Under the pieces are notes generated by a model, which saw nothing but the letters and a program-made list of their open reading frames with translations, was not told the DNA's origin and did not search any database. 64,000 bases of DNA, from positions 61,447-125,446 of the IMG/VR virus record IMGVR_UViG_3300025073_000028; one strand, given 5' to 3'. The position numbers were made by a program, and so were the translations under genes. The number at the start of each line of letters is the position of its first letter. Positions within the stretch are counted from its first letter, which is position 1. Below, in pieces: positions 1 to 64,000 of this stretch. This DNA is from a virus.

Positions 1-882
1 GGAACAAGAAATCCAGTTATATGGCCTGGACAAATATTTATTCAAAAGATTATGACAGCCGATGATTTTGAGTATTACTTAAATGAAATAGGCTGGAATA
101 TAAACGATGTTATTGACAAACAAGCTTGCGCATCTATTATATTACGTAATCCATTGGATTGTCTTAATGACCAAAGCGATTGCGACGGAGATATATTCCC
201 AATATTAGCTCCTAGTAGTATTGAGGGACAAAATTTATTAGAAAAGATATACGTTACAGATCCCGATAAAAACCTAAGACCATATGAGATAGACTGGATT
301 AAACAATATACAAAAAAAGAACTAAGTAATTCAGCTCTTGATTTCCAACCTTTTAGATGGTACTATATTGATTATGATAAGTATAAACAAATATTTGCAG
401 ACAGCGCCATTGCTAAAACCCTTATGGGATTTGGAACATTACAATTATGGGAATGGTATGGCTTATGCGAATGGACCTATGGCAAAAATTACATCGATAA
501 AGAATTAATGCATGAATTAATTTTCATATATGCAAGATTAGTTCAAGATTGTTTAGTCCGAGGTATCAAACATGTTGAGGGCGGGAGTAAATTCTTTACG
601 CCTTTCATACTGAAAAATATTCTTAAAAAAGAAAATATTGAGTACGTCATTAATACATTACAAAAGTTTAATTTATCAGAAGAAAAAATAAAAACATTTT
701 TAAAGATCACAAAACTCCATGAAACCGAAATTGGAGAGTTAGTAAGCAATATTGTTGGAATGACCAACGGATACAAATTCAATCTTGAAGCGTTACAACA
801 TCAGGATGTTCATTTGTTTTTCCAAAATCAAATGCTTTCTTATATTAAAGATGAAATGGATATTATTAACCAGGAGGCTTAA
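1..882 (+). CDS. C-terminal part of a DPBB-type RNA polymerase-like protein (partial)
   Basis: The frame is open from base 1, so the true start lies upstream and the Met at 52 is internal. Near the visible N-terminus there is RNPVIWPG, and about 55 residues later LNDQSDCDGDIFPIL (acidic triad near visible residues 60, 62 and 64). This Arg-Asn-Pro, Pro-Gly, then DxDGD arrangement with that spacing is the signature of the double-psi beta-barrel active site in the QDE-1/YonO/eukaryotic RdRP group, distantly related to the NADFDGD loop of RNA polymerase beta prime. The aspartates would bind the catalytic magnesium. The remainder is helical and not recognised. The stop overlaps the next start (TAATG). 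The role as a phage transcription enzyme is inferred; the upstream part is not visible. Confidence 0.5.
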   Translation, partial: GTRNPVIWPGQIFIQKIMTADDFEYYLNEIGWNINDVIDKQACASIILRNPLDCLNDQSDCDGDIFPILAPSSIEGQNLLEKIYVTDPDKNLRPYEIDWIKQYTKKELSNSALDFQPFRWYYIDYDKYKQIFADSAIAKTLMGFGTLQLWEWYGLCEWTYGKNYIDKELMHELIFIYARLVQDCLVRGIKHVEGGSKFFTPFILKNILKKENIEYVINTLQKFNLSEEKIKTFLKITKLHETEIGELVSNIVGMTNGYKFNLEALQHQDVHLFFQNQMLSYIKDEMDIINQEA

Positions 883-1163
883 TGCAGTTTAATGTAAAGT
901 TTAGATGTAAACATAAAGAAGGGTCTAATTCAGAAGCTAGATGTGGACAAGAAATCTCTGCCACTTTTGATTACATGGCAGATATTCAATGTGAAGCTTG
1001 TAAGAATAAGTGGCGACTAATTCATATCATCAAAACCGTTGATAGCACACCTACTCATTATGCTATGGTACGTGATTTAACAGGCAATGTAGCAACATTT
1101 GAAATGGTATGTAAAGTGACAGAAGCCCCTGTTCCAGAAACGAAAAAGAAGAGGGATAAATGA
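882..1163 (+). CDS. small cysteine-containing protein, possible zinc binder
   Basis: The 93-residue product is not recognised. A strong AGGAGG at 872-877 sets the ATG at 882, which overlaps the upstream stop by one base. Cysteines occur as FRCKH, RCGQE and QCEACKNK, an arrangement compatible with a small zinc ribbon in the first half. The tail is lysine and proline rich (PETKKKRDK). It lies directly behind the RNA-polymerase-like gene, so a transcription accessory role is possible but speculative. Confidence 0.6.
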   Translation: MQFNVKFRCKHKEGSNSEARCGQEISATFDYMADIQCEACKNKWRLIHIIKTVDSTPTHYAMVRDLTGNVATFEMVCKVTEAPVPETKKKRDK

Positions 1164-1492
1164 AAATCATTTGGAATGCAAAAGAAAAGGATCTTAAGAA
1201 AACATATTTTACTCCTGGTGGATTAAAATATCCATATCTCCATAATGAAGTTGGAGAAATTACATCTGTAAGATTACAAATGGTATTTGAACATCAAGAT
1301 ACTATATATTGTTTGGTATTAGATGGAACAACAAATATTCCTTATTTAAATAAATACCCAATGAAGGTCTCTGAAGCTCGTTTTGCTTGGAATATTATAG
1401 ATTTAATTTATCCAGACAAGCTGGAAGAAGTATCAGAAGAAGAATATATAGAGTTACAAAAAGCCATTGCAGAATTAGGATTAATAATCTAA
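1160..1492 (+). CDS. hypothetical protein
   Basis: The 110-residue protein has no recognisable family. The ATG overlaps the previous stop (ATGA), showing translational coupling. The composition is mixed alpha/beta with many aromatic residues, and there is no signal peptide or membrane segment. Confidence 0.6.
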   Translation: MKIIWNAKEKDLKKTYFTPGGLKYPYLHNEVGEITSVRLQMVFEHQDTIYCLVLDGTTNIPYLNKYPMKVSEARFAWNIIDLIYPDKLEEVSEEEYIELQKAIAELGLII

Positions 1493-1500
1493 GAGGTTAT

Positions 1501-1842
1501 ATGAAAGAAATAAAAGAACTTAGTATTTATGAACGCTTATATATTACTTCTTTAGTCAGAGGACTAAAAGGTAGTACAGAAGATTTAGAATCTGGATTAA
1601 AAATTTTAAAAAAGATTACAATAAGCGAAGAAGAAGCAAAAGAGATAGAACTTGAAAGTTCTAATAATCATTTTCAATGGGATAAAGATAAATCTAAATC
1701 TTTAGATGTTAAACTTGAAGACAAAGATTATCAATATCTTCTAACAGTCTTCACAAAAAAAGATCAAGATGCGTCTTGGGAAATGAATGAATTACTTTTA
1801 GATATGATCAAGAAGGTACGAGAAGCAAAAACATGCGATTAA
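1501..1842 (+). CDS. hypothetical acidic helical protein
   Basis: The product is a 113-residue charged, mostly helical protein of unknown family. The frame is open further upstream into the previous gene (from 1387), but the ATG at 1501 follows a ribosome-binding-like AAGAGG just after the upstream stop and is the better start. Confidence 0.55.
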   Translation: MKEIKELSIYERLYITSLVRGLKGSTEDLESGLKILKKITISEEEAKEIELESSNNHFQWDKDKSKSLDVKLEDKDYQYLLTVFTKKDQDASWEMNELLLDMIKKVREAKTCD

Positions 1843-2180
1843 TACTTATTTCATTATTTCTTTTTTGCAATTTAAGTTTTGCAGAGGAACCAGTTTATTT
1901 ACAAAAAGGAGAAGATAGTCCTTATAATGGGTATTTATTATCAAGAGAAAAAGTATTACAAATTCTCGAAACAAAAGATTTAAAAGATTTACTTATTCTT
2001 GAATATACTCAAACTATTAAACAAAACGAAAATTTGAAATATAATCTTATATTGTTAAAGAAACAATTAATTAGTAGTAAATCTCCGGCAATAAACGAAA
2101 CCAAATGGTATGTAGTTTCATTTTTGAGTGGAGTTCTTTTTACATATTCAATCTTTTTTTTAGTTTTACAATCAGGTTAA
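1833..2180 (+). CDS. hypothetical exported or membrane protein
   Basis: The 115-residue protein starts with a short hydrophobic signal-like segment (residues 2-16, ending in SFAEE) and ends with a second hydrophobic stretch (about residues 92-112), flanking a lysine and glutamate rich helical middle. This would place the middle in the periplasm or make it a small membrane protein. A spanin-type role is possible but not shown. It overlaps the upstream gene by 10 bases. Confidence 0.5.
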   Translation: MRLILISLFLFCNLSFAEEPVYLQKGEDSPYNGYLLSREKVLQILETKDLKDLLILEYTQTIKQNENLKYNLILLKKQLISSKSPAINETKWYVVSFLSGVLFTYSIFFLVLQSG

Positions 2181-2183
2181 AAA

Positions 2184-2447
2184 ATGTTAAATAACATAAA
2201 AAAAAAGATATTAGAACTTTATCCTAGCTTAGAAGATAAAGACTTAACAATTTCAGAAGTTAATGAAACATATATCATTCTTATTAATAACGAAAAACTA
2301 AAACAATTATTACCAACACTAAAAGAAAATTTTACTTTAACTACTCCAGAAATAATTAGAACACCAAATTTAAATGTAAGCACAATCACCATCGATAAAA
2401 ATGAAATAACTTTTACTATAGATCATAGTATATTGAAGTTTGGTTAA
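2184..2447 (+). CDS. hypothetical protein
   Basis: The 87-residue product is not recognised. It is rich in Ile, Asn and Thr and begins with a helical, lysine-rich segment. It is separated from the previous gene by three bases and followed after 15 bases by the ubiquitin-like candidate. Confidence 0.5.
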   Translation: MLNNIKKKILELYPSLEDKDLTISEVNETYIILINNEKLKQLLPTLKENFTLTTPEIIRTPNLNVSTITIDKNEITFTIDHSILKFG

Positions 2448-2462
2448 CCAAAAGGAGGATTT

Positions 2463-2645
2463 ATGGTTAGTGCACGTTACAATGGTCAAACGTATGAACT
2501 CGCTTCCACTGCTACCCTTGAAGATGCAAGGGCAATTATTGTTGCGGTAAACGGCCAAGGCGCCCGCAACGTGGAAGTTTCCACTCATACTGAGGATGGA
2601 AACACCGTATTTGATTTTAAGCAAAAGCGTGGAGAGTTAGGCTAA
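2463..2645 (+). CDS. ubiquitin-like protein candidate, PRTRC system protein C-like
   Basis: The 60-residue protein has a very strong ribosome binding site (AAAGGAGGA) and its own terminator, suggesting high expression. The pattern resembles the ubiquitin-like PRTRC protein C family: an N-terminal strand with YNGQ, a helix, then a C-terminal strand VFDFKQK followed by RGELG, so the chain ends in glycine. An exposed C-terminal Gly is what an E1 enzyme would adenylate. JAMM protease, E2-like and E1 genes follow within 4 kb, which is the main support. The assignment comes from remembered family features and synteny, not from an alignment. Confidence 0.45.
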   Translation: MVSARYNGQTYELASTATLEDARAIIVAVNGQGARNVEVSTHTEDGNTVFDFKQKRGELG

Positions 2646-2675
2646 AAAAAAATTAGTCGTTTGACCAACCAAAAA

Positions 2676-2711
2676 GGGCTAGGGGAAGTCTCTCCTAGCC
2701 CTTTCCTTTTT
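2676..2711 (+). terminator. rho-independent terminator after the UBL candidate
   Basis: A GC-rich hairpin pairs GGGCTAGG (2676-2683) with CCTAGCCC (2694-2701), extended inside by further pairs, and is followed by CTTTCCTTTTT. An A-run precedes the stem, so it could also act on the other strand. It separates the short UBL gene from the next gene. Confidence 0.8.
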
Positions 2712-2734
2712 CAACCTATCTAAAAAAAAGATAC

Positions 2735-3004
2735 ATGTTTAAAAATCTTCAAGAAACAATTGAAAAATACAAAAAAAGTGATCTTCAAGAATATGAGTTC
2801 TTACTCCTAAAGTCCATAATAGGAACTACTAAAGGAGTAACAGAAGCTGATAACTTTTTAAAATATTTAAAACTGTATCAACCATTAATTGATAAAGCAA
2901 AAGCTTATCTTCTAGAACAAAAAGCTAAAAAAATTAATTGGGCCTTAGTCGCTACTAATTACAAGAAAATTTCTTCTGTTTCTACTAATGGAGACTTCGT
3001 ATGA
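2735..3004 (+). CDS. hypothetical helical protein
   Basis: The 89-residue, lysine-rich, all-helical protein is of unknown family. It is the first gene after the terminator and overlaps the next start by four bases (ATGA). No clear Shine-Dalgarno sequence is seen; an A-run precedes the ATG. Confidence 0.55.
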   Translation: MFKNLQETIEKYKKSDLQEYEFLLLKSIIGTTKGVTEADNFLKYLKLYQPLIDKAKAYLLEQKAKKINWALVATNYKKISSVSTNGDFV

Positions 3005-3780
3005 ATACCATAGAGATAGAAGATGTAATTGGGTTTTACAATATCTTAGAAAATTTTGCTAAATTTTTAACTTCATTAACTCCAGAAGATAAAAAAAGAA
3101 TTGAAAGAATGCGAATAACGATTCCAGGAATGGAAAATTGCAATAAACGAGGACTTCTCAATTTACTTAAAAAGACTGAAACTATTTTAGAAGCCCTTAA
3201 AACGAATCCTACTGTTAATCAAATTCATTTAACGTCTACAAATTTTATGATAAGTTCACATGCCCTATTTGATTGTGCAACTACAGAACAATTATTTAAT
3301 ATTTATGATTATTGTTTAATAAACGAAAATCAAAATATTAATATACTACAAGATTTTAATGTTCTGATGAATATTAAAAATAAATTAACAACAAAAAATC
3401 CTAATATAGCTTTAGGTTATAAAATTATAAATAATCAATTGTTGAATTCTCTTTCTATAGACGTAACAGAACAAGTATTTAATTATTTAATATCTTGTAG
3501 TAATAATTTGCAACGAAGTACAGCAAAAAAGATCAAAGCAACATTTAAAAATATTGTTTATGAGTTTAACGTATGGCAACCAAATAAACTAACTCATATT
3601 TTAGAGATTGATAGAACTTGTTATAACATTAACAAAATTGATACAACTCAACCGCTTTATCTAAAAATTTTATTAGAAGCCATAAATAAAAATTCAGTTC
3701 TTTATATAGACGGCAATTTATTTGCCCCTCCAAACGTTCTCGTAACAGACATTAACAACGTAATCACTTATGGGCTTTAA
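3001..3780 (+). CDS. hypothetical protein in the ubiquitin-like module
   Basis: The 259-residue protein is not recognised by sequence. It is rich in Asn, Ile and Leu with few charged motifs and no membrane segment. Its position between the UBL candidate and the E2-like gene, with a coupled start, suggests it belongs to the module. It might correspond to one of the accessory PRTRC proteins (such as F), which cannot be confirmed by eye. Confidence 0.6.
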   Translation: MNTIEIEDVIGFYNILENFAKFLTSLTPEDKKRIERMRITIPGMENCNKRGLLNLLKKTETILEALKTNPTVNQIHLTSTNFMISSHALFDCATTEQLFNIYDYCLINENQNINILQDFNVLMNIKNKLTTKNPNIALGYKIINNQLLNSLSIDVTEQVFNYLISCSNNLQRSTAKKIKATFKNIVYEFNVWQPNKLTHILEIDRTCYNINKIDTTQPLYLKILLEAINKNSVLYIDGNLFAPPNVLVTDINNVITYGL

Positions 3781-3789
3781 GAGGAAAGA

Positions 3790-4473
3790 ATGAATAACTC
3801 AAAATTAATATTAACTTTAGAAGAAAATTCAAGCGAAGTTAATGCAAAATTTATTTCTGCCTCTAATGAAATTATATATAAAACAATTCCAGATCATTTA
3901 ATTGCTAATTTCTTCGTTGATAAACAAGAAGTTAAATTAGGCCCTTTTCATAGTTTTGGTATTTCTTATTACACCAGAAATCTCAATAAAGAAATTCTTT
4001 TATTTACATACCCAGCAAGTTTATTAACTTATAATTACCATAACAAAAGAACAGGTGCAGCTGTTGAGGCAATTGATAATGTTCCTATCCCTATCACCTT
4101 ATTTGTATTTGTTAAAGCTGGTTCAAGCACATATACTTATTGTATATGTTTAAAACATTATGCCCTGACTCAAAGTACCGAAATCTACCATTGGCCATAT
4201 GGTAATACATATAATGATGGAAAAATTTGCTGGGGATCAACTGAGCATGTTTTAAATGGAATTGAAAGTGCTATCGGAATTATTAATAATTTTCTATCTT
4301 CTACATTTAATGATGATTTATATCAAAAACCAGTGATAGCCGAATACCAAAATTACGGTCAAAAAGAATTAGCTCAAACATTATGTGGAAAAATTTTCCC
4401 AAATAATGCTTTAAATAGCATTGGAAATCTTCGTGTATGGTTGCGTAACAATAACATAGATGGAGTTATCTAA
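3790..4473 (+). CDS. E2-like protein, prokaryotic E2 family D / PRTRC system protein B type
   Basis: The 227-residue protein has the segment HWPYGNTYNDGKICWGS, matching the PRTRC-B/Prok-E2_D pattern in which a cysteine follows an N-x-Y-x-x-G-K core; here it is Cys147. In this family the cysteine is the presumed thioester-forming residue of an E2 (UBC) fold. A GAGGAAAG ribosome binding site precedes the ATG at 3790, and the stop overlaps the JAMM gene. The role inferred from family and context is to accept a ubiquitin-like protein from the E1 encoded at 5504. Confidence 0.7.
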   Translation: MNNSKLILTLEENSSEVNAKFISASNEIIYKTIPDHLIANFFVDKQEVKLGPFHSFGISYYTRNLNKEILLFTYPASLLTYNYHNKRTGAAVEAIDNVPIPITLFVFVKAGSSTYTYCICLKHYALTQSTEIYHWPYGNTYNDGKICWGSTEHVLNGIESAIGIINNFLSSTFNDDLYQKPVIAEYQNYGQKELAQTLCGKIFPNNALNSIGNLRVWLRNNNIDGVI

Positions 4474-5507
4474 TGGATAAGAAATTCTACTTTTTATCTG
4501 ATGAACTACGCGAAAATAATGACAAAGTTAAATCTTTGATTCAGAAAAAAAGAGAAAGTTTAAGTAAGCTTATTTCTCCTGCTACTATTTCCACAAATAA
4601 ATTAGCGGCAAAATATATTCCTAAAGTATTAGGAGGATCAGCTCAAGATTTTATTGCGCTTAAACATCCAGTGGCTTATTCTATACAAGAGAACGGTATT
4701 TATCGCGTTGAATATCAAAAATTTGCTCTCTTTATGAAGAAGGCACATGGGTATGATGAACCGTTACTATATACCGAAAATTCTATTAAAGAGAATGGAT
4801 TTGTTTACCTACTTCCTAAAATTCCAATTGAGTTATTACTTCAAAGTTTTATCTTAGCGACTGACGTATGTGCCATTGCCGAGCAAAATGTAGAAGTTAT
4901 GACACGTATTTTGTGGGATACAGAAGCTAAAAAATATTTCCTTGATATTCCTATTCAAGTAATAAGTGGTGCTGCTATTAAATTCTTTGATTTCGACGAA
5001 GACGATCAGAAGAAAGATAGCAAAATTACATATTTATCACCTATTCATGAGTCTAAAAACTTACAGGTTATGCAAATTCATTCTCATAATTCTATGGGAG
5101 CTTTCCATAGTGAGACAGATGACAAAGATAATGCAGAAACTAGATTTTATGGTGTTATCGGAAACATCTTTACCGATCCTACCTTTACTGGTAGATGGTG
5201 TATGATGGGCAAAGAAGAAGGGAAAATTTCCTTAAAAGACTTATTCGACACCGAACAATTAACACTAAAAGAGATTCTAAAAGAAAATGATTTATCATGT
5301 ATCACATATCCAGAAGATGCATTATCAAGAATAGCAATGGATAAGCCTTATAAAGTGGTTGAAAAGGCCATTATAGAACCCCGAGCAATAGGTCTTCATC
5401 CAACACCAGTCAAAGATTTGACAGATGACGAAGAAGAATATTTTGAACGCTTTTGTCCCGGTGCTAAAAAAACCCGTCGAGATTTCTTTAGGACGACCAA
5501 ACCATGA
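4473..5507 (+). CDS. JAB/JAMM metalloprotease-like protein (PRTRC system A-like)
   Basis: The 344-residue protein carries a textbook JAMM zinc motif H-x-H-x7-S-x2-D: His203, His205, Ser213 and Asp216, in QIHSHNSMGAF. JAB/MPN proteases remove or process ubiquitin-like proteins. The N-terminal 190 residues are not recognised; the C-terminus ends basic. It starts one base before the previous stop is complete and overlaps the E1 gene by four bases, so E2-like, protease and E1 are translationally coupled. Confidence 0.8.
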   Translation: MDKKFYFLSDELRENNDKVKSLIQKKRESLSKLISPATISTNKLAAKYIPKVLGGSAQDFIALKHPVAYSIQENGIYRVEYQKFALFMKKAHGYDEPLLYTENSIKENGFVYLLPKIPIELLLQSFILATDVCAIAEQNVEVMTRILWDTEAKKYFLDIPIQVISGAAIKFFDFDEDDQKKDSKITYLSPIHESKNLQVMQIHSHNSMGAFHSETDDKDNAETRFYGVIGNIFTDPTFTGRWCMMGKEEGKISLKDLFDTEQLTLKEILKENDLSCITYPEDALSRIAMDKPYKVVEKAIIEPRAIGLHPTPVKDLTDDEEEYFERFCPGAKKTRRDFFRTTKP

Positions 5508-6241
5508 AGATAGGACTAATTAACATACCTCAAAACTTCATTGGACATATAGAAATTATTGGAGCAGGAGGTACAGGAAGTTGGCTAATTCCTTGGTTAA
5601 TTAAATTTCTTAAATCTTGCCCAGTTAATATTCATATTATGGACGGAGATGTTGTTAGCGACAAAAATATTCTAAGACAAAACTTCATTGCTTCTGATAT
5701 TGGTAAAAATAAAGCTGAGGTATTAGCAGAAAGATACTCACGCGCTTATGGAGTAACTATCATAGCTAAACCTCAATTCTTAACAAAAGAAACACCAATA
5801 AAGAATGACTATTATGATTGTCTCCCTCTTATAATTTGTTGCTGTGATAATGACGAAGCTCGGCTTTTGTGCGCAAATCGCTATAAGAAAGCCAAATATT
5901 TTTATTTGGATTGCGGCAATGATTTAGATACAGGCCAAGTTATCTTAGGAGGTAACTTAGGGCAAATGGCTGTTACTAATCCAATTAATAACGAAACATA
6001 TAAGCAAAAAGTTATTTTAGATGATGTTGTGAAATTATATCCTGAAATAAATAATGCTAAACCACATGAACGTTCATGTGCAGATGGTCCACCACAAAAT
6101 ATGTTAATTAATCAGATGACGGCTTTACATGCTTTGGCTATATTAAGCGAAATATTTATCACAAAAATGTTAAAAACAACACAAATTACATTTAGTTTAA
6201 GTAGCAATAGTCAATTTACATATTTCACATTAGATACTTAG
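5504..6241 (+). CDS. E1-like ThiF family adenylyltransferase (PRTRC ThiF-like)
   Basis: The 245-residue protein has the nucleotide-binding glycine loop GAGGTGSW at residues 20-27, followed by an acidic MDGD and NILRQNF, then DIGKNKAEV. This is the order typical of ThiF/MoeB/E1 enzymes that adenylate the C-terminal Gly of a ubiquitin-like protein. A later cysteine in ERSCADGP is a candidate for the thiol relay. The gene closes the ubiquitin-like module and its stop codon lies inside a hairpin of the following structured region. Confidence 0.85.
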   Translation: MKIGLINIPQNFIGHIEIIGAGGTGSWLIPWLIKFLKSCPVNIHIMDGDVVSDKNILRQNFIASDIGKNKAEVLAERYSRAYGVTIIAKPQFLTKETPIKNDYYDCLPLIICCCDNDEARLLCANRYKKAKYFYLDCGNDLDTGQVILGGNLGQMAVTNPINNETYKQKVILDDVVKLYPEINNAKPHERSCADGPPQNMLINQMTALHALAILSEIFITKMLKTTQITFSLSSNSQFTYFTLDT

Positions 6242-6530
6242 AAATAAGTATCTTAAATGTATTTCACAAACTAAATTTATTTGAATGGTTACATTCAAAT
6301 AAAGTTAGTTAGAACTGGACTGCAGCTGGACTCGGCCAGTTCTCGATTCAAATAATTTGAATCGAGTGAAATACACCAAGTATCTAGATGAAAATCAAGG
6401 ATAGCTATAAGTAATCTAAGGCGATACTTAATAACCTCTTTGCTATGGGAGAGTCCCTTTATAGGGACCAATTCCAATATTAAAGATTGTTGTTAACTAT
6501 ATCAATTTAGATTACTTATAGTCTTGGTGT
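6232..6530 (+). ncRNA. highly structured non-coding RNA candidate upstream of the reverse transcriptase
   Basis: This stretch has no credible gene but holds many perfect inverted repeats. They are 6232-6240 with 6245-6253 (GAAA loop); 6276-6287 with 6292-6303 (12 bp, GTTA loop); 6311-6318 with 6336-6343; 6342-6352 with 6356-6366 (11 bp, 3-base loop); a closing helix 6258-6267 with 6366-6375; 6373-6380 with 6523-6530; 6405-6418 with 6508-6521 (14 bp); and 6453-6458 with 6463-6468. The last long helices enclose about 90 bases immediately before the RT start, like the a1/a2 helix of retron msr-msd RNA or the RNA of defence RTs. No poly-T terminator follows. Some stems overlap by a few bases and may be alternatives. 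Confidence 0.65.
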
Positions 6531-6559
6531 CTCTTTTCCTAAAAAAAAATGTAATAAAT

Positions 6560-7309
6560 ATGTATACTAGTATAAAACTTAGAAAAGTTAATAATAAATT
6601 TAGAGACATTAATATCCCTGATCCTGAGACAAAAGTGAAATTAAAAAAAATTCATAAAAGAATATATAATTCTATTTCTATAAAAGAAAATATTTTTAGT
6701 TTCAGATCTGTTCTTAATACTATTAATTATCATTTTCCATTTGAATATGATTATTGGATAGAATTAGATATTAAAAAGTTTTTCCCCTCTATTATAAAAG
6801 AAAATTTTGTTAGGCTATATCCGAATTTATTAACAAATGAAGAGCTTGATATATGTTTTTATCAAAACAGCTTACCGCAAGGTAGTCCTGCAAGTCCAAT
6901 TTTAGCCGAATGTTTTATACAATATTTAGAAAGATCATTATACGAAACTCATCAAGATTTTGTATGGTCTCGTTATGTAGACAACATCATTATTTCATGC
7001 CGCAGAGATAACATTCCAAATGTTATTCGTTTATTCAAAAATATCTATTCAATTGGCAATTTAAAATGCCCAGTTAAGTCTATTATTCCTAAAACTGAAA
7101 AATTTGGAGTCTTAGGCATAACAGTTCAAAACAATATCATTTCTTTATCTCGTAGAACTAAAAGAAAATTAAGCCTTAAGCTAGTTAATTCTAATCAAGA
7201 ATCTTATTCCTTAGGCATTCTTAATTATATTCAGCAAATTAATCAAGAAGACCTTGATCATATCCAAAATAATCTTAATAAATTCAGGAGGAATAATGGC
7301 AACCACTGA
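6560..7309 (+). CDS. reverse transcriptase, retron- or defence-RT-like
   Basis: The product is a 249-residue RT with the core motifs in order: ELDIKKFFPS (Asp70), LPQGSPASPIL (105-115), RYVDN (138-142, Asp141-Asn142) and VLGITVQNNIISLSRR near residue 190. The second catalytic Asp of YxDD is replaced by Asn. PQGSPASP and the VLG block resemble retrons and related bacterial RTs more than typical DGR RTs. There is no maturase or endonuclease domain. A TTG start at 6524 is possible, but it lies inside the RNA helix, so the ATG at 6560 is preferred; no clear Shine-Dalgarno is seen. It overlaps the prkA-like gene by 14 bases. Confidence 0.85.
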   Translation: MYTSIKLRKVNNKFRDINIPDPETKVKLKKIHKRIYNSISIKENIFSFRSVLNTINYHFPFEYDYWIELDIKKFFPSIIKENFVRLYPNLLTNEELDICFYQNSLPQGSPASPILAECFIQYLERSLYETHQDFVWSRYVDNIIISCRRDNIPNVIRLFKNIYSIGNLKCPVKSIIPKTEKFGVLGITVQNNIISLSRRTKRKLSLKLVNSNQESYSLGILNYIQQINQEDLDHIQNNLNKFRRNNGNH

Positions 7310-9320
7310 GGTCAAAGAGAATCTTCTTGCTCAATTAATGGCCAAGCACGACAAACTCAAGGTAGAATTACATACTATCTCTTTATCTGAATATATCGAA
7401 TTAGTTAAAAATAAGCCTAGTATTGCAGCTAATGCTGCTGGGCGTGTCTATAATTCGATTCATCGACATGGTATTCGATACGAACTAGATCAATATGCCC
7501 TGGAAAAGGGAAAGAAAATTGAAATTTATGACTTCTTTGAAAAACAATTCTTTGGAATTCAGGATAATATTGGCATGCTAATGCAGTATCTTAAATCTGC
7601 TGCAAATAAAAGTGATGCAAGCCGCCGCCTACTCCTATTCATGGGACCAGTAGGAAGCGGAAAGAGTGATGTTGTTGACAAAATTAAAAGAAATCTAGCT
7701 GAATATAGCAATACTGATGATGGTGCTATTTACCGGATCAAGTATCCATTCACAGACGAAGAAAGTCACAAGTATGGTCTCGTGAAGAACCATTGTCCTA
7801 TCAATGAAGACCCATTACGAGCCTTACCCGATGAACTTAGGGAAGACTTTTTCACAGCAACAGGTATCAAAATCGAAGGCCATTTATGCCCACATTGCGC
7901 AAAGGTTCTAACTAAGTTCTTGAATGATGATATTTCGAAATTCTTATCACAACGATTTTTGATTAGTATTAGTCAGCGTCAAGGTATCGGTAACTTTATG
8001 CCCGGAGATCCTAAGTCTCAAAAAGCTAGTGACCTCAAAGGAACAAAAAATATTAGTACATTGAGCCAACATGGTCTAAGTGATCCGTTTAGTTATGATT
8101 ATTCCGGTGAAATTAATTACGCAAATCGTGGGATCATGGAACTTATGGAAATTTTAAAGATTTCCAAAGATATGCGAATGGATTTACTAAGTTTAACTCA
8201 AGAGAAACAGTTAAAAATTGAAAATCTCCCCATGATCGACGTAGACGAACTCATTATTTCGCATACAAACGAATCGGAATTCCGTAAGTTCATGGAAGAT
8301 CTAACAGAAGAAGCAACACAAGATCGCGTATGGACTATTGGTTGGCCTTATTGTTTAAGCTATAAGGACGAAGAAAAGATTTATCAAAAGATTCTTCGTC
8401 AAAACCAAAATCGCGATAAAATTCATATTGCTCCACATACTTTAGAAGTGGCAGCATTTTACGCAATGCTTACTCGCCTAAAGCCACCAAAAGGATCTGC
8501 TGTTGGACTTAAACAGAAGATCCGTTTCTATGCAGGAGAAGACGTATTCGGCTTAAACAAATCAGATTTGCGCCCTCTACGTCTTGAACATACCAGAGAA
8601 GGATTCGAGGGACTAGGACCCAGAAAGATCGTAGATTGTATTAATCGTGCAATGGCTGATCAAATTAATGACAATACAGAATTCCCATGTATTAACCCAG
8701 TAACTATTCTTGCAAAGATTAAGAAGTATTTACAAGAGAATCCTGAAGTCAAAGAAGAGTCACGTAAAGAATGGCTAGGTCATATTGGAACTGTTCTAGA
8801 AGAATATAACGATATGGCCGAGAAGGCTGTTGCAGGAGCACTACTTGCCGATATCGATAGTCGTGCTCAAGAATTATTCTCTCGTTATATTGATAATATT
8901 AATAATTTCTTATCCGAAGAAAAACCCAGAGATGAGATGGGGAATGAAATCCCATTGGATGATGAATTGATGAATTCAATTGAATCTGCTATTGGTGTAA
9001 ATTCTTCATCTAAACGTGAATTCCGTCATGAAATATTTCGTAAACATTGGGAAGTAACACAAGCAGGAGGGGAATTCAAGTGGAATTCTCATGATCGTTT
9101 ACGTGAAGCAATTGAGAAATATTTATACTCAAAAGCAAAGCAAACGTTACGTATCCCATTCGACAAACACTTAGATAAAGCTAAGCCTGGTAAAGATGGA
9201 GAGAAGGTTTTAAAAGCTATCAGGAAAAGATTGCAAGAACGTGGATATTGTGAATCTTGCGCAGAAGCTTTAATTAAATATGTTAATACTATTTTTGTGA
9301 ACCGCGCCTCTAAAAAATAA
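7296..9320 (+). CDS. prkA: PrkA family serine protein kinase
   Basis: The product is 674 residues, the usual PrkA/YeaG length. The start at 7296 is set by a strong AGGAGG at 7286-7291; the open frame extends further upstream into the RT gene. Recognisable PrkA blocks are FFGIQDNIGMLMQYLKSAA, the Walker A GPVGSGKSD, the PL-LP and GHLCPHC region, PGDPKSQ, ANRGIMELMEILK, TQEKQ, ISHTNESEF and PYCLSYKDEEKIY. PrkA is an AAA-ATPase/kinase-like protein linked to sporulation, stress and nitrogen starvation responses. In bacteria it is co-encoded with YeaH/YhbH and SpoVR, as here. Confidence 0.92.
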   Translation: MATTEVKENLLAQLMAKHDKLKVELHTISLSEYIELVKNKPSIAANAAGRVYNSIHRHGIRYELDQYALEKGKKIEIYDFFEKQFFGIQDNIGMLMQYLKSAANKSDASRRLLLFMGPVGSGKSDVVDKIKRNLAEYSNTDDGAIYRIKYPFTDEESHKYGLVKNHCPINEDPLRALPDELREDFFTATGIKIEGHLCPHCAKVLTKFLNDDISKFLSQRFLISISQRQGIGNFMPGDPKSQKASDLKGTKNISTLSQHGLSDPFSYDYSGEINYANRGIMELMEILKISKDMRMDLLSLTQEKQLKIENLPMIDVDELIISHTNESEFRKFMEDLTEEATQDRVWTIGWPYCLSYKDEEKIYQKILRQNQNRDKIHIAPHTLEVAAFYAMLTRLKPPKGSAVGLKQKIRFYAGEDVFGLNKSDLRPLRLEHTREGFEGLGPRKIVDCINRAMADQINDNTEFPCINPVTILAKIKKYLQENPEVKEESRKEWLGHIGTVLEEYNDMAEKAVAGALLADIDSRAQELFSRYIDNINNFLSEEKPRDEMGNEIPLDDELMNSIESAIGVNSSSKREFRHEIFRKHWEVTQAGGEFKWNSHDRLREAIEKYLYSKAKQTLRIPFDKHLDKAKPGKDGEKVLKAIRKRLQERGYCESCAEALIKYVNTIFVNRASKK

Positions 9321-9324
9321 CTTT

Positions 9325-9680
9325 ATGTTTAAAGTAATCAATGGCCTTACAATTGACTTCCAAAGAAGATTAATTTGGGGACCAACCCAAAAACCAATGA
9401 CTTGGTTTCAAGCCATGAACTTAGAAAAAGACGGTTGGAGATTGCCGACAAAAGATGAGTTAAGACAAGCATTTATAGATAAAGTTCCTGGATTTAAAAG
9501 TGCTCGCTTCTGGTCTTCATCTCTCTACACCTACTACCTTCAAAGCTATGTGTGGAGCGTGTCCCTCTTCTATGGCGATGCCTATTATGATATAGGTCCT
9601 CCATCTTCTACGTGCGGCGTGTGAGACCACTTGACTCTTTGATTTTAAAAGAATTTGGAATTATAATGGAAAAGTTATGA
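9325..9680 (+). pseudogene. Lcl/DUF1566-type variable protein, frameshifted copy
   Basis: Translation from the ATG at 9325 gives the family N-terminus (MFKVINGLTIDF, WGP, WRLPTKDEL) and FWSSS, then a variable segment (about 9520-9608). It stops at 9624 in a frame different from its paralogues. In the -1 frame the expected conserved ending YVRRVRPLDSLILKEF continues to a TGA at 9678-9680, which overlaps the next start (ATGA). A one-base deletion or two-base insertion in the variable segment therefore broke the frame. About half of the variable codons end in C, unlike the surrounding AT-rich sequence. The shortened protein ends at residue 99. Confidence 0.75.
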
Positions 9681-10045
9681 GTATATTCCAACAAATTGAA
9701 AATTTCGTAATCGACACCGAAAGAAAACAAATTTGGAAATTAGAGTCTATTAAAATGAGTTGGTGGACAGCCTTAAGACAAGAACAATATGAATGGACAT
9801 TACCAACAGCTAAACAACTAAAACGAATATGGGAACTTGAAGCTCCAGGATTTATCAAAGATTATTACTGGACAAATTCAGCTTACAGCATAGGTAATCA
9901 ATTTGGTGACTATGCTTGGTGTATAAGATTAACTGACGGTAATATTTATAACGAAGAAAAAGAGAGACCTCTTTTTGTATGTTATATACGACCATTCGAT
10001 TCTTACACACTGTTAGAACTTGGGTTTAATCGTGAGGAACTATGA
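9677..10045 (+). CDS. divergent Lcl/DUF1566-like protein
   Basis: The 122-residue protein has the same plan as its neighbour but is diverged: WTLPTAKQL, an aromatic YYWTNSAYS in place of FWSSS, YAWCIRL, and a closing YIRPFDSYTLLELGF. The fold is expected to be the C-type-lectin-like Lcl domain used for ligand binding. It sits between the prkA-like and yeaH-like genes, and the start couples to the frame of the disrupted copy before it. Confidence 0.65.
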   Translation: MSIFQQIENFVIDTERKQIWKLESIKMSWWTALRQEQYEWTLPTAKQLKRIWELEAPGFIKDYYWTNSAYSIGNQFGDYAWCIRLTDGNIYNEEKERPLFVCYIRPFDSYTLLELGFNREEL

Positions 10046-11244
10046 GCGATAGCATCTATGACATCTGGGATTTAAATAACCAGACTGATATGGAAGAGCG
10101 AAAACATACCGAACGTGTAAAAGAAGCGATTAAATCCGGCGCGAAAGATATTATTAACTCTGAAGATATTATTACATCTGATAGTGCTGGCAAAAAAGTT
10201 AAAGTACGTATCCCGACTATTAAACAAAGGCGTTTTATTTGGGGTACCAACAAAGATACACCACAACCAGATTATTCTGATACGAGTGGAGAAGCTTTAG
10301 GAGAAGAAGGAGATGTCCTTAAACCTGGAGACCCCTTTAGTCAAGGACAAGGTCCACAAGCAGGCAATGAACATGGAGATCCAACTTATACTGTAGAGAT
10401 TGACTTACAAGACATTATCGAAGAAATGATTCGACAGTTAGGGCTTCCTAATTTACGAGAAAAAGAGCAAAGGACAGTAGAGTCTATTGAAACAAAGTAC
10501 AACACCTATAGGCCAACTGATACAATATCAAACGCTGATATTGAAGAAACTATTTTAAGAAATATCATTCGTAATGCAGCAGAGACAGGAAAGGCATATG
10601 TAGGAGATTTTAAACAAGAAGATTTAGTAAAAATTTCTTATGAAGAAATTCCTCAATATACTACTCATGCAGCTGTCTATTTATTAATGGATGTCAGTGG
10701 TTCTATGACTGAAGAAATTCGTGTCGTTGCAAAAATGATCTTTTTCTGGATAGTCCAATTCCTCAAATATAATTATAAAAAAGTAGATATATATTTTATT
10801 GCGCACGATACTCAAGCTTGGTTTGAGGAAGAAAAGAAATTCTTTGAAGTATCTTGGGGAGGAGGAACTATTTGTTCTAGTGCTTTGAAATTAGCCGACG
10901 AACATATAGACAAACATCACCCTCCTTCAAAATGTAATAATTATATAGTACATTTAACTGACGGTGGAAATTGGGGAGACGATGATAACCGCTTATACGT
11001 TAAACTTGTGGATAAGTTATTAACTAAATGTTCTATGATTGGTTATGGAGAGATAAACCCACATCTAGGATGGGGAAATTATGGACTTCAATGGGAAGTA
11101 AGCTCAAATTCAGGGTCTGAATTATATTCCTTACTTAGAAACAAAATTACTGATGAAAAATTCCAGGCTATTTTAATTAATGGCAAGGAAGATGTAGATA
11201 AAACCTTACAGTTCTTCTTTGGGACAACGAAAAAGGAGAAATAA
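10042..11244 (+). CDS. YeaH/YhbH family protein (DUF444, VWA fold)
   Basis: The 400-residue protein has the family N-terminus with a basic stretch, a Gly/Pro-rich linker around residues 80-110, and a VWA-like domain with the metal-binding MDVSGSM (about residue 215), WGGGT, and LTDGGNWGDDDN. These are the hallmarks of YeaH/YhbH proteins, partners of PrkA. The start overlaps the upstream Lcl-like gene (ATGA), and the SpoVR gene follows with one base between them. Its role with PrkA is inferred from conserved bacterial synteny. Confidence 0.92.
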   Translation: MSDSIYDIWDLNNQTDMEERKHTERVKEAIKSGAKDIINSEDIITSDSAGKKVKVRIPTIKQRRFIWGTNKDTPQPDYSDTSGEALGEEGDVLKPGDPFSQGQGPQAGNEHGDPTYTVEIDLQDIIEEMIRQLGLPNLREKEQRTVESIETKYNTYRPTDTISNADIEETILRNIIRNAAETGKAYVGDFKQEDLVKISYEEIPQYTTHAAVYLLMDVSGSMTEEIRVVAKMIFFWIVQFLKYNYKKVDIYFIAHDTQAWFEEEKKFFEVSWGGGTICSSALKLADEHIDKHHPPSKCNNYIVHLTDGGNWGDDDNRLYVKLVDKLLTKCSMIGYGEINPHLGWGNYGLQWEVSSNSGSELYSLLRNKITDEKFQAILINGKEDVDKTLQFFFGTTKKEK

Positions 11245-11245
11245 G

Positions 11246-12742
11246 ATGCTCGTTGAAGGACACATCGACGAAGAAGTAAAAGCCATTAGTGAAATAGCAC
11301 ACGAAATGGGATTGTCTTGGGATCCTATTATTTGGGAAACAGTTCCTCCAAAATTAATGGCGATTATCGCAACCTATGGGCTACCCCTACGTATGCGTCA
11401 TTTCTCCTATGCTCCTACATGGACACAACAAAAAGCCGCTAGCGAATATGGTATGGTAGCGTTAGAAACCATTATTAATAATAACCCCACTTATGCCTTT
11501 ATGCATGCGAGTAACAATTTAGTTACTAATAAGTTAATTATTGCCCATTGCATGGGTCATGCACATGTTTTTAAAAACAATATTCAATTATCTAAAGTAC
11601 CTAAAGATATGGTACAAAGAGCTGCTGATTCTTGTTTGCGCGTAGAGCGTTATAAAGAAATGTATGGAGAGAAAGAAGTAGAAGACTTTATCACTATGGC
11701 ATTTGCTCTTGAGCGTCATTTGGATTGGTTTACATATACCCAAAAAGGCGAGAATAGACCACTATATCCCAAGAAGGAAAGGACAATTAGTTATACGGAA
11801 CCCGATATCATTGACTTATTAACACAAGAAAGCCCTCAAGTAACAAGTAAAGTCTCTTGGAATTACGAAACATTTCCTCCAAGAAAAGAACCTGATTTAT
11901 TATGGTTTCTTGCGCATTACGCACCTGATCTAGAAGAATGGCAAAAAGATGTACTCTTAACAGTGAGAGCAGAAAGTTATTATTTCTATCCTCAATTCTT
12001 AACTAAAACTATTAATGAAGGATTTGCAAGTCTTGTTCATATCGTAATTATGGAAAAGTACTTAAACGATATGGATATGGTTGATTTTGCCGCATTAAAT
12101 TCTGCTGTCATCAATCCGGGATGGGATGAAGAACACATGATTGGACGTATGGGGCATAACCCATATTATATAGGATATAAAATTCTTAGAGACATCTGGG
12201 AAAGATGGGACGACTATTATACCAATGGCCTTCCTAAAGATATGAAATTATATCCTTATCCACAAGATGACAACCAAAGGTTTCGAGACGAAGATGGAAA
12301 CATTGTTAAAGCAACTATTAAAGGATGGGATAAAGTTCTAGAAGTAGTTAAATTCGAAGACGATCCATCTTTTTATAGAACTTACTTAACTGACAAACTT
12401 ATGTACAAGTTACATTTATGTACAATGCAAAGAGATAACGAAACAGGGGAAGTTATTCTCAAGAATAGGAGTATTGAAGATTTCTGCTTTGAACAATCTG
12501 CTATGTCCTACGATTATGGTGTTCCCAGAATCACAATACAAGGAGTTGCAGATTCTGGAGCTTTAATTTTAGCTCATGAAAACCATCAAGATTTTCAAGA
12601 ATTTGGACTTGAATTAAAACTTGATGAATGTGAAGTAGTCATGAGATATATGGAAAAAATCTGGAAAAGATCAGTTATACTAGGTTCTACCATCAATGGT
12701 GAGAAAAAAGTATTAGTATGTAAAGATGGTAAAATTATTTAG
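11246..12742 (+). CDS. spoVR: SpoVR family protein
   Basis: The 498-residue product is close to the usual length. The start at 11246 follows AAGGAGA; the frame is open upstream but overlaps the yeaH-like gene. SpoVR/YcgB features are WDPIIWETV, YGLPLRMRHFSYA, PTYAFMHASNN, NKLIIAHCMGHAHVFKNN, FINEGFAS-like, and NPYYIGYKILRDIWERW. SpoVR is required for cortex formation in Bacillus and has a stress-related homologue YcgB in Enterobacteria. It completes the PrkA-YeaH-SpoVR triad. Confidence 0.92.
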   Translation: MLVEGHIDEEVKAISEIAHEMGLSWDPIIWETVPPKLMAIIATYGLPLRMRHFSYAPTWTQQKAASEYGMVALETIINNNPTYAFMHASNNLVTNKLIIAHCMGHAHVFKNNIQLSKVPKDMVQRAADSCLRVERYKEMYGEKEVEDFITMAFALERHLDWFTYTQKGENRPLYPKKERTISYTEPDIIDLLTQESPQVTSKVSWNYETFPPRKEPDLLWFLAHYAPDLEEWQKDVLLTVRAESYYFYPQFLTKTINEGFASLVHIVIMEKYLNDMDMVDFAALNSAVINPGWDEEHMIGRMGHNPYYIGYKILRDIWERWDDYYTNGLPKDMKLYPYPQDDNQRFRDEDGNIVKATIKGWDKVLEVVKFEDDPSFYRTYLTDKLMYKLHLCTMQRDNETGEVILKNRSIEDFCFEQSAMSYDYGVPRITIQGVADSGALILAHENHQDFQEFGLELKLDECEVVMRYMEKIWKRSVILGSTINGEKKVLVCKDGKII

Positions 12743-12752
12743 GAGAAAGATT

Positions 12753-13097
12753 ATGGACGTAAAGACAAAGATTGAAAGTGCTGTTACAAACTTTACACTA
12801 CGGAATATCAATAGTGGTGTGTTGGCTGGAGCAGGAATGATTACTTTCTGTGATTTAATCACAGTAAAATTCGCAATCTTTAAGAAAGATGATAAGACTT
12901 GGGTTTCCTGGCCCGTTGAAAGGGACAAGGAAGGGAATATCATGAAGGATAAATCAGGCAAATTCACCCAAGAAGGAGCTTTCCCTAAGGGTAAAGAAGA
13001 ACGCGAGGCATTAAATACTTTTATTTTAACTAAGTTTAATACTCAGCAAGAGAATACTACTCCTGCAACTACTACTTCAACTAAACCTAGGTGGTAA
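12753..13097 (+). CDS. SpoVG-like protein
   Basis: The 114-residue protein has its ATG at 12753 preceded by AGGAGAAAG; a longer frame overlaps spoVR. The pattern of strands (VTNFTLRNIN, GAGMITFCDLITVKFAIFK, WVSWPVE) followed by a linker and AFPKGKEEREALNTFIL resembles SpoVG, a small site-specific DNA/RNA-binding regulator. The Thr/Pro-rich tail is extra. The resemblance is moderate, and the position after the sporulation-type genes adds some weight. Confidence 0.5.
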   Translation: MDVKTKIESAVTNFTLRNINSGVLAGAGMITFCDLITVKFAIFKKDDKTWVSWPVERDKEGNIMKDKSGKFTQEGAFPKGKEEREALNTFILTKFNTQQENTTPATTTSTKPRW

Positions 13098-13100
13098 AAA

Positions 13101-13463
13101 ATGGCCATGGATATTACTCAATTAGTCGAAGATCTATTTGAGAAAAATCTATGGCCTATCCTAATTTGGGAGGATCAGGGAAAGCTTTGCGGATTCTTTA
13201 TAGAAGACACAAGAGCTTTTCTTGATCCTACTAAATATCCCCGCTCTGAAATATCCTATTCGCAAGATTGTAGTTTACTAGAATTAGGAAATTGGTTTAG
13301 ATTATTTCATATGAATAGGTTACAAATCCTTAATTTCCTTAAAACAGTTACCCCCTTATATACAGACGATGGATTTTCCGACCTATTTAATATCCTCAAT
13401 ACTGTCACTTCTTTAGAAGATCTTGGCAAAGAAATATGTAATTTTAGACTACGGTTATTATGA
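13101..13463 (+). CDS. hypothetical protein
   Basis: The 120-residue protein is not recognised. It has an acidic, Leu- and Trp-rich N-terminal half and a C-terminus ending in a basic FRLRLL. It is coupled to the next gene by an ATGA overlap. Confidence 0.55.
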   Translation: MAMDITQLVEDLFEKNLWPILIWEDQGKLCGFFIEDTRAFLDPTKYPRSEISYSQDCSLLELGNWFRLFHMNRLQILNFLKTVTPLYTDDGFSDLFNILNTVTSLEDLGKEICNFRLRLL

Positions 13464-13711
13464 CTATAATTGAAACAGCTAATCAAATAATAAATATTCT
13501 TAATCAATCAGCATTAAATGACAATGATCAAGCACGAGTATTGGCTCAGGTCATAGCAGCCTTAGGAGACGCAGTATCTCCAATCCAATATGGAGATAAA
13601 GTTGATCAACTAATGCTCGATCATCTTTCTCATCCTAACTTAGCTACTCTACTGTTAGTAGAAGCTTTAGACTTAATGAAGTTCATAGATAAACTTCAAA
13701 CTACAGACTAA
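13460..13711 (+). CDS. hypothetical helical protein
   Basis: The 83-residue protein of unknown family is predicted helical from its regular Leu/Ala/Ile spacing. The start overlaps the previous stop and an Lcl-type gene follows after two bases. Confidence 0.55.
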   Translation: MTIIETANQIINILNQSALNDNDQARVLAQVIAALGDAVSPIQYGDKVDQLMLDHLSHPNLATLLLVEALDLMKFIDKLQTTD

Positions 13712-13713
13712 AT

Positions 13714-14067
13714 ATGTTCAAAGAAATCAATGGCTTTACAATTGACTTCAAGAATAAATTAGTTTGGGGATTAACCCAAGAACCAAGAAGCTGGAGTAGA
13801 GCCATGAACTTAGAAAAAGACGGTTGGAGACTTCCAACAAGAGATGAATTAAAACAAGCATTTATAGATAAAGTTCCTGGATTTGCAAAAGATAGGTTCT
13901 GGTCATCGTTGTCTCTCATTAAGTATACCAACTACGCATGGTACGTGCATCTCGGCTACGGCTTCGCCGACTATGATAATAAAGCTCTCGACTATTATGT
14001 AAGATGTGTGCGGCCGCTTGACTCTTTGATTTTAAAAGAATTAAATTTTACAATGGAAATTTTATAA
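13714..14067 (+). CDS. Lcl/DUF1566-type variable protein
   Basis: The 117-residue protein has constant parts MFKEINGFTIDF, LVWGLTQEPRSW, WRLPTRDELKQAF, DKVPGF and RFWSS, then a variable segment (about 13912-13993), then YVRCVRPLDSLILKELNFTMEIL. This is the YVR-VRP ending typical of DUF1566/Lcl domains that serve as DGR targets. The 3-prime 50 bases are almost identical to the copies ending at 15260 and 24204. It is probably a ligand-binding C-type-lectin fold protein with no signal peptide; the location on the virion is unknown. Confidence 0.8.
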   Translation: MFKEINGFTIDFKNKLVWGLTQEPRSWSRAMNLEKDGWRLPTRDELKQAFIDKVPGFAKDRFWSSLSLIKYTNYAWYVHLGYGFADYDNKALDYYVRCVRPLDSLILKELNFTMEIL

Positions 14068-14075
14068 GGATTATT

Positions 14076-14588
14076 ATGGAAAAAATTATTCGACCTGCAA
14101 AATTTGAAAAATATAAGAAGACTTCATGCCTTCAATTAGAGTTATATTCACCGAAAGAAGGACCTGAATGGACAAATTCTGCTGGACAAAAATGTACAGA
14201 ATTACAGGCTGGTTCTGTAATGTTAACTATTTGCCCAATGGCAAATAATCAAATGCAACTAGAACAAATCCAACGTTTTAAGTTAGGATTTATTGATATT
14301 GAAAAAATTCTTTACTGGCTAGAAAAAACATTGCCTTATGCTTTACAAGATAATGATGAAAAAGGAAAATCAATAGCTTTGATCCATGATCCTAATGCAC
14401 AAACAGAAGCAATGGGATCTGTTATTAATCAACTAAGTGTTTTCTTTAATGGAACATCTTTTGGATTTACTCTTCGCCATAAAGAAAATGGAGAAGAGAA
14501 TGTTAGAACATTTTTTATGTCGCCTGAAGAAATGTTATCTTGTCAAATAATGCTTCGTACTGCACTTTCTAAGATTCTTGGATGGTAA
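14076..14588 (+). CDS. hypothetical protein
   Basis: The 170-residue protein is not recognised. An AAGGA box precedes the ATG. It has strand-rich N-terminal and C-terminal parts with a helix between, no Cys cluster and no membrane segment. The stop overlaps the following membrane protein gene. Confidence 0.6.
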   Translation: MEKIIRPAKFEKYKKTSCLQLELYSPKEGPEWTNSAGQKCTELQAGSVMLTICPMANNQMQLEQIQRFKLGFIDIEKILYWLEKTLPYALQDNDEKGKSIALIHDPNAQTEAMGSVINQLSVFFNGTSFGFTLRHKENGEENVRTFFMSPEEMLSCQIMLRTALSKILGW

Positions 14589-14899
14589 GTAAAAATTTAA
14601 TTGTCGTAGGTTTGATTACTTTATTTATTTTGACATTCATAATTGGCGGAATAGCCTTAACGGGTTTAATTTTAGGAGGAATAATATTTTTTGTTTTCTT
14701 AATTTTATTTAATAAACTTCCAATAAGACTTCAAAAATTTATGGTCAGACATCATATTATTACTGACGCACTTTTTAGTATATTAACTTTTTTTAGTCTA
14801 GGTGGAGGCATTCACGCTGTTGTTGCCGCTGCTTATATTGGCATTTTTATATCTTTAGCTTTATGGTTTTTACAAGACAAGATACATCTAATGCCTTAG
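14582..14899 (+). CDS. small membrane protein, about three membrane segments
   Basis: The 105-residue protein is hydrophobic throughout, with segments at about residues 5-45 (two close helices) and 60-98, rich in Ile, Leu, Phe and Gly. A holin-like or inner membrane role is possible, but there is no lysis gene next to it on this strand. Confidence 0.6.
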   Translation: MVSKNLIVVGLITLFILTFIIGGIALTGLILGGIIFFVFLILFNKLPIRLQKFMVRHHIITDALFSILTFFSLGGGIHAVVAAAYIGIFISLALWFLQDKIHLMP

Positions 14900-14906
14900 G
14901 ATAAAT

Positions 14907-15260
14907 ATGTTTAAAGAAATCAATGGCCTTACAATCGACTTTAAAAATAAATTAATTTGGGGACCAGTCCAAGGACTAATGACTTGGAATCAAGCCAAAG
15001 ACTTAGAAAAAGACAGTTGGAGACTTCCGGTAAAAGATGAGTTAAAACAAGCGTTTTTTGATAAAGTGCCTGGATTTACAGAGGATAGGTTTTGGTCGTC
15101 ATCGTCCTTTATCGACAACGCCGACCACGCATGGTACGTGGATTTCGACAACGGTTACGTTGTCGAAGGTCTTAAAACTTACAGGCTTGCAGCACGGTAT
15201 ATACGACCATTTGATTCTTTGATTTTAAAAGAATTAAATTTTACAATGGAAATTTTATGA
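14907..15260 (+). CDS. Lcl/DUF1566-type variable protein
   Basis: The 117-residue protein is a close copy of the gene at 13714 with constant N-terminus, WRLPVKDELKQAF, RFWSSSSF, a variable segment (about 15103-15190), then ARYIRPFDSLILKELNFTMEIL. In the variable segment about 13 of 21 codons end in C (for example GAC, AAC, GCC, GAC, CAC in succession), strikingly unlike the host gene's A/T-rich wobble bases. The stop overlaps the next start (ATGA). Confidence 0.8.
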   Translation: MFKEINGLTIDFKNKLIWGPVQGLMTWNQAKDLEKDSWRLPVKDELKQAFFDKVPGFTEDRFWSSSSFIDNADHAWYVDFDNGYVVEGLKTYRLAARYIRPFDSLILKELNFTMEIL

Positions 15261-15781
15261 ATCAAAAATTACTATACAAAACAGTTCTCTCAATGAGAAA
15301 AAATTTAAAAGACAAACAATGGAATCCTCATGTAGACACTATATATTACTTTAACGACATACTAGAAAGTTTAAGTTTAGTAAAAGAAGTTAATCCTTCA
15401 GAAGATATTTATATTACTACTGCTTCTATTATTGAAAACAAACCCAAGAAAATTATAGGCATTATCAATGATAATATCTACACCAATCCTCCTAGACTAA
15501 TTGAAGATGAAACTTTATTGACTGTTGATAGAACTTTAGCTTCAATTTTAGCAGCTATCCCATTTATGGAGATGAGAGAATTAATGGCCGCCAAAAAAGT
15601 ATTACATATATTTTTAGGCGAGTCGGAAACCTTATATGATTGTCTATTGGGTAAAACAAAAGACTTCGAAAGCGAGAGTCTAAAAATTATAGCTCATTTA
15701 CCTAAAGTATATATTTATAATAATAATTACGAAATGAAAGGAGAATTGATTGCTTCCTATTATTCTTTACTCAACTGCTGA
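15257..15781 (+). CDS. hypothetical protein
   Basis: The 174-residue protein is of unknown family. It has no membrane segment; a conserved-looking ITTASIIENKPKKIIG and a central acidic region are visible. The start is coupled to the Lcl gene. The downstream gene starts inside its 3-prime end. Confidence 0.55.
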   Translation: MNQKLLYKTVLSMRKNLKDKQWNPHVDTIYYFNDILESLSLVKEVNPSEDIYITTASIIENKPKKIIGIINDNIYTNPPRLIEDETLLTVDRTLASILAAIPFMEMRELMAAKKVLHIFLGESETLYDCLLGKTKDFESESLKIIAHLPKVYIYNNNYEMKGELIASYYSLLNC

Positions 15782-16289
15782 TGATTTACAGATATTACAG
15801 TCTCAATTAGATTCTTTAGAATATAATTATAATACTGTTAGTATCACTAATATTAAAACTAAAGATCTATTAACAACTTTAACAAATTTTAGCAATACAT
15901 ATAATTGCATATTATACGGAGAACGAGCTATTACAATTTGGAAATCCGTTCTTCCGAACCGTGAAATTATTATATGGACTAAAAATGTTACAACTCAAAA
16001 CTTAGAAAATCTTTTGAGACAAACATGTTCTATACCTGAACCAGTGTTAATGTGTGAAAAACCTAATTTGGAGTTAGAACCCCAAGATATTATTAATTTA
16101 ACTCATACGGGTTCTTCGGCAAATAAAATGTTTACAACAACACTAAAATCTGGGCATACAATTGCAGTATATCCAGACAATAAAAAAAGAGGTATGTATA
16201 GCAATGAATTAACTATGGAAGACTTAGACATTTTATATAAAATGGTTAAAACATTTGGCGGAAAAATTATAATAGAAGAAATAAAATGA
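15750..16289 (+). CDS. hypothetical protein, TTG start
   Basis: The 179-residue protein is not recognised. The TTG at 15750 is the likely start because AAAGGAG at 15738-15744 sits at the right spacing and no ATG is available nearby. It overlaps the upstream gene by 32 bases. The N-terminal half looks alpha/beta (LPIILYSTADDLQ, YNCILYGER). Confidence 0.55.
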   Translation: MLPIILYSTADDLQILQSQLDSLEYNYNTVSITNIKTKDLLTTLTNFSNTYNCILYGERAITIWKSVLPNREIIIWTKNVTTQNLENLLRQTCSIPEPVLMCEKPNLELEPQDIINLTHTGSSANKMFTTTLKSGHTIAVYPDNKKRGMYSNELTMEDLDILYKMVKTFGGKIIIEEIK

Positions 16290-16849
16290 CAGAAGAACAC
16301 ACTGAACAAGAAGTTATCAATACGGAAAAACCATTAAATGATTTAGACCAAGAAATTAACATCGGTAAATTTATGTTGTCTAAATTTACTGACATTTTCC
16401 TTAATAGTTTTACTATTGATGGAAAAACATTAGTTGATTGGGAAAAAGATTTTGCTATTCACTTTGATCCAAACATGTCAATTTCTGAATGTAGAACGGC
16501 AGTAGCTACTTTAGTTAAGCTATATCAATTAGCTTCAAACTATAAAAGTCGCTATCAGGCAATGCTTTATGCAAATCGTTCTACAGAAAACAACCAACAA
16601 GGGCAATTATATAAAACTTTTATGAGACAAGTAGAAAGAAAAGATGGTTCTCGTAAAGCTTTAACTAATAGAGCGCATTGCGAAAAGTTGGCTAAAAGCG
16701 AAGTGGCAGTTTTAACGACAACAACTATGGCAATAGAAATTGCATATGAATTTTGGTCTAATGTACTTAAAAAATTAGAATATGCGCAAAAAGCATTAAA
16801 TATTGCCGCGATTTTAAATGGAACAGAACGTAAACTAAATCAATACTGA
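16286..16849 (+). CDS. hypothetical helical protein, possibly UvsY-like
   Basis: The 187-residue, mostly helical protein has an acidic N-terminus and a basic central stretch (FMRQVERKDGSRKALTNRAH), ending in a helix with EFWSNVLKKLEYAQKALN. The pattern of a small helical basic protein near a RecA/UvsX gene recalls the recombination mediator UvsY of T4, but the similarity is weak and only suggestive. Confidence 0.55.
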   Translation: MTEEHTEQEVINTEKPLNDLDQEINIGKFMLSKFTDIFLNSFTIDGKTLVDWEKDFAIHFDPNMSISECRTAVATLVKLYQLASNYKSRYQAMLYANRSTENNQQGQLYKTFMRQVERKDGSRKALTNRAHCEKLAKSEVAVLTTTTMAIEIAYEFWSNVLKKLEYAQKALNIAAILNGTERKLNQY

Positions 16850-16858
16850 GAGAGAAAA

Positions 16859-17194
16859 ATGGGAAAGACTATCCGTAAAATCACTGAACCTCGTATTCCT
16901 ACTGCTCCTGGAACTATTGTTCATAAACAGAAAGAAGATAAATATTATACCAATACCGAAAACTTTTGTTTTAAATGCGGAGAGTTAATACATGACTGCG
17001 CTTGTAAACCCGTCAGGACCAGTTTACCGTGTTGTGAAGTGGAGATTGTTCTTCCTTGGAATGAAACGACTCATAAAGTAAGATGTGGAGCAGCTTCAAT
17101 TGCAAAATGGGAATTTCCGGATGGCAAAATTCTTCATGTTTGTGAAGAACATGATAAAGATTTAGCTGACCAAGAAGAAGATTATGAAGGATGA
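16859..17194 (+). CDS. cysteine-rich, probable zinc-binding protein
   Basis: The 111-residue protein has CFKCGELIHDCACKP, a CC pair, RCGAAS and HVCEEHDKD, giving enough Cys/His pairs for one or two zinc sites. The family is not recognised. The end overlaps the next gene by 11 bases. Confidence 0.6.
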   Translation: MGKTIRKITEPRIPTAPGTIVHKQKEDKYYTNTENFCFKCGELIHDCACKPVRTSLPCCEVEIVLPWNETTHKVRCGAASIAKWEFPDGKILHVCEEHDKDLADQEEDYEG

Positions 17195-17513
17195 ATTACT
17201 AGAAGCGTTTAAGACATCTTTAGTAAAAATACAAAAAACATTTGGTGTTTCTAATCTAATATCGTATTATATATCAGTGGCAACAGTAGATCATTTAATT
17301 AATAACAAAGTTATTACTTTAGACCAAATTACAAGTACTTTTTCTAAGGGAGAATTAGGAAACAATTTTGAGCTTCCAATACTCATGAATTTATTAAGTA
17401 CAATTACTCCCTGCCCTATTTGCAAAAAAAGCAAAACACATCGCAAATATTGCGGTTTGGGCCTTACTTTAAAACAATTGAATACACAATGGACGAATTT
17501 ATCGAAGGCGTGA
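17184..17513 (+). CDS. hypothetical protein with C-terminal zinc-knuckle-like motif
   Basis: The 109-residue protein has a helical N-terminal region and CPICKKSKTHRKYCG near residue 74, a C-x2-C...H...C pattern. The family is unknown. Confidence 0.55.
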   Translation: MKDELLEAFKTSLVKIQKTFGVSNLISYYISVATVDHLINNKVITLDQITSTFSKGELGNNFELPILMNLLSTITPCPICKKSKTHRKYCGLGLTLKQLNTQWTNLSKA

Positions 17514-17884
17514 GAGTCCAAAGACTCTTAATAGAAATCTTAATCTCATTTATACGAGATTACCATAATGAACCCGAGACAGTTTGTTCGTTATCTCCTG
17601 ATTGCTCTTCTTGCCCATTGAATAATCATATTATTAATACAAATTACAACAGAGAAATAGAGGCCTTTGAATTTGAACATCAAAAGATTCCTTTATTAAC
17701 CTGTTCGTATCATTTCCAAGTTTCTGAATATTTTTTAATGAAAAACGGAAGTTTCAGTTTTGGGAAATTTGATCTTACATATTCTGAACTCTGTGATTTA
17801 TTAAGTATTCATTCAACAAAACTCAAAAAGATTATACACCAAAATCCCGAACAAGCTATTAACCTCCTTCGTAGATGGGGTTGA
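17489..17884 (+). CDS. hypothetical cysteine-containing protein
   Basis: The 131-residue protein is not recognised. The ATG at 17489 overlaps the previous gene by 25 bases; the frame is open to 17420, so a longer form cannot be excluded. CSLSPDCSSCPLN suggests metal binding. Confidence 0.5.
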   Translation: MDEFIEGVRVQRLLIEILISFIRDYHNEPETVCSLSPDCSSCPLNNHIINTNYNREIEAFEFEHQKIPLLTCSYHFQVSEYFLMKNGSFSFGKFDLTYSELCDLLSIHSTKLKKIIHQNPEQAINLLRRWG

Positions 17885-17897
17885 ATTAGGAGTTCAT

Positions 17898-18551
17898 ATG
17901 TCAGACATCCAAGTTGTCTGCATGGCTGATCTTCATGGTCATTATAAAGATCTTGAAGTTCCGAATGGAGACCTTTTAATTATTGCTGGAGATATAACCA
18001 CATTTGGTTCTTTAAAAGAAATTGAAGAATTTGGTAATTGGTTAAAAATACAACCACATGATTTGAAAATTGTTATAGCCGGAAATCATGATTTAGCTTT
18101 TCAATCAAGAAAAGAAAAAGCTAGTTTGGCTATTAATAAACATCAAAATTGTATTTATTTAGAAGATGACAGTTATCAATTTAAAGGTTTACATATTTAT
18201 GGTTCGCCTTGGCAACCAGTATTTTATAATTGGGCTTTTAATCTACCAGTAGGAGAACCCTTACGTAAAGTTTGGGAAAAAATTCCACATAATACCGATA
18301 TTCTCATTACCCATACACCTCCTAGAGATTGCTTAGACTTCTCTAAGGGAAATAGAATAGGTTGCCAAGACTTAAAAGATAGACTTTTAAATATATCTCT
18401 TAAATTACATGTTTTTGGTCATATTCATGAGAACTATGGAATGGTAGAAACCCATGCAATAAATAATAAAATTTCTATTAACGCAGCCTTATGTGATGAC
18501 GCTAATAAATTAATTCATAGTCCTATCCAAATAAATATTAAGGTAAAATAA
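17898..18551 (+). CDS. calcineurin-like metallophosphoesterase (MPPED/UPF0046 type)
   Basis: The 217-residue protein has the full metallophosphoesterase signature: MADLHGHY (D-x-H), IIAGDIT, IAGNHDLAF, ITHTPPRD and VFGHIHE. GSPWQP in the middle is typical of the MPPED-like group. These enzymes hydrolyse phosphodiesters with a two-metal centre; the substrate is not known. AGGAG precedes the ATG. Confidence 0.88.
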   Translation: MSDIQVVCMADLHGHYKDLEVPNGDLLIIAGDITTFGSLKEIEEFGNWLKIQPHDLKIVIAGNHDLAFQSRKEKASLAINKHQNCIYLEDDSYQFKGLHIYGSPWQPVFYNWAFNLPVGEPLRKVWEKIPHNTDILITHTPPRDCLDFSKGNRIGCQDLKDRLLNISLKLHVFGHIHENYGMVETHAINNKISINAALCDDANKLIHSPIQINIKVK

Positions 18552-18571
18552 ACTTTTGCAAGGAGATTATA

Positions 18572-18928
18572 GTGAATCACTGTATAGGAGAAGATTTATT
18601 TATACTTAATAGACTGTTAGTATTTATTAAATATTATAAAATAGAATACAGAGAAATTGCTTGTGTAGAACATGATGCAGCAATGTGTAAATTAAGCCAA
18701 CATCCAGATTATCGACTTCCAACATTAACTGAAGTATTTGAACTTAACGATTGTCTAAACCAATACCCTGATAAACGCTTTTATAAATTTGGTGGAAGAT
18801 TTGTTTGGTGCCAAGAGGGACAAGGTCAAGTTGCTTATCATATTCATTCAGGTTCAACCCGTAATTCTTTCCCTGTTAAAGATGGAAGGGTTCTATTAGT
18901 TCGAGATCTTTATAAAGAAATTCTATAA
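18572..18928 (+). CDS. distant Lcl-like protein, GTG start
   Basis: The 118-residue protein starts with GTG behind AAGGAG. It shares only the core of the Lcl family: DYRLPTLTEVFEL, then RFVWCQEGQG and a final strand GRVLLVRDLYKEIL. It is most like the next gene. The membership is inferred from pattern and arrangement. Confidence 0.5.
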   Translation: MNHCIGEDLFILNRLLVFIKYYKIEYREIACVEHDAAMCKLSQHPDYRLPTLTEVFELNDCLNQYPDKRFYKFGGRFVWCQEGQGQVAYHIHSGSTRNSFPVKDGRVLLVRDLYKEIL

Positions 18929-18937
18929 GGATTTAAA

Positions 18938-19309
18938 ATGCAAAACTTAATCTTTTTCTCAGGTAAATATATTGCTACAGAATTTTGGGATCCGCCCATT
19001 CAAACCTTTTGGGGAGAAGAAAGGAAAGATAGAATTTGTGCGTCTAATTCAGACTTTAGATTACCTACCTTAAAAGAAATATTTGAATTACAAGAAGCAG
19101 AATACAATAATTATATTAGATTCTGTCCTTTCCTTCATGTTGGAACAAGATACCTTTGGTGTCTTGATGTTCCTTATGCTGTAGGTACTCCAGGACAAGA
19201 TAGAGACAAAATACCCTTTTCCAAATGGCTTCCTCGTGTATATCGTGTTAAGAGCGGAGGAGGTCGAATACTTTTAATTAAAGAAGCTCCAATCTTAGAT
19301 ATATTATAA
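18938..19309 (+). CDS. distant Lcl-like protein
   Basis: The 123-residue protein pairs with the preceding gene: DFRLPTLKEIFEL, RYLWCLDVPYA and GGRILLIKEAPILDIL align in order. AAGGA precedes the ATG. The two probably arose by tandem duplication and have lost the YVR-VRP ending of the close Lcl copies. Confidence 0.5.
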   Translation: MQNLIFFSGKYIATEFWDPPIQTFWGEERKDRICASNSDFRLPTLKEIFELQEAEYNNYIRFCPFLHVGTRYLWCLDVPYAVGTPGQDRDKIPFSKWLPRVYRVKSGGGRILLIKEAPILDIL

Positions 19310-19316
19310 GGATTAT

Positions 19317-20372
19317 ATGGTTAAAAAAGATACAGAAGTTGTTGAAAATTTAGACGATGAAAAGCAAAAAGAAATAGAGTTATCTCTTAAGTTAATTGCT
19401 AAACAATTTGGAGAAGGCTTAGCTTGTATTGCTTCCAACGAAGATTTAGATATATGCACTATTAAAGATTGGATACCTATGGGTCTTCCAAACTTAGATT
19501 ATAATTTGTCTAAAGGAAGGGGATTACCAAGAGGAAGGCATATAGAATTATATGGATGGGAAGCAACAGGCAAAAGTAGTCTTGCATTACATGCTTGTGC
19601 GCAAGCACAAAAACAGGGGTTATTAGTTGCATATATAGATTCTGAGCACGCACTAGAACTAGATTATGCACAGAAATTAGAAGTCGATTTGAATCGGCTT
19701 ACAATTAGTCAACCTGATTACGGTGAGCAAGCGTTAGATATTGCAGAAACTTTATGTAGAACTGGTTCTTATGGCTTAATTATTATAGATTCTGTTGCGA
19801 CTTTAATTCCTAAAGCTGAATTAGATGGGACAATGGAAGATCAACAAATGGGCCTTCAAGCTCGTATGATGTCTAAGGCTTTGCGCAAGCTTAACCCATT
19901 AGCCCAACAAGCTAATTGTACTTTTATTTGGATAAACCAATTTCGTCAGAAAATTGGAATTTCTTATGGTTCTCCAGATGTGGTATCCGGCGGAAACGCA
20001 TTAAAATTCTATGCAACTATTAGATTAGAATTACGAAAAGGAGATTGGGTGGGTCCAAAAGAAACACCAATAGGTTTTACTTGTAAAATTAAGACAGCAA
20101 AGAATAAGGTATTTACTCCATTTAGAACAGCAGAAGTAGATTTACTGTTTGGACAAGGATTTAGTCCTTGGGCTGGTACTGTAGATTTATTACGTTCTAA
20201 AGGTATCTTAGAAAATTCTGGTGCTTGGTACTATCTTAATGGGACAAAAGTAGCACAAGGCAGAAATGGAATGGCTGAATATTTAGCAACAATGCCCCCA
20301 GAAGAATTAAAACTTTTGCTAGATAGATCCTATGGGTTAACCACAATAGAGACAAAGAATGAACCAGCTTGA
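19317..20372 (+). CDS. recA: RecA/UvsX recombinase
   Basis: The 351-residue protein has Walker A GWEATGKS at 80-87, AYIDSEHALELDYAQKLEV, the Walker B LIIIDSVATLIPKAELDG, QARMMSKALRKL, and the strand WINQFRQKIGISYGSP with SGGNALKFYA. It promotes strand exchange for phage recombination and replication. It lacks the acidic C-terminal tail of E. coli RecA and ends in DRSYGL. The gene overlaps the uracil-DNA glycosylase gene by 14 bases, fitting a repair operon. Confidence 0.95.
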   Translation: MVKKDTEVVENLDDEKQKEIELSLKLIAKQFGEGLACIASNEDLDICTIKDWIPMGLPNLDYNLSKGRGLPRGRHIELYGWEATGKSSLALHACAQAQKQGLLVAYIDSEHALELDYAQKLEVDLNRLTISQPDYGEQALDIAETLCRTGSYGLIIIDSVATLIPKAELDGTMEDQQMGLQARMMSKALRKLNPLAQQANCTFIWINQFRQKIGISYGSPDVVSGGNALKFYATIRLELRKGDWVGPKETPIGFTCKIKTAKNKVFTPFRTAEVDLLFGQGFSPWAGTVDLLRSKGILENSGAWYYLNGTKVAQGRNGMAEYLATMPPEELKLLLDRSYGLTTIETKNEPA

Positions 20373-20958
20373 AACATATTGCACAGAACTTAAAGAAAAA
20401 AATTGCACCCTTTGTTCTCTAAATACTAATAATTCTAAGATAGTTGTTAATCGGGGATCTTATCTGGCCGATATTATGGTCATAGGTATGGGACCCGGAG
20501 AACAAGAACAAAAACAAGGTCTGCCATTCGTAGGACCAAGTGGTCAATTTGCAAATGAAATGTTCGAATCTATTGGGATAGATCCTCACAAAGATATATT
20601 TTGGACAAATATAGTCCTACATAGAACAATGGTCAATGGTCAATTTAAAGATCGAGATCCACGGCCAGAAGAATATGATGTGTGTAAAACACATTTAAAC
20701 AATATGATAAATTTATTAAAACCGCGTTTTATTATTACTTTTGGTAAGCCAACATATCAAGCATTAACTGATACTGTTATCCAAAATTGGGTAAAAGAAT
20801 ATTGTGGTAAGGTTAAAAAATATTTATTAGAAGGTAAAACTTATAAGGTAATGCCGTTAATGCATCCAGCATACATTTTACGTAACCCATCTATGATGGA
20901 CTTAGCAAAAGAACATGCACAGATTTTTTATAATTTTTACACAGAAAATTTAAAATGA
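20359..20958 (+). CDS. uracil-DNA glycosylase, family 4 (Fe-S)
   Basis: The 199-residue protein has the family 4 motif A GMGPGEQEQKQGLPFVGPSG and motif B HPAYIL. CTLC near the N-terminus plus CKTHL and CGKV supply the four cysteines for a 4Fe-4S cluster. It removes uracil from DNA. It is encoded directly after RecA and also fits the dUTPase found at 23393. Confidence 0.92.
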   Translation: MNQLETYCTELKEKNCTLCSLNTNNSKIVVNRGSYLADIMVIGMGPGEQEQKQGLPFVGPSGQFANEMFESIGIDPHKDIFWTNIVLHRTMVNGQFKDRDPRPEEYDVCKTHLNNMINLLKPRFIITFGKPTYQALTDTVIQNWVKEYCGKVKKYLLEGKTYKVMPLMHPAYILRNPSMMDLAKEHAQIFYNFYTENLK

Positions 20959-21257
20959 ATGAATGGATCAAAGATCCTAGGACCGGATTAAAGTGGGGAC
21001 CAATCTCTGAAAAGTCAATGTCATGGAGGAAAACTCAAATCTAGTGTGAAGAACAAAAAGGAAGATGCCCTTCTAAAGAAGAACTTATTGATTTATTTGA
21101 GAATGGACCAGAAGAAATTAAAAAGTATATAAAAAATAAATCTTTATGGTCATCTTCTAGATGTCGAATGTCAAAACAATATTATTATGTAAGGCACAAT
21201 TTTATTGGAAGTGACATCAAATATAATAGTCGTTATATCTGTTGTGTGCGACCATAA
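20955..21257 (+). pseudogene. Lcl/DUF1566-like gene interrupted by an in-frame TAG
   Basis: Reading from the ATG at 20955 (overlapping the previous stop) gives MNEWIKDPRTGLKWGPIS, then a TAG at 21042-21044 (codon 30). The same frame continues with RCPSKEELIDLF, LWSSSRC, then YICCVRP and two stop codons at 21255-21260. The post-stop part clearly has the Lcl plan (polymorphic WSSS and closing VRP), so this is one decayed gene or one needing readthrough. Confidence 0.7.
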
Positions 21258-21275
21258 TAAAAATAAGGAATTAAA

Positions 21276-21899
21276 ATGAGTCTAAAACGCCAACTACTCT
21301 ATTTTGCTAATATGTACCCTTTGGTTGCAAAAAATCACATAGAATTATTGTCTGAGTTTTACCTAGATAACTCTGGGGTGCATTATTGGTATCAAGGAGA
21401 AATGGTACAAGCAGAAGGAGATTTAGGCGTACAAGACATTTCTTTTAGTAACTTTAAAAGATTACTGCGTCGCCATGTGAAAGTCGCGCGCAGAGACTTT
21501 TTCTCATACCAGCAGCCAGACCATCTCCTTGAACCCTACGAAAGGGCGCTCCATAAGAAATGGCGCAAAGACTATTATATAGACAATGCCCTGAAGTGTC
21601 TACATAAAAAACCTTTAGTTACAAAAACCTTTCCACCGGCTCATGTGTATCTGAGATACGCAGAACGCCTCAAACTTCCTGCGGACGTCAAGCCGGATTG
21701 GCAAGCTGGGTACGAAGAACTAAAAGCTTATATCAAGTGCCAGGCATCTTTAAGTTTTGAACTCTTCTCTGCTATGGCTAAGAAAGACGACGGCTGGGAA
21801 TATTTTGCATTGTATCACGGAGAAGAAGAAGAAACCATAGAAACCGCACTAAAGAAAATCCTGAAAGAAACCCAAAAGTTAGCAGCAGTACTACTTTAA
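21276..21899 (+). CDS. hypothetical protein with atypical base composition
   Basis: The 207-residue protein is not recognised. The codons are richer in G and C than the neighbours (for example CGT CGC CAT GTG, GCG CGC AGA), suggesting a recent arrival. It is basic and aromatic in the first half and acidic helical near the end. AAGGAATTAAA precedes the ATG. Confidence 0.65.
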   Translation: MSLKRQLLYFANMYPLVAKNHIELLSEFYLDNSGVHYWYQGEMVQAEGDLGVQDISFSNFKRLLRRHVKVARRDFFSYQQPDHLLEPYERALHKKWRKDYYIDNALKCLHKKPLVTKTFPPAHVYLRYAERLKLPADVKPDWQAGYEELKAYIKCQASLSFELFSAMAKKDDGWEYFALYHGEEEETIETALKKILKETQKLAAVLL

Positions 21900-21914
21900 G
21901 TAAAAGGTATTAAA

Positions 21915-22043
21915 ATGAAAATCGATAAATTTAAAGGAAAAATTACATCAAAGGAAAATCTTGAAGAATTCACTAACCTTATTGTAGATACATTGCGTCA
22001 AATGTATATAGATAAAGGCGGAACGATTAAAGATTCTGAATAA
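21915..22043 (+). CDS. small hypothetical protein, possibly the first part of a broken gene
   Basis: The 42-residue reading from the ATG at 21915 (MKIDKFKGKITSKENL) stops at a TAA (22041-22043). The frame stays open after it for another 43 codons, so this may be the N-terminal half of a disrupted gene. A weak AAAGG box precedes it. Confidence 0.35.
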   Translation: MKIDKFKGKITSKENLEEFTNLIVDTLRQMYIDKGGTIKDSE

Positions 22044-22175
22044 GTGTGTATAACCATCGAATGTTATTCAGGAACAGTATATATATACCCGGTAAATCAA
22101 ATTAGTAAAGAATTACTATTAGAGTTAAGCGAAAAAGAAAAACTCGAAGTAAAAAAGGATATATGGGAAGTTTAA
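22044..22175 (+). CDS. small hypothetical reading frame after an in-frame stop
   Basis: A 43-residue frame begins with GTG directly after the TAA at 22041 and ends overlapping the nucleotidyltransferase start by 13 bases. No ribosome binding site is obvious, so it may be translated only by reinitiation or may be the remnant of the gene beginning at 21915. Confidence 0.25.
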   Translation: MCITIECYSGTVYIYPVNQISKELLLELSEKEKLEVKKDIWEV

Positions 22176-23044
22176 TATCTAAATTACAATCTAAACAACT
22201 TATTAATTGCCCATATGGTATAGATAAGTCTGTTCAATATGAAGTTATTATGGGCTCAACTGCATATGGAGCAAGCAGCAATACTTCGGATATTGATATA
22301 TATGGCTTTGCTCTGCCTTCTCGTACTATGATATTCCCTCATGAAGCTGGAGAAATACAAGGGTTCGGAACACAATCTCTGCGATTTCAAAATTTTCAAC
22401 AGCATCATATCAAGGATCAAGATAAGGAGTATGATATTGATATCTATAATATCGTTCGTTATTTTGATTTATGTATGAATTGTAACCCTAATATGATAGA
22501 TTCATTATTTGTTCCTGAAAGATGTATTATTCATATAACACCAGTAGGACAAAGAGTGCGAGAGAATAGAAAACTATTCTTATCTAAAAAAGCATGGCAT
22601 ACCTTTAAGGGTTATGCCTATTCTCGGCTACATAAAATCAAAACAAAAAATCCTGAAGGAAATAGAGCTGAACTTATCAGTCAATATGGTTGGGATATAA
22701 AGTTTGGTTATCATGTAGTAAGACTATTAAATGAAGTTGAACAAATTTTATCAGAGCATGACATAGATTTAGAAAGAAATAGAGAACAACTTAAGGCTAT
22801 ACGAAGAGGAGAATGGACTTTAGAATATCTAGAAAATTGGTTCGCAGATAAAGAAAAATCTCTTGAAAAAATATACTTAGAAAGTACTCTCCAATATAGT
22901 CCTAATGAATCTAAAATAAAAGATTTACTATTAGAATGTTTAGAAATGTATTTTGGAAATTTATCTATAAAGAGAGAGGAAACTTCTATCAAAGAAGAAC
23001 TCTCGAAAATATATTTAACAATAGGGAACCTGTTAAATGTTTAA
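22163..23044 (+). CDS. nucleotidyltransferase, RlaP/PF10127-like
   Basis: The 293-residue protein has the polymerase-beta-type active site MGSTAYGASSNTSDIDIYG (about residues 30-48) with a third acidic site in EYDIDIYNIVRYFDL. The rest is helical with NPNMIDSLFVP. The pattern fits the RlaP family of predicted nucleotidyltransferases, found in RNA repair clusters and many large phages. The substrate is unknown. AAAAGGAT lies before the ATG at 22163. It overlaps the next Lcl gene. Confidence 0.8.
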   Translation: MGSLISKLQSKQLINCPYGIDKSVQYEVIMGSTAYGASSNTSDIDIYGFALPSRTMIFPHEAGEIQGFGTQSLRFQNFQQHHIKDQDKEYDIDIYNIVRYFDLCMNCNPNMIDSLFVPERCIIHITPVGQRVRENRKLFLSKKAWHTFKGYAYSRLHKIKTKNPEGNRAELISQYGWDIKFGYHVVRLLNEVEQILSEHDIDLERNREQLKAIRRGEWTLEYLENWFADKEKSLEKIYLESTLQYSPNESKIKDLLLECLEMYFGNLSIKREETSIKEELSKIYLTIGNLLNV

Positions 23045-23396
23045 AAAAATCAATGGTTATACAATTGACTTTAATAGAAGATTAATTTGGGGACCAGTTC
23101 AAGGATCAATGAATTGGGATAAAGCCAAGGTCTTAGAAAAAGACGGTTGGAGACTTCCGACAAGTGAAGAATTAAAACAAGCATTTATTGACGAAGTTCT
23201 TGGATTTACAAAGAGTTGGTTCTGGTCTTCGACACCTTATGAGAATTTCACTGACTATGTATGGACTGTAAATTTCGGTTTTGGCATACCTTATTACACC
23301 TATAAAGATGACTATTGTCTTACACGTTATGTGCAACCATTAAACTCCTCAATTTTAGAAGTGCTTGGAGTTATAAAAAACTTAGAGGTATTATGA
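23037..23396 (+). CDS. Lcl/DUF1566-type variable protein
   Basis: The 119-residue protein has the constant N-terminus MFKKINGYTIDF, WGPVQGSMNW, WRLPTSEELKQAF and WFWSSTPY, a variable segment (about 23232-23325), then RYVQPLNSSILEVLG. Its 5-prime end overlaps the nucleotidyltransferase stop and its 3-prime end overlaps the dUTPase start. It ends differently from the other close copies. Confidence 0.8.
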   Translation: MFKKINGYTIDFNRRLIWGPVQGSMNWDKAKVLEKDGWRLPTSEELKQAFIDEVLGFTKSWFWSSTPYENFTDYVWTVNFGFGIPYYTYKDDYCLTRYVQPLNSSILEVLGVIKNLEVL

Positions 23397-23848
23397 CAGA
23401 ATATATATTTGAATTAAAAGTAGCAGAAGATAGATTATATCCTACAGAAAAAATGCCCCATTATGCGACAACAGGTTCTGCAGCTTTTGATATTATTCTT
23501 GCCCCAATAGAATGGGAAGAATGTCTTTCTCAATTGTTAATCAAACCTAAAGAAATAGTCATGCTGCAAACCGGATTGTTTATCAAAAAAATGTCATCTA
23601 ATATGTTTTTAGATGTTCGTTTGCGTAGTTCAATAGCTAAACAAGGGTTAGTCTTTGTTGGAAGTGGTGTTATAGATAGTGATTATAGAGATGAAATCTT
23701 AATCCCAGTTTATAACCCAACAGAAGAAACAATTTTTTTGAATATATTTGATCGTATTGCGCAAGGTATTTTGATCCCAATCGTAAGAACAGGTTTGGAG
23801 ATTAAACAAGAAATACGTAAAGGTGGGTTTGGTTCAACAGGAAAATAA
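23393..23848 (+). CDS. dut: dUTPase
   Basis: The 151-residue protein has the dUTPase motifs in order: GSAAFDI, RLRSSIAKQG, GSGVIDSDYRDEI, FDRIAQGIL, and the C-terminal GGFGSTGK arm. The start at 23393 is preferred over the longer frame because it overlaps the previous stop (ATGA) and follows GAGGT. It hydrolyses dUTP to dUMP, supplying ThyX and keeping uracil out of DNA. Confidence 0.95.
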   Translation: MTEYIFELKVAEDRLYPTEKMPHYATTGSAAFDIILAPIEWEECLSQLLIKPKEIVMLQTGLFIKKMSSNMFLDVRLRSSIAKQGLVFVGSGVIDSDYRDEILIPVYNPTEETIFLNIFDRIAQGILIPIVRTGLEIKQEIRKGGFGSTGK

Positions 23849-23850
23849 AT

Positions 23851-24204
23851 ATGTTTAAAGTAATCAATGGTCTTACAATCGATTTCAAGAATAAATTAGT
23901 TTGGGGATTAACCCAAGAACCAAGAAGCTGGAATAAAGCCAAAGACTTAGAAAAAGACAGTTGGAGACTTCCAACAATTGATGAATTAAAACAAGCATGT
24001 ATAGATAAAGTTCCTGGATTTATATCACATTACTTTTGGTCGTCATCTCCCTACTTTAATTATACTGGTTATTCACGGGTTATACTTTTCTATAGTGGCT
24101 ATACCGACTACGAGGATGAATGTTTTACCTACTATGTACGATATGTAAAACCACTTGATTCTTTGATTTTAAAAGAATTAAATTTTACAATAGAAATTTT
24201 ATAA
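23851..24204 (+). CDS. Lcl/DUF1566-type variable protein
   Basis: The 117-residue protein shares most of the sequence LVWGLTQEPRSWN with the gene at 13714 and the LDSLILKELNFT ending with two others. The variable segment (about 24046-24140) lies between YFWSSSPY and YVRYVKP. The Trp usual in the YxW position is Arg here (codon CGG). It sits between dut and the ribonucleotide reductase. Confidence 0.8.
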   Translation: MFKVINGLTIDFKNKLVWGLTQEPRSWNKAKDLEKDSWRLPTIDELKQACIDKVPGFISHYFWSSSPYFNYTGYSRVILFYSGYTDYEDECFTYYVRYVKPLDSLILKELNFTIEIL

Positions 24205-24212
24205 GAGTAATT

Positions 24213-26456
24213 ATGAATAAAATTTTAAATCAAATCATTAAAAGAAACGGGACAACAGTCTCTTTCGATGAAGAAAAATTAGAAAAAGCAATAAAAAATG
24301 CCTTAGCTATTGAAGAACAAGGATTATATAACGATGTTCTAAATAAAATTTCACATTTTTTTGAACTAAAATTAAGTGAAAACCTAGAATACATTCCTCA
24401 TGTAGAAGAGTTACAAGATGTTGTAGAATATGTATTCTTAACTCTACAAATGCACAAGACTGCTAAGAACTTTATTCTTTATAGAGAGGAAAGAAAAAAG
24501 AATAAAAAGTATGCTCCTTCTCAAGAATATAGAGATTTAGTAATTCGAAATAAACAATATTTTGATCACGACTTACGTCGAGAATTTGTTTATGCAAGAA
24601 CATATGCTCGTTGGCTTCCACAACATAATAGAAGAGAAGTATACGAAGAGACTGTAGATCGTAGCGTTAATTATATGAGACGTCAGTTAGGAGGTCTTTT
24701 AGACGAGCCTACTTACAACACAATTAGAGAATCAGTACTAGAACAAAAAGCAATGTTCTCTATGAGGCATTTTCAGCTAGCCGGACTCCCAATAGATAGA
24801 ACTAATATCTGTGCATATAACTGTTCCTATCTCACTCCCAATGAGCTACAACGCTTCGGAGAGGCCATGAACTTACTCATGCTTGGAGTAGGAGTAGGGT
24901 TCTCCGTTGAGAATAGTATTATTCATGATCTTCCAAAAATTAAATATCAAAAGCGAGTAGATCCAGAAGTAATTATAGTTGAAGATTCAAGAGAAGGTTG
25001 GGTCAAAAGTTTTAATTATATATTAGAGTTATTATATAATGGACAAAATTTTGTTTTAGACACATCTCAAATTCGTCCAGTAGGAACTCCCTTAAAGACA
25101 ATGGGTGGTCGTGCTTCTGGAGATCGTCCTTTTATAGACTTAGTAAATTTTGCGCGCAATAGAATTTTGGCCAATCAAGGATCAAGATTAAAGAGTATAG
25201 ACATACATGATATTCTCTGTAAAATTGGACAATGTACCGAAGCGGGTTCAACACGAAGAAGTGCTTTAATTTCCATTTCTGAACTAGACGATATACATAT
25301 GCGGCTAGCTAAAGCAGGCGATTGGCTGTCTACAAACAAACAGAGAATGTGGGCAAATAATTCTGTAGCTTACCCGGTATTTGATAAGCCAAGCGAAGCT
25401 GTCTTTATGGAAGAATGGTTAAACTTAGTTAAAAGTGGGTCGGGAGAGAGGGGAATTATCAACCGCTATTCCTTTAGAAAAACTTTACCTCCTAGAAGAA
25501 TTAAATTATTGGGTAAAAGAATTAATAGTCTAGGGGTAAACCCTTGTGGGGAAATAGTATTGCAATCTAATAGTTTATGTAATTTAAGCGAGATTGTAGT
25601 TCGTTTTGATGATACTCTAGAAAACTTATTGCATAAAATAGATGTTGCTACTTTAATTGGGACATATCAATCTACATTGACTTATTTTCCAGATATGTCA
25701 CCCGAATGGGAACAAAATTGTAAAGAAGAAAGACTTCTAGGAGTTTCTATCACTGGGCAATGGGATTGTCCTATGGTAAGAAACCCAGAAGTTCTAAGGA
25801 TTTTGCGCGACAGAACTATAGAAGTTAATACTTACTACGCGAAACAATTTAACATTAATCCTGCTTCTGCTATTACAGCCATTAAACCGTCGGGCACTTT
25901 ATCTAAAGTAGTAGGTGCTTCCGAAGGGATGCACACACATTATGCACCTTACTATATTAATAGAATTCAAATTTCTAATACCGATCCAATGCTCAAACTA
26001 TTAAAAGATCAAAACGTTCCATGTTATCAATATGACGAAACGATATGGTCAGTAGAATTCCCGGTTAGGGCTCCTGAAGGAGCCGAAGTATTTTCTAATA
26101 CTTTGTCAGCTATTGAGCAATTAGAATATTGGAAGATGGTTAAAATTAATTACTGTGAGCATAATCCAAGTTGCACCATATATGTAGGAGAAGGTGAATG
26201 GTTGTTGGTTGCTGCTTGGGTTTATGAAAATTGGGATATAGTTGGCGGATTATCTTTCTTTCCTAAAGAAGATGGCGACAATATATATCGCTTAGCTCCA
26301 AAAGAAAGGATTAGTAAAGAGGAATACGAAAAGCGTGTTTCAGTCCTTAAAAATATAGATTTTTCAAAACTAACTTACTATGAGGTCATAGATTCGACGG
26401 ATCAATTAGCCACAGCAGCTTGCTCGGGAGGCACCTGTAGTTTAAAAAGGAACTAA
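24213..26456 (+). CDS. class II (adenosylcobalamin-dependent) ribonucleoside-triphosphate reductase
   Basis: The 747-residue protein begins with an ATP-cone-like region (IKRNGTTVSFDEEKL) and continues with the RtpR-type core: NICAYNCSYL, GVGVGFSVEN, NPCGEI with Cys445, GVSITGQWD, AIKPSGTLSKVVGASEGMHTHYAPYY, and the C-terminal redox pair in CSGGTC. It resembles the monomeric Lactobacillus-type enzyme, which reduces NTPs using vitamin B12, rather than NrdJ dimers. An ATP-cone at this position would give dATP feedback. It provides dNTPs for an AT-rich genome. Confidence 0.93.
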   Translation: MNKILNQIIKRNGTTVSFDEEKLEKAIKNALAIEEQGLYNDVLNKISHFFELKLSENLEYIPHVEELQDVVEYVFLTLQMHKTAKNFILYREERKKNKKYAPSQEYRDLVIRNKQYFDHDLRREFVYARTYARWLPQHNRREVYEETVDRSVNYMRRQLGGLLDEPTYNTIRESVLEQKAMFSMRHFQLAGLPIDRTNICAYNCSYLTPNELQRFGEAMNLLMLGVGVGFSVENSIIHDLPKIKYQKRVDPEVIIVEDSREGWVKSFNYILELLYNGQNFVLDTSQIRPVGTPLKTMGGRASGDRPFIDLVNFARNRILANQGSRLKSIDIHDILCKIGQCTEAGSTRRSALISISELDDIHMRLAKAGDWLSTNKQRMWANNSVAYPVFDKPSEAVFMEEWLNLVKSGSGERGIINRYSFRKTLPPRRIKLLGKRINSLGVNPCGEIVLQSNSLCNLSEIVVRFDDTLENLLHKIDVATLIGTYQSTLTYFPDMSPEWEQNCKEERLLGVSITGQWDCPMVRNPEVLRILRDRTIEVNTYYAKQFNINPASAITAIKPSGTLSKVVGASEGMHTHYAPYYINRIQISNTDPMLKLLKDQNVPCYQYDETIWSVEFPVRAPEGAEVFSNTLSAIEQLEYWKMVKINYCEHNPSCTIYVGEGEWLLVAAWVYENWDIVGGLSFFPKEDGDNIYRLAPKERISKEEYEKRVSVLKNIDFSKLTYYEVIDSTDQLATAACSGGTCSLKRN

Positions 26457-26821
26457 TGTTATATATAAAGAAAGATCCAGTTCTCTTAACAACATTTCCT
26501 TCAGATCGTGGAGATTTATATGAATTTCGATTTTTACCAGATATAACAAATATTAAACCTCAAGCTAATATGGTTCTTTTCTGTAAAAATACAGAGCGTA
26601 CTTATTATTTAATAAAAATTATAGAGACGACAGATATATCTGTAAGGTATATGTATCAACTTTTGGAAACAAATAGAAACCAAATTTCTCTCCAGTCTAT
26701 AATAGACACAAAATTTGGAGTTAATATTTGTGGTAGTTATGATCCTAAAAATAGTTTAGGGCTTCTTTTTTCTTCCTCCTGTTATTTATATCCATTTTTA
26801 TCAAATATAGAAAAGCTATGA
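26456..26821 (+). CDS. hypothetical protein, tandem family member 1
   Basis: The 121-residue protein is of unknown family. The plan is a basic N-terminus (YIKKDPV), FRFLPDITNIKPQANMVLF, a strand YYLIKIIETTD and a C-terminal SLIDT-like segment. It matches the two genes that follow in outline. The start overlaps the reductase stop (TAATG). Confidence 0.55.
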   Translation: MLYIKKDPVLLTTFPSDRGDLYEFRFLPDITNIKPQANMVLFCKNTERTYYLIKIIETTDISVRYMYQLLETNRNQISLQSIIDTKFGVNICGSYDPKNSLGLLFSSSCYLYPFLSNIEKL

Positions 26822-27195
26822 TATATTTCAGAAGAAATCCGTTACGAATATACAAAAGAAAGATAAATGCAGACTGTATACCTATAACGACTCTTCCTGT
26901 TGTTAATAATCTAAAACTTATGACAGGTATGTTGCTTTTAATTGATTATATTGACCCATCTGTAAGAAGGGTAACATATATCACTAAAATTCATACAATA
27001 TATACCTGTGGAATGGAAACATGGGAAACTTGTCTACGACATGAAAGACATACTGATGTAAGTAAAATGTGTCTTGGCCATATGTTTTATCAATATAATT
27101 CAAATATGACAATGACAGAAATATTTTCTTGTGGAATAGCAAGTTTAAGAAATGTGAATGTCTATCTACTTAATGAATCACAGGAAGAATTATGA
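26818..27195 (+). CDS. hypothetical protein, tandem family member 2
   Basis: The 125-residue protein MIYFRRNPLRIYK with CIPITTLPVVNNLKLMTGMLLL aligns with the next gene over most of its length. Unlike the Lcl copies, these genes show gradual divergence. The function is unknown. It is coupled by ATGA to both neighbours. Confidence 0.6.
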   Translation: MIYFRRNPLRIYKRKINADCIPITTLPVVNNLKLMTGMLLLIDYIDPSVRRVTYITKIHTIYTCGMETWETCLRHERHTDVSKMCLGHMFYQYNSNMTMTEIFSCGIASLRNVNVYLLNESQEEL

Positions 27196-27584
27196 TTTAT
27201 TTTAAAAGAAATCCATTAAGGATATCAAGGAAAAAAGATAAAGACTGTATATCTATAACAGACCTTCCAATGGTTAATAATCTAGAACCACAAAAAGGGA
27301 TGATTCTCCTTTATCTTATACAACACCTAAAGTTTGTAGAACAATATTTTATAAAAATTACAGATATATTAAATACTAAAAACTATATAGGGACTCTAGA
27401 GTCATTCGAAATAGGTCATACTGAAAAAAAAGAGATAGACGAAATGTGTATTCTTGAAAATTCTTATTATTTTTCTCCAAATATGACATTATTAGATATT
27501 TTTTTAGAGGAAGAAGACTACCCTGCAGAGCAGATGACTCTTTATTTATTAAATGGTATAAACTCTAACGGACAACAACTATGA
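27192..27584 (+). CDS. hypothetical protein, tandem family member 3
   Basis: The 130-residue protein begins MIYFKRNPLRISRKK and continues DCISITDLPMVNNLEPQKGMILL, clearly paralogous to the previous gene, ending MTLYLLNG like NVYLLNE there. The function is unknown. The stop overlaps the next start (ATGA). Confidence 0.6.
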   Translation: MIYFKRNPLRISRKKDKDCISITDLPMVNNLEPQKGMILLYLIQHLKFVEQYFIKITDILNTKNYIGTLESFEIGHTEKKEIDEMCILENSYYFSPNMTLLDIFLEEEDYPAEQMTLYLLNGINSNGQQL

Positions 27585-27955
27585 AAATTTTAGTTTATGA
27601 TGATAACGATGAAATGGTTAACAACTACAAAAAAGTATTACCTTTTGATTGGATAAAATCTTATAAAACCGTTGAAGGGATATTAGATGAAATATATCTA
27701 AACGGGGATACTTATAAATATATATTCCTTAGTTTTATAAAACATGAAAAACTAAAAGGTTTAATACAAGTTGCACAAGCTATTAAAGATATAAAGTTTA
27801 AAGGTAAAGTATATTATTATAATGCTTCTTCTTCTTATATAAGTAAATTAGAAAAAATTATTAGTGGATTAAGATATGTCCCCGTCTCTGGCATTTTACA
27901 AGAAATGACAGGTCTTATCGATAAGAGAAGAAGACATCATAATCAGGACAAATAA
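27581..27955 (+). CDS. receiver-like protein, probably degenerate
   Basis: The 124-residue protein starts MKILVYDDNDEMVNNY, like the acidic pocket strand of response regulator receiver domains, and has a late lysine (KVYYYNASSS) like the K-containing loop. The phosphoacceptor Asp expected at about residue 52 is not visible (IFLSFIK). It may be a pseudo-receiver. The fold is inferred. Confidence 0.4.
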   Translation: MKILVYDDNDEMVNNYKKVLPFDWIKSYKTVEGILDEIYLNGDTYKYIFLSFIKHEKLKGLIQVAQAIKDIKFKGKVYYYNASSSYISKLEKIISGLRYVPVSGILQEMTGLIDKRRRHHNQDK

Positions 27956-27957
27956 AT

Positions 27958-28320
27958 ATGTTTAAAGTAATCAATGGCCTTACAATTGACTTCCAAAGAA
28001 GATTAATTTGGGGACCAACCCAAAAACCAATGACTTGGTTTCAAGCCAAAGACTTAGAAAAAGACAACTGGAGACTTCCAACAAGTGAAGAGCTACAACA
28101 AGCGTTTTTTGATAAAGTTTGGGGATTTACAGAGAGTTGGTTCTGGTCTTCGACACCTCATCCCAATCACAATATCGATTACATTGAACTTGTAAGCCTT
28201 GAATGTGGAGATCTTGGTTGCGATTCTAAAGATATATACACCTATTATGTACGGTATGTACAACCTTTTGATTTCGAAACATTAAAAAATCTTTTTAATA
28301 TAAACACGGAGATACTATGA
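27958..28320 (+). CDS. Lcl/DUF1566-type variable protein
   Basis: The 120-residue protein shares an identical first stretch of about 90 bases with the copy at 9325, then WRLPTSEELQQAF, WFWSSTPH, a variable segment (about 28155-28245) with no Trp in the usual place, and YVRYVQPFDFETL. Its end is unlike the shared LDSLILKEL ending. It overlaps the next start (ATGA). Confidence 0.8.
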   Translation: MFKVINGLTIDFQRRLIWGPTQKPMTWFQAKDLEKDNWRLPTSEELQQAFFDKVWGFTESWFWSSTPHPNHNIDYIELVSLECGDLGCDSKDIYTYYVRYVQPFDFETLKNLFNINTEIL

Positions 28321-28670
28321 AATGGTTTTTCAAGAAACAAAAACCTTGTGAATGCAAAGAATCAACAGAGGAAAAGTCTAAAAAGAATCAAATAGAGGAT
28401 GTCCCCAAACCCAAAATCTATGATTTAGTTTTAAAAATAAACTTTAAAGAAGGTTGGCCAAGATCTTCTGCTATATGGAATATTCGACCTTGGGATCCTT
28501 CAAAGAAACCTACTGAAAACAATGAAATGAGAAATTTTATAAAATGGTTCTTTAGTGAAAGACAATATTATTTATTTGTTTATGGAGAGAATTACAATCA
28601 ATCATATTTGCTAAATCGAAATTACATTATAAATTTTGAGTATAACATAGTTGAGGTAAAAAATGGTTAG
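28317..28670 (+). CDS. hypothetical protein
   Basis: The 117-residue protein is not recognised. It starts with a basic helix containing CECKES, then a lysine and glutamate rich region and a WPRSSAIWNIRPWDPSK segment. It has no membrane segment. Confidence 0.55.
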   Translation: MKWFFKKQKPCECKESTEEKSKKNQIEDVPKPKIYDLVLKINFKEGWPRSSAIWNIRPWDPSKKPTENNEMRNFIKWFFSERQYYLFVYGENYNQSYLLNRNYIINFEYNIVEVKNG

Positions 28671-28938
28671 AATTGAAAATTGGTTTGTCATACAACGAGG
28701 AAATGCTTACCAAGCTCCTGAATTAATCTCTTCCCATTTAGTAGGTGAAATATATAATTACCCCAATAAAGAAGATGGCAAATTAATTACGACCAGTAAA
28801 ATTATAGGAGCAAAACCAGAAGACAATATCATTATTTGTGAATCTAGAGAATATCTTCTAGGAGAAATTGACCCAGAATACGAAAAACAATTTCCCAATG
28901 CTAAAGAAAAATTATTCAAAGTATTGACGAATGGATAA
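28663..28938 (+). CDS. hypothetical protein
   Basis: The 91-residue protein of unknown family is strand-rich (WFVIQRGNAYQAPEL, HLVGEIYNYP, TTSKIIGAKPEDNIIICESREYLLG). It overlaps both neighbours by eight bases. Confidence 0.55.
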   Translation: MVRIENWFVIQRGNAYQAPELISSHLVGEIYNYPNKEDGKLITTSKIIGAKPEDNIIICESREYLLGEIDPEYEKQFPNAKEKLFKVLTNG

Positions 28939-29284
28939 AGAAAAACTTTTTAGCGTTACAGCCAAAGATATAAAATGGGAATATTATAGGGCTTCAGGAA
29001 ATGGAGGCCAGAATAGAAACAAAAGAGATACAGCAGTTCGATGTACTCATGAACCTTCAGGAGCGATAGGAAACGCAGCCGACGAAAGATCTCAAAATCA
29101 GAATAAAAAGTTAGCGTTTCGTAGAATGGTCAATAGTAAAAAATTTCAAGATTGGCTTATATTTGAGGCTGCTCGTATAACTGGCACATTGAAAAATATT
29201 GAAGAGAAAATAGAACAAAATATAGAGCGCGAAATAAAAGTAGAAGGGAAAGATGAAGAAGGGAAGTGGGTCAAAATAGAATGA
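28931..29284 (+). CDS. class I release factor domain protein with GGQ motif (ArfB/RF-H-like)
   Basis: The 117-residue protein has the peptidyl-tRNA hydrolysis motif ASGNGGQNRNKRDTAVR (GGQ near residue 28), then HEPSGA, DERSQNQNKKLAFRRM, as in class I release factors and the rescue factor ArfB. There is no codon-recognition domain. The ArfB/RF-H type hydrolyses peptidyl-tRNA on stalled ribosomes. The tail is acidic and lysine-rich. It overlaps the next gene. Confidence 0.85.
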   Translation: MDKEKLFSVTAKDIKWEYYRASGNGGQNRNKRDTAVRCTHEPSGAIGNAADERSQNQNKKLAFRRMVNSKKFQDWLIFEAARITGTLKNIEEKIEQNIEREIKVEGKDEEGKWVKIE

Positions 29285-30627
29285 AAGTTAAGATAAACAA
29301 TCATATACAAATTCCTAGACTAGAAGTTGAACTTTGTGCTGAATTAAAAAAATTCTTAACTGTAGAAAACAAGGCTTATGACAAAGTAATTAAAAGCGGA
29401 TATGCCACAGATATTTCTCAATATATAAATGCATATCATGAAGATGATGATTACTTATATGTCCCTCGTATGCTTAATACTTCTGAAAGACGCGCTGAAT
29501 TAGGGTGGGAAACCCAAGACGAGACAGAAACTGGTAGGTATATAAATATAATAGACCATATTTTATTGCGCGATCAAACTCAAATTGAAGCTTATGATGC
29601 CGCACTTAAAAATCGTAATGGAATTTTACATTTACATACGGGCGCTGGAAAAACTGCTTTAGCAATTAAATATTTAGCAACACTAAAAAGACAATTTATT
29701 ATCTTTGTTCATGTAGAACCATTAATAACACAATGGATTGATAAAATCGTAGAATTTACCAATTTAAAAACAGAAGACATTGGTGTGATAGGTTTAGGAA
29801 AAAGAGAATGGGAAGATAGAATGGGCTACATTTGTTTAGTTCAAACTGGATATAAGCTAGATTTTCCCAAAGAAGTAATAAATAAAATCGGCGTATGTAT
29901 ATACGATGAAGCACATACTATGTGCTCGCCAGAAAGACAAAGAGTTTTGTCTTTGTTTCCTGCTAAAAGTAGGATTGGTCTTACTGCTACAGTTGATAGG
30001 GATGATGGTTTACAGCGCTTACTATATTTACATATTGGTCCAGTTATTTATTCTAAGCCTATTAGGGAAACAGGAAAAGCAAAAATTATATTTTACCCAA
30101 CTTTTATTAGAATAAAAGAACAATACAGATACACCAAACAAGGATCGAAACTAAACGATTCGAGAATGATGAACAACATATGCGAAAACGAAAGACGCAA
30201 TAACTTAATTTTAAGTTTAGTTGACGACTTACGAGAACAAGAAAAAAAAACTTTAATTCTTTCTTGTCGCAAGAAGCAAATATATTATTTAGCTGAAAAA
30301 ATAGAAGATCGTGGAGTTATAACAGGAGACAATAGAAAAAAAGATCATAGAGAACAGCAATACGATAAACCTATTATTATTGCAACAATGTCTATTCTGT
30401 CTACGGGTCTAGATATTCCTGGACTCAATGCTCTTATTCTAGCCTCTCCCTTTGCTGGATATATACCAGCCTTCCAAAGTATAGGAAGAACCGAAAGACT
30501 AAAAGATTCTGTCGTTTACTATTTAGTAGATAGTAATAATATATATAAGGGTTATGCTAGAAAACTAGCAAGAACTTATGCACAAAATGGTTACTCTGTA
30601 GATTTAACACGAATTGAGGAATTATGA
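29281..30627 (+). CDS. superfamily 2 helicase (UvsW-like)
   Basis: The 448-residue protein has motif I HTGAGKTALA (about residue 120), motif II YDEAHT, motif III LTAT and motif VI QSIGRTERL. The arrangement resembles T4 UvsW and related DNA helicases that unwind branched DNA in recombination. The start at 29281 is preferred (overlapping ATGA); a GTG upstream is in frame. Confidence 0.88.
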   Translation: MKVKINNHIQIPRLEVELCAELKKFLTVENKAYDKVIKSGYATDISQYINAYHEDDDYLYVPRMLNTSERRAELGWETQDETETGRYINIIDHILLRDQTQIEAYDAALKNRNGILHLHTGAGKTALAIKYLATLKRQFIIFVHVEPLITQWIDKIVEFTNLKTEDIGVIGLGKREWEDRMGYICLVQTGYKLDFPKEVINKIGVCIYDEAHTMCSPERQRVLSLFPAKSRIGLTATVDRDDGLQRLLYLHIGPVIYSKPIRETGKAKIIFYPTFIRIKEQYRYTKQGSKLNDSRMMNNICENERRNNLILSLVDDLREQEKKTLILSCRKKQIYYLAEKIEDRGVITGDNRKKDHREQQYDKPIIIATMSILSTGLDIPGLNALILASPFAGYIPAFQSIGRTERLKDSVVYYLVDSNNIYKGYARKLARTYAQNGYSVDLTRIEEL

Positions 30628-31139
30628 TAAATGACTTTTTAAGAGAATCAATACTCGAATTTGCACAAATTTTAAAAGATGAACAAGAATTAGACATCAA
30701 AATTGAAGACTGCATGGAAAGATCACGCTATAGTATTACTTTTAATTCAGAACAAATTTCGTTAATTTTTAGTATTCTATGGCAAGATGCATCAACGGTT
30801 CATATTTCTATTCCGGTCGAATTAAATATTCCAATTAAATATGACCCACCTGCTGTCATTACTTCTCTTCTCCCCTTCATGTATGAGAATGGGACTAAAA
30901 TTTATAATGTTTGGTTAGAAGAAAAAGTAGAAGACGATCATCCTGCCTACAATTTACAAATGGAGGTAGGATTTGGAATTGTTACTGCTCTGTGCAGCGT
31001 TGCTGTCATTGAGGAAACTTTTTTGCGATTGATTAATATAGTAAAAGAGATACAACCACACTTTGATGAGATGGTAGAAGATGCCGAATATCTTGAAAGA
31101 AATATGCCAGAACCCGAAGTTGCAGAAAATATCAGTTGA
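30624..31139 (+). CDS. hypothetical acidic protein
   Basis: The 171-residue protein is of unknown family, acidic with a helical N-terminus and strand-rich middle (SRYSITFNSEQISLIFSILW, VHISIPVELNIPIKYDP). A GAGGAAT precedes the ATG. Confidence 0.6.
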   Translation: MINDFLRESILEFAQILKDEQELDIKIEDCMERSRYSITFNSEQISLIFSILWQDASTVHISIPVELNIPIKYDPPAVITSLLPFMYENGTKIYNVWLEEKVEDDHPAYNLQMEVGFGIVTALCSVAVIEETFLRLINIVKEIQPHFDEMVEDAEYLERNMPEPEVAENIS

Positions 31140-31461
31140 AGATATTGAATTAATATTTACTTCTATCTTCCAGGAGATTGAGAAAGCAATTAATTTAGAG
31201 TTGCCTTTTAAAATAGATGATTTTTTAGATATTAAATATAAATATATGAATTTTAAAGCGACCTCAAAAAAGGAAGCTTTTACTAACGTCATTCCTGTTT
31301 CAGAAGTTTTAGTTTCAGAAACAGAAACTTTAGTTGGGCATGACACTTATATTAAACATAAAAAAGAAAATATTGTGGATGTCTATGAGACAGAACAAAC
31401 TTTTATAGAATTCAAACCACATAAAAATCTAATTAAGAGGAAAGATGCAATACTTCTATGA
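31081..31461 (+). CDS. hypothetical protein
   Basis: The 126-residue protein is not recognised. It is helical at the start and overlaps the upstream gene by 59 bases, which is long for this genome, so the start could be later; no better candidate is visible. The C-terminus is basic (NLIKRKDAILL). Confidence 0.45.
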   Translation: MPNILKEICQNPKLQKISVEDIELIFTSIFQEIEKAINLELPFKIDDFLDIKYKYMNFKATSKKEAFTNVIPVSEVLVSETETLVGHDTYIKHKKENIVDVYETEQTFIEFKPHKNLIKRKDAILL

Positions 31462-32296
31462 AGAGAGACATAGCCGATATATTTTAATAAAGATTAATGA
31501 TCCAGCTTTTAAAACACGAAGAGAACGTTTCTATTCTCCTATTGATTTCGAACAGAAAACATTGCGTTATGATGGTTTCCAATATCCATTTGAGTTTGTA
31601 ACTTTAGACGAGATAAAAACTATGTCTAAATTTACAAAAATGTATTATATACGTATTTCTGTTCAAGCTTCATTACCACTACAAGTTTCTTGTTACTTCT
31701 ACAAACTTACACCTTGCAGTCTTTCTCGAATATTAACAAACCATGACTATATAAACTTTATTTCAAGCGTAGAAAATAAACATCAGTATCTCTCACGAGT
31801 AGATGGATCTGTATTACAAGATTTAGTTTATCATGATGAAATATACCGAATATTAAAAAATATGTCATTAGATTTACCTCTAATTACATATTTCTCTTCT
31901 ACCCTTCTCATGGGACCAATTCCTCTTTTTATTAAAGAGTCAAAAATTGATTTATTGGATCATAAGTATTATAGAGAAGAGTACTTTCAGACAATGCGTG
32001 ATTCGCCATACCAAGGTGAGTGGTTGGAATATTTTTCCAAACAAGAACATTATGATTATTTTCGAATAACAACTGAAATAGATAAGTATAAATATTTACT
32101 AAGGCAAAACGTTGTTGATCCAGAAATTCTTCAACAAGAATATGGTTATATTTTTGCTGCTGCACTATTTTTAATAGACAAAAATCCAGAAATTGCTATT
32201 CAGCTATTTAACAAGATTAAAAGTTATTATAGGACCCCTCATGAGCTAGAGCAACAAGCCATTATTATGGCAGTTTCAGACGCAGAAACATTATAA
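31445..32296 (+). CDS. hypothetical protein
   Basis: The 283-residue protein is of unknown family. AAGAGGAAAG precedes the ATG. It is rich in Tyr, Phe and Leu, with a helical C-terminal third (GYIFAAALFLIDKNPEIAIQ). It lies directly before the polymerase gene; a replication accessory role is possible but not supported by motif. Confidence 0.6.
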   Translation: MQYFYEERHSRYILIKINDPAFKTRRERFYSPIDFEQKTLRYDGFQYPFEFVTLDEIKTMSKFTKMYYIRISVQASLPLQVSCYFYKLTPCSLSRILTNHDYINFISSVENKHQYLSRVDGSVLQDLVYHDEIYRILKNMSLDLPLITYFSSTLLMGPIPLFIKESKIDLLDHKYYREEYFQTMRDSPYQGEWLEYFSKQEHYDYFRITTEIDKYKYLLRQNVVDPEILQQEYGYIFAAALFLIDKNPEIAIQLFNKIKSYYRTPHELEQQAIIMAVSDAETL

Positions 32297-32303
32297 GGAT
32301 TAT

Positions 32304-35300
32304 ATGTATGTGCCCCTTCATCTCCATACTCAGTATAGTATCTTAGATGGACTTGTCTCTATCGAAGGACTCAAGAAAAAAGCAGAAAAGTTAGGGCTTC
32401 CCGCCGTTGCTATTACTGAACATGGAAATTTATTTTCCGCTTACAAATTTTATCAAGAATTTAAAAGCAGCACAGTAAAACCCATCTTAGGGATGGAAGC
32501 TTATATCTCTAGAGATCTAGAAAGTAAAGATATATCACATATAACTTTACTGTGTGAAAATCAACAGGGGTGGCTTAACTTAGTTAAGCTTTCAAGTCTT
32601 GCATATAGTGAAAAATATTTCTATAAAAAGCCTCGTATTACATTAGAACTTTTGGAGAAACACAAAAATGGACTTATTATACTTAGCGGTTGTCTGGCTA
32701 CTCTACTCCATACAGGAGATGGCAATGTGGATAGACCTTTATTGGATTGGTTTGCGAGCACGTTTGGCAAGGACTATTTCTACATTGAACTTCAAAGATT
32801 GGGATTGGAGATTCAGGATCTTTTAACAGGAAATTTAATACAAGCAGCACAAGAGACAGGTCTTTCTTGTGTTATTACCAATGATGTTCATTGGCTTAAT
32901 AAAGAAGATAAAAAGGCGCACGAAATTCTATTGTGTCTTAAAACTAAATCTACCTTACTTGATGAAGATAGATTTAATATGGATACAGAGAAATGTCATC
33001 TCCAGGCTCCAGAAGAAATAGAAGAAACGTGGAAAGATCATCCAGAATTTGTAGCTAATACTGTCAAAATAGCAGAACGTTGTAACTGTAAGTTAGACTA
33101 TAAAGGTTATTTATTTCCTAAACATTTAGATTGCTATGGCAATTCAATTGATTCACTTAAATGGCTAAAAGAAACAGCGCTAAAAAGTTTAGAAGAACAA
33201 GTACCAGAAAATAAAAAAGATATATACATAAAGCGTTTAGAATATGAAATGTCCGTTATAGAGAAGATGGAATTTGCTTCCTATTTCGCGGCTGTTTCAG
33301 ACTATGTACAATGGGCAAAAAAGAATAAGATAAGAGTTGGTCCAGGACGTGGAAGTGGAGCAGGTAGTTTAATATTTTATCTATTAGGAGTTACTGATGT
33401 AGATCCAGTTAAATATAATTTAATATTTGAGCGTTTTTTAAACCCATCACGAGTAAGTTTACCCGACCTAGACTGTGACTTTGAAGATAGAGACAGCGTT
33501 ATAGAATACTGTATCAAGAAGCACAGTCCAGAAAAAGTTTTACATATTAATGTCTTTAAACCTTTTGCGGCAAAAGGAGCAATCAGAGGAGTTGCGCGCG
33601 TTTTAAATATACCTCTTAATGAAGCAGATATGATTGCTAAGGCAATCCCCGATTCAAACCGTGGGATTAATTTTGATTTAGATAGGCTTGAACTCTTACC
33701 AAAAGATCACGATATTTTTATTTATTATAATGATTCTAAATATAAAGATTTATTTAAATATGCCAAAACATTTGATGGCGTCATCACAAGTTTAAGTGTT
33801 CACCCTTCAGGAATAATTGTTTCACCTATACCAATTACAGATATAGTTCCTACATATACCTTAAATGTAGGATTAGAAAATCAAGAAGGTATTAAATATG
33901 AAAAACGCGTAACCTCATGTCAATGGGACATGGGAGACTTAGAAGCCGCAGGTTTAGTTAAATTTGATATTCTAGGACTAGATTCTTTACGGGTTATTTC
34001 GAAGACAGAGGAGTTTATTAAGAAAAATGATTCCACCTTTATTATTGAATCCATATGTGAAAATGATGGGGAGACTTATGATAATTTGGGGACTGGAGAC
34101 ATGCTTGGAATATTTCAGCTCGAAGGGTCCCAACTATTTTCAGAAATTTGTGCTCGGACAAAACCCAGATGCATTGAAAATATATCAGAAATTGTCAGTA
34201 TTGTCCGACCAGGCCCAATTGATAGTGGACTCCACCACGAATACATTAGAGCCAAAGAAACCAACGACATAAATATCTTATTCCATATCCCAGAAAATCC
34301 ACAAGTACAAGAACAGGTGATAAGAATCCTTGAGAAGACGCAGGGATTACTTATCTATCAAGAGCAGTTAATGGAAATTAGTAAAGCCGTTGCTTGTTAT
34401 ACAATGGCCGAATCGGACACCCTTCGAAAGCATGTTGGGAAGAAGAAAATCAACGAGTTGCGTCTTGAACGTAAAAAATTTGTCGATCAAGCAAAATTAA
34501 ATAGAATAACAGAAAAAACATCAAATGAAATATTTGATGCCATAGAAAAATTTGGCCTCTATGGTTTCAATAAATCACATGCCATGAGTTACTCTCTAAT
34601 AACTTATATAATGGCCTATCTTAAAACACATTATCCTGCTGAGTTTATGGCCGCTCTATTTTATGTAAAAGGAAAAGACAACTCAGAGAAATCTCGTTCT
34701 TATATTCCTAAGTATTTAACTTGGTGTAAAAAAAATGGAATTGATGTCTTAGCTCCGAATGTCAATGTTTCAGATTCGGATTTCAGAATTAAAGACAAAA
34801 AAATATTTTATGGTTTATCTTGTATTAAAGGAGCTTCTAAAGTAGCATGCGACTCTATTATTAACGAAAGAGAAAAACAAGGAAAATACACTGACATCTA
34901 TGAGTTGTCAGGCCGACTCTATTCCTGTAAAGAATTGACGGCACGAACTTTAAATGTTCTTGCTCAAGCAGGAGCATTAAATGAATTTCCTCACACTAGA
35001 AAAGAGCATATAGAGTATGCAATAGATGATGCACTCTTTAATAGAGATGTAGAAAACCCTTGGTGGTATAGGGTTAAACTTGGCGAATATTCTAACTTAG
35101 ATTTATTGTCTTTGGAAAAGAGTTTAGTGGGAACTTATTTTAGCGGTCATCCATTAGATGAATTTTCAGAGATAGATAAAGCCGGATATTCATCTATTGA
35201 AAGAGTGTTAGAAGAAGGATTAGAGAGTTTTAACTCCGAATTTTTATTTCTTATAACAGCTGTGAAAGAAATTACTATTAAAAACGGCAGAAATGCTGGT

Positions 35301-35684
35301 CAATTAATGGCTATCTTAACAGTAGAAGATTTAACTGGGACAGCGGATGTAGTCTTGTTTTCAGATAAATGGACACGCATAAAAGATACTATTGAAGCAG
35401 GCGCTGTCTACTATATAGAAGGTCAATGTAGGTTTAAAGAATTTGCCGAAGAACGCACTCTATCTATTTATCCTCGAAAAATAGAAAAGAGAATTCCAAC
35501 TAAACCTATTCGTCGTGGATCTTTTAAAGTAGAAACTCTGTCAGATTTGGATTTCTTAAATGAAACCGGAGAGGACAAAGTAAATATTTATTACTTAATA
35601 GATAAATATAAATACCTGTTAAATAAAGAATTGAAAATTAATTTAAATAAATTAAAATCTATATTTGGAAAAAGAGTATGTTGA
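32304..35684 (+). CDS. dnaE: DNA polymerase III alpha subunit, DnaE type
   Basis: The 1126-residue protein has an N-terminal PHP domain (HLHTQYSILDG, ITEHGN), the C-family core with GPGRGSGAGSL, the catalytic PDLDCDFEDRD (Asp388, Asp390, Asp392), a finger region SIVRPGPIDSG, and a helix-hairpin-helix and OB region in the C-terminus (GTADVVLFSDKW). It is the likely replicative polymerase of this phage. No separate proofreading exonuclease gene was recognised. AAGGAT precedes the ATG. Confidence 0.95.
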   Translation: MYVPLHLHTQYSILDGLVSIEGLKKKAEKLGLPAVAITEHGNLFSAYKFYQEFKSSTVKPILGMEAYISRDLESKDISHITLLCENQQGWLNLVKLSSLAYSEKYFYKKPRITLELLEKHKNGLIILSGCLATLLHTGDGNVDRPLLDWFASTFGKDYFYIELQRLGLEIQDLLTGNLIQAAQETGLSCVITNDVHWLNKEDKKAHEILLCLKTKSTLLDEDRFNMDTEKCHLQAPEEIEETWKDHPEFVANTVKIAERCNCKLDYKGYLFPKHLDCYGNSIDSLKWLKETALKSLEEQVPENKKDIYIKRLEYEMSVIEKMEFASYFAAVSDYVQWAKKNKIRVGPGRGSGAGSLIFYLLGVTDVDPVKYNLIFERFLNPSRVSLPDLDCDFEDRDSVIEYCIKKHSPEKVLHINVFKPFAAKGAIRGVARVLNIPLNEADMIAKAIPDSNRGINFDLDRLELLPKDHDIFIYYNDSKYKDLFKYAKTFDGVITSLSVHPSGIIVSPIPITDIVPTYTLNVGLENQEGIKYEKRVTSCQWDMGDLEAAGLVKFDILGLDSLRVISKTEEFIKKNDSTFIIESICENDGETYDNLGTGDMLGIFQLEGSQLFSEICARTKPRCIENISEIVSIVRPGPIDSGLHHEYIRAKETNDINILFHIPENPQVQEQVIRILEKTQGLLIYQEQLMEISKAVACYTMAESDTLRKHVGKKKINELRLERKKFVDQAKLNRITEKTSNEIFDAIEKFGLYGFNKSHAMSYSLITYIMAYLKTHYPAEFMAALFYVKGKDNSEKSRSYIPKYLTWCKKNGIDVLAPNVNVSDSDFRIKDKKIFYGLSCIKGASKVACDSIINEREKQGKYTDIYELSGRLYSCKELTARTLNVLAQAGALNEFPHTRKEHIEYAIDDALFNRDVENPWWYRVKLGEYSNLDLLSLEKSLVGTYFSGHPLDEFSEIDKAGYSSIERVLEEGLESFNSEFLFLITAVKEITIKNGRNAGQLMAILTVEDLTGTADVVLFSDKWTRIKDTIEAGAVYYIEGQCRFKEFAEERTLSIYPRKIEKRIPTKPIRRGSFKVETLSDLDFLNETGEDKVNIYYLIDKYKYLLNKELKINLNKLKSIFGKRVC

Positions 35685-36025
35685 GAATTGGAGACATATA
35701 TACCATTACCAAAAAAGGTGACCCGAAGATATGGATGTTTACTGAACCTCAAGACGTAAAATTAAAAACAGCTCCCCAGGAAGGATTTACTCTTGCTAGT
35801 ATACAAGACTTATTAGAAGTAGAGGAAGAGCTTCGTCATAGTCCTTTAACTGAAGTCGGTATAGAGTTTTATGTTAAAAATCGATCTGATTCTTCTGATA
35901 AATTTTTTACACATACAGCTTGGATTCTTAATAGCCAAATTATTTTCAGTTATTGCTCGTTTAACAGTACTCATACCCGCCATCCTTTTATAATGTGGAA
36001 ACCTATAGAAGTAGAGGTTCTATAA
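35678..36025 (+). CDS. hypothetical protein, perhaps distant Lcl-like
   Basis: The 115-residue protein has GFTLASIQDLLEVEEEL in the place of the Lcl WRLPT...E-L helix, later HTAWILNSQ, and ends WKPIEVEVL. This gives a faint match to the family. It overlaps dnaE by seven bases. Confidence 0.4.
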   Translation: MLRIGDIYTITKKGDPKIWMFTEPQDVKLKTAPQEGFTLASIQDLLEVEEELRHSPLTEVGIEFYVKNRSDSSDKFFTHTAWILNSQIIFSYCSFNSTHTRHPFIMWKPIEVEVL

Positions 36026-36345
36026 TGCAAGAAGTTTTTGTTTCGTCGAAAGATATATTGAAATTTTTAAATTCATTACCTCTCGAAGGTAAACAAGGAA
36101 TGATATCTATTCGCGAAGAGTGTTCACCTATCGCTATCTTGAATTTATTTTTACAGTTAGCTAAAACAAATGGTTATGACGATAATTGTGAATGTTCATA
36201 TTGTGAAAGAGAAAGAGAAAATCCTTGTGCGTACATGATTTCCGTAGAAGACAATAAATTTGTTTTACGTGATAAACGTATGACCGGAAATGTGATAAAC
36301 TTTGAAGAGAAGAAACAAGAAAAAAATCAAAACAAAGATCAGTAA
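36025..36345 (+). CDS. hypothetical protein
   Basis: The 106-residue protein is unknown. The ATG at 36025 follows AGAGG and overlaps the previous stop (TAATG); an upstream GTG at 35995 is in frame but less likely. CECSYCERERENPC could bind zinc. Confidence 0.5.
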   Translation: MQEVFVSSKDILKFLNSLPLEGKQGMISIREECSPIAILNLFLQLAKTNGYDDNCECSYCERERENPCAYMISVEDNKFVLRDKRMTGNVINFEEKKQEKNQNKDQ

Positions 36346-36365
36346 AAAGTTTTATTAAGGATTGT

Positions 36366-37427
36366 ATGGAAGACACATTAATTAGTAGGGCCAAAAAATA
36401 TTACGATACAATGACTGAAAAAGATAGAGAATTCTGGGACTTTGATCTTCTTGTAGAAGCAATGGCTCTAGATATAAGAAACCAAAAAGACAAATCTCTT
36501 ACAAGAAAAACAGTTACCGAATTAGCAGAAAAAGAAATTGCTATTGTACACGCTCTTCGCGAAATGCTTCAAACACCAAAGTTAGAGACAAAGCCCAAAA
36601 AGAAACCAGACGACCAAGCAGAAGCAGCTGTCTTATTACTCTCAGACTTACACTTTGGTAAAGAAGTCAGAGACGAAGATGGAACAGTAACCTATAATAT
36701 GGCTATTGCCTCTGAAAGATTACATAAGATATTATCTAATAGTCTAAAGGTTATAAAACGCGTTTCTCATAACACTCCTATAGATGAATTAATCTTAGTC
36801 TTAGCCGGAGATCTAGTAGACGGCGATTCTATATATCCTACACAAGCCTATCATATAGAAGATACTCCTCCCTTTCAAATGCGTGCAGTTCTTCATGAAC
36901 TGATTGCTCTTCTCAAAACAGTCAGCGAAATATTTACTAGTGTAAAAGTATATTGTGTAAAAGGTAATCATGGTTCTGCGGGCAAAGATCATAGTGAAGA
37001 ATCTAATCATGATTTGGCCTTATATACTCAGCTTGAATTTTTCGTAGATGAACTAAAAAATACTTGCCACGAACTTACTAATGTAAGTGTCTGCTATTCC
37101 AGAACAGACTTTATCAATTTTGATGTTAAAGGCTGGAGAATGCAGGCGCGCCATACTGCTCCTAAACATTCAGGAACATATGCCTCTCAATGTAAATTTG
37201 AAGGTTGGCATAACCTACATAAATGTCAGATTATGTTATATGGCCATTGGCATCACTTTACTATGTTCGATGTAAATAAAGATTTACGCGTTTTCAGAAA
37301 TTCATCTTTGATGAATGGAGACGACTTATCTGAACGTATGTCAGTGTCGGCAATCCCAGGTCAATGGTTGTTTGGAGTTTCTAATAAATACAAAACCACT
37401 TGGCAATATATGATAGAGGTTAAATAA
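36366..37427 (+). CDS. calcineurin-like metallophosphoesterase with N-terminal extension
   Basis: The 353-residue protein has the metallophosphoesterase motifs LLLSDLHFGK, LAGDLVDGD, VKGNHGSAGKDH and LYGHWHHF. About 90 helical residues precede the catalytic part. The architecture is compatible with an SbcD/Mre11-type nuclease, but no partner SbcC-like gene is in the window. AAGGATTG precedes the ATG. Confidence 0.8.
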   Translation: MEDTLISRAKKYYDTMTEKDREFWDFDLLVEAMALDIRNQKDKSLTRKTVTELAEKEIAIVHALREMLQTPKLETKPKKKPDDQAEAAVLLLSDLHFGKEVRDEDGTVTYNMAIASERLHKILSNSLKVIKRVSHNTPIDELILVLAGDLVDGDSIYPTQAYHIEDTPPFQMRAVLHELIALLKTVSEIFTSVKVYCVKGNHGSAGKDHSEESNHDLALYTQLEFFVDELKNTCHELTNVSVCYSRTDFINFDVKGWRMQARHTAPKHSGTYASQCKFEGWHNLHKCQIMLYGHWHHFTMFDVNKDLRVFRNSSLMNGDDLSERMSVSAIPGQWLFGVSNKYKTTWQYMIEVK

Positions 37428-37431
37428 GATC

Positions 37432-37500
37432 ATGGATCTTTTCTTGATCTCTCTCATTATAATGGGTGGTTGGTATTTAATGCATAAGAGGTTTCCTTGA
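37432..37500 (+). CDS. 22-residue single-pass membrane peptide
   Basis: A short frame of MDLFLISLIIMGGWYLMHK followed by a basic RFP ends where the next gene starts (TTGA overlap). It has one hydrophobic segment and a basic end. The tight packing supports that it is translated, but it is too short to be certain. Confidence 0.4.
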   Translation: MDLFLISLIIMGGWYLMHKRFP

Positions 37501-37754
37501 AAGCAACAATATTTGATCATGGATTCTGCTTCAAATGTCTTCATTGTGGGTTTACCTATGGTGCCACTCATTATGAATGGACTCCTAAAGGACTCGAAAA
37601 GAAACCAACAAACATAAACTTAGAGTCTATGGATTGCCCAGAATGTGAAGAGACAGGAGAAAAAAAATATAAGATTGAACATATGAACCTGGATCTCAGT
37701 AAACTAATGAAATCCAAAGAAGACTTATGGATCGAGATTAGGAAAGTAACATGA
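37497..37754 (+). CDS. hypothetical zinc-binding protein, TTG start
   Basis: The 85-residue protein has FCFKCLHCGFTYG and MDCPECEETG, giving two C-x2-C pairs for a zinc ribbon. The TTG start at 37497 follows AGAGG and overlaps the previous tiny frame; no ATG is available. The stop overlaps the next tiny gene. Confidence 0.6.
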   Translation: MKATIFDHGFCFKCLHCGFTYGATHYEWTPKGLEKKPTNINLESMDCPECEETGEKKYKIEHMNLDLSKLMKSKEDLWIEIRKVT

Positions 37755-37822
37755 GCTTTTTAATTGTTATGACAATAGTAATAGTTTTAATTTACGCTTA
37801 TTTCTTGACAGAAAACAGGTAA
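37751..37822 (+). CDS. 23-residue single-pass membrane peptide
   Basis: The frame MSFLIVMTIVIVLIYAYF, then LTENR, starts inside the previous stop (ATGA) and is almost entirely one membrane segment. It mirrors the tiny gene at 37432. Confidence 0.4.
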   Translation: MSFLIVMTIVIVLIYAYFLTENR

Positions 37823-37832
37823 GAATTATTAT
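37805..37832 (+). promoter_or_regulatory. candidate sigma-70-type promoter for the small heat shock gene
   Basis: TTGACA (37805-37810) is followed after 16 bases by TATTAT (37827-37832), 31 bases before the heat-shock-like start at 37864. The match to the consensus is good in a genome where most genes are coupled, and no other gene intervenes. Confidence 0.4.
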
Positions 37833-37863
37833 TAGACATGTTTAATTCATTGGAGGTAATCAT

Positions 37864-38172
37864 ATGCCCTATTGCAGTTACCGTAATCCGTTTGACTATC
37901 TACTGACAGAATTGTTCCCTATATCGTCAACTGGTCAATGGCAAATTCCAGTTGCTGGTTATGCCAAAGAAGATTTAACTCTTAAAATTGAAAATGATTG
38001 TTTGGTCATTACAGGTAAAGGAGACAAAGAAAAGGATTATAAACCTGGCTTCGAATATCATTGTATGTTAGACGATACAACAGTAAGAATTATAGCTAAA
38101 TATGATAATGGTTTGCTTATCATAGAAACAGAAAAACCCAAACAAACTCAAAAAATAATTCAAATTGAATAA
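37864..38172 (+). CDS. small heat shock protein (Hsp20/alpha-crystallin)
   Basis: The 102-residue protein has an N-terminal arm (MPYCSYRNPFDYLL, like IbpA/Hsp20), then the alpha-crystallin domain with IPVAGYAKEDLTLKIENDCLVITGKG and the strand GLLIIETEKP. It is a chaperone that holds unfolded proteins. A strong GGAGG at 37852-37856 and its own candidate promoter suggest independent expression. Confidence 0.85.
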   Translation: MPYCSYRNPFDYLLTELFPISSTGQWQIPVAGYAKEDLTLKIENDCLVITGKGDKEKDYKPGFEYHCMLDDTTVRIIAKYDNGLLIIETEKPKQTQKIIQIE

Positions 38173-38179
38173 AGGATTT

Positions 38180-38524
38180 ATGAACGAAGAAAAATTAGAA
38201 AGCTTACTGGAAAAATTAACTGATAATCTAGGAGCTTCTACTCGGCTTTTAGAGACTATTTTAGCAGATACTAAAGTTCGAGTAGATACCCTAGAAAAAC
38301 GATTAGCACAAATTGTTGCTTCTCTTATGGAACTGAAACCTTTCTCAATGGAGATGGGAACAATTATCCAGAGTGTCGAATCGTTACTAATAGACAAACA
38401 AATCTTCTCAGAAGAAGAATTAAAAGTAAAAGTCAAAGAGACAATTCGGGCGTATCGAGATTCTCAAGCCGTTGAGGAGAAGAAGCAAGAATTCCAAAAG
38501 CAAACCGAACAGACTGAGGAATGA
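38180..38524 (+). CDS. hypothetical coiled-coil protein
   Basis: The 114-residue protein is largely helical with heptad-like Leu/Ile spacing (LLEKLTDNLGASTRLLE, RVDTLEKRLAQI) and a Gln/Glu-rich end. The ATG at 38180 follows AAAGGA; a TTG upstream is in frame. The function is unknown. Confidence 0.55.
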   Translation: MNEEKLESLLEKLTDNLGASTRLLETILADTKVRVDTLEKRLAQIVASLMELKPFSMEMGTIIQSVESLLIDKQIFSEEELKVKVKETIRAYRDSQAVEEKKQEFQKQTEQTEE

Positions 38525-38885
38525 CCCTAGTATAATTTCTTTTGCTCAATCCAATTTCTTTAAGATAATTGCAGTAGTCTTCCTTAAGAATAGAACAAGT
38601 ATTAGGCAGGTTGTTATCCGAATAAGGGATTTCAACTTCGCCTATACTTGTACCTTGGAAAGTAATATCATTAATTCGATAATGTAAATCATCAGCTAAA
38701 ACTTTAGCAATAATATTAAGATTTTTATTTCTTAATTGAAAAAAAATCCTATTCTCATCTAAGAATTTATCGTCTATAAATTGATTAAGATATTTCATAA
38801 TATCTCGCTTTGAGGAGATGAGACCTCCTCTTCGTATATATATATCTGCAATACGAGCTAATAATGTCTTATTTATTTTAAACAT
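38433..38885 (-). CDS. isolated minus-strand hypothetical protein
   Basis: This 150-residue frame fills the gap between the + genes ending at 38524 and starting at 38894. It overlaps the former by 92 bases at its 3-prime end. It begins MFKINKTLLARIADIYIRRGG and has mixed charged and aromatic residues, like a real protein; no clear Shine-Dalgarno. It is the only plausible - strand gene in the left 50 kb. Confidence 0.45.
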   Translation of the reverse strand: MFKINKTLLARIADIYIRRGGLISSKRDIMKYLNQFIDDKFLDENRIFFQLRNKNLNIIAKVLADDLHYRINDITFQGTSIGEVEIPYSDNNLPNTCSILKEDYCNYLKEIGLSKRNYTRVIPQSVRFAFGILASSPQRLENLDTPELSL

Positions 38886-38893
38886 AAGGGTTT

Positions 38894-39091
38894 ATGGAAG
38901 AATTTATTGTTTTTGATAACAAACGACAAGGGTATATAGCCTATATAAATCAATATGATGGCGAGATTGATTATACCACATATAAAGAAGAGGCCCAAAT
39001 TTACAGATCCATTGGAGGATGGAAAAAATTTTTTGAAGATTGGAATCAATTAAAACCAGGAGAAAACAGATGGCGTTTATGCAATTTATAA
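38894..39091 (+). CDS. small hypothetical protein
   Basis: The 65-residue protein is rich in Tyr, Trp and Gln (YIAYINQYDGEIDYTTYKEE). AAGGGTTT precedes the ATG. It overlaps the next gene by 22 bases. The function is unknown. Confidence 0.5.
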   Translation: MEEFIVFDNKRQGYIAYINQYDGEIDYTTYKEEAQIYRSIGGWKKFFEDWNQLKPGENRWRLCNL

Positions 39092-39318
39092 AAAAGTATT
39101 GGCAAATTATTTGTGGGTTTGGAATGGGTCTTTTAACTTTATTCTTTTTCTGGAGACAGAAAGAACCTTCTAAAACAGATTCAATTCTGGAACTCGAAAA
39201 GAAAATCGTAGTAGATTTGCCTCCTCCTCCCTTGTCTTTGGAAGAAATGAAAAAGCAGATAAAAGAATATGACTCTATGACACCAGAAGAATTATTAAAT
39301 GAACTTAAAAAATTGTGA
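39070..39318 (+). CDS. small membrane-anchored protein
   Basis: The 82-residue product starts at 39070 behind AGGAGA; a longer frame from 39040 is possible. One N-terminal membrane segment (IICGFGMGLLTLFFFW), then an acidic helical tail with a PPPP stretch. The topology is compatible with a small inner membrane protein. Confidence 0.5.
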   Translation: MAFMQFIKKYWQIICGFGMGLLTLFFFWRQKEPSKTDSILELEKKIVVDLPPPPLSLEEMKKQIKEYDSMTPEELLNELKKL

Positions 39319-40895
39319 GGGATATGAGCAAATATTTTTCTAATGATAATTCTAATATCTTTGTTATTCAAGGATTACCTCCTGAAATGACAAGTGCAGC
39401 TATGGCACGGTATTCTCGTAGTACAAAAAGTATTCGAGAAACTTTGACTCAAGAATTCTTTAAAGACGGAGAACCTAATGTAGAGGCGGGTTCTATTTTA
39501 ATCAATAGAGTCGTTAACCAATTTGGTGACGAATCTGTTGCTGAATTAGAATATCTTCATGTTGGTATAGAAAATATTAGCCAAATCCAAGCCAAAGCAA
39601 TAGAAAATCATAGAGTGGGTTGTTCTTTTATAGAACAGTCATCTCGTTATAATCAATATGATCAAAAGTATATTGACCCACTAACGGGTCAAGAGCAATG
39701 GAAATATTTACAGGCTCCAGAAGGGATAGGCCAATATCAAGACTTATATGTAAAAGTAATGGATGAATGTTTCGTCTTATACAACAAGGCAGTTAGTTAC
39801 CTAATTGGATATTTCCGCGCAAAATTTCCTAAAGAAGATAAGCTATTATACGCTCCTAAGACTAGGAAAATGTACAATAAGACTTATGAAAACATTATCA
39901 AATGTGCAGCTTTAGATGTCGCACGTTGCCTACTTCCTGCTTCTACACTTACCAATGTTGGTATAGCAGGAAATGCCCGATTTTTCAGACATCTAGTATA
40001 TTCATTAATTTATTCTGACGATCTAGAAAACAATTCCTTAGGGACTGAACTACTACAAGAACTAGAAAAAATAATTCCAACTTTTCTAATACACAAAGAG
40101 CCTCCTAGGCCAATTAACAGTATAGATATTTCAGATATTTTAGAGATAACCAATAGTATTCCATTGCCTCAAAAAGACAATAGTTTATTTAAAGTGACGT
40201 ATATCCCTACATCACTATTATCAAGTGATGTTTTTATGACATCTATTCTATATCCTTATTTAGATATACCTTTTAATAGTTTAAATCACAATTATGGTAT
40301 GTTATTACAAACTGATAGCACTAAATTTCTTGAAAATTTAGTAGCAGCTCGTCTTTCTAGAAGAAGTAAATTAGGACGCGGATTAGAAATAGGCTATCCA
40401 TTTACATTCGAAATTGAATGCCCATTCTCTGAATATAGAGACTTGCAACGACATCGGGTGGGGACTCAACAACGACAACTATTAACAGTTGATATTGGAT
40501 TTGTATTACCAAAAGAATTTAACGAAATTCATTTGGATCAAGAAGCTTATGATCTAGTAGACCGAGTTACGGGTTTATTTAACCTAGTAGATGCATCAGA
40601 AAGTGGTGCTTCTGAATACTGCACCCTATATGGTCATAAAGTCAGATGGATGATAGGGATGAATCTTGCCGAACTTCAACATTTATGTGAGTTAAGAACA
40701 CAAGTAAATGGACATCCTACTTATAGGGCAATCTGTGTCGAAATTGCCAAGCAAGCAATTTCACGCGAACCATATATTGCTCCGTTCTTAGGGTTTGTTA
40801 ATGACAAAGATTTAGATAATCCCTATAGTCGTTACCAAGAACAAATGCGATTGATGGAAAATCAACTAGGAGGAAATTATGCTACTAACATTTGA
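39315..40895 (+). CDS. ThyX-like flavin-dependent thymidylate synthase, long tandem-domain form
   Basis: The 526-residue protein is more than twice the normal ThyX length and reads as two ThyX-like halves. The N-terminal half has HRVGCSFIEQSSRYNQY, matching the S-x-x-E-x-S-x-R-Y end of the ThyX signature; the C-terminal half has LQRHRVGTQQRQL, matching its RHR start, and later ELRTQVNGHPTYRAI near the end. The full RHR...S...R motif is thus split between halves. It probably uses folate and FAD to methylate dUMP or a related base. The start may be GTG 39315 or ATG 39324. Confidence 0.7.
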   Translation: MRDMSKYFSNDNSNIFVIQGLPPEMTSAAMARYSRSTKSIRETLTQEFFKDGEPNVEAGSILINRVVNQFGDESVAELEYLHVGIENISQIQAKAIENHRVGCSFIEQSSRYNQYDQKYIDPLTGQEQWKYLQAPEGIGQYQDLYVKVMDECFVLYNKAVSYLIGYFRAKFPKEDKLLYAPKTRKMYNKTYENIIKCAALDVARCLLPASTLTNVGIAGNARFFRHLVYSLIYSDDLENNSLGTELLQELEKIIPTFLIHKEPPRPINSIDISDILEITNSIPLPQKDNSLFKVTYIPTSLLSSDVFMTSILYPYLDIPFNSLNHNYGMLLQTDSTKFLENLVAARLSRRSKLGRGLEIGYPFTFEIECPFSEYRDLQRHRVGTQQRQLLTVDIGFVLPKEFNEIHLDQEAYDLVDRVTGLFNLVDASESGASEYCTLYGHKVRWMIGMNLAELQHLCELRTQVNGHPTYRAICVEIAKQAISREPYIAPFLGFVNDKDLDNPYSRYQEQMRLMENQLGGNYATNI

Positions 40896-41892
40896 TGATG
40901 TTTTATTAAGGCCAAAATTTTCAGACATACTATCCCGGTTTAACAACCAAATTGATTTAACTACAAAAGTAACCAAAAGATATAGTATCAGTCAGCCAAT
41001 TATATCTTCTAATATGGATACTATTACCGAAGGCGAAATGGCCTGTTTAATGGCAAAAACAGGTGGCTTAGGTATTATCCACCGTTTTTTATCTATCCAA
41101 GAACAAGTCAATGAAGTTTCTGATACAAACTGCGAACTTGTTGCTGCAGCCGTTGGAGTCAAAGATGACTTTATAGAAAGGGCTCAAGCTCTAGACGAAG
41201 CAGGTGTAGATATCATTTGTATAGATATGGCACATGGTCACCATATCTTAATGAAGGAAGCAATTACAAAAATAAAAAAGGCTGTTAGAGATCATATCGA
41301 CATAATTGCAGGAAATGTTTGCACTGAACAAGGTTTTATCAGCCTTGCAGATTGGGGTGCTGATGCTATTAAAGTAGGGGTGGGTTGCGGTGCAATGTGT
41401 AAAACCCGGTTAGTAACAGGGTTTGGGATACCCCAACTATCGGCCATTATGCAATGCGATTATGGTCGAGATGAAGAAAATTATATTCCCATTATTGCTG
41501 ACGGAGGGATTCGTAATAGCGGTGATATGGTTAAAGCTTTTGCAGCAGGAGCAGATACTGTCATGATAGGATCTTTACTTTCTGGAACAGATGAAACTCC
41601 CGGAAATTTGATTATTATAGACGGCGTCGCATATAAAAAGTATAGAGGCCAAGCTAGCCGAGATTTCCAGGTAGAATACTATGCTAATACCAATAAACAT
41701 ACCGAAGGAGAAAGTACATTAGTAAAGTATAAAGGATCTGCCGAACATATCATTACAGAACTAATCGGTGGAATCCGAAGTGGTTTTTCTTACGGGAATA
41801 TACATTCGTTTGCAGAAAAAAGAAATTTAACAATGGTAGAAGTCTCCAGTAACACTATAATTGAAAATCAAATTCGCAAAGGGGCTATATGA
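40879..41892 (+). CDS. IMP dehydrogenase/GMP reductase family protein without CBS domains
   Basis: The 337-residue (beta/alpha)8 protein has [41 protein letters not shown], and the catalytic cysteine loop [11 protein letters not shown]. The IMPDH YRGMGS segment is replaced by [10 protein letters not shown], and the flap is short, lacking the Arg-Tyr pair of IMPDH. It could be a CBS-free IMPDH (IMP to XMP) or a GMP reductase (GMP to IMP). The neighbouring PurA and PurB favour a role in feeding AMP. Confidence 0.8.
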
Positions 41893-42269
41893 AATATTTA
41901 TTTTTAGTATTATTACTTACAGGATGTTTTGCCAAACCCGGACATTTTACTACTTATTTTATAGAGCAAAATGTTGATAGTCAAAAATACGAATGTGTTG
42001 CCAAAGACATTCCTCACGCAGACTTAGAACAAGCAATTAGTTGTCCATTTTTTCCAGAAATTGCATTTTGGAAGACTTCTGAAAATAAAGTAAGTGCAAT
42101 TTTTCCAAGTGAATCAATGTGTCAAAAGACTTTAGATGAAACTTTATTCATGTCATTAGTTAATGGGAAGTTAATGGACCCATCAAAATTACTTTGGGTG
42201 CAAATTATGCCTGAGTGCGTTAAGCGCTTGACTCAACTTCCTAAAGAAGATCCTAAAGATATGATGTAA
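41889..42269 (+). CDS. lipoprotein
   Basis: The 126-residue protein has a type II signal peptide [13 protein letters not shown] with the lipobox LTGC, so Cys13 would be lipidated. The mature part is not recognised. In phages such lipoproteins can block superinfection or serve in lysis; neither is shown here. Confidence 0.65.
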   Translation: MKYLFLVLLLTGCFAKPGHFTTYFIEQNVDSQKYECVAKDIPHADLEQAISCPFFPEIAFWKTSENKVSAIFPSESMCQKTLDETLFMSLVNGKLMDPSKLLWVQIMPECVKRLTQLPKEDPKDMM

Positions 42270-42270
42270 T

Positions 42271-43215
42271 ATGGGACAAGTTTGGGAAATTGGGTCTCCA
42301 CGAAAACGGAATATGCCTAGTGGAACTATTACGGCTAGTTCAATATGTTATCCAGAATGTCAGTTTTATGGGACACCTGATCTAGAACCAGAAAAAGAAA
42401 CAAAAATAGCTCGGCTCAAGACACTTCCATATAACAATAATATTGTCACAGTTTTAAATACTGATGGAGACAAATGTACTGTTCGTCATCCCTCTTATGG
42501 AATAATGGTAACCACTAAGGATAAATTAGAAGATTTTTGTTTTGAAGAAGAAAAAAGAAAATCAGATCAAAAAAACATAACACCTTTAAATAAAAAGACA
42601 GAAAAGAAAAAAAGGAGTATTACTATGAAGATGGGAAATGTAGCAAAACATCTATTTTGCCAAACAGATAAAATTGTATGGGATGTAATGAGCGGCAAAA
42701 CTGGTATTGTTACAAAGGATGGCGTAACACTACTAGTCAAGGAAGGAGAAGAATACGTTACTGAACGTTGTTTAGTTGAGTTCGAAGTAGCGTTACCTGC
42801 ATTCGCTATGCGCCAACCTATTACTGCCATCTCCTTAGGCGATATTATTCTTGGTGCTGATGGAGAACCTCTTGGTTGGGTTATTAAAAAACTTGAAAGT
42901 TCACTTGAGGTTTTAAAACCAGACAGCAGAAAAACCATAGTGCAAGCTGGAAAAGTACAGATGCTTGGTCAATCGGGTTTCATGTGTGTTAAACAGTTGT
43001 TTGATATGTCCACCGGAACACAGAATCCTATGTTACCAATGTTGCTCATGATGCAAGGGGATAAAGGTAAAATAGATAAAAACATGATGATGATGATGGC
43101 AATGAGCGGAATGATGGGCGGCCAAGCCCAAGGAACCATGAATCCTATGATGATGATGGCGATGATGGGCGGATTCAAAAACGACGACGACGAATATGAA
43201 GATGATGAAAATTAA
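42271..43215 (+). CDS. hypothetical protein with methionine-rich C-terminus, internal start likely
   Basis: The 314-residue protein has an N-terminal part of about 110 residues, a basic linker (NKKTEKKKRS), then a second domain from residue 119 (MKMGNVAKHLF). An in-frame ATG at 42625 is preceded by AAAGGAG at ideal spacing, so a 196-residue product is likely also made. The C-terminus is extremely methionine-rich (for example MMMMMAMSGMMGG), ending in an acidic tail. The function is unknown. Confidence 0.65.
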   Translation: MGQVWEIGSPRKRNMPSGTITASSICYPECQFYGTPDLEPEKETKIARLKTLPYNNNIVTVLNTDGDKCTVRHPSYGIMVTTKDKLEDFCFEEEKRKSDQKNITPLNKKTEKKKRSITMKMGNVAKHLFCQTDKIVWDVMSGKTGIVTKDGVTLLVKEGEEYVTERCLVEFEVALPAFAMRQPITAISLGDIILGADGEPLGWVIKKLESSLEVLKPDSRKTIVQAGKVQMLGQSGFMCVKQLFDMSTGTQNPMLPMLLMMQGDKGKIDKNMMMMMAMSGMMGGQAQGTMNPMMMMAMMGGFKNDDDEYEDDEN

Positions 43216-43230
43216 AATCCGGGGACATTT

Positions 43231-43620
43231 ATGACTGAAAATACAACACTCTGGACATACAATAATAAACTATGGTCAAATCATTTTGGTCCTTTGCCAA
43301 AAAATGAAATACAAATTCCTGTAGGATGGAGACTACCCTACTTTTGGGAAATTTTAAGTTTGACTGATCTAGAGACCAAAGCAATACTTTCAATAAAGTT
43401 TCAATTTATAGAAGATCATCCATTGTGGTGTTATGACCTCACAAGAGCAGGCGCTCGAAGTTATATCTATTATTGTGGGTCAGCTCTTTTAGTTAAAAAC
43501 TCAGAACCTTACTATGTAGTTTTTGTAAAAGATGTCCCTTGCTATAAAGATGTAATGGTTAGTGTAGACTGGCTTAAAACTAAAACATTATCAGAAATTG
43601 CTGATATGCTAAAATCGTAA
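43231..43620 (+). CDS. distant Lcl-like protein
   Basis: The 129-residue protein has a GWRLPYFWEILSLTDL block followed by HPLWCYDLTRAGARSYIYYCGSALLVKN, a pattern like the Lcl-like genes at 18572 and 18938. The stop overlaps the next start (TAATG). The match is partial. Confidence 0.45.
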   Translation: MTENTTLWTYNNKLWSNHFGPLPKNEIQIPVGWRLPYFWEILSLTDLETKAILSIKFQFIEDHPLWCYDLTRAGARSYIYYCGSALLVKNSEPYYVVFVKDVPCYKDVMVSVDWLKTKTLSEIADMLKS

Positions 43621-43871
43621 TGAAACATAGAAAAAACTTCCATAAAATATGTGTTAATAATAAACAGTGGCAATATTGTGTTTCTACAGCAACTAGTCAG
43701 CTTATCATATATGACGAAAATGATCACAAATATAATATCTCTTACATTGGTCTAGGCCTTGATTTCCCAAAAGAATGGAATCCTACATGGAGAGGAAAAA
43801 ATGGAGATCATATTTGGGGAACGAGAGAAGTTGCTTTTGTTATCAAAACAGAAATATTAAAAGAAGAATAA
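43620..43871 (+). CDS. hypothetical protein
   Basis: The 83-residue protein has many aromatic residues (KQWQYCVSTATSQLIIY, NPTWRGKNGDHIWG). It might be another degraded Lcl-like relative, but no RLP motif is present. The ATG overlaps the previous stop. Confidence 0.5.
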   Translation: MKHRKNFHKICVNNKQWQYCVSTATSQLIIYDENDHKYNISYIGLGLDFPKEWNPTWRGKNGDHIWGTREVAFVIKTEILKEE

Positions 43872-43872
43872 T

Positions 43873-44811
43873 ATGAATACATTAGTTTTTGGAATGCAGT
43901 ATGGAGATGAAGGTAAAGGAAAAGTAGTTCACCATCTAGTAACGCATGAAACTTTTGAAGGATGTGTCAGATACTCAGGAGGCTGCAACGCAGGTCATAC
44001 TGTAGTAAAAGATGGAACTACTTACAAGCTTCATCACTTACCATGTGGGATAGTAGAAGGACTTCCTTGCTATCTAGAACCAGGAATGGTAATAGACTTA
44101 GAAAAACTTCAAAAAGAAGCAACCGGGTTTGATCCCGAACTAATACATATCCACAAAAATACACATCTCATTACATCTTCTCATAAAGAAGAAGACGCAA
44201 ACCATAAACTAGGGACAACTGGAAGTGGTAATGGCCCTTGTTACCGAGATAAAGCGATGAGGATTGGTCACCGTATTAGAGATTTAGATTCTATTACTCC
44301 GTTTCAGTCATATGAAAATAAAATTTTCTATAATGGATCTTATCTCTTCGAGGGAAACCAAGGCTTTTTCTTAGATGTAGATTGCGGTCATTACCCATTC
44401 GTTACTTCATCAAGCATATTCCCATCTTGTAGATATGGGATTAAACGCATTGTAGGCGTCATGAAGGCCTATACAACAAGAGTAGGTGAGGGACCTCCAT
44501 ATAGGGAAGACCTACCCTTACTACGCGAGATAGGCCATGAATATGGTACTACTACAGGTAGACCTCGTAAATGTTATTTACTAGATCTAGACGAAATCAA
44601 GACAGTATTGAATACGGTTCCTATAGACGAAATCGCTATTACTAAATGTGATGTCTTAGTTCATACCACGATGAAAGCTTTTATATACAAAAATGAGCGC
44701 CACGATTTTTGCACAATTAGCGAATATTTAGGTGCCATTCGTCGTATAATTCCTAGGGTAAAATATTTAAGTTGGTCACCTGGTCCAGAAATAGAGGTAT
44801 TACCATGTTAG
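43873..44811 (+). CDS. purA: adenylosuccinate synthetase family protein (short form)
   Basis: The 312-residue protein is shorter than the usual 430 residues and close to the archaeal and phage PurZ-like size. It has GDEGKGK near the N-terminus with the catalytic Asp, GHTVV (with His), LGTTGSGNGPCYRDKA (Arg of GTTGRG replaced by Ser), FEGNQGFFLDVDCGHYPFVTSSS, AYTTRVGEGP and TTTGRPRKC. It joins IMP with aspartate using GTP, giving adenylosuccinate. Retention of the Asp in GDEGKGK argues for PurA-type rather than PurZ, but the substrate cannot be decided by eye. It overlaps purB. Confidence 0.85.
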   Translation: MNTLVFGMQYGDEGKGKVVHHLVTHETFEGCVRYSGGCNAGHTVVKDGTTYKLHHLPCGIVEGLPCYLEPGMVIDLEKLQKEATGFDPELIHIHKNTHLITSSHKEEDANHKLGTTGSGNGPCYRDKAMRIGHRIRDLDSITPFQSYENKIFYNGSYLFEGNQGFFLDVDCGHYPFVTSSSIFPSCRYGIKRIVGVMKAYTTRVGEGPPYREDLPLLREIGHEYGTTTGRPRKCYLLDLDEIKTVLNTVPIDEIAITKCDVLVHTTMKAFIYKNERHDFCTISEYLGAIRRIIPRVKYLSWSPGPEIEVLPC

Positions 44812-45983
44812 ATTTAATTTCTCCATACATAGGTCCTCAATGTGAAAAAATTTGGTCACTTAAATATATGTTAGAAACTTGGGCAAAAGTCCTTGGAACA
44901 TTTATTTATTATCGAATGCGATATGAGCATCAATCTGTCACATTAGAAGACCTAAGTTTGGTGGAATTAACCGACGAAAACGTCAAGCTCTGGAGTCATT
45001 TAAACGATTATTATAAACATGATATACATGCTTTTCTAGAATTAATGGAATACATTTTCCAAGACTTAGATATTGGTAAATATTATGCAGGGTTAACATC
45101 TAGTGATTTAAAAGATACAGCTTATAGTCTTATGATGAGAGACAGTATTAATATCATAAGGGAAAGCCTTAATTTGTGTAGACATGAATTGACAAATTTA
45201 GGACTATACTATTCTGAAAAAACAATGTTGATCAGAACTCATGGAAAATTTGCAGAAGAAATTTCTGTGTCTAGTCTATTTGAAAATTGGAATGAAATGT
45301 TTTTAACTAGTCAATTGAATTTAGGAAGCCATATTTATTATGGCAAATTCAATGGGTCTGTTGGGGAAAGTAAATACTTCCAAAAACAAGACCTACGTAT
45401 GATAGAAAAAACACTTTATTCTTTATCTCTCGAAAAAGAAAATATTTCGACGCAAATTATTTCCAGAGATCTATATCAAACATATTTTAATAATATAGCA
45501 ATTTTAGCAGGATCTATACATAAAATTGTTCAAGACCTAAGACTTATGCAAATAGAAGGTGTAGACGAACTTATCACCTATAAGTCTCCTCATCAAAGAG
45601 GATCATCATCTATGCCTCATAAAGTTAATCCGGTTTTAGAAGAACGTATCTGTGGTTTAACTAATTTAATCATCAGCCTATGTAATTCTCTCTATAGTAC
45701 TATCCCTTTGTGGAACTATAGAGATATATCTCACTCGGCTCATGAAAAGATTACTTGTTCTATTATTTTTGGAACAATGGAATATTGTCTTGATAGTTTA
45801 CGGGGTCTGTTGAAAAATCTTCAACTAAATATGAAGAAAATTGACCAAGTCAAAATTGAATTTGGAGAAAAGTGCCAGTCTCAGAAACGTGCTATTCGAG
45901 CTATTCAAGAAGGACAAAGTCGAGATGAAGCCTTTGCACAGGCAGAAGAAACAACTTATTTATATGATGTAACAAATTTTTAA
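44805..45983 (+). CDS. purB: adenylosuccinate lyase
   Basis: The 392-residue protein has TSSDLKDTA, RTHGKFAEEISV, and the fumarase-superfamily signature RGSSSMPHKVNP. It converts adenylosuccinate to AMP. The start at 44805 follows GAGGT and overlaps the purA stop; the upstream in-frame start is inside purA. The IMPDH/GMPR, PurA and PurB genes lie within 5 kb. Confidence 0.92.
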   Translation: MLDLISPYIGPQCEKIWSLKYMLETWAKVLGTFIYYRMRYEHQSVTLEDLSLVELTDENVKLWSHLNDYYKHDIHAFLELMEYIFQDLDIGKYYAGLTSSDLKDTAYSLMMRDSINIIRESLNLCRHELTNLGLYYSEKTMLIRTHGKFAEEISVSSLFENWNEMFLTSQLNLGSHIYYGKFNGSVGESKYFQKQDLRMIEKTLYSLSLEKENISTQIISRDLYQTYFNNIAILAGSIHKIVQDLRLMQIEGVDELITYKSPHQRGSSSMPHKVNPVLEERICGLTNLIISLCNSLYSTIPLWNYRDISHSAHEKITCSIIFGTMEYCLDSLRGLLKNLQLNMKKIDQVKIEFGEKCQSQKRAIRAIQEGQSRDEAFAQAEETTYLYDVTNF

Positions 45984-45984
45984 T

Positions 45985-47802
45985 ATGAAAGATTTTTATA
46001 AAAAAAACTTATATGCCTTAAAATATAGATATCCAGATCTCTGGAAACATCTAAAAGAGACTCCCGAAGACCCGCGATATAAACTGAAACAACTTAATAA
46101 AAATATATATCTGACTTTTGAGGACAAAGGAGTAGCCAGAGTCATAGGTGACTATAAAGCAGCAGAAGAAGATCTAAAAATTTCTTTTGAGAATCAGAAA
46201 ACAGATGTTCCACCTCCTAGGATTATCCTATATTATGGTCTTGGTCTAGGACATCAAATAGATCAAATTCTCGCCAAAAAGAATCCAATAACTTTTGGCC
46301 ACATAATTCTTGAACACGATATAGAAGTATTTCGTGCATTTTTACATGCCGTTGATAGAACTAATCTGATTAACCATGCTAACGTATTCTTCTTAATAGG
46401 AATGGTTCCTATTAGTATTAAAACGACATTGATAGATATTCTTAGTAGGCACCCTTGGGGGATGAGTTTGAAATGCATTAGAAGGGTTACTTTGCTAGAA
46501 ACTTCTAATAGATTTTTACAAATCTATAAAGATTATGATGCTGTAACAATGGAAGCCATAAAAACAGTTATTAAAACTTACGGCAATTCAAGTGCAGATT
46601 ATTTTCTAGGCGTGCAACATATTATACAAAATATAGAAACGATTATTGCTAGTCATAGATCTGTCGAGTATAAAGATATATGCAAAGGATTACCAGGGAT
46701 AGTTATATGTTCTGGTCCTTCTCTTGATCTCTATAAAGATAGACTTAAGGAATTAAATGGCCGCGCAGTTATTATATGCTGCGATTCTTCATTAAAGATT
46801 TCGTTAGATTCACAACTAGAACTTGATGCTGTAGCAACCTTAGAAAGGCATGAAGAAATTAAAAAATTCTTTGAAATGAATAGTATACCCAATGATCTTC
46901 CTCTCTTTTGTTTGGCGTTACAACATCCAGAGATCATGAAAACTTATGGCAACAGACCATTAATATTTAGTTCGGGAATTTTACATTTTGTTAATTGGCT
47001 ATTCCCAAAACTCGAACCTAACTATATAGGCCCTACTGTTTCAAACTTAGCTATTGCTATGTTACACAGAATGGGATGTTCTACTATTGCCGTATTAGGA
47101 AATGATTTAGCTTATGATCCGTTTAGTGGCAAAAGTCATACAGAGAACGTATTACTTAACAACGATCCAGACATAGAGATAGAAAAAACAGACGATAAAA
47201 TCATAGAAAAAATGGGTAATTGTGAATTACCTCGTAAGACAAATCAAATTTGGGCTTACTTCTCAGATACCACTACTTTTATGATTAATAAATTTGGACT
47301 TAATTTTTATAATGTTATACCTAAAGAATATGGAATTCAAATAATCGATTCTAAAAGAATAGATTTTGATGACCTGTTAAGAATACTTCCGCAAAAAGTT
47401 ATTTGTCCTTTAAAACGAGAGGCAAACAAACCGGTTTCAATATACGAAACAACAATAGAAATAAAAAACAAATTAAAAGAGGCGCAAGACTTTTTATCTA
47501 ATTTACATACAGACTTATCTGAATTTCTCGTCAAGCTAGAGTCAAAGTTCTCTAGCAATATTAAAGACTATGAAAAACATTTAGATAAAATACTAACATT
47601 TTACCCGTTATTTAGTAAGGTCTTGATGGATGTTATATTGCCATTCCATACAAGACTATTTATTGAATACTATGCGCTTCCATTAAATAGGTCAAAAGAG
47701 TTAGAGAAAGAATTAAAAATTCTAACTACATGGACTAGAGAAATGATTCATTGGGTAAAAGAAATAGATAATGAAATAAAAAAATCACATCTACTTTCAT
47801 AG
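45985..47802 (+). CDS. DUF115 (MptE-like / motility accessory factor) protein
   Basis: The 605-residue protein has a first half with RIILYYGLGLGHQIDQIL and FGHIILEHDIEVFRAFL, then the DUF115 core GIVICSGPSLDLYKDRLKELNGRAVIICCDSSLK, and GPTVSNLAIAMLHRMGCSTIAVLGNDLAY. DUF115 enzymes include 6-hydroxymethylpterin pyrophosphokinases and Maf glycosyltransferases that modify flagellins with nonulosonic acids. The C-terminal third is helical. It could decorate a phage or host structure. Confidence 0.8.
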   Translation: MKDFYKKNLYALKYRYPDLWKHLKETPEDPRYKLKQLNKNIYLTFEDKGVARVIGDYKAAEEDLKISFENQKTDVPPPRIILYYGLGLGHQIDQILAKKNPITFGHIILEHDIEVFRAFLHAVDRTNLINHANVFFLIGMVPISIKTTLIDILSRHPWGMSLKCIRRVTLLETSNRFLQIYKDYDAVTMEAIKTVIKTYGNSSADYFLGVQHIIQNIETIIASHRSVEYKDICKGLPGIVICSGPSLDLYKDRLKELNGRAVIICCDSSLKISLDSQLELDAVATLERHEEIKKFFEMNSIPNDLPLFCLALQHPEIMKTYGNRPLIFSSGILHFVNWLFPKLEPNYIGPTVSNLAIAMLHRMGCSTIAVLGNDLAYDPFSGKSHTENVLLNNDPDIEIEKTDDKIIEKMGNCELPRKTNQIWAYFSDTTTFMINKFGLNFYNVIPKEYGIQIIDSKRIDFDDLLRILPQKVICPLKREANKPVSIYETTIEIKNKLKEAQDFLSNLHTDLSEFLVKLESKFSSNIKDYEKHLDKILTFYPLFSKVLMDVILPFHTRLFIEYYALPLNRSKELEKELKILTTWTREMIHWVKEIDNEIKKSHLLS

Positions 47803-47809
47803 GAGAAAT

Positions 47810-48325
47810 ATGATACTACTTGAACAAGTACTCAAAGACGGTGACAAAGAAGGAGACCTTCTTTATGTAACTAATAATTTTGACTTTAAATATCAATTTG
47901 AAATATTTCCAGAGTTTTGGGTTTCAGATTCTGTTCAAATAATTTTAGCAGATCAAACGCATACTATATCTTTATATTGCGATACAAAAATGTTACTTAA
48001 ACTATCGGATATATTTAAGTCTTTAGAAGAAACATTTAGAAATCTTGTTCCAAATCAAGAACCAATAAAAGGTTATTGTATATTAAATGATGACACTTCA
48101 GATGGTTTAGATATTGTTACATGGTTGTTAAGTGACGACGTAGGATATAGACATTTACAGATAACATTCCAACTGCCAGGTAAATCATTTGATTTTTGGA
48201 TCGAAGATAATTTTGCTTTAGAAGTAGAAAAAATTGATACTTTCAATTTCTTCACAAAGATGATTGCCCTTATAGACAAGCATTATCAAAGAATATCTGT
48301 AACTCCAGAAGTTGTTCCGAGTTAA
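47810..48325 (+). CDS. hypothetical protein
   Basis: The 171-residue, strand-rich protein of unknown family has an AGGAGAAAT ribosome binding site. It shows the alternating pattern FDFKYQFEIFPEFWVSDS, and no membrane segment. Confidence 0.6.
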   Translation: MILLEQVLKDGDKEGDLLYVTNNFDFKYQFEIFPEFWVSDSVQIILADQTHTISLYCDTKMLLKLSDIFKSLEETFRNLVPNQEPIKGYCILNDDTSDGLDIVTWLLSDDVGYRHLQITFQLPGKSFDFWIEDNFALEVEKIDTFNFFTKMIALIDKHYQRISVTPEVVPS

Positions 48326-48337
48326 GCAAGGAAGTTT

Positions 48338-48823
48338 ATGTATAGCTCTATATTAATAGGGATTATTATTGTTGAAACAATTTTATTAGGAGTAACACTC
48401 TTTTTCAAAGTTTATTGGAAACATCGCGCCAAGCATCTTGATATATCGTTTAACGTATTCAAAGAAAAAGCAAGTGCCGAAGCTGTAGAAAAGACATTGT
48501 TTTATGGAGAAAAGTTAAAAGAACACCAGAAAAACAATTATCTCCAAGGAGAAGAGTTAAGAACACTCAAACTCGAATATGGAAACTTAAAAACAAAACA
48601 TTTTGACAATTCGGATAGTATGATGGCAATTGCGTGGAGATCAAGCAAAGAATATTATCAAAAAGTTTTAGAATTAGAAAAACAGCTACGAGAGAAACCA
48701 AAATTACCAAAAGAGGTTGAAGACTTCATTAACAGTTGTGCTATTTGGGGTCGGTGTGAATGTAAAGGACAAGCAGAAGAGGTAAAAAAATGTTTCCAGA
48801 CGACATCAGCAAACAAGAAATAA
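48338..48823 (+). CDS. membrane-anchored coiled-coil protein
   Basis: The 161-residue protein has one N-terminal membrane segment (residues 4-24), a long Lys/Glu coiled coil and a C-terminal CAIWGRCECKG. The topology is like an i-spanin, although lysis genes are on the other strand. AAGGAAG precedes the ATG. Confidence 0.55.
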   Translation: MYSSILIGIIIVETILLGVTLFFKVYWKHRAKHLDISFNVFKEKASAEAVEKTLFYGEKLKEHQKNNYLQGEELRTLKLEYGNLKTKHFDNSDSMMAIAWRSSKEYYQKVLELEKQLREKPKLPKEVEDFINSCAIWGRCECKGQAEEVKKCFQTTSANKK

Positions 48824-49095
48824 TTGATATTTTAGCTATTGCTTTACTTGAAATAGAATTAAGAAAAGTCTCTCTTGATATTATGCAAAAACATATAGCA
48901 AGTGCGAATAAAGATTGGGATGAAAATACTACAGAAGGAATTGTTTTCAAGCAGATTCAGGTTCTTTTATCAAAGTCTAAGTTACGAGATATTACAGGCT
49001 CAACTGGATGGAAAGCAATCTTAGATAAAGACCAACAATGGGAAGACTGCATAAAAGAAGCCACAGCATTTTTAACTAAAAAGTATGGCCACTAA
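48790..49095 (+). CDS. hypothetical helical protein
   Basis: The 101-residue protein, acidic and helical, starts behind AGAGGT inside the end of the upstream gene. The function is unknown. Confidence 0.55.
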   Translation: MFPDDISKQEIIDILAIALLEIELRKVSLDIMQKHIASANKDWDENTTEGIVFKQIQVLLSKSKLRDITGSTGWKAILDKDQQWEDCIKEATAFLTKKYGH

Positions 49096-49387
49096 TACAA
49101 TTCCTAAACCAGGGCACCAAGGTACTTCGACCCTAAATGCGGAAGTTTTATTTGAGGGAGGTATGAATATACCAACTGAGGCGATTACCGCTGTTTTCCC
49201 TCCGATCAGCGACTCATATTTTATAGAGGAGCATCCATGCTGTGCGAGAGCAGCATTCGAAGCAACGAAGGACAAAGTGTTTTTCTCAATGATGAGAAAT
49301 GAAAAATTGAATTTTCAGCAGGATGTTGCAGTGCAATGTGAGTGTGGGAGGAAAATACTCATTCACCCGGCAGGAATTTCGTCTTGA
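49085..49387 (+). CDS. hypothetical cysteine-containing protein
   Basis: The 100-residue protein is unknown. It has EEHPCCARAAFE and QCECGRKILIHPAG, so a metal site is possible. From here to about 50,300 the base composition is higher in G+C than the surroundings. Its TGA at 49385 is followed by an open frame of 57 more codons. Confidence 0.5.
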   Translation: MATNTIPKPGHQGTSTLNAEVLFEGGMNIPTEAITAVFPPISDSYFIEEHPCCARAAFEATKDKVFFSMMRNEKLNFQQDVAVQCECGRKILIHPAGISS

Positions 49388-49444
49388 ACTCTACACGAGA
49401 TCGAAACGAGATCGTTTACCAGCGAGGAGTCTGCGGCCAGTGAC

Positions 49445-49561
49445 ATGAAGCAAAAGGAAATCGCTCGGGAAAAGTTACTGCTTGCCCTTGCTGAGGGTGA
49501 ATATCTGAAAAGGAGTGCTGTTGATGAGTTAGACCGAGAAAAGTACGGGAGGAAATCATGA
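49445..49561 (+). CDS. small helical protein
   Basis: The 38-residue protein starts MKQKEIAREKLLLALAEGEY, a single helix. The stop overlaps the next start (ATGA). The same frame is open upstream to the TGA at 49385, so it may be the tail of a longer gene instead. Confidence 0.35.
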   Translation: MKQKEIAREKLLLALAEGEYLKRSAVDELDREKYGRKS

Positions 49562-49782
49562 GTCACCAACCAGGATATGCGTGGACAGAAGGATTACCAG
49601 AGAGAGATAAATTCGCAGATATTGAACACATACTTTATTGTTGCCAATTTTGCACAAAGGGTCCTTGGGACAACTGTAAGGAAATAGTTGACCTAGATGA
49701 CTATGCAGTATCAAGAGACACTCTAGGAGTCTTATATTTGACATGTAAGTTTTTTAAAGACAAAACGACAGGTGATGAATGA
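49558..49782 (+). CDS. hypothetical cysteine-containing protein
   Basis: The 74-residue protein has CCQFCTKGPWDNC and LTCKFFKD, suitable for a small metal-binding fold. AGGAAAT precedes the ATG, which overlaps the previous stop. Confidence 0.5.
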   Translation: MSHQPGYAWTEGLPERDKFADIEHILYCCQFCTKGPWDNCKEIVDLDDYAVSRDTLGVLYLTCKFFKDKTTGDE

Positions 49783-50216
49783 TTATTGAGACCACCGAAG
49801 AAAAAGAAGAGGAACAAGAATACGATTCTTACATTTATGCTATTATTTACGACACAGAGGGGAAGCAAGACCAACTTAGGGGCGAAAAACTTCAGTCTCT
49901 TGATGCTGATCCTTGTAGTTTAATTGATTATCTCGAAGCAACTATACGTATTATTGCGGCAAATTTAAATACTGCTGAGATAGAAATTGCCAGGTTAAAA
50001 CGAAACCAGGAATCAATCTCTTATGCTTGTAAAAGTGCTCTTAGGGCGTCGCAAGAAGCAGATATGAAATGGAAGGCTACAGTAGAAGACGAGGAAGAGG
50101 AAAGGGAATGCTGTAATGTCTGTGGGTTTGCTCCAGAAATTGGCAACATCGTGTACCAGGACGACGGTAGACGTCCATTATGCTATCGGTGCAACGCTAA
50201 AAGACCAACACCGTGA
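49779..50216 (+). CDS. coiled-coil protein with C-terminal zinc finger
   Basis: The 145-residue protein has an acidic helical body followed by CCNVCGFAPEIGN and RRPLCYRCNAK, two C-x2-C pairs about 20 residues apart, a treble-clef/zinc ribbon pattern like DksA/TraR-type ends. The function is unknown. Confidence 0.6.
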   Translation: MIIETTEEKEEEQEYDSYIYAIIYDTEGKQDQLRGEKLQSLDADPCSLIDYLEATIRIIAANLNTAEIEIARLKRNQESISYACKSALRASQEADMKWKATVEDEEEERECCNVCGFAPEIGNIVYQDDGRRPLCYRCNAKRPTP

Positions 50217-50342
50217 GGTAAAAACGAAATCAGGAGAACCGATAAAAATGAAGAAGCATGAAATACTCTGAATCAATTCTATCTCAAACTTGTATCTAAC
50301 TCCTCTGCCACTCTTAGAAATTTCCTAAATAGCTTTGTAGGA

Positions 50343-50573
50343 TTGCCATTAACAAAAGAAGTAATGGACACAATACGCCAGGGAATCGATAACATAGTAA
50401 ACAACTATCTTGAAATTCATGGCGAAGATATACGGAGGAAACAACGGGAAAACCCAGGAGAAGAGACATGTATATGGTATTGGCTTGACGTGGTACATGA
50501 CACAATATCAATACAGCCATACAACCATCTTACGAAAGAGTTATTAGAAGAAATATTTCATTTAAAAGTTTAA
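50343..50573 (+). CDS. hypothetical protein, uncertain start
   Basis: The 76-residue reading starts with TTG at 50343; the ATG at 50364 is the alternative. The same frame is open upstream to 50262 with protein-like content (NQFYLKLVSNSS) but no usual start, so the gene may have lost its first codons. The family is unknown. The stretch 50217-50342 otherwise holds only an eight-codon frame behind AGGAG. Confidence 0.4.
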   Translation: MPLTKEVMDTIRQGIDNIVNNYLEIHGEDIRRKQRENPGEETCIWYWLDVVHDTISIQPYNHLTKELLEEIFHLKV

Positions 50574-50605
50574 TAATAAAAAGACAAAACAAATAGAGAG
50601 GACGT

Positions 50606-50857
50606 ATGTGCTCTAAAGCCAAATTCGAAATAGATAGAGTAGAAGACTTTATAATGATCGTCAAACATTTAGGCGGTCAAGTAATTAAAGACGAAGCTTA
50701 TGATAAAATCTCAGATTTTGGATGTTGTCTTTGTTCTTTGGATATAGATAAAATGCTTGATAGCATACCAGGCATTAAATGGAGAAAAAATGAGATGAGA
50801 GAATATTATTTTTTTAGAGTGCTAGAAACTCCTCAAGAATCGCAATCGCAATCTTGA
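50606..50857 (+). CDS. hypothetical cysteine-containing protein
   Basis: The 83-residue protein is the last + strand gene of the block. It has GCCLCSLD in the middle and ends Gln/Ser-rich. AGAGGAC precedes the ATG. It overlaps the convergent tiny gene on the other strand by 25 bases. Confidence 0.55.
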   Translation: MCSKAKFEIDRVEDFIMIVKHLGGQVIKDEAYDKISDFGCCLCSLDIDKMLDSIPGIKWRKNEMREYYFFRVLETPQESQSQS

Positions 50858-50901
50858 CAATCCTTCTTCTTCTTCCCACACTTCTTTTTCTTATCTGCCA
50901 T
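50833..50901 (-). CDS. 22-residue lysine- and cysteine-rich peptide
   Basis: This minus-strand frame from the ATG at 50901 encodes MADKKKKCGKKKK followed by DCQDCDCDS. A strong AAGGAG lies six bases before the ATG. Four cysteines and the basic half suggest a metal-binding or nucleic-acid-binding peptide. The real gene status rests on the ribosome binding site. Confidence 0.5.
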   Translation of the reverse strand: MADKKKKCGKKKKDCQDCDCDS

Positions 50902-50915
50902 AAAAAACTCCTTAT

Positions 50916-51252
50916 TTATTCTTGTTCTTTCCAGCTTTTTATTAGTTCATTAGTTATAACGCCAAAACTAATAAGTTCAATCTCGTCACCATTATCATCC
51001 ACATTTACGTTCCTATAAAAAGCTCCCCAATGAGGATGCTCATCAGGACCATCAAATAATCCATTCAATAATCCTAGAAGACCCATTGAATAGGTCTCGT
51101 CGCTCATCTTTCTACACTGTACTGTTGGATGACCAGCCATGGATTTATTGCATGGTACCCTATAAAAAAAATAATTTCTGTATTGCTTCTTTGTCTAGCG
51201 CTAAAAGTTCATTCAAAAATTGTACAAACTGTTCTTTTGTAACTGTTTTCAT
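50916..51252 (-). pseudogene. small conserved-looking phage protein, frameshifted at an A8 run
   Basis: From ATG 51252 (behind GAGGT) the frame reads MKTVTKEQFVQFLNELLALDKEAIQKL then stops at 51160. A shift at the run of eight A (T on the coding strand, 51164-51171) joins it to YRVPCNKSMAGHPTVQC and GLLGLLNGLFD, ending at 50916. The joined protein would be about 111 residues and reads as a coherent domain. Either a one-base insertion, a sequencing error or programmed slippage explains it. Shorter starts at 51140 or 51107 are possible for the second part. Confidence 0.55.
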
Positions 51253-51258
51253 TATACC

Positions 51259-52560
51259 TCATAAAATTTTAGAAGCTAAAGTCGCCAAATCTGATCTCTC
51301 TCCTTTTGTTAAAGCAAGATGACCAGCAATAGCATATCCCTTAAATTTCTCTGCCACATAAGACAGTCCATTAGAGAACATATCTACATGAGGGTTATCT
51401 ATTTGTTTAATATCTCCAGTGAGGACTATTTTAGTTCCTTCTCCTACACGAGTGATAATTGTTTTTATTTCGTGTCGTGTTGTATTTTGTGCTTCATCTA
51501 TAATAAAAAATTGTTGTGGAATAGAACGTCCTCTAATATATGTAATAGGTTCGACCTCTATTAACTCTTCTACTATTCTCTCTTTAGATTGACCTTTGTG
51601 ATTTTTCTTTGGTTGATTAAACGAGTTAAGTAGTTCAATATTATCATAAATTGGTTGCATCCAAGGGTCTAATTTTTCAGAAGCCGGACCAGGGAGGAAA
51701 CCGATGTCTTTTCCTAATGGGAATATAGGACGGCTAATTAAAACCTTTCTATATTCATGATCTTCGAGTGTTTGCTGAAGAGCAGCAGCACAGGCAAGAA
51801 TTGTTTTACCCGTACCACTCTCTCCGGTTAAAGTTACTAATTTAATTGCTGGGTCAAATAAAAGATCTAAAGCAAAACTCTGCTCTAGATTTTTAGATAC
51901 AAGACCATAGGCTTTTTTATTCTTTGTCGTAACAGGAACTAACCCTCCCCGACTCTCAACAAAACGAGCTAAGGCTTGACTTTTATCATCTTCAGATTTT
52001 AATAAAACACACTCATTAGGGAAGAAAACTTTTTCTTTTACCTTTACAATCCTTTTATCATAAAGTCTGTCAATGATTTCTGTTTTAACAGTTACAGTTC
52101 TCCAGCCGGAATATAGACCTTCAGTCTTTATAGAAAACTTATCTAGACTTCTAAACTTAACTCCATAAGCTCTGGCTCTAAGTCTTACTGCAATATCTTC
52201 AGAGAAGACAACAACTGTGTCTTTTAAATTATTCGTTGCATAATCTGCTGCAATCATGACAATGGCATCGTCGGCAAAAAGTGGATTAAGTCTGCTATTT
52301 AATTCGCAAGGATAAAGAGTCTGCGCGTCTTTAAATTCGATTTTTTTGCCTTTGGCATTAAGAACTTCAGGCGCACTTATTAATTTATTTAAAACCCGAG
52401 AAGTTTCGCGAGCGGAAATTCCAATATCTGATTGTTCTTTTTTCTTCTTGTCTATTTCCATTATGACAGCAAGAGGAACGACAATGAGATCATCATCTAA
52501 TTTATTTACAATATAAGGATCGGCAAGAAGGACATTTGTGTCAACAATACAGATATTCAT
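51259..52560 (-). CDS. phoH: PhoH family ATPase with N-terminal PIN domain
   Basis: The 433-residue protein has an N-terminal PIN domain (VDTNVLLADPYI, with later acidic residues to residue 140) and a C-terminal PhoH ATPase with Walker A GESGTGKT near 244-251 and FFIIDEAQN near 350. PIN-PhoH (PhoH2) proteins are RNA helicases and ribonucleases. They are frequent in phages. AGGAG lies before the ATG. Confidence 0.93.
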   Translation of the reverse strand: MNICIVDTNVLLADPYIVNKLDDDLIVVPLAVIMEIDKKKKEQSDIGISARETSRVLNKLISAPEVLNAKGKKIEFKDAQTLYPCELNSRLNPLFADDAIVMIAADYATNNLKDTVVVFSEDIAVRLRARAYGVKFRSLDKFSIKTEGLYSGWRTVTVKTEIIDRLYDKRIVKVKEKVFFPNECVLLKSEDDKSQALARFVESRGGLVPVTTKNKKAYGLVSKNLEQSFALDLLFDPAIKLVTLTGESGTGKTILACAAALQQTLEDHEYRKVLISRPIFPLGKDIGFLPGPASEKLDPWMQPIYDNIELLNSFNQPKKNHKGQSKERIVEELIEVEPITYIRGRSIPQQFFIIDEAQNTTRHEIKTIITRVGEGTKIVLTGDIKQIDNPHVDMFSNGLSYVAEKFKGYAIAGHLALTKGERSDLATLASKIL

Positions 52561-52591
52561 GTTTTTCTCCTACTCAATTTACGGGCAGTGG

Positions 52592-52915
52592 TTAATCAAA
52601 TTTACCTTCCGAAACAAGAGCTGCTATGGCTTGCAGATCCTCCTTTTTAAGAAGCAAAAAATCGCCCTGTTTGCCAAGCTCGTGAATGGCAACCAAAGGA
52701 ATTTTCTTTTCTTTATTAGCTTTTATAAGTGTGTCGCGCCAAAGCGTAAGTAGGGAAAAACTCTTACGACTCTTACACTCTATATAGAGAGTAGGATGTG
52801 TGCTATCTGACGATGATCTATCCGGTCTGTTCAATGACCCCGATCCTATATTACGTTCCCCACCAAAAAACCGAGCTATTCTCCTTTCCATTGCTTTCCA
52901 AGTTGACCTATGCAT
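52592..52915 (-). CDS. PD-(D/E)XK-like nuclease, Holliday junction resolvase type candidate
   Basis: The 107-residue protein has an N-terminal Glu-containing helix (AMERRIARFFGGERN), a DRSSSD loop and the YIECKSRKS strand matching the E-x-K end of PD-(D/E)XK nucleases. The helix after it carries LTLWRDTLIKANKE. The size and arrangement fit phage resolvase-like nucleases. The substrate is inferred. Confidence 0.6.
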   Translation of the reverse strand: MHRSTWKAMERRIARFFGGERNIGSGSLNRPDRSSSDSTHPTLYIECKSRKSFSLLTLWRDTLIKANKEKKIPLVAIHELGKQGDFLLLKKEDLQAIAALVSEGKFD

Positions 52916-52916
52916 T

Positions 52917-53069
52917 TTAGCAATTAAAGAAGATAGAATTATCGGCCTCTAATATATATTCTAACATATCCTCATCTTCGTCGTAGAGAGTTTCCACGAA
53001 AACCTGTGAAGCGTTTGAATTAGTTACTGCATTTTTAAGATCGTCTTCGCTAATATATAAATTATCCAT
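52917..53069 (-). CDS. small acidic protein
   Basis: The 50-residue protein begins MDNLYISEDDLKNAV, with the ATG at 53069 behind GGAGG. It is strongly acidic (YDEDEDMLEYILEADNS). It overlaps the amidase stop by eight bases. The function is unknown. Confidence 0.55.
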   Translation of the reverse strand: MDNLYISEDDLKNAVTNSNASQVFVETLYDEDEDMLEYILEADNSIFFNC

Positions 53070-53664
53070 TTTTTCCTCCAAATAAAATTTCATATCGTAA
53101 CATAACTTCATACCGTAGTAAATCCAGGTCTATAAGATTTCCTGGACATTCTTTCAACACCGTTGGACCCTTCTCAGTTGTCATATCTAAGTATTTTCCA
53201 ACTTCTCTATGACCCATAACCGATGTGTTTGGACTAAGTTTTGTGCTATCTAAGTTTAGTTTAAATTTAAATAATAATTCAGCAATTAAATCTATTACTC
53301 GTAGCATCATAGTGTAAGGAGGCGAATATCTACTATTTGTAGCTCTATATAACATAGCTAATCCTATTGAAGACATATTAATCCCTTTAGCGTGCCATGT
53401 TAGTTTTTTCTCATCCAAGAGCCACCATACTTGAGATTCACCTATTGCGTAATGATATGGTATTGATGGTAGTGGTTTTGTACTTATGTGATTATTTGGT
53501 CGTCTGTAATTTTTGTTTATATTGGCTATAACATCCCATTCTTTTTGATTGATTCCTGGTTGTACATCAGTACAATGTAAAACAATGTGTTTGATTGGGG
53601 CTGTTTTATTTGGCCAAGTCTCTCCTTCGGGTAGGATCCATTTATCAGTTTTAACCTGCCCCAT
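53062..53664 (-). CDS. N-acetylmuramoyl-L-alanine amidase (Amidase_2 endolysin)
   Basis: The 200-residue protein has zinc ligands expected of Amidase_2: HCTD (His30), TWHAKG, GHREVG and KECPG. There is no signal peptide, so a holin would be needed for export. It cleaves the amide bond between N-acetylmuramic acid and the peptide. The three small membrane proteins at 59065-59534 are candidates for that role. Confidence 0.85.
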   Translation of the reverse strand: MGQVKTDKWILPEGETWPNKTAPIKHIVLHCTDVQPGINQKEWDVIANINKNYRRPNNHISTKPLPSIPYHYAIGESQVWWLLDEKKLTWHAKGINMSSIGLAMLYRATNSRYSPPYTMMLRVIDLIAELLFKFKLNLDSTKLSPNTSVMGHREVGKYLDMTTEKGPTVLKECPGNLIDLDLLRYEVMLRYEILFGGKNG

Positions 53665-54037
53665 TTACTACCTCATCTAAGATAAAGTCTATAATTTCGT
53701 CTTCGGTTTTTAATCGTTCTAAATAACTTATTCTTATAAGTTGCCAACCTGCTTCATGACAATAAAAGTTTTTATAGTCATCTCTTCGTACTTGAGAAAC
53801 AAATTTATCTTCGGCTTCTCCTTCTGATATACCTCCATATCTTGTAGGTTTAGAATGATGTTCTCCATCTACTTCAATTGCTATTCCCCAAGATAGAATG
53901 GCCCAGTCAACTTTTTCTTTCTTAGATTTCCAATCGGGATTAATACTATTTAAAGGATATTCAGCTTTAATTTTATGAAACTTAAAGTAAGCAGATTCTT
54001 TAATAGCTTTTCCAACTAGATCATTTAAAACGCTCAT
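53651..54037 (-). CDS. endonuclease-like protein, DUF559/Vsr-type fold
   Basis: The 128-residue product starts at 54037 (ATGA overlap). It has KVDWAILSWGIAIEVDGEHHSKP, matching the D...E-x-D/E-x-x-H core, then DDYKNFYCHEAGWQLIRISYLE, as in DUF559/very-short-patch-repair-like endonucleases. The longer frame (54073) is less likely. The substrate is unknown. Confidence 0.6.
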   Translation of the reverse strand: MSVLNDLVGKAIKESAYFKFHKIKAEYPLNSINPDWKSKKEKVDWAILSWGIAIEVDGEHHSKPTRYGGISEGEAEDKFVSQVRRDDYKNFYCHEAGWQLIRISYLERLKTEDEIIDFILDEVVNGAG

Positions 54038-54225
54038 TTTACGTATCCAGCTAGTCCTCCACAAGATGAGCAAAGAATCCTGCCTCGATCGTTTCCTACT
54101 TCAATATCGGTATCACAGTAGGGACAAACAAGAAAAATAGGATCTCTATTGCTCTTCTTTTTCTTTTCTTCCTTAATAGTTTCTCCTATTTCTTTGTCTT
54201 CATATATAATAATTGTTTTATCCAT
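54034..54225 (-). CDS. small zinc-ribbon protein
   Basis: The 63-residue protein has CPYCDTDIEVG and ILCSSCGG, two C-x2-C pairs 15 residues apart, as in zinc ribbons of transcription or replication factors. The N-terminal half is charged (KEEKKKKSNRD). The function is not shown. Confidence 0.65.
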   Translation of the reverse strand: MDKTIIIYEDKEIGETIKEEKKKKSNRDPIFLVCPYCDTDIEVGNDRGRILCSSCGGLAGYVK

Positions 54226-54231
54226 AATTCC

Positions 54232-54900
54232 TCACAAAAAACAAATATCTTTGTGCAAGCAATCCTTGCATCTTTCTAATACCGGGTAACGTGTTTTATT
54301 TCGTATACGATTGATTATTTCAACTAGTAATTCTTCTGTTCTATGTAAAAAAGCATCGTTAGTCTCTAACGTAAAATTACGTACTATATTTCTTGGAGTA
54401 ACATACCAATTTGTTATATGTGCGTAAACTTTAAATTGTTGATAAATTGCTAACCCTAAAGTACGGTAATATAAATCTTTGTTAAATAAAGCTAATGAAT
54501 CTAATTTTTGATTAAATGTATGTACAATTAATGTTTTATCAAAAAAAACTAAAGGCGCAATAAAATAATCAGCTAATACAGTATCTAATAAAAATGGAAC
54601 GTATATATTAAGTAATTCACCTTCATAATTTTTATACCATTTAAACCATTGTAAAACTATAGAATACCATTGATTAGATAATGTCATTGACGTTTCGTTT
54701 AATTCCTTGTTACTCCAAAAATATTTATTGAATAATTTTGTGAATTCATTTTGAGTTAGACAAGTTTTTTGTTCTTTTTCTTGTCTAAAAGTCCTTACGG
54801 CCATATCTTCTAGAATTGTTACGTCTACTTGACGTTTAACTTTTCCAAAATTTAAAGTATAAGGACAATATAAAAAACTATAAATATCTTCGTAGGTCAT
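54232..54900 (-). CDS. Cas4/PD-(D/E)XK-like protein with Fe-S-type cysteines
   Basis: The 222-residue protein has the outer cysteine plan of Cas4-type exonucleases: an N-terminal FLYCPYTLNFGK and C-terminal CKDCLHKDIC. The middle lacks an evident nuclease D-E-K motif, so it may be an inactive or diverged member. It is coupled to the primase-helicase gene (ATGA). Confidence 0.5.
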   Translation of the reverse strand: MTYEDIYSFLYCPYTLNFGKVKRQVDVTILEDMAVRTFRQEKEQKTCLTQNEFTKLFNKYFWSNKELNETSMTLSNQWYSIVLQWFKWYKNYEGELLNIYVPFLLDTVLADYFIAPLVFFDKTLIVHTFNQKLDSLALFNKDLYYRTLGLAIYQQFKVYAHITNWYVTPRNIVRNFTLETNDAFLHRTEELLVEIINRIRNKTRYPVLERCKDCLHKDICFL

Positions 54901-57515
54901 TGAACAATCTCTTTAGCCCACTTCTTCTTATGTTCACTTAATAGACCTTCAGTATTCCATAGATATTTAGCTTGCATTGTCTTATCATCGTTAAGGTCTT
55001 GTACTATCTCACCTTGATGTTCGGTAATAATCTGTTTATATTCTTCACTTGTAATACCTTCAAGTCGTCCTAAATCAGGGTACATCTTCATATAGAATAC
55101 TTCATTTTTGACACTGGTAATTTTATTTTTACCAATAATCAATTCTACAATAGGCATTTTCTCTATATTGTTCATTAGAGATCTCATCCAAGGTTTCCCT
55201 TCGTGGTATGCATCACATAGATCACCTTCTCCACATTGTATGAATCCATTCAATTTGTTATAGATATGGATAATCATACTAGCTGCATATTCCAATGAGA
55301 CACTCCATGCGATCTTACGATTATTTGGTCTTTCTTTAGGATCAAGTTTGGTATATTCTACGCTTGCGAAAGCAATAAGCTTTAGCCGTTTGACTAAAGT
55401 TCGATATTGTTTGGCTAATTTTTTGACTCGGACGGGTTCATCTTCTGCGTCTCCGTCTAATAAATCATGGAAGTTATCTAACACCCATACTATCTTTTTA
55501 GTAGGATTTTTCTTGCGAAGCATAGTTAAGAAAGTAATGGCAGTTTTAAAATCTGGACATTTACCTAATCCAGCTTCATTTCCGGTGGCATCAACCACAA
55601 GTAATTTACGACCTCTAATTAACTCCATATATTCATTGTATGCTTTATCTCTGATAGCTAATAGCTGGTCATTTCCTTCTCTCTCTAGTAATTCGGGTTG
55701 CGTATAATAACTAGGATTTCTTAACTTATTAATAGAAATGTATGCGGGTGTATCTCTATCTATATGATTTTGGGCTATACAAGCTAATACTTTACTTTCC
55801 CATTGAGACTTATTGTCGTCTAGTGTTTGTACAAATACAATTACATCTTCAGTGTGTTTAGCAATATTGTAAGCTAACTGAGAAAGCCATAAAGATTTAC
55901 CTGCATTAGCTCCGCCTCCAATAAAGAAAGCAACTGAATCGGACCAGTTTCCTTCTATACAACGAGATAGTTCAGTAAAGTTAGGACCAAGATTCAAGGC
56001 TTTAACTTGTGCTGGCCTTACTTCTTCTTCTAGTTTATTGTCTTGAACTGTCTTTAAACACACGTCAAAAAGATCTGTGGTTTTAAAATTCTCGGTTAAA
56101 CTACCAACTCGTTCTATACCTTGAGAAAGAATGAGTTCAATTTGCCCTGGATTTCTTTTTATTTCTGACGAAATCCAAGTTCCGACATTTTTAAATTCAT
56201 TGATTTTAACTTCTTCACTACTATCTTCCATTCTTGAAACTTCTGCTAAGATAGCTTCTTGGGAATATCCAGTATGAGTAGCTAAGTCACGTATCATGTC
56301 TTCTCTTTTAATATGAGAAGACTCTGTAATAATCAAAGGAATCATTTCGACGACAATCTTATTAGGATCTTCGCGGTCTTCATACCTACGAAGTTTCCAT
56401 TCAAATGGAGTAAATACTGGTAACTTTAAAAATTCTTCTGGCCCAAATTCTCTGATATAATCATCGGGATCTTTCTTATCTGGAATTGTAATAATTCCAA
56501 TCTCAAAATTTCTATATTGAGAAAATTTTTCTTGAATGATTTTTTCCATACGCTTTTGTCCAGGTTCATCTCCATCAAGCATAAGACAAATTTCGCGTAT
56601 CTTTAATTGGTTGAGTAGATCTATGTGGTCATCTGTAAAAGCAGTCCCACCACAAGCGGCTACATTATTTATTCCATGAGCAACTAAAGTAATAGCATCA
56701 CTATATCCTTCTACTATATAGAGAGGTGGTTGCCATTTTTTTGCTCTATGTAACATATAAAGTCGTTTTGACTTTTGATATATATTGCACTTAGGACCAG
56801 TTCCGGTTTTAGAATTAATATATTTTTTAGGTGCTTCGCCTCTTCTATTATTTTCAAAGTCTTTGCTTTCTTGTTCATACATAAGATTACGAGCAGCAAA
56901 CCCAACTGGTTTACCATACTCGTCAGAAACAGTAAAAAGTAAATTATTTTCATTGAAGATATCTTGTCTATCTAAGTCTATATCGTCTAAAAAGCGCGCC
57001 TCAAAATCTAAACTTTTAAGATGCTGTCTAAAACTTCTATAGTCTGGGACAGAACCAATATATTCTTCTTTAACTAAATCTAAAGGCCAACCTCTACGTT
57101 CAATTTCAGCCATGGCCAAAGGAGTAATATTAGAAGCGATATATTCTGCAGCAGCTTTATATGCCGCATAAGTTTTGATCCGATATTTTTCTTCGTCGGT
57201 TGCTTCAGTATATTCAACTGATAAACCAAACTTTGCAGCTAAAGTAGGGACAGTTATTTTAACAAAATCATCCCCTTCTTCTGGCAAATCTTCTAACCAA
57301 TGTGCAGCACGAAATATATCAAAACTATTTAAACAGGAAAAGCAATGTCCTATCAATGGGTTAGATGGAACTATACTACAAGAAGGAACAGTTTCTTCAT
57401 GCTCAGGGTTTATACAAAAAAAATGCCGCGACGTATCTATGTCGTGCATTTGTAAATATTCTTTTAAACGCAGTTTTAAATTTTGGATTAATTCATCTAA
57501 ATTATTTATACGCAT
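54897..57515 (-). CDS. fused DnaG-type primase and DnaB-type helicase
   Basis: The 872-residue protein carries an N-terminal CHC2 zinc finger (FFCINPEHE with CFSC), a Toprim domain with YIVEGYSDA near 266 and LMLDGDEPG near 310, then a DnaB-type RecA-like motor with GGGANAGKS near 532-540 and WVLDNFHDL. The architecture is like T7 gp4: one protein primes and unwinds. It is the likely partner of the DnaE polymerase at 32304. AAGGT precedes the ATG. Confidence 0.92.
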   Translation of the reverse strand: MRINNLDELIQNLKLRLKEYLQMHDIDTSRHFFCINPEHEETVPSCSIVPSNPLIGHCFSCLNSFDIFRAAHWLEDLPEEGDDFVKITVPTLAAKFGLSVEYTEATDEEKYRIKTYAAYKAAAEYIASNITPLAMAEIERRGWPLDLVKEEYIGSVPDYRSFRQHLKSLDFEARFLDDIDLDRQDIFNENNLLFTVSDEYGKPVGFAARNLMYEQESKDFENNRRGEAPKKYINSKTGTGPKCNIYQKSKRLYMLHRAKKWQPPLYIVEGYSDAITLVAHGINNVAACGGTAFTDDHIDLLNQLKIREICLMLDGDEPGQKRMEKIIQEKFSQYRNFEIGIITIPDKKDPDDYIREFGPEEFLKLPVFTPFEWKLRRYEDREDPNKIVVEMIPLIITESSHIKREDMIRDLATHTGYSQEAILAEVSRMEDSSEEVKINEFKNVGTWISSEIKRNPGQIELILSQGIERVGSLTENFKTTDLFDVCLKTVQDNKLEEEVRPAQVKALNLGPNFTELSRCIEGNWSDSVAFFIGGGANAGKSLWLSQLAYNIAKHTEDVIVFVQTLDDNKSQWESKVLACIAQNHIDRDTPAYISINKLRNPSYYTQPELLEREGNDQLLAIRDKAYNEYMELIRGRKLLVVDATGNEAGLGKCPDFKTAITFLTMLRKKNPTKKIVWVLDNFHDLLDGDAEDEPVRVKKLAKQYRTLVKRLKLIAFASVEYTKLDPKERPNNRKIAWSVSLEYAASMIIHIYNKLNGFIQCGEGDLCDAYHEGKPWMRSLMNNIEKMPIVELIIGKNKITSVKNEVFYMKMYPDLGRLEGITSEEYKQIITEHQGEIVQDLNDDKTMQAKYLWNTEGLLSEHKKKWAKEIVQ

Positions 57516-57541
57516 AGTACCTTAAAATCAATTCTCCCAGA

Positions 57542-58510
57542 TTAGTTTTGTCTAGCTGCCCAAGGTGTACAAATTTGTTTGAAATCGCAGTAGCAACATT
57601 GCCATGATCCTCCACATTTTTCTGTATTAAGCTCATTAGGACTTCGTTGCCATTCTGCATAAGTAGTTTTAGAAATTTCTCCACTTTCTGCAGCAGTAGT
57701 AATTTCAGCGTTAGTTAGAAATCTCCTAAATTCACGGTTTGGGATTTCGTTCCTATTTATTTTGCCTTGGATAAAAACATAACGTTCGTATAGTCCTTCT
57801 ATAGTAAAGTCGTCTCTTAGGACTCTATGATAATTTCCGTCTTCACACAAACAAGATACTTTTGCGTGATGAACTCCATTGGCTCCTTCTACAATTTCTA
57901 CATCAAATTCTTTGTCATCTTGTGTGTCACGCGAAGAATAAATTAATTTACCTCCGGTTAAAAAGAAACCATTATTTTCTTCTGCTCTAGTTTCATTAAA
58001 AGAAGAAATATAAACTAATAATTGTAAAAGATGATTATCCTTTGGTTTACCAGGTTCAAAATAACGTCCATTTCCTCTACCTCTCCAACCTCCCATAATT
58101 TCACGTTCTGCGTTATACCCCCAGAAACTTTTTACTTCTACGGCAATATAATCAGTTCCATGTTTTACTAAGCAATCCATTTCTCCAGAAATATTATATT
58201 CTTGGTTTCTATACCTCATATTAGATCCGACATATAATCCAGTGTCGCGAATTCTATTCCGAATTGCCTCTTCTACATAGTTGCCCAATTCAGCGCGTTT
58301 TAAGGCCTTTAGAGACATAGGATTGGTAACCCCTTCCCCTTTGATGCGGTAGTAAATAGAACGCGCGCAATGGCCCAGAACGTTACCATGGATGTCTATA
58401 ACTGATGCTTCTGTGGGTCTTAACCAATCTGAACGATATGGTAAAGTCACTTTGCTGGTTACAGCTTGGTTCATTCGACCTAATAAATTAATATCACGTA
58501 ATTCGCCCAT
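57542..58510 (-). CDS. PD-(D/E)XK nuclease, Cas4-like with four C-terminal cysteines
   Basis: The 322-residue protein has GEMDCLVKHGTDYIAVEVKSF, the D...E-x-K catalytic core, and a C-terminal KCGGSWQCCYCDFKQIC, the cysteine cluster of Cas4/AddB-like Fe-S nucleases. An N-terminal HCARSIYY supplies the fourth ligand. The ATG at 58510 follows GGAG; a TTG 12 bases upstream is in frame. It is probably a 5-prime exonuclease for recombination or DNA processing. Confidence 0.8.
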   Translation of the reverse strand: MGELRDINLLGRMNQAVTSKVTLPYRSDWLRPTEASVIDIHGNVLGHCARSIYYRIKGEGVTNPMSLKALKRAELGNYVEEAIRNRIRDTGLYVGSNMRYRNQEYNISGEMDCLVKHGTDYIAVEVKSFWGYNAEREIMGGWRGRGNGRYFEPGKPKDNHLLQLLVYISSFNETRAEENNGFFLTGGKLIYSSRDTQDDKEFDVEIVEGANGVHHAKVSCLCEDGNYHRVLRDDFTIEGLYERYVFIQGKINRNEIPNREFRRFLTNAEITTAAESGEISKTTYAEWQRSPNELNTEKCGGSWQCCYCDFKQICTPWAARQN

Positions 58511-58579
58511 GAAATACTCCAAATAAAACTATATTAAAATTTATTGTAACTTAGAAACTAATTAGACAGAAGGGTTTCG

Positions 58580-59068
58580 TTAACTAATCACTGTAGTAGT
58601 GTTTAAGTAACGATTGAGACGGGTAAGTTGTTCTTCTATATCAAGTAGACGAGTCTCTACTGTAGAACAACGATTGGATACAATGTCAATAGCAGAACTT
58701 ACAGGAACAACTTTAGCAAATTTATAATTTGCAGCATTAATCAAAGTATTAACCGCGATTTCTAAATCATCTATACGGTCAAGAATTTCATAAGTTTCAG
58801 TTGCTCCACCCAATACAACTAACAATCCTTCAAAAGCAGAAGTGAAAGTAATTCTAATCTTAGGAGTAGTATCCGAAGAGCGCCATACTACAATATCTCC
58901 TATCCTAGCATCATCGTCTTTAACTTTTAAATAATCAGTTCCATCTTCTTCTAGGATATTAAAATTGCAATAACGACCATCAACTAATATGTCATATGCG
59001 ACTGTAGAAGCTCCGGCTACAGATAAAACAACTTGTTGGACTATAATGGTCTCTGTAACTTCGCTCAT
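58580..59068 (-). CDS. hypothetical protein, structural candidate
   Basis: The 162-residue protein has a beta-rich first part (VVLSVAGASTVAYDILVDGRYCNFNILEE) and a C-terminal coiled coil (TVETRLLDIEEQLTRLNRYL). This looks like a trimerising tail or whisker component. The family is unknown. The start overlaps the next gene (ATGA). Confidence 0.55.
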   Translation of the reverse strand: MSEVTETIIVQQVVLSVAGASTVAYDILVDGRYCNFNILEEDGTDYLKVKDDDARIGDIVVWRSSDTTPKIRITFTSAFEGLLVVLGGATETYEILDRIDDLEIAVNTLINAANYKFAKVVPVSSAIDIVSNRCSTVETRLLDIEEQLTRLNRYLNTTTVIS

Positions 59069-59310
59069 ATTTCTGGTCTCTCTATATTAGAACTTTTAAA
59101 TCCAAATGTAATATTGCGTCGAGTAAAATATAATCCAGCAATAGTGGCTAAAAATGTTGTGTCTGCGCTAGGAATAACTATGGTCATAGATCCTAGTAAA
59201 AAGCTGGAACCTCCAAATAAAACACATACTAGTGTAGCCATGAAAGCTACTAATAAGAGTGTTAAACTTACTGAGGGAGTATTATCTTTAGGATCAGTTA
59301 ACCATTTCAT
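59065..59310 (-). CDS. small membrane protein
   Basis: The 81-residue protein has two hydrophobic segments (residues 17-35 and 39-58). With the next gene upstream it may form a holin pair. The function is not shown. Confidence 0.55.
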   Translation of the reverse strand: MKWLTDPKDNTPSVSLTLLLVAFMATLVCVLFGGSSFLLGSMTIVIPSADTTFLATIAGLYFTRRNITFGFKSSNIERPEI

Positions 59311-59534
59311 TTTTCTAGCATTCGGTCTAGTTTATTTTCAATTCTATCTAGTCTTTTAATTGTGTCATTTTGTACAGTAATATTATACTTTTCGACTGCT
59401 TCAATTTGAAGATCTGTATAACTTCTAGCTTCTGTTAAAGCCCAGCCAGTCAAACCTAAAAGAGCACCTATGACTATAATAATTTGAACAATTAAACTAA
59501 TATTGTCTATAAAACCTTTAAATTGATTGGCCAT
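59307..59534 (-). CDS. small membrane protein with coiled-coil end, holin-like candidate
   Basis: The 75-residue protein has one membrane segment (about residues 12-32), then a short coiled coil with RIENKLDRMLEK at the end. The topology is like small class II/III holins. The start lies inside the end of the actin-like gene. Confidence 0.55.
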   Translation of the reverse strand: MANQFKGFIDNISLIVQIIIVIGALLGLTGWALTEARSYTDLQIEAVEKYNITVQNDTIKRLDRIENKLDRMLEK

Positions 59535-60558
59535 TTGTCAACCTCGCAGCAATTAAAGCACCTTTTGCCACACAATCTAGTGGCTCAGAAGCTAAATGGG
59601 CCTGATCTATTTCTATAGGAAATTTTTTGCGCGCCATTGCTTCATTTAAATAATCACAGAACCCAGGCATTAAAGCGGTTCCTCCAGCAACTACAAAGGC
59701 TAGTTTATCTTCAAAGTTTGGAATATTGTGAGAAGTTGCAAATACCATCTCTAAATTGTCAACGAAATTATCTATAATACTCTTATAGGCAGAGGCAATA
59801 CCTTTCTCTATTCTTTGCTCTTTGGAATTTCTGCCTGCAGGATTATAAATACCCCGTTTCTCTTTACTCATTCTTTCTTTGGCTAAAGTAATAGAAGTCG
59901 TTGAGACTCCAAGCCCTCGTAAAGAATTAGCAACTATCTGATCTATCTTATCTCCAGAGCCCTGTATACTGAAAGTGAAATCAGATAAGGGTTGGCCAAG
60001 ATTACAAATCGTAGAATTAATTAATCCACCACCAGCAGAAATAGCTAAACCAGTAAATTTTAATTCGGCCAATTCAGATAAAACTACACAAGCAGCCTCA
60101 TTTATTGGACTTCCTTTAAACCCTAATGTCTGTAAAATGTCTTGTATAATTTCCGAATGAATAACCAATGGACTATCATCTGCTCCCAACTGTTTGGCAG
60201 GGATAGAAAATTTCACGATACTTCCTTCTGGTATGTTAGAAGTAACCGCACTTAAAAGCTTTATCATCATACCTTCAGCCTCTAGGTCTATATCAGATAT
60301 AAGACCATTCTTCATGGGGCGTCTGGCCTGTTGGTTTTGTCCAGCAGCAAACCGTACCGCATCGTCACCTAACAAAAAAATCTTGCCATCTTGTTCTAGA
60401 TACGAAACACCAGCGGCTTGTAAAGGATTTATTCCTATCCCTTTGTCTAAATTTATTACATAAAAGGCATCTCTAACTTTCTTATAAAGAATTTTTCCGC
60501 CTAATTCATAAGCGGAAACTAAGTTAGAAGTACCAACATCAAGACCGAAAAAACTCAT
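59518..60558 (-). CDS. actin-like ATPase (ParM/StbA-like)
   Basis: The 346-residue protein has the phosphate-1 loop FGLDVGTSN, the phosphate-2 ISAGGGLINS, NEAACVVLSEL, and the adenosine motif VVAGGTALMPG near the C-terminus, in order. This is the actin/Hsp70 ATPase fold; the ParM-like group fits best by size. It might move phage DNA or organise replication. The last 14 bases overlap the next gene. Confidence 0.8.
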   Translation of the reverse strand: MSFFGLDVGTSNLVSAYELGGKILYKKVRDAFYVINLDKGIGINPLQAAGVSYLEQDGKIFLLGDDAVRFAAGQNQQARRPMKNGLISDIDLEAEGMMIKLLSAVTSNIPEGSIVKFSIPAKQLGADDSPLVIHSEIIQDILQTLGFKGSPINEAACVVLSELAELKFTGLAISAGGGLINSTICNLGQPLSDFTFSIQGSGDKIDQIVANSLRGLGVSTTSITLAKERMSKEKRGIYNPAGRNSKEQRIEKGIASAYKSIIDNFVDNLEMVFATSHNIPNFEDKLAFVVAGGTALMPGFCDYLNEAMARKKFPIEIDQAHLASEPLDCVAKGALIAARLTNGQSI

Positions 60559-60968
60559 AAAACTCCTGCTAATTTTGCAAGGATATTATCTATGTCTGAA
60601 CTAGTTGTCTGAGATTGGACTTTGACATTATCAAGCCCATCTGGAGCAACTCTCTCAACCTTTATTTTATCAGGTAATATAGGTATTTGTAAATCTAAAC
60701 CTTTGGGTTTTAAGTTATCAATATTATTTGAAATTTCTTTTAATTGTTGTTGCGGAATTAAGGCTAAAATTTCTTTTAGTATTTCTTTAGCTAATTCGCG
60801 CGCAATATCATTTAACTTTTTCTTGTCAAACTGTTCTACAATTTTAACTTCCCGAATAACAGATATCTCTTTTACATGATTAGAATTAATAGGAAATTCT
60901 TTACTCATAGTTTTAGGTTTGAACTTTCCTACTCTTCTAGCAATTCTTTCTTCGGGACTAAAGTACAT
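60555..60968 (-). CDS. hypothetical basic protein
   Basis: The 137-residue protein has a basic N-terminus (RIARRVGKFKPK) and two Leu/Ile helices around residues 45-75, ending in a short hydrophobic SDIDNILAKLAGVL. It is coupled to the actin-like gene by ATGA, so it could be its adaptor, as ParR is for ParM. This is inference from context only. Confidence 0.55.
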   Translation of the reverse strand: MYFSPEERIARRVGKFKPKTMSKEFPINSNHVKEISVIREVKIVEQFDKKKLNDIARELAKEILKEILALIPQQQLKEISNNIDNLKPKGLDLQIPILPDKIKVERVAPDGLDNVKVQSQTTSSDIDNILAKLAGVL

Positions 60969-61511
60969 TTAATCTCCTGGTTTTACTATTTGTATTAGTT
61001 TTAGATTGTTGTCGTAAAGATATCCATGACTAAAATAACGATAAAAACGATCTCCTATCGTAGAGAATTTAACATATGTAGATCCAAGAAGGAAGAAATT
61101 ACTTATTACAAACCATCTATGATTGTCTCTCATTTTAAATACGACAACAACATGGCCGCGAACTCCTTCAACCATAGCAAACTGATAAACGTCAGTGACG
61201 ATAGGACAGAATTCTAAGAGATGAGACCATAGTCTTGCAAGACTATCGCAGTCTCCACCTTTAGCAGCAAGAGTCACCCAAGGTTCAGATATATTATCTA
61301 AGGTCCCACCAAAATAATCTGACTTCCATCGCAAGGGAGCGATACTTAACTGTTTACTAATATCATCTAGAGATTCACACTCGGCAAAAGTTTTTTCCCA
61401 AGCTTTCAGGTCTTTGAGTGCTTGCTTTTTTTTAAAAACATAACGGATATTATACCAAAATTTCATAACCCAGCTAGAAAACATCCACAACCAGTAAATG
61501 AACTTAAGCAT
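60969..61511 (-). CDS. transglutaminase-like cysteine peptidase, membrane-anchored
   Basis: The 180-residue protein has an N-terminal membrane segment (about residues 4-25), then the transglutaminase-like core with catalytic Cys in GGDCDSLARL (about residue 88), RGHVVVVF with the His, and WFVISN with the acidic/Asn position. Members cleave or crosslink peptides or cell wall. It lies between structural genes. Confidence 0.7.
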   Translation of the reverse strand: MLKFIYWLWMFSSWVMKFWYNIRYVFKKKQALKDLKAWEKTFAECESLDDISKQLSIAPLRWKSDYFGGTLDNISEPWVTLAAKGGDCDSLARLWSHLLEFCPIVTDVYQFAMVEGVRGHVVVVFKMRDNHRWFVISNFFLLGSTYVKFSTIGDRFYRYFSHGYLYDNNLKLIQIVKPGD

Positions 61512-61520
61512 AAATACTCC

Positions 61521-63923
61521 TTAAGGTATATAGTAATATACTGTAAATGTTACTGTATCTGCTGCTAGGAAATCTGCTGTATTTGTAGCTTTAAATGCAG
61601 TTCCAGTATAGTAAGCAGTTGTATCATGACTATGTGACGGTAAAACATAATAAGTTGCTGCATCATTGTCGAACCAAATAGCACTGATTCCTACTATTAC
61701 TTTGCTTCCTCGGGTCCAATTCACAGAAAATTCCGAAGTACTTATATATAATCCACTTACGGTTTCCCATCTTATCTTTCGAAAAGCAGTACTAGTGCCA
61801 CCAGATTGGACACCACCAGCAAAACTACCATAACATGATCCTGTACCTGCAATATATGTTCCTGATGAAGTGATTGATGCACTGGTATTGACACCCCCGG
61901 CTCCATTAAACTGGTTAGTATTAGAGACAGTACTCGCTCCATTTATTTTGAACCCTCCGGCTCCATCAACTACTCCATTAGTATCAACACCGCCAGAGCC
62001 AACCCAAGTTTGTGTAGTTCCGCTGATAACCATAGCGCTATCTACATAACAATTACCAGTAAGATATAAATCTTTGAGTGTTGCATCTCCGGTTAATGTC
62101 ATAGAAGCAGCGGAAATGTCTCCTACAAGATGGAGGTCTCCCCAAGGATTAGTTGTTGCTCCTAGATCATAAGAAGAATTACCTGGGTATAAACAATTAT
62201 TTCCCCATGTTACTGTCTTAGAGACGCTAGTGACATAATGTTTAAGACTAACTGTAGTTGTTCCTTGTACTCCAGTTTGAACAACAATATTTCCGCCATT
62301 AGCAACACCAACTCCACCTTTAAGGTATAAAGTACCTCCATCCCCACTACTAGTAGTCCCGGCAATAAGAGTCATGTTGTTGCCAATAGACCCACCTGGT
62401 TGAATAGTACAATCGCCAGTAGTACTCATAGTGAAACTTTGAGCTGCAGCAGTAATATTATAATTACTGCCAGAACCTGCTATTTGAAAAGTACTTATTC
62501 CACTTGCGTTCTGAATAGCTAATGGAACATGTGTGTCATTTTGTGTTTTTATATCTAACATATGAGTATATATATTAGACCAACGTTTAGAAGTACTAAT
62601 ACCTAATGAGATAGTGTTTGTTTCGGAAGGATAAAACTCATCTGCGTCTAGAGTTAAGTAATTTGTTGTGTTGGATTGTATACATACATTACCGGTTGCA
62701 CTAGCTCCAGATCCTCCTTTGAGGTATAGAATTCCGCCAACTCCTGTCCCACCACCACCCGCTTGTATCGTTAAAGAAGTTCCTGTTCCTGAGGCTTTGT
62801 CTTCTCCAAAAATTGTACCTGAGTAAGTATTATCAAAACGAATGTTTCCAATAAGGTCTATTGCAACCTCATTACCTTCTAAATCATATTTACAATAAAG
62901 AGTTCCCCAACGATTGTCTGTCCGACCTAGATTGGGTGTTGCTGCTGTATACCCCGAAGGCTGACACGGTCCAAAAGCAATACTTTGGGGACAGGTTGTT
63001 GAACTATCCTTTCCAAAAAATCCAATTGTATATGGTGTCACATCATTTGGTTTATAAGCAACTAAAATAACTCCTCTTTCAGGAGTAGGCGCACCCCCCC
63101 AACCCGGCGCCCCTTGTTGTAAAAAGAGACTTCCACCTTCAATTGCTCCAGTAACAGCGTCACCAGCTTTAAGAATGAAATCTGTTTGAGTTTGTACGGT
63201 TGATTTATATCCACTAATACCTTGGAAATATCCTGTCCCTCCATCAAAATAAACTGTACTGCTTGCTAAAAAGGCAGTTGTTGCTCCAGTTTTTCCACTG
63301 GTAAAGCTATCACTCCACCAATTTACTTGTGGGCCAAATAATATTTTATTAGAGGTTCCTGGACCTCCAATGTAAAGATATTTGTTTGCCAAGTAATCAA
63401 AAGAAAACAAAGAACTTTCCATGTAATTTGTTCCATCATGACCAAAAACTGCAAGAGCTTTTACGCCAGTACAAGGAACAGAAGAGTTTTTATTTACACT
63501 TGGATTAACAAAACCAAGGGAACCTGTATATAAACTTCCTTGTCCTTGAGTAATGAAAAAGGCTTCATCTACATCTACCCTATATGGGTTAGATAGTATT
63601 AAAGAACCATCAATATCTCCGAAGTATCCATCTCCAAAAGTAAACTTGAAACTACCTCCAACTCCAGCCGCAGAAGCGTCAGGAGAAATAAATTCTATCT
63701 CATAACCATTGGTTACTGCTGCTGCAGAAGACGTAAAGTTGAAAGTATCTATATCTATAATTTCAAAGGTCGTAGAAGCGGAAGGAGTAGTGATCGTCCT
63801 TTGCAAGAATATTGTATCGCTTGCAGTATCTCCATACATAATTAATGGATAGCCGCCGGTAGAATATGTCCCAAATTGTGCCTCAGCACTATTTACAAAA
63901 TTTAAATCCCCATAATTTTTCAT
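61521..63923 (-). CDS. tail fibre or spike-like structural protein
   Basis: The 800-residue protein is very rich in Gly, Ser, Thr and Asn with few Lys or Cys. It contains repeat modules: GGTLYLKGGVGVANGGN, related to GGILYLKGGSGASATGN about 140 residues earlier, and paired NTISLGISTSKRWSNIY with YDLGATTNPWGDLHL. Such Gly/Ser-rich repeats are typical of phage tail fibres. The end (FTVYYYIP) is a beta strand. No chaperone or peptidase domain is visible at the C-terminus. Confidence 0.75.
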   Translation of the reverse strand: MKNYGDLNFVNSAEAQFGTYSTGGYPLIMYGDTASDTIFLQRTITTPSASTTFEIIDIDTFNFTSSAAAVTNGYEIEFISPDASAAGVGGSFKFTFGDGYFGDIDGSLILSNPYRVDVDEAFFITQGQGSLYTGSLGFVNPSVNKNSSVPCTGVKALAVFGHDGTNYMESSLFSFDYLANKYLYIGGPGTSNKILFGPQVNWWSDSFTSGKTGATTAFLASSTVYFDGGTGYFQGISGYKSTVQTQTDFILKAGDAVTGAIEGGSLFLQQGAPGWGGAPTPERGVILVAYKPNDVTPYTIGFFGKDSSTTCPQSIAFGPCQPSGYTAATPNLGRTDNRWGTLYCKYDLEGNEVAIDLIGNIRFDNTYSGTIFGEDKASGTGTSLTIQAGGGGTGVGGILYLKGGSGASATGNVCIQSNTTNYLTLDADEFYPSETNTISLGISTSKRWSNIYTHMLDIKTQNDTHVPLAIQNASGISTFQIAGSGSNYNITAAAQSFTMSTTGDCTIQPGGSIGNNMTLIAGTTSSGDGGTLYLKGGVGVANGGNIVVQTGVQGTTTVSLKHYVTSVSKTVTWGNNCLYPGNSSYDLGATTNPWGDLHLVGDISAASMTLTGDATLKDLYLTGNCYVDSAMVISGTTQTWVGSGGVDTNGVVDGAGGFKINGASTVSNTNQFNGAGGVNTSASITSSGTYIAGTGSCYGSFAGGVQSGGTSTAFRKIRWETVSGLYISTSEFSVNWTRGSKVIVGISAIWFDNDAATYYVLPSHSHDTTAYYTGTAFKATNTADFLAADTVTFTVYYYIP

Positions 63924-64000
63924 AAATTACCTTCGTTTTGAAATACTACAGCAATACTCTTATCGGTCGAATTGTTATTAGTAATATAATAATATCTATT
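63920..64000 (-). CDS. C-terminal end of a further structural-type gene (partial)
   Basis: The last 26 residues and stop of a minus-strand gene (YYYITNNNSTDKSIAVVFQ, then NEGNL), with the stop overlapping the start of the tail-fibre-like gene (ATGA). The rest lies outside the window. Confidence 0.6.
   Translation of the reverse strand, partial: NRYYYITNNNSTDKSIAVVFQNEGNL

Follow-up and report, generated by a model that had tools for sequence, protein, structure and literature searches.

A small retron-type reverse transcriptase and a two-module structured RNA as a candidate effector-less unit of a large phage

Analysis of a 64,000-nucleotide stretch of viral DNA (the window; bases 61447-125446 of the 125,446-base record IMGVR_UViG_3300025073_000028) revealed a compact reverse transcriptase (RT) gene directly preceded by an intricately folded RNA (Table 1). 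We give about an even chance to the interpretation of this locus as a minimal retron-like RT-RNA unit that a large phage carries without an effector, in which the RT would copy a 117-nt hairpin of the RNA. The combination of a retron-superfamily RT, an exceptional RNA fold, their adjacency and the lack of an adjoining effector supports this interpretation, and adjacency together with layout suggests that RNA and RT work together. A longer record, IMGVR_UViG_3300025117_000028 (190,284 bases), represents the same virus, with complete identity over the compared 10.7 kb.

Table 1. Positions of the RT, the predicted RNA elements and the surrounding genes in the window
Feature	Position	Strand	Remarks
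E2-like PRTRC-type gene	3790-4473		upstream of RNA and RT
JAB, PRTRC-type gene	4473-5507		upstream of RNA and RT
PRTRC-type ThiF (E1-like)	5504-6241	+	flanking gene, outside the RT-RNA unit
Hairpin H0	6232-6253	+	9 bp, 4-nt loop
Inverted repeat, 9 bp	6232-6240/6245-6253
Module A, four-way junction	6258-6375	+	10-bp closing helix 6258-6267/6366-6375
Inverted repeat, 10 bp	6258-6267/6366-6375
Inverted repeat, 12 bp	6276-6287/6292-6303
Inverted repeat, 8 bp	6311-6318/6336-6343
Inverted repeat, 12 bp	6342-6353/6355-6366		10-11 bp in effect, as the full repeat leaves a 1-nt loop
Inverted repeat, 8 bp	6373-6380/6523-6530
a1-like 5' arm of 8-bp long-range helix (ACACCAAG)	6373-6380	+
Small msr-like hairpin	6381-6403	+	5 + 3 bp
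msd-like 117-nt hairpin	6405-6521	+	perfect 15-bp base, then imperfect with G-U pairs
Inverted repeat, 15 bp	6405-6419/6507-6521
a2-like 3' arm of 8-bp long-range helix (CTTGGTGT)	6523-6530	+	RT start lies 29 nt downstream
Retron-superfamily RT, 249 aa	6560-7309	+	ATG at 6560; motifs QGSPASP and YVDN
PrkA-family kinase	7296-9320	+	flanking gene, outside the RT-RNA unit
Lcl_C (DUF1566) copies	9325-9624, 9677-10045, 13714-14067, 14907-15260		others to about 28290
DUF444 gene	10042-11244		downstream of RT
SpoVR gene	11219-12742		downstream of RT

Judging by profile, sequence and predicted structure, the RT is a genuine member of the retron superfamily. The best family model in the profile search was the PADLOC II-A retron RT (1.9e-27), the PDB sequence match was Ec86, and the top 13 structural matches of the AF2 model (pLDDT 93.8) were all retron RT chains (Ec86 7v9x, TM 0.71). 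Another of the best family hits was the NCBIfam model retron_St85, at 96 bits under its cut-off of 235 bits. DRT structures and models scored clearly lower than retron ones, which argues against a DRT-like unit whose RNA would template repeated or de novo cDNA instead of retron msDNA; we consider such a unit improbable, even though the locus resembles RNA-templated defence RTs in joining an RT to a probable cis-encoded RNA and in lacking an effector.

Several signature residues of the enzyme are replaced: YVDN stands for YxDD, VLG for VTG and TINYH for NAxxH. VTG and NAxxH are each present in 14 of 16 validated retron RTs (PMC6868368); among 195 related RTs, NA opens the NAxxH motif in 144, and VTG or ITG is found in 147. 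YVDN occurs in this RT only (1/195) and xDN in three, including two retron-type RTs of viral contigs (L032 and L070). Both this rarity and the very long branch of the RT would suit a protein whose catalysis was lost or altered (the second Asp of YxDD being Asn) and whose present role would be RNA binding or regulation on this RNA. We find this quite unlikely, as D70 and D141 (the other catalytic Asp positions) are retained along with the remaining core motifs, and structure prediction gives an intact fold. Moreover, non-segmented negative-strand RNA virus polymerases use GDN as their catalytic motif, and thus Asn at the second-Asp position can be compatible with activity. No Shine-Dalgarno sequence was found before the RT start (the PrkA start has one); an ATG-TAA start-stop at 6549-6554, within an A-rich stretch, lies just upstream of the RT start codon and could tune RT translation.

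The RNA stands out by the density of its helices. A previous sequence-only reading had counted at least eight perfect inverted repeats in about 300 bases, and the 299 bases at 6232-6530 indeed contain 11 that are 8 bp or longer, whereas 200 dinucleotide shuffles gave 1.2 on average and 5 at most; three repeats reach at least 12 bp, against an average of 0.005 in the same shuffles. The best stem is 15 bp long rather than the 14 bp given before, and the 12-bp stem at 6342-6366 would leave a 1-nt loop, so that fewer than 12 pairs form. Four of the 11 repeats are alternative pairings; the others are listed in Table 1. The fold predicted for 6232-6559 (-116.1 kcal/mol, z -11.8, equalled by none of 100 shuffles) agrees with the structured RNA noticed earlier, and its helix pair probabilities, calculated from one sequence, are mostly high. 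The tile at 6301, though off register, has the lowest z among 213 tiles of the window (-5.3; next -4.5). Folding energy favours the strand encoding the RT over the opposite strand (-116 vs. -104 kcal/mol; 7 G-U pairs), which fits the expectation for an RNA made together with the RT.

Such a structure might also belong to the operon, as a leader, processing or attenuation element separating thiF from the downstream genes, and the RT might be its neighbour by chance. Consistent with that, the thiF stop codon (6239-6241) lies within H0, the overlapping RT and PrkA genes are apparently co-transcribed, no RNA relative was found to give covariation, and upstream RNA is absent in two of the four nearest RTs. 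We nevertheless rate this explanation as unlikely: the structure exceeds every other tile in the window, no terminator-like site was found, and retron RNAs match it in position and layout.

The RNA is predicted to consist of two modules. Module A, which corresponds to the extra 5' domain noticed previously and precedes module B, has hairpins at 6269-6310, 6311-6343 and 6342-6366, with pair probabilities mostly above 0.9. The long-range helix described as closing just before the RT was likewise recovered, as the closing helix of module B; the two closing helices share three bases and hence would compete there. Each arm of H0 might alternatively pair within module B (6378-6385 and 6423-6430), and a swap of arms between them may perhaps act as a switch.

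Module B, with its 8-bp terminal complementarity (the minimum retron length), a single small hairpin and an imperfect 117-nt hairpin, the putative template of reverse transcription, is predicted to match the gross msr-msd layout of retrons, whose published RNAs have ends that are complementary over about 8-30 bases, together with 1-3 msr hairpins and one long imperfect msd hairpin (PMC6868368). At its inner end, the first arm of a retron RNA carries the priming G, mostly as part of TAGC (PMC6868368); TAGC is absent from the inner end of the a1-like arm, where CCAAG and then TATC are found, and occurs at 6402-6405. An AGU-triloop msr hairpin, a pattern seen in some related retrons of this study and not a published criterion, is also missing from the window; this is a weak test, such a hairpin being found in 12 of 187 related loci and 1 of 194 background stretches, so that most loci lack it. 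Regions upstream of related retron-type RTs reach z values down to -12 (median -2.6), and the fold z of -11.8 equals that of the strongest canonical retron RNAs among them. In the clear retrons of this set, several hairpins are closed by one long helix, a plan that modules A and B each resemble on a smaller scale. Thus, of the retron or defence-RT arrangement that had been proposed, the RT superfamily and the position of the RNA are upheld, whereas the priming context, the AGU-loop hairpin and the RT signatures do not conform. A search with RNA models, suggested at that stage, gave no Rfam match at the gathering score, and the sub-threshold matches look like chance. A group II intron, which would put intron RNA around the RT gene with domains V/VI behind it, was rejected, with no Rfam match and an RT that overlaps PrkA directly.

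The unit lies between a PRTRC ubiquitin-like operon (E2, JAB, E1; 3790-6241) and a PrkA/DUF444/SpoVR module (7296-12742), both borne by the phage. The end of the RT gene overlaps the PrkA start by 14 nt, by which the two look co-transcribed. No known effector adjoins the RT, in agreement with the initial reading, the flanks being PRTRC ThiF and PrkA (a distant effector is possible). PrkA occurs without an adjacent annotated RT in the Thermus phages phiYS40, phiLo and Lalka8, its neighbour being SpoVR in phiYS40 and phiLo and a vWA gene in Lalka8, and no RT lies in the fetched flanks of another 79 IMG/VR loci that have a relative of PrkA (0/79); among the fetched PrkA loci, an RT or this ThiF adjoins PrkA in this virus only. 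The RT-RNA unit thus sits between two modules, and at least the downstream one also occurs in its absence.

By phylogeny the RT is an orphan, on a branch of about 2.8 changes per site. Its nearest RTs (26-29% identity) belong to four IMG/VR phage loci, L016-L019. The placement is unstable (near L016 in one tree, unplaced in the other); a possible clade of the RT with L016-L019 is not rejected (p-AU 0.57). A genome search gave no close relatives and only distant retron-type RTs, and exact-peptide patterns of the RT, PrkA and ThiF, which like degenerate motifs can miss relatives, matched the same virus only. No relative of the structured RNA was found, the sole other copy being that of the same virus, and no convincing RNA similarity to the related phages was seen. 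Structured RNA precedes the RT in L017 and L019, which have a hairpin in common (ACTCTGACTT..AAGTTCAG), and not in L016 or L018; a scan of all viral contigs for this hairpin revealed no additional RT locus with a match. The RTs of L018 and L019 are each 46% identical to that of L017, and in all three loci a conserved nucleotidyltransferase-like gene follows the RT; upstream of the RT are a polynucleotide-kinase-like gene in L017 and an RNA ligase and an apparent Thg1 gene in L019. Another orphan retron-type RT (278 aa in L008) lies behind a small ORF on small E. coli/Klebsiella plasmids of 4.2-4.8 kb.

The 190-kb phage, in which a single RT was detected, also carries 18-19 Lcl_C (DUF1566) paralogues. 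Their DNA shows about 180 conserved bases and then a hypervariable stretch after FWSS, with conservation resuming in several copies; these stretches resemble variable regions of diversity-generating retroelements (DGRs). The numerous hypervariable tails in a phage without a second detected RT would invite the idea that this RT diversifies the Lcl_C genes in the DGR manner. However, QGSPASP differs from the DGR form of RT motif 4, the structured RNA is dissimilar to the Lcl_C genes, and neither a DGR RT nor an adenine-tolerant template repeat was found in the 190 kb (as the free base, A did not outperform T), which makes such a role unlikely. The idea is largely refuted, and we regard it as extremely improbable.

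Overall, returning to the retron-like unit, we infer an active RT, a priming site and a biological role along the following lines. The operon would also yield the RNA (about 6258-6530), to which the RT encoded immediately downstream would bind, module A possibly serving as an additional RT-binding or regulatory domain. Through the short closing helix of module B, a guanosine near 6380 would come to lie beside the 3' end of the template; starting at this helix, the RT would copy the 6405-6521 hairpin into single-stranded DNA that would remain with the RNA and the RT. Against the retron reading stand the misplaced TAGC, the lack of the AGU-loop hairpin, the replaced signature residues, the retron_St85 score, the lack of RNA relatives, and the absence of structured upstream RNA from L016 and L018.

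Known defence retrons comprise an RT, an RNA and an effector. Without an effector, suicide defence is unlikely, leaving decoy, rival exclusion or regulation; the most likely use for the phage would be interference with rival phages or with nucleic-acid-sensing host defence (e.g., as a decoy). A more specific proposal, which we advance tentatively and consider somewhat doubtful, is a phage-specific effector-free unit that combines a YxDN active site with a two-module RNA, serving the phage's own decoy, counter-defence or cDNA regulation and not acting as a toxic-effector retron. That it represents a new type of phage-borne RT-RNA unit, as first suggested, is plausible but unproven. If true, an effector-less RT with an elaborate RNA in a large phage would suggest that phages use reverse-transcribed DNA for themselves, and the very small retron-type RT offers a test object, including for reverse transcription by YxDN.

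Among known systems, the defence-associated RTs DRT2 and DRT9 likewise have a structured RNA adjoining the RT and no separate effector, but show lower structural and profile similarity to the phage RT. The L016-L019 loci share compact RTs, VLG or ILG instead of VTG and no recognised retron effector adjoining, and differ in YADD or YVDD, gene neighbourhood and a dissimilar RNA. Retrons Eco1/Ec86 and St85 (PADLOC RT_II-A) have larger RTs (about 320 aa vs. 249 aa here); VLG, TINYH and YVDN, the absence of an adjoining effector, the extra four-way junction and an RNA that lacks both an AGU-loop hairpin and a TAGC where the closing helix ends set the phage locus apart from them. Nevertheless, they have in common with it the RT superfamily and fold and a structured RNA just ahead of the RT, in the phage a predicted one, with complementary ends and a long imperfect hairpin.

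Follow-up and report, generated by a model that had tools for sequence, protein, structure and literature searches.

Phage DGRs act chiefly on tail receptor-binding proteins, and work on phages with two DGR targets describes the data on multi-target phages as limited (PMC10743442). DGRs that reach remote targets in trans inside their own genome are known from Thiohalocapsa PB-PSB1 (PMC10907252) and from the remote variable proteins of cyanobacteria (PMC7517822). A compact arrangement is found in the Lcl_C/DUF1566 DGR of the virus record IMGVR_UViG_3300049911_000188 (L074:11711-13914), where the template, a DGR reverse transcriptase (RT; motifs IGNLTSQ and YVDD) and an Avd-like gene lie in one 2-kb cassette. 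Its Lcl_C-like target has the 3′ variable segment AWYVYFSHGGVDYGGKGYSSYVRPVR, and its template reads AWYVNFNNGNVNNDNKDNNNYVRPVR. Another DUF1566-type DGR with a readable template lies at about 650-800 of locus L094, where the template extends over the YWSGTTYADNTDNAW part.

The phage described here resembles these systems in its targets and differs from them in its machinery. It shares with the Thiohalocapsa and cyanobacterial genomes (PMC10907252, PMC7517822) several dispersed C-type lectin targets and one template, with the two-target phages (PMC10743442) the diversification of more than one gene per phage, and with L074 an Lcl_C-like target, the template of L074 aligning codon by codon with the phage segments. 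However, the Thiohalocapsa and cyanobacterial systems have their machinery in the same genome, the two-target phages have cassettes with an RT, and L074 keeps everything together. This phage has targets alone, as stand-alone domains of 100-135 aa among replication and accessory genes. On balance, we lean toward reading its approximately 20 Lcl_C genes as orphan targets on which a DGR of the host or of a co-resident element acts in trans.

The analyzed window is a stretch of 64,000 nucleotides, positions 61447-125446 of the 125,446-bp virus record IMGVR_UViG_3300025073_000028 (G000). The initial annotation of this DNA had reported six close Lcl/DUF1566 copies whose ends are constant and which vary in a stretch following FWSS. 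All six open reading frames were found where reported, all six show this architecture, and all six are hit by the Pfam Lcl_C model, with four scores exceeding the curated cut-off. The list was nonetheless incomplete, as the window also holds a divergent copy directly behind the first and a pseudogene (Table 1). The pseudogene sits between a UDG-like gene and the following ORF. A Pfam Lcl_C search of the 125-kb record matched 18 places, with extra copies beyond the window at G000 37-56 kb. The phage total is about 20 small lectin-like genes, about a dozen of them outside the window. We found no relatives of these genes in IMG/VR beyond this phage, and none in deposited phages. Two adjacent ORFs at window 18572-19309 recall Lcl in their RLPT...EL motif and in a W/VLLV pattern late in the sequence, and are possibly remote Lcl paralogues; Pfam Lcl_C does not match them.

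Table 1. Lcl_C copies and the retron-like neighbor in the analyzed window (window coordinates)
Feature	Position	Strand	Remarks
Putative retron msr-msd-like RNA	6240..6521	+	Precedes the RT; strong fold of three hairpins followed by one long hairpin with paired arms CTATAAGTAATCTAA/TTAGATTACTTATAG
Retron-like RT, the only RT in the genome	6560..7309	+	LPQGSPASP; YVDN in place of retron YADD
Lcl_C copy 1	9325..9624	+	Variable segment starts at 9508; a 1-nt deletion within it leads out of frame to an early stop
Divergent Lcl_C copy, immediately following copy 1	9677..10045	+	Pfam Lcl_C E = 5e-5; phmmer 2e-18 to the 14907 copy
Lcl_C copy	13714..14067	+	Segment ~13897-14019; template signature partly kept, with differences from the L074 template at 13/26 A and 10/40 non-A sites
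Lcl_C copy	14907..15260	+	Segment ~15090-15212; template signature partly kept, with differences from the L074 template at 15/26 A and 14/40 non-A sites
Dead Lcl copy, long-family type	20957..21258	+	In-frame TAG; sequence read, blastn match at the corresponding place
Lcl_C copy, drifted segment	23037..23396	+	21/40 non-A sites differ from the L074 template
Lcl_C copy, drifted segment	23851..24204	+	21/40 non-A sites differ from the L074 template
Lcl_C copy, drifted segment	27958..28320	+	22/40 non-A sites differ from the L074 template

The initial annotation had also seen the footprint of adenine-specific retrohoming in the six window copies. This holds for the gene family, by virtue of four copies outside the window; the six window copies taken alone show no restriction to adenines. 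The four outside copies, which we term fresh, have their FWSS at G000 37867, 44208, 44989 and 46650, and their segment codons are mainly NNC or NNT. Codon positions 1, 2 and 3 are variable at 17, 17 and 3 of 29 (Fisher p = 2e-5). The gene bodies of these copies are 15-51% identical. Between segments, positions 1 and 2 differ at about 26-33% of sites, and third positions agree at 33/38 to 39/39; one pair with bodies only 18% identical agrees at 39 of 39. Ordinary duplication followed by selection would not hold silent sites constant in the very stretch where unrelated genes vary most.

A single inferred template accounts for the fresh segments, with 20/20, 22/24, 20/24 and 22/28 of the differences being adenine changes, a count that is partly circular. 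In the 46650 segment, 0 of the 20 differences fall at non-adenine sites. A non-circular test scored the segment columns against the template of the intact DUF1566 DGR in the other virus (L074). In the fresh copies, 19 of 26 A columns were variable and 6 of 52 other columns (p = 8e-8). All four fresh segments start at TTCTGG, adjoining unrelated gene bodies, which makes these genes mosaics. At the 3′ edge they have GCGCGTTGTGTGCGGCCGTGATC in common, a candidate GC-rich initiation-of-homing element. Taken together, a template common to these segments, their identical left edge and the unchanging silent sites point to homing of adenine-mutagenized cDNA.

Differences confined to template adenines were found in the four fresh copies only. 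Against the L074 template, the five in-frame window copies varied in 25 of 26 A columns and 40 of 52 others (p = 0.05), a link that is borderline because nearly all columns vary. Their third positions vary in 27 of 30 columns, as often as the other positions. Of the 40 non-A sites, the fresh copies differ at 6-9, the 13714 and 14907 copies at 10 and 14, and the copies at 23037, 23851 and 27958 at 21-22, making the window copies the older members of the family. Codon composition gives a similarly divided result. With a baseline of 12.8% C-ending codons from seven large window genes, and segments scored over their first 32 codons, the enrichment in C-ending codons described in the initial annotation is clear at 9325 (13/32), 13714 (15/32) and 14907 (14/32; binomial p 8e-5 to 2e-6), the three window copies that retain part of the footprint. 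It is weak or absent at 23037, 23851 and 27958 (8, 8 and 7 of 32; p 0.04-0.1).

A gradation of this kind, with some segments almost clean and others heavily drifted (6/40 to 32/40 non-A differences across the family), is also what one would see had the phage lost a DGR of its own, with template and RT deleted and the segments left as frozen relics that now drift. The frameshifted copies (9325 and, outside the window, G000 44989), the pseudogene and a genome that lacks the machinery fit this history as well. We nevertheless consider it unlikely. The best segments are almost clean at non-A sites (0 of the 20 differences in 46650), so the loss would have to be very recent, and a segment GC content of 54-56% in a phage of 36% GC is at least equally suggestive of a foreign template. 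Only two records of this phage are available, and as they do not differ over 125,318 bases, they reveal no ongoing change.

The second record, IMGVR_UViG_3300025117_000028 (G001; 190,284 bp), is completely identical to G000 across these 125,318 bases and adds 65 kb. G000 opens with 127 bases that match bases 1-127 of G001 in reverse complement; one extra base follows, and then G001 continues from its opposite end. The bases either side of the extra A read GAATAAGGA-A-TATTATGGCAG. Read around the circle, the junction becomes ...GAATAAGGA-A-TATTATGGCAGAT..., the ribosome-binding site and ATG start codon of the gene starting there. It is directly preceded by terminase, portal and major head protein genes and directly followed by a tail sheath gene. 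We therefore treat the two records together as a complete circular phage genome of about 190,285 bp, a closure based on 128 bases of a single contig.

Neither a template nor a DGR-type RT is present in this genome. The initial annotation had suggested seeking a template whose A positions line up with the variable sites; none was found in the 190 kb, where the inferred template matched only the variable segments themselves (best 84%) and other places at chance level. The 190 kb contain a single RT, which is retron-like, and an identical search detected the DGR RT of a control virus. With a profile of 44 DGR RTs, control RTs scored E = 6e-161 and 3e-106, and the RT of this phage E = 1.7. The weak matches that rank above this RT in the phage are Lcl frames, in our reading because several of the RT frames used for the profile extend into template sequence. 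No Avd gene (PF05635) was found in G001; the control virus gave E = 8.5e-5. The joint absence of template and DGR-type RT, which the initial annotation had regarded as fatal to its proposal, speaks against a resident, self-contained DGR, but the footprint survives it.

A cis-acting DGR might instead reside in sequence absent from both assemblies, since metagenome assemblies may collapse or skip regions and both records come without a completeness estimate. This is quite improbable, however, as G000 bridges the ends of G001 with one extra base and thereby produces an ordinary start of a gene where head genes give way to tail genes. That the genome closes without template or RT favors action in trans, and the source of the diversity is probably a retroelement elsewhere, such as one of the host.

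The single RT of the genome, absent from the initial annotation, is a 249-aa protein encoded at window 6560-7306, about 2 kb upstream of the first Lcl copy. It falls in the retron clade by its matches to PADLOC types II-A and III-A (both ~94 bits; RT_II-A 2e-27) and to NCBIfam St85 (96 bits, 2e-27, below cut-off), and its best PDB match is retron Ec86. In its alignment, YVDN replaces the catalytic YADD of retrons, and it has LPQGSPASP and no DGR GxxxSQ motif. The region 6240-6560 folds far more stably than shuffled sequences (z = -9.4); a Rfam search of the upstream RNA segment returned no family, and nothing in this RNA resembles the variable segments. The RNA and the RT together look like a retron. 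They share with Retron St85 and the type II-A and III-A RTs the best profile matches (94-96 bits) and a structured RNA upstream, and differ in the score below the curated cut-off, YVDN for YADD, and the lack of an identified effector or a close relative. Exact peptide patterns retrieved RT relatives from IMG/VR and GTDB in this phage only; plasmid relatives are at most about 30% identical and mostly annotated as retron or RT. A structure prediction of the RT alone reached a pLDDT of 34.5 and was left unused. The RT gene overlaps the start of a PrkA gene.

As the only RT in the genome, close to the first copy and with a structured RNA alongside, this enzyme could in principle diversify the lectin genes by a new mechanism. 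We hold this to be extremely improbable. The RT groups with retrons, has the YVDN active site and lacks the DGR SQ motif, and its RNA is unlike the segments; clade, motif and the absence of a matching template led us to reject it as the diversifying enzyme. Distance is the sole link between the RT and the lectin genes.

The phage encodes a RecA (window 19317-20369), and already diversified segments could have been captured by homologous recombination, possibly via this protein, from DGR targets of the host or of other phages. An unrelated 131-kb virus (G003) lends this some plausibility, as its segment DNA is 73-82% identical to that of the phage and the two have otherwise almost nothing in common (one 52-bp match). 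The shared start point of the four fresh segments beside unrelated bodies is homing-like, however, and random recombination would leave scattered edges. Capture is thus a rather improbable source. The same unrelated virus holds four Lcl genes with fresh NNC segments (L087:1-5000) on a contig without an RT. We did not accept it as a second orphan case, because its segments are all less than 5 kb from where the contig stops, so that the machinery could sit immediately outside the assembled sequence.

Returning to diversification in trans, DGR cDNA would be copied with random changes at the adenines of one shared template, and the mutagenized cDNA would overwrite the 3′ ends of several Lcl_C genes by mutagenic retrohoming. 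Template and DGR RT would most likely act from the host chromosome or from a co-resident element, and the donor would carry AAYTTCAACWACGGCNACGTCNNCWACGACAATAAG-like DNA beside an IGNxxSQ RT. Under this reading homing would still be under way, and the copies that it no longer reaches, most window copies among them, would have drifted or turned into pseudogenes. In the search for a donor, exact-match scans of IMG/VR for the shared 3′ motif returned only this phage and one chance match, and other exact template patterns only other DGRs or chance matches; one strict pattern, requiring exact matches, gave 0 hits in 84,980 GTDB genomes. More tentatively, we suggest that the phage keeps a dispersed lectin-fold repertoire without DGR machinery and that a retroelement of the host or of a co-infecting phage diversifies it in trans.

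The Legionella Lcl C-terminal domain belongs to a larger bacterial protein, whereas the Lcl proteins of this phage are free-standing domains of about 100-135 aa. The two share a Pfam domain name and a predicted fold. The AlphaFold2 model of the 13714 product has a pLDDT of 92.6, and Foldseek matched it to C-type lectin folds, among them the C-terminal domain of Legionella Lcl (PDB 8q4e). The Lcl genes show the form expected of a DGR target, a predicted C-type lectin fold with a variable segment near the 3′ end of the gene. The Lcl genes lie among RecA, RNR, UDG-like, dUTPase-like and PrkA-type genes, with starts and stops that overlap or nearly do so (the UDG-like and dUTPase-like labels were read from sequence). 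They are not obviously tail fibers. From the predicted fold and the DGR footprint, we infer that they may serve as variable binders.

Two further features of this region deserve mention. Genes for a PrkA kinase, DUF444 and SpoVR stand in one row at window 7295-12742, with Lcl copies in between; PrkA is also found in phiYS40-type Thermus phages and in uncultured phages of ~600 kb. At window 3790-6241, three adjoining genes resemble a ubiquitin-type cassette: one for a prokaryotic E2 of family D, one with a weak match to JAB peptidases, and one for a ThiF/E1 of the PRTRC type.

DGR action in trans inside one genome is already known (PMC10907252, PMC7517822). Our searches of the open-licence literature returned no account of a phage being targeted by a host DGR. 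If our reading is true, and a complete phage genome has about 20 targets but lacks the machinery, DGR activity would cross from one genome to another, and a virus would exploit the hypermutation system of another genome. Surveys of RT neighborhoods overlook remote targets, a limit acknowledged in PMC8144416, and surveys centered on the vicinity of the RT would overlook targets such as these. It would also mean that small free lectin domains, besides tail fibers, are worth diversifying for a phage.
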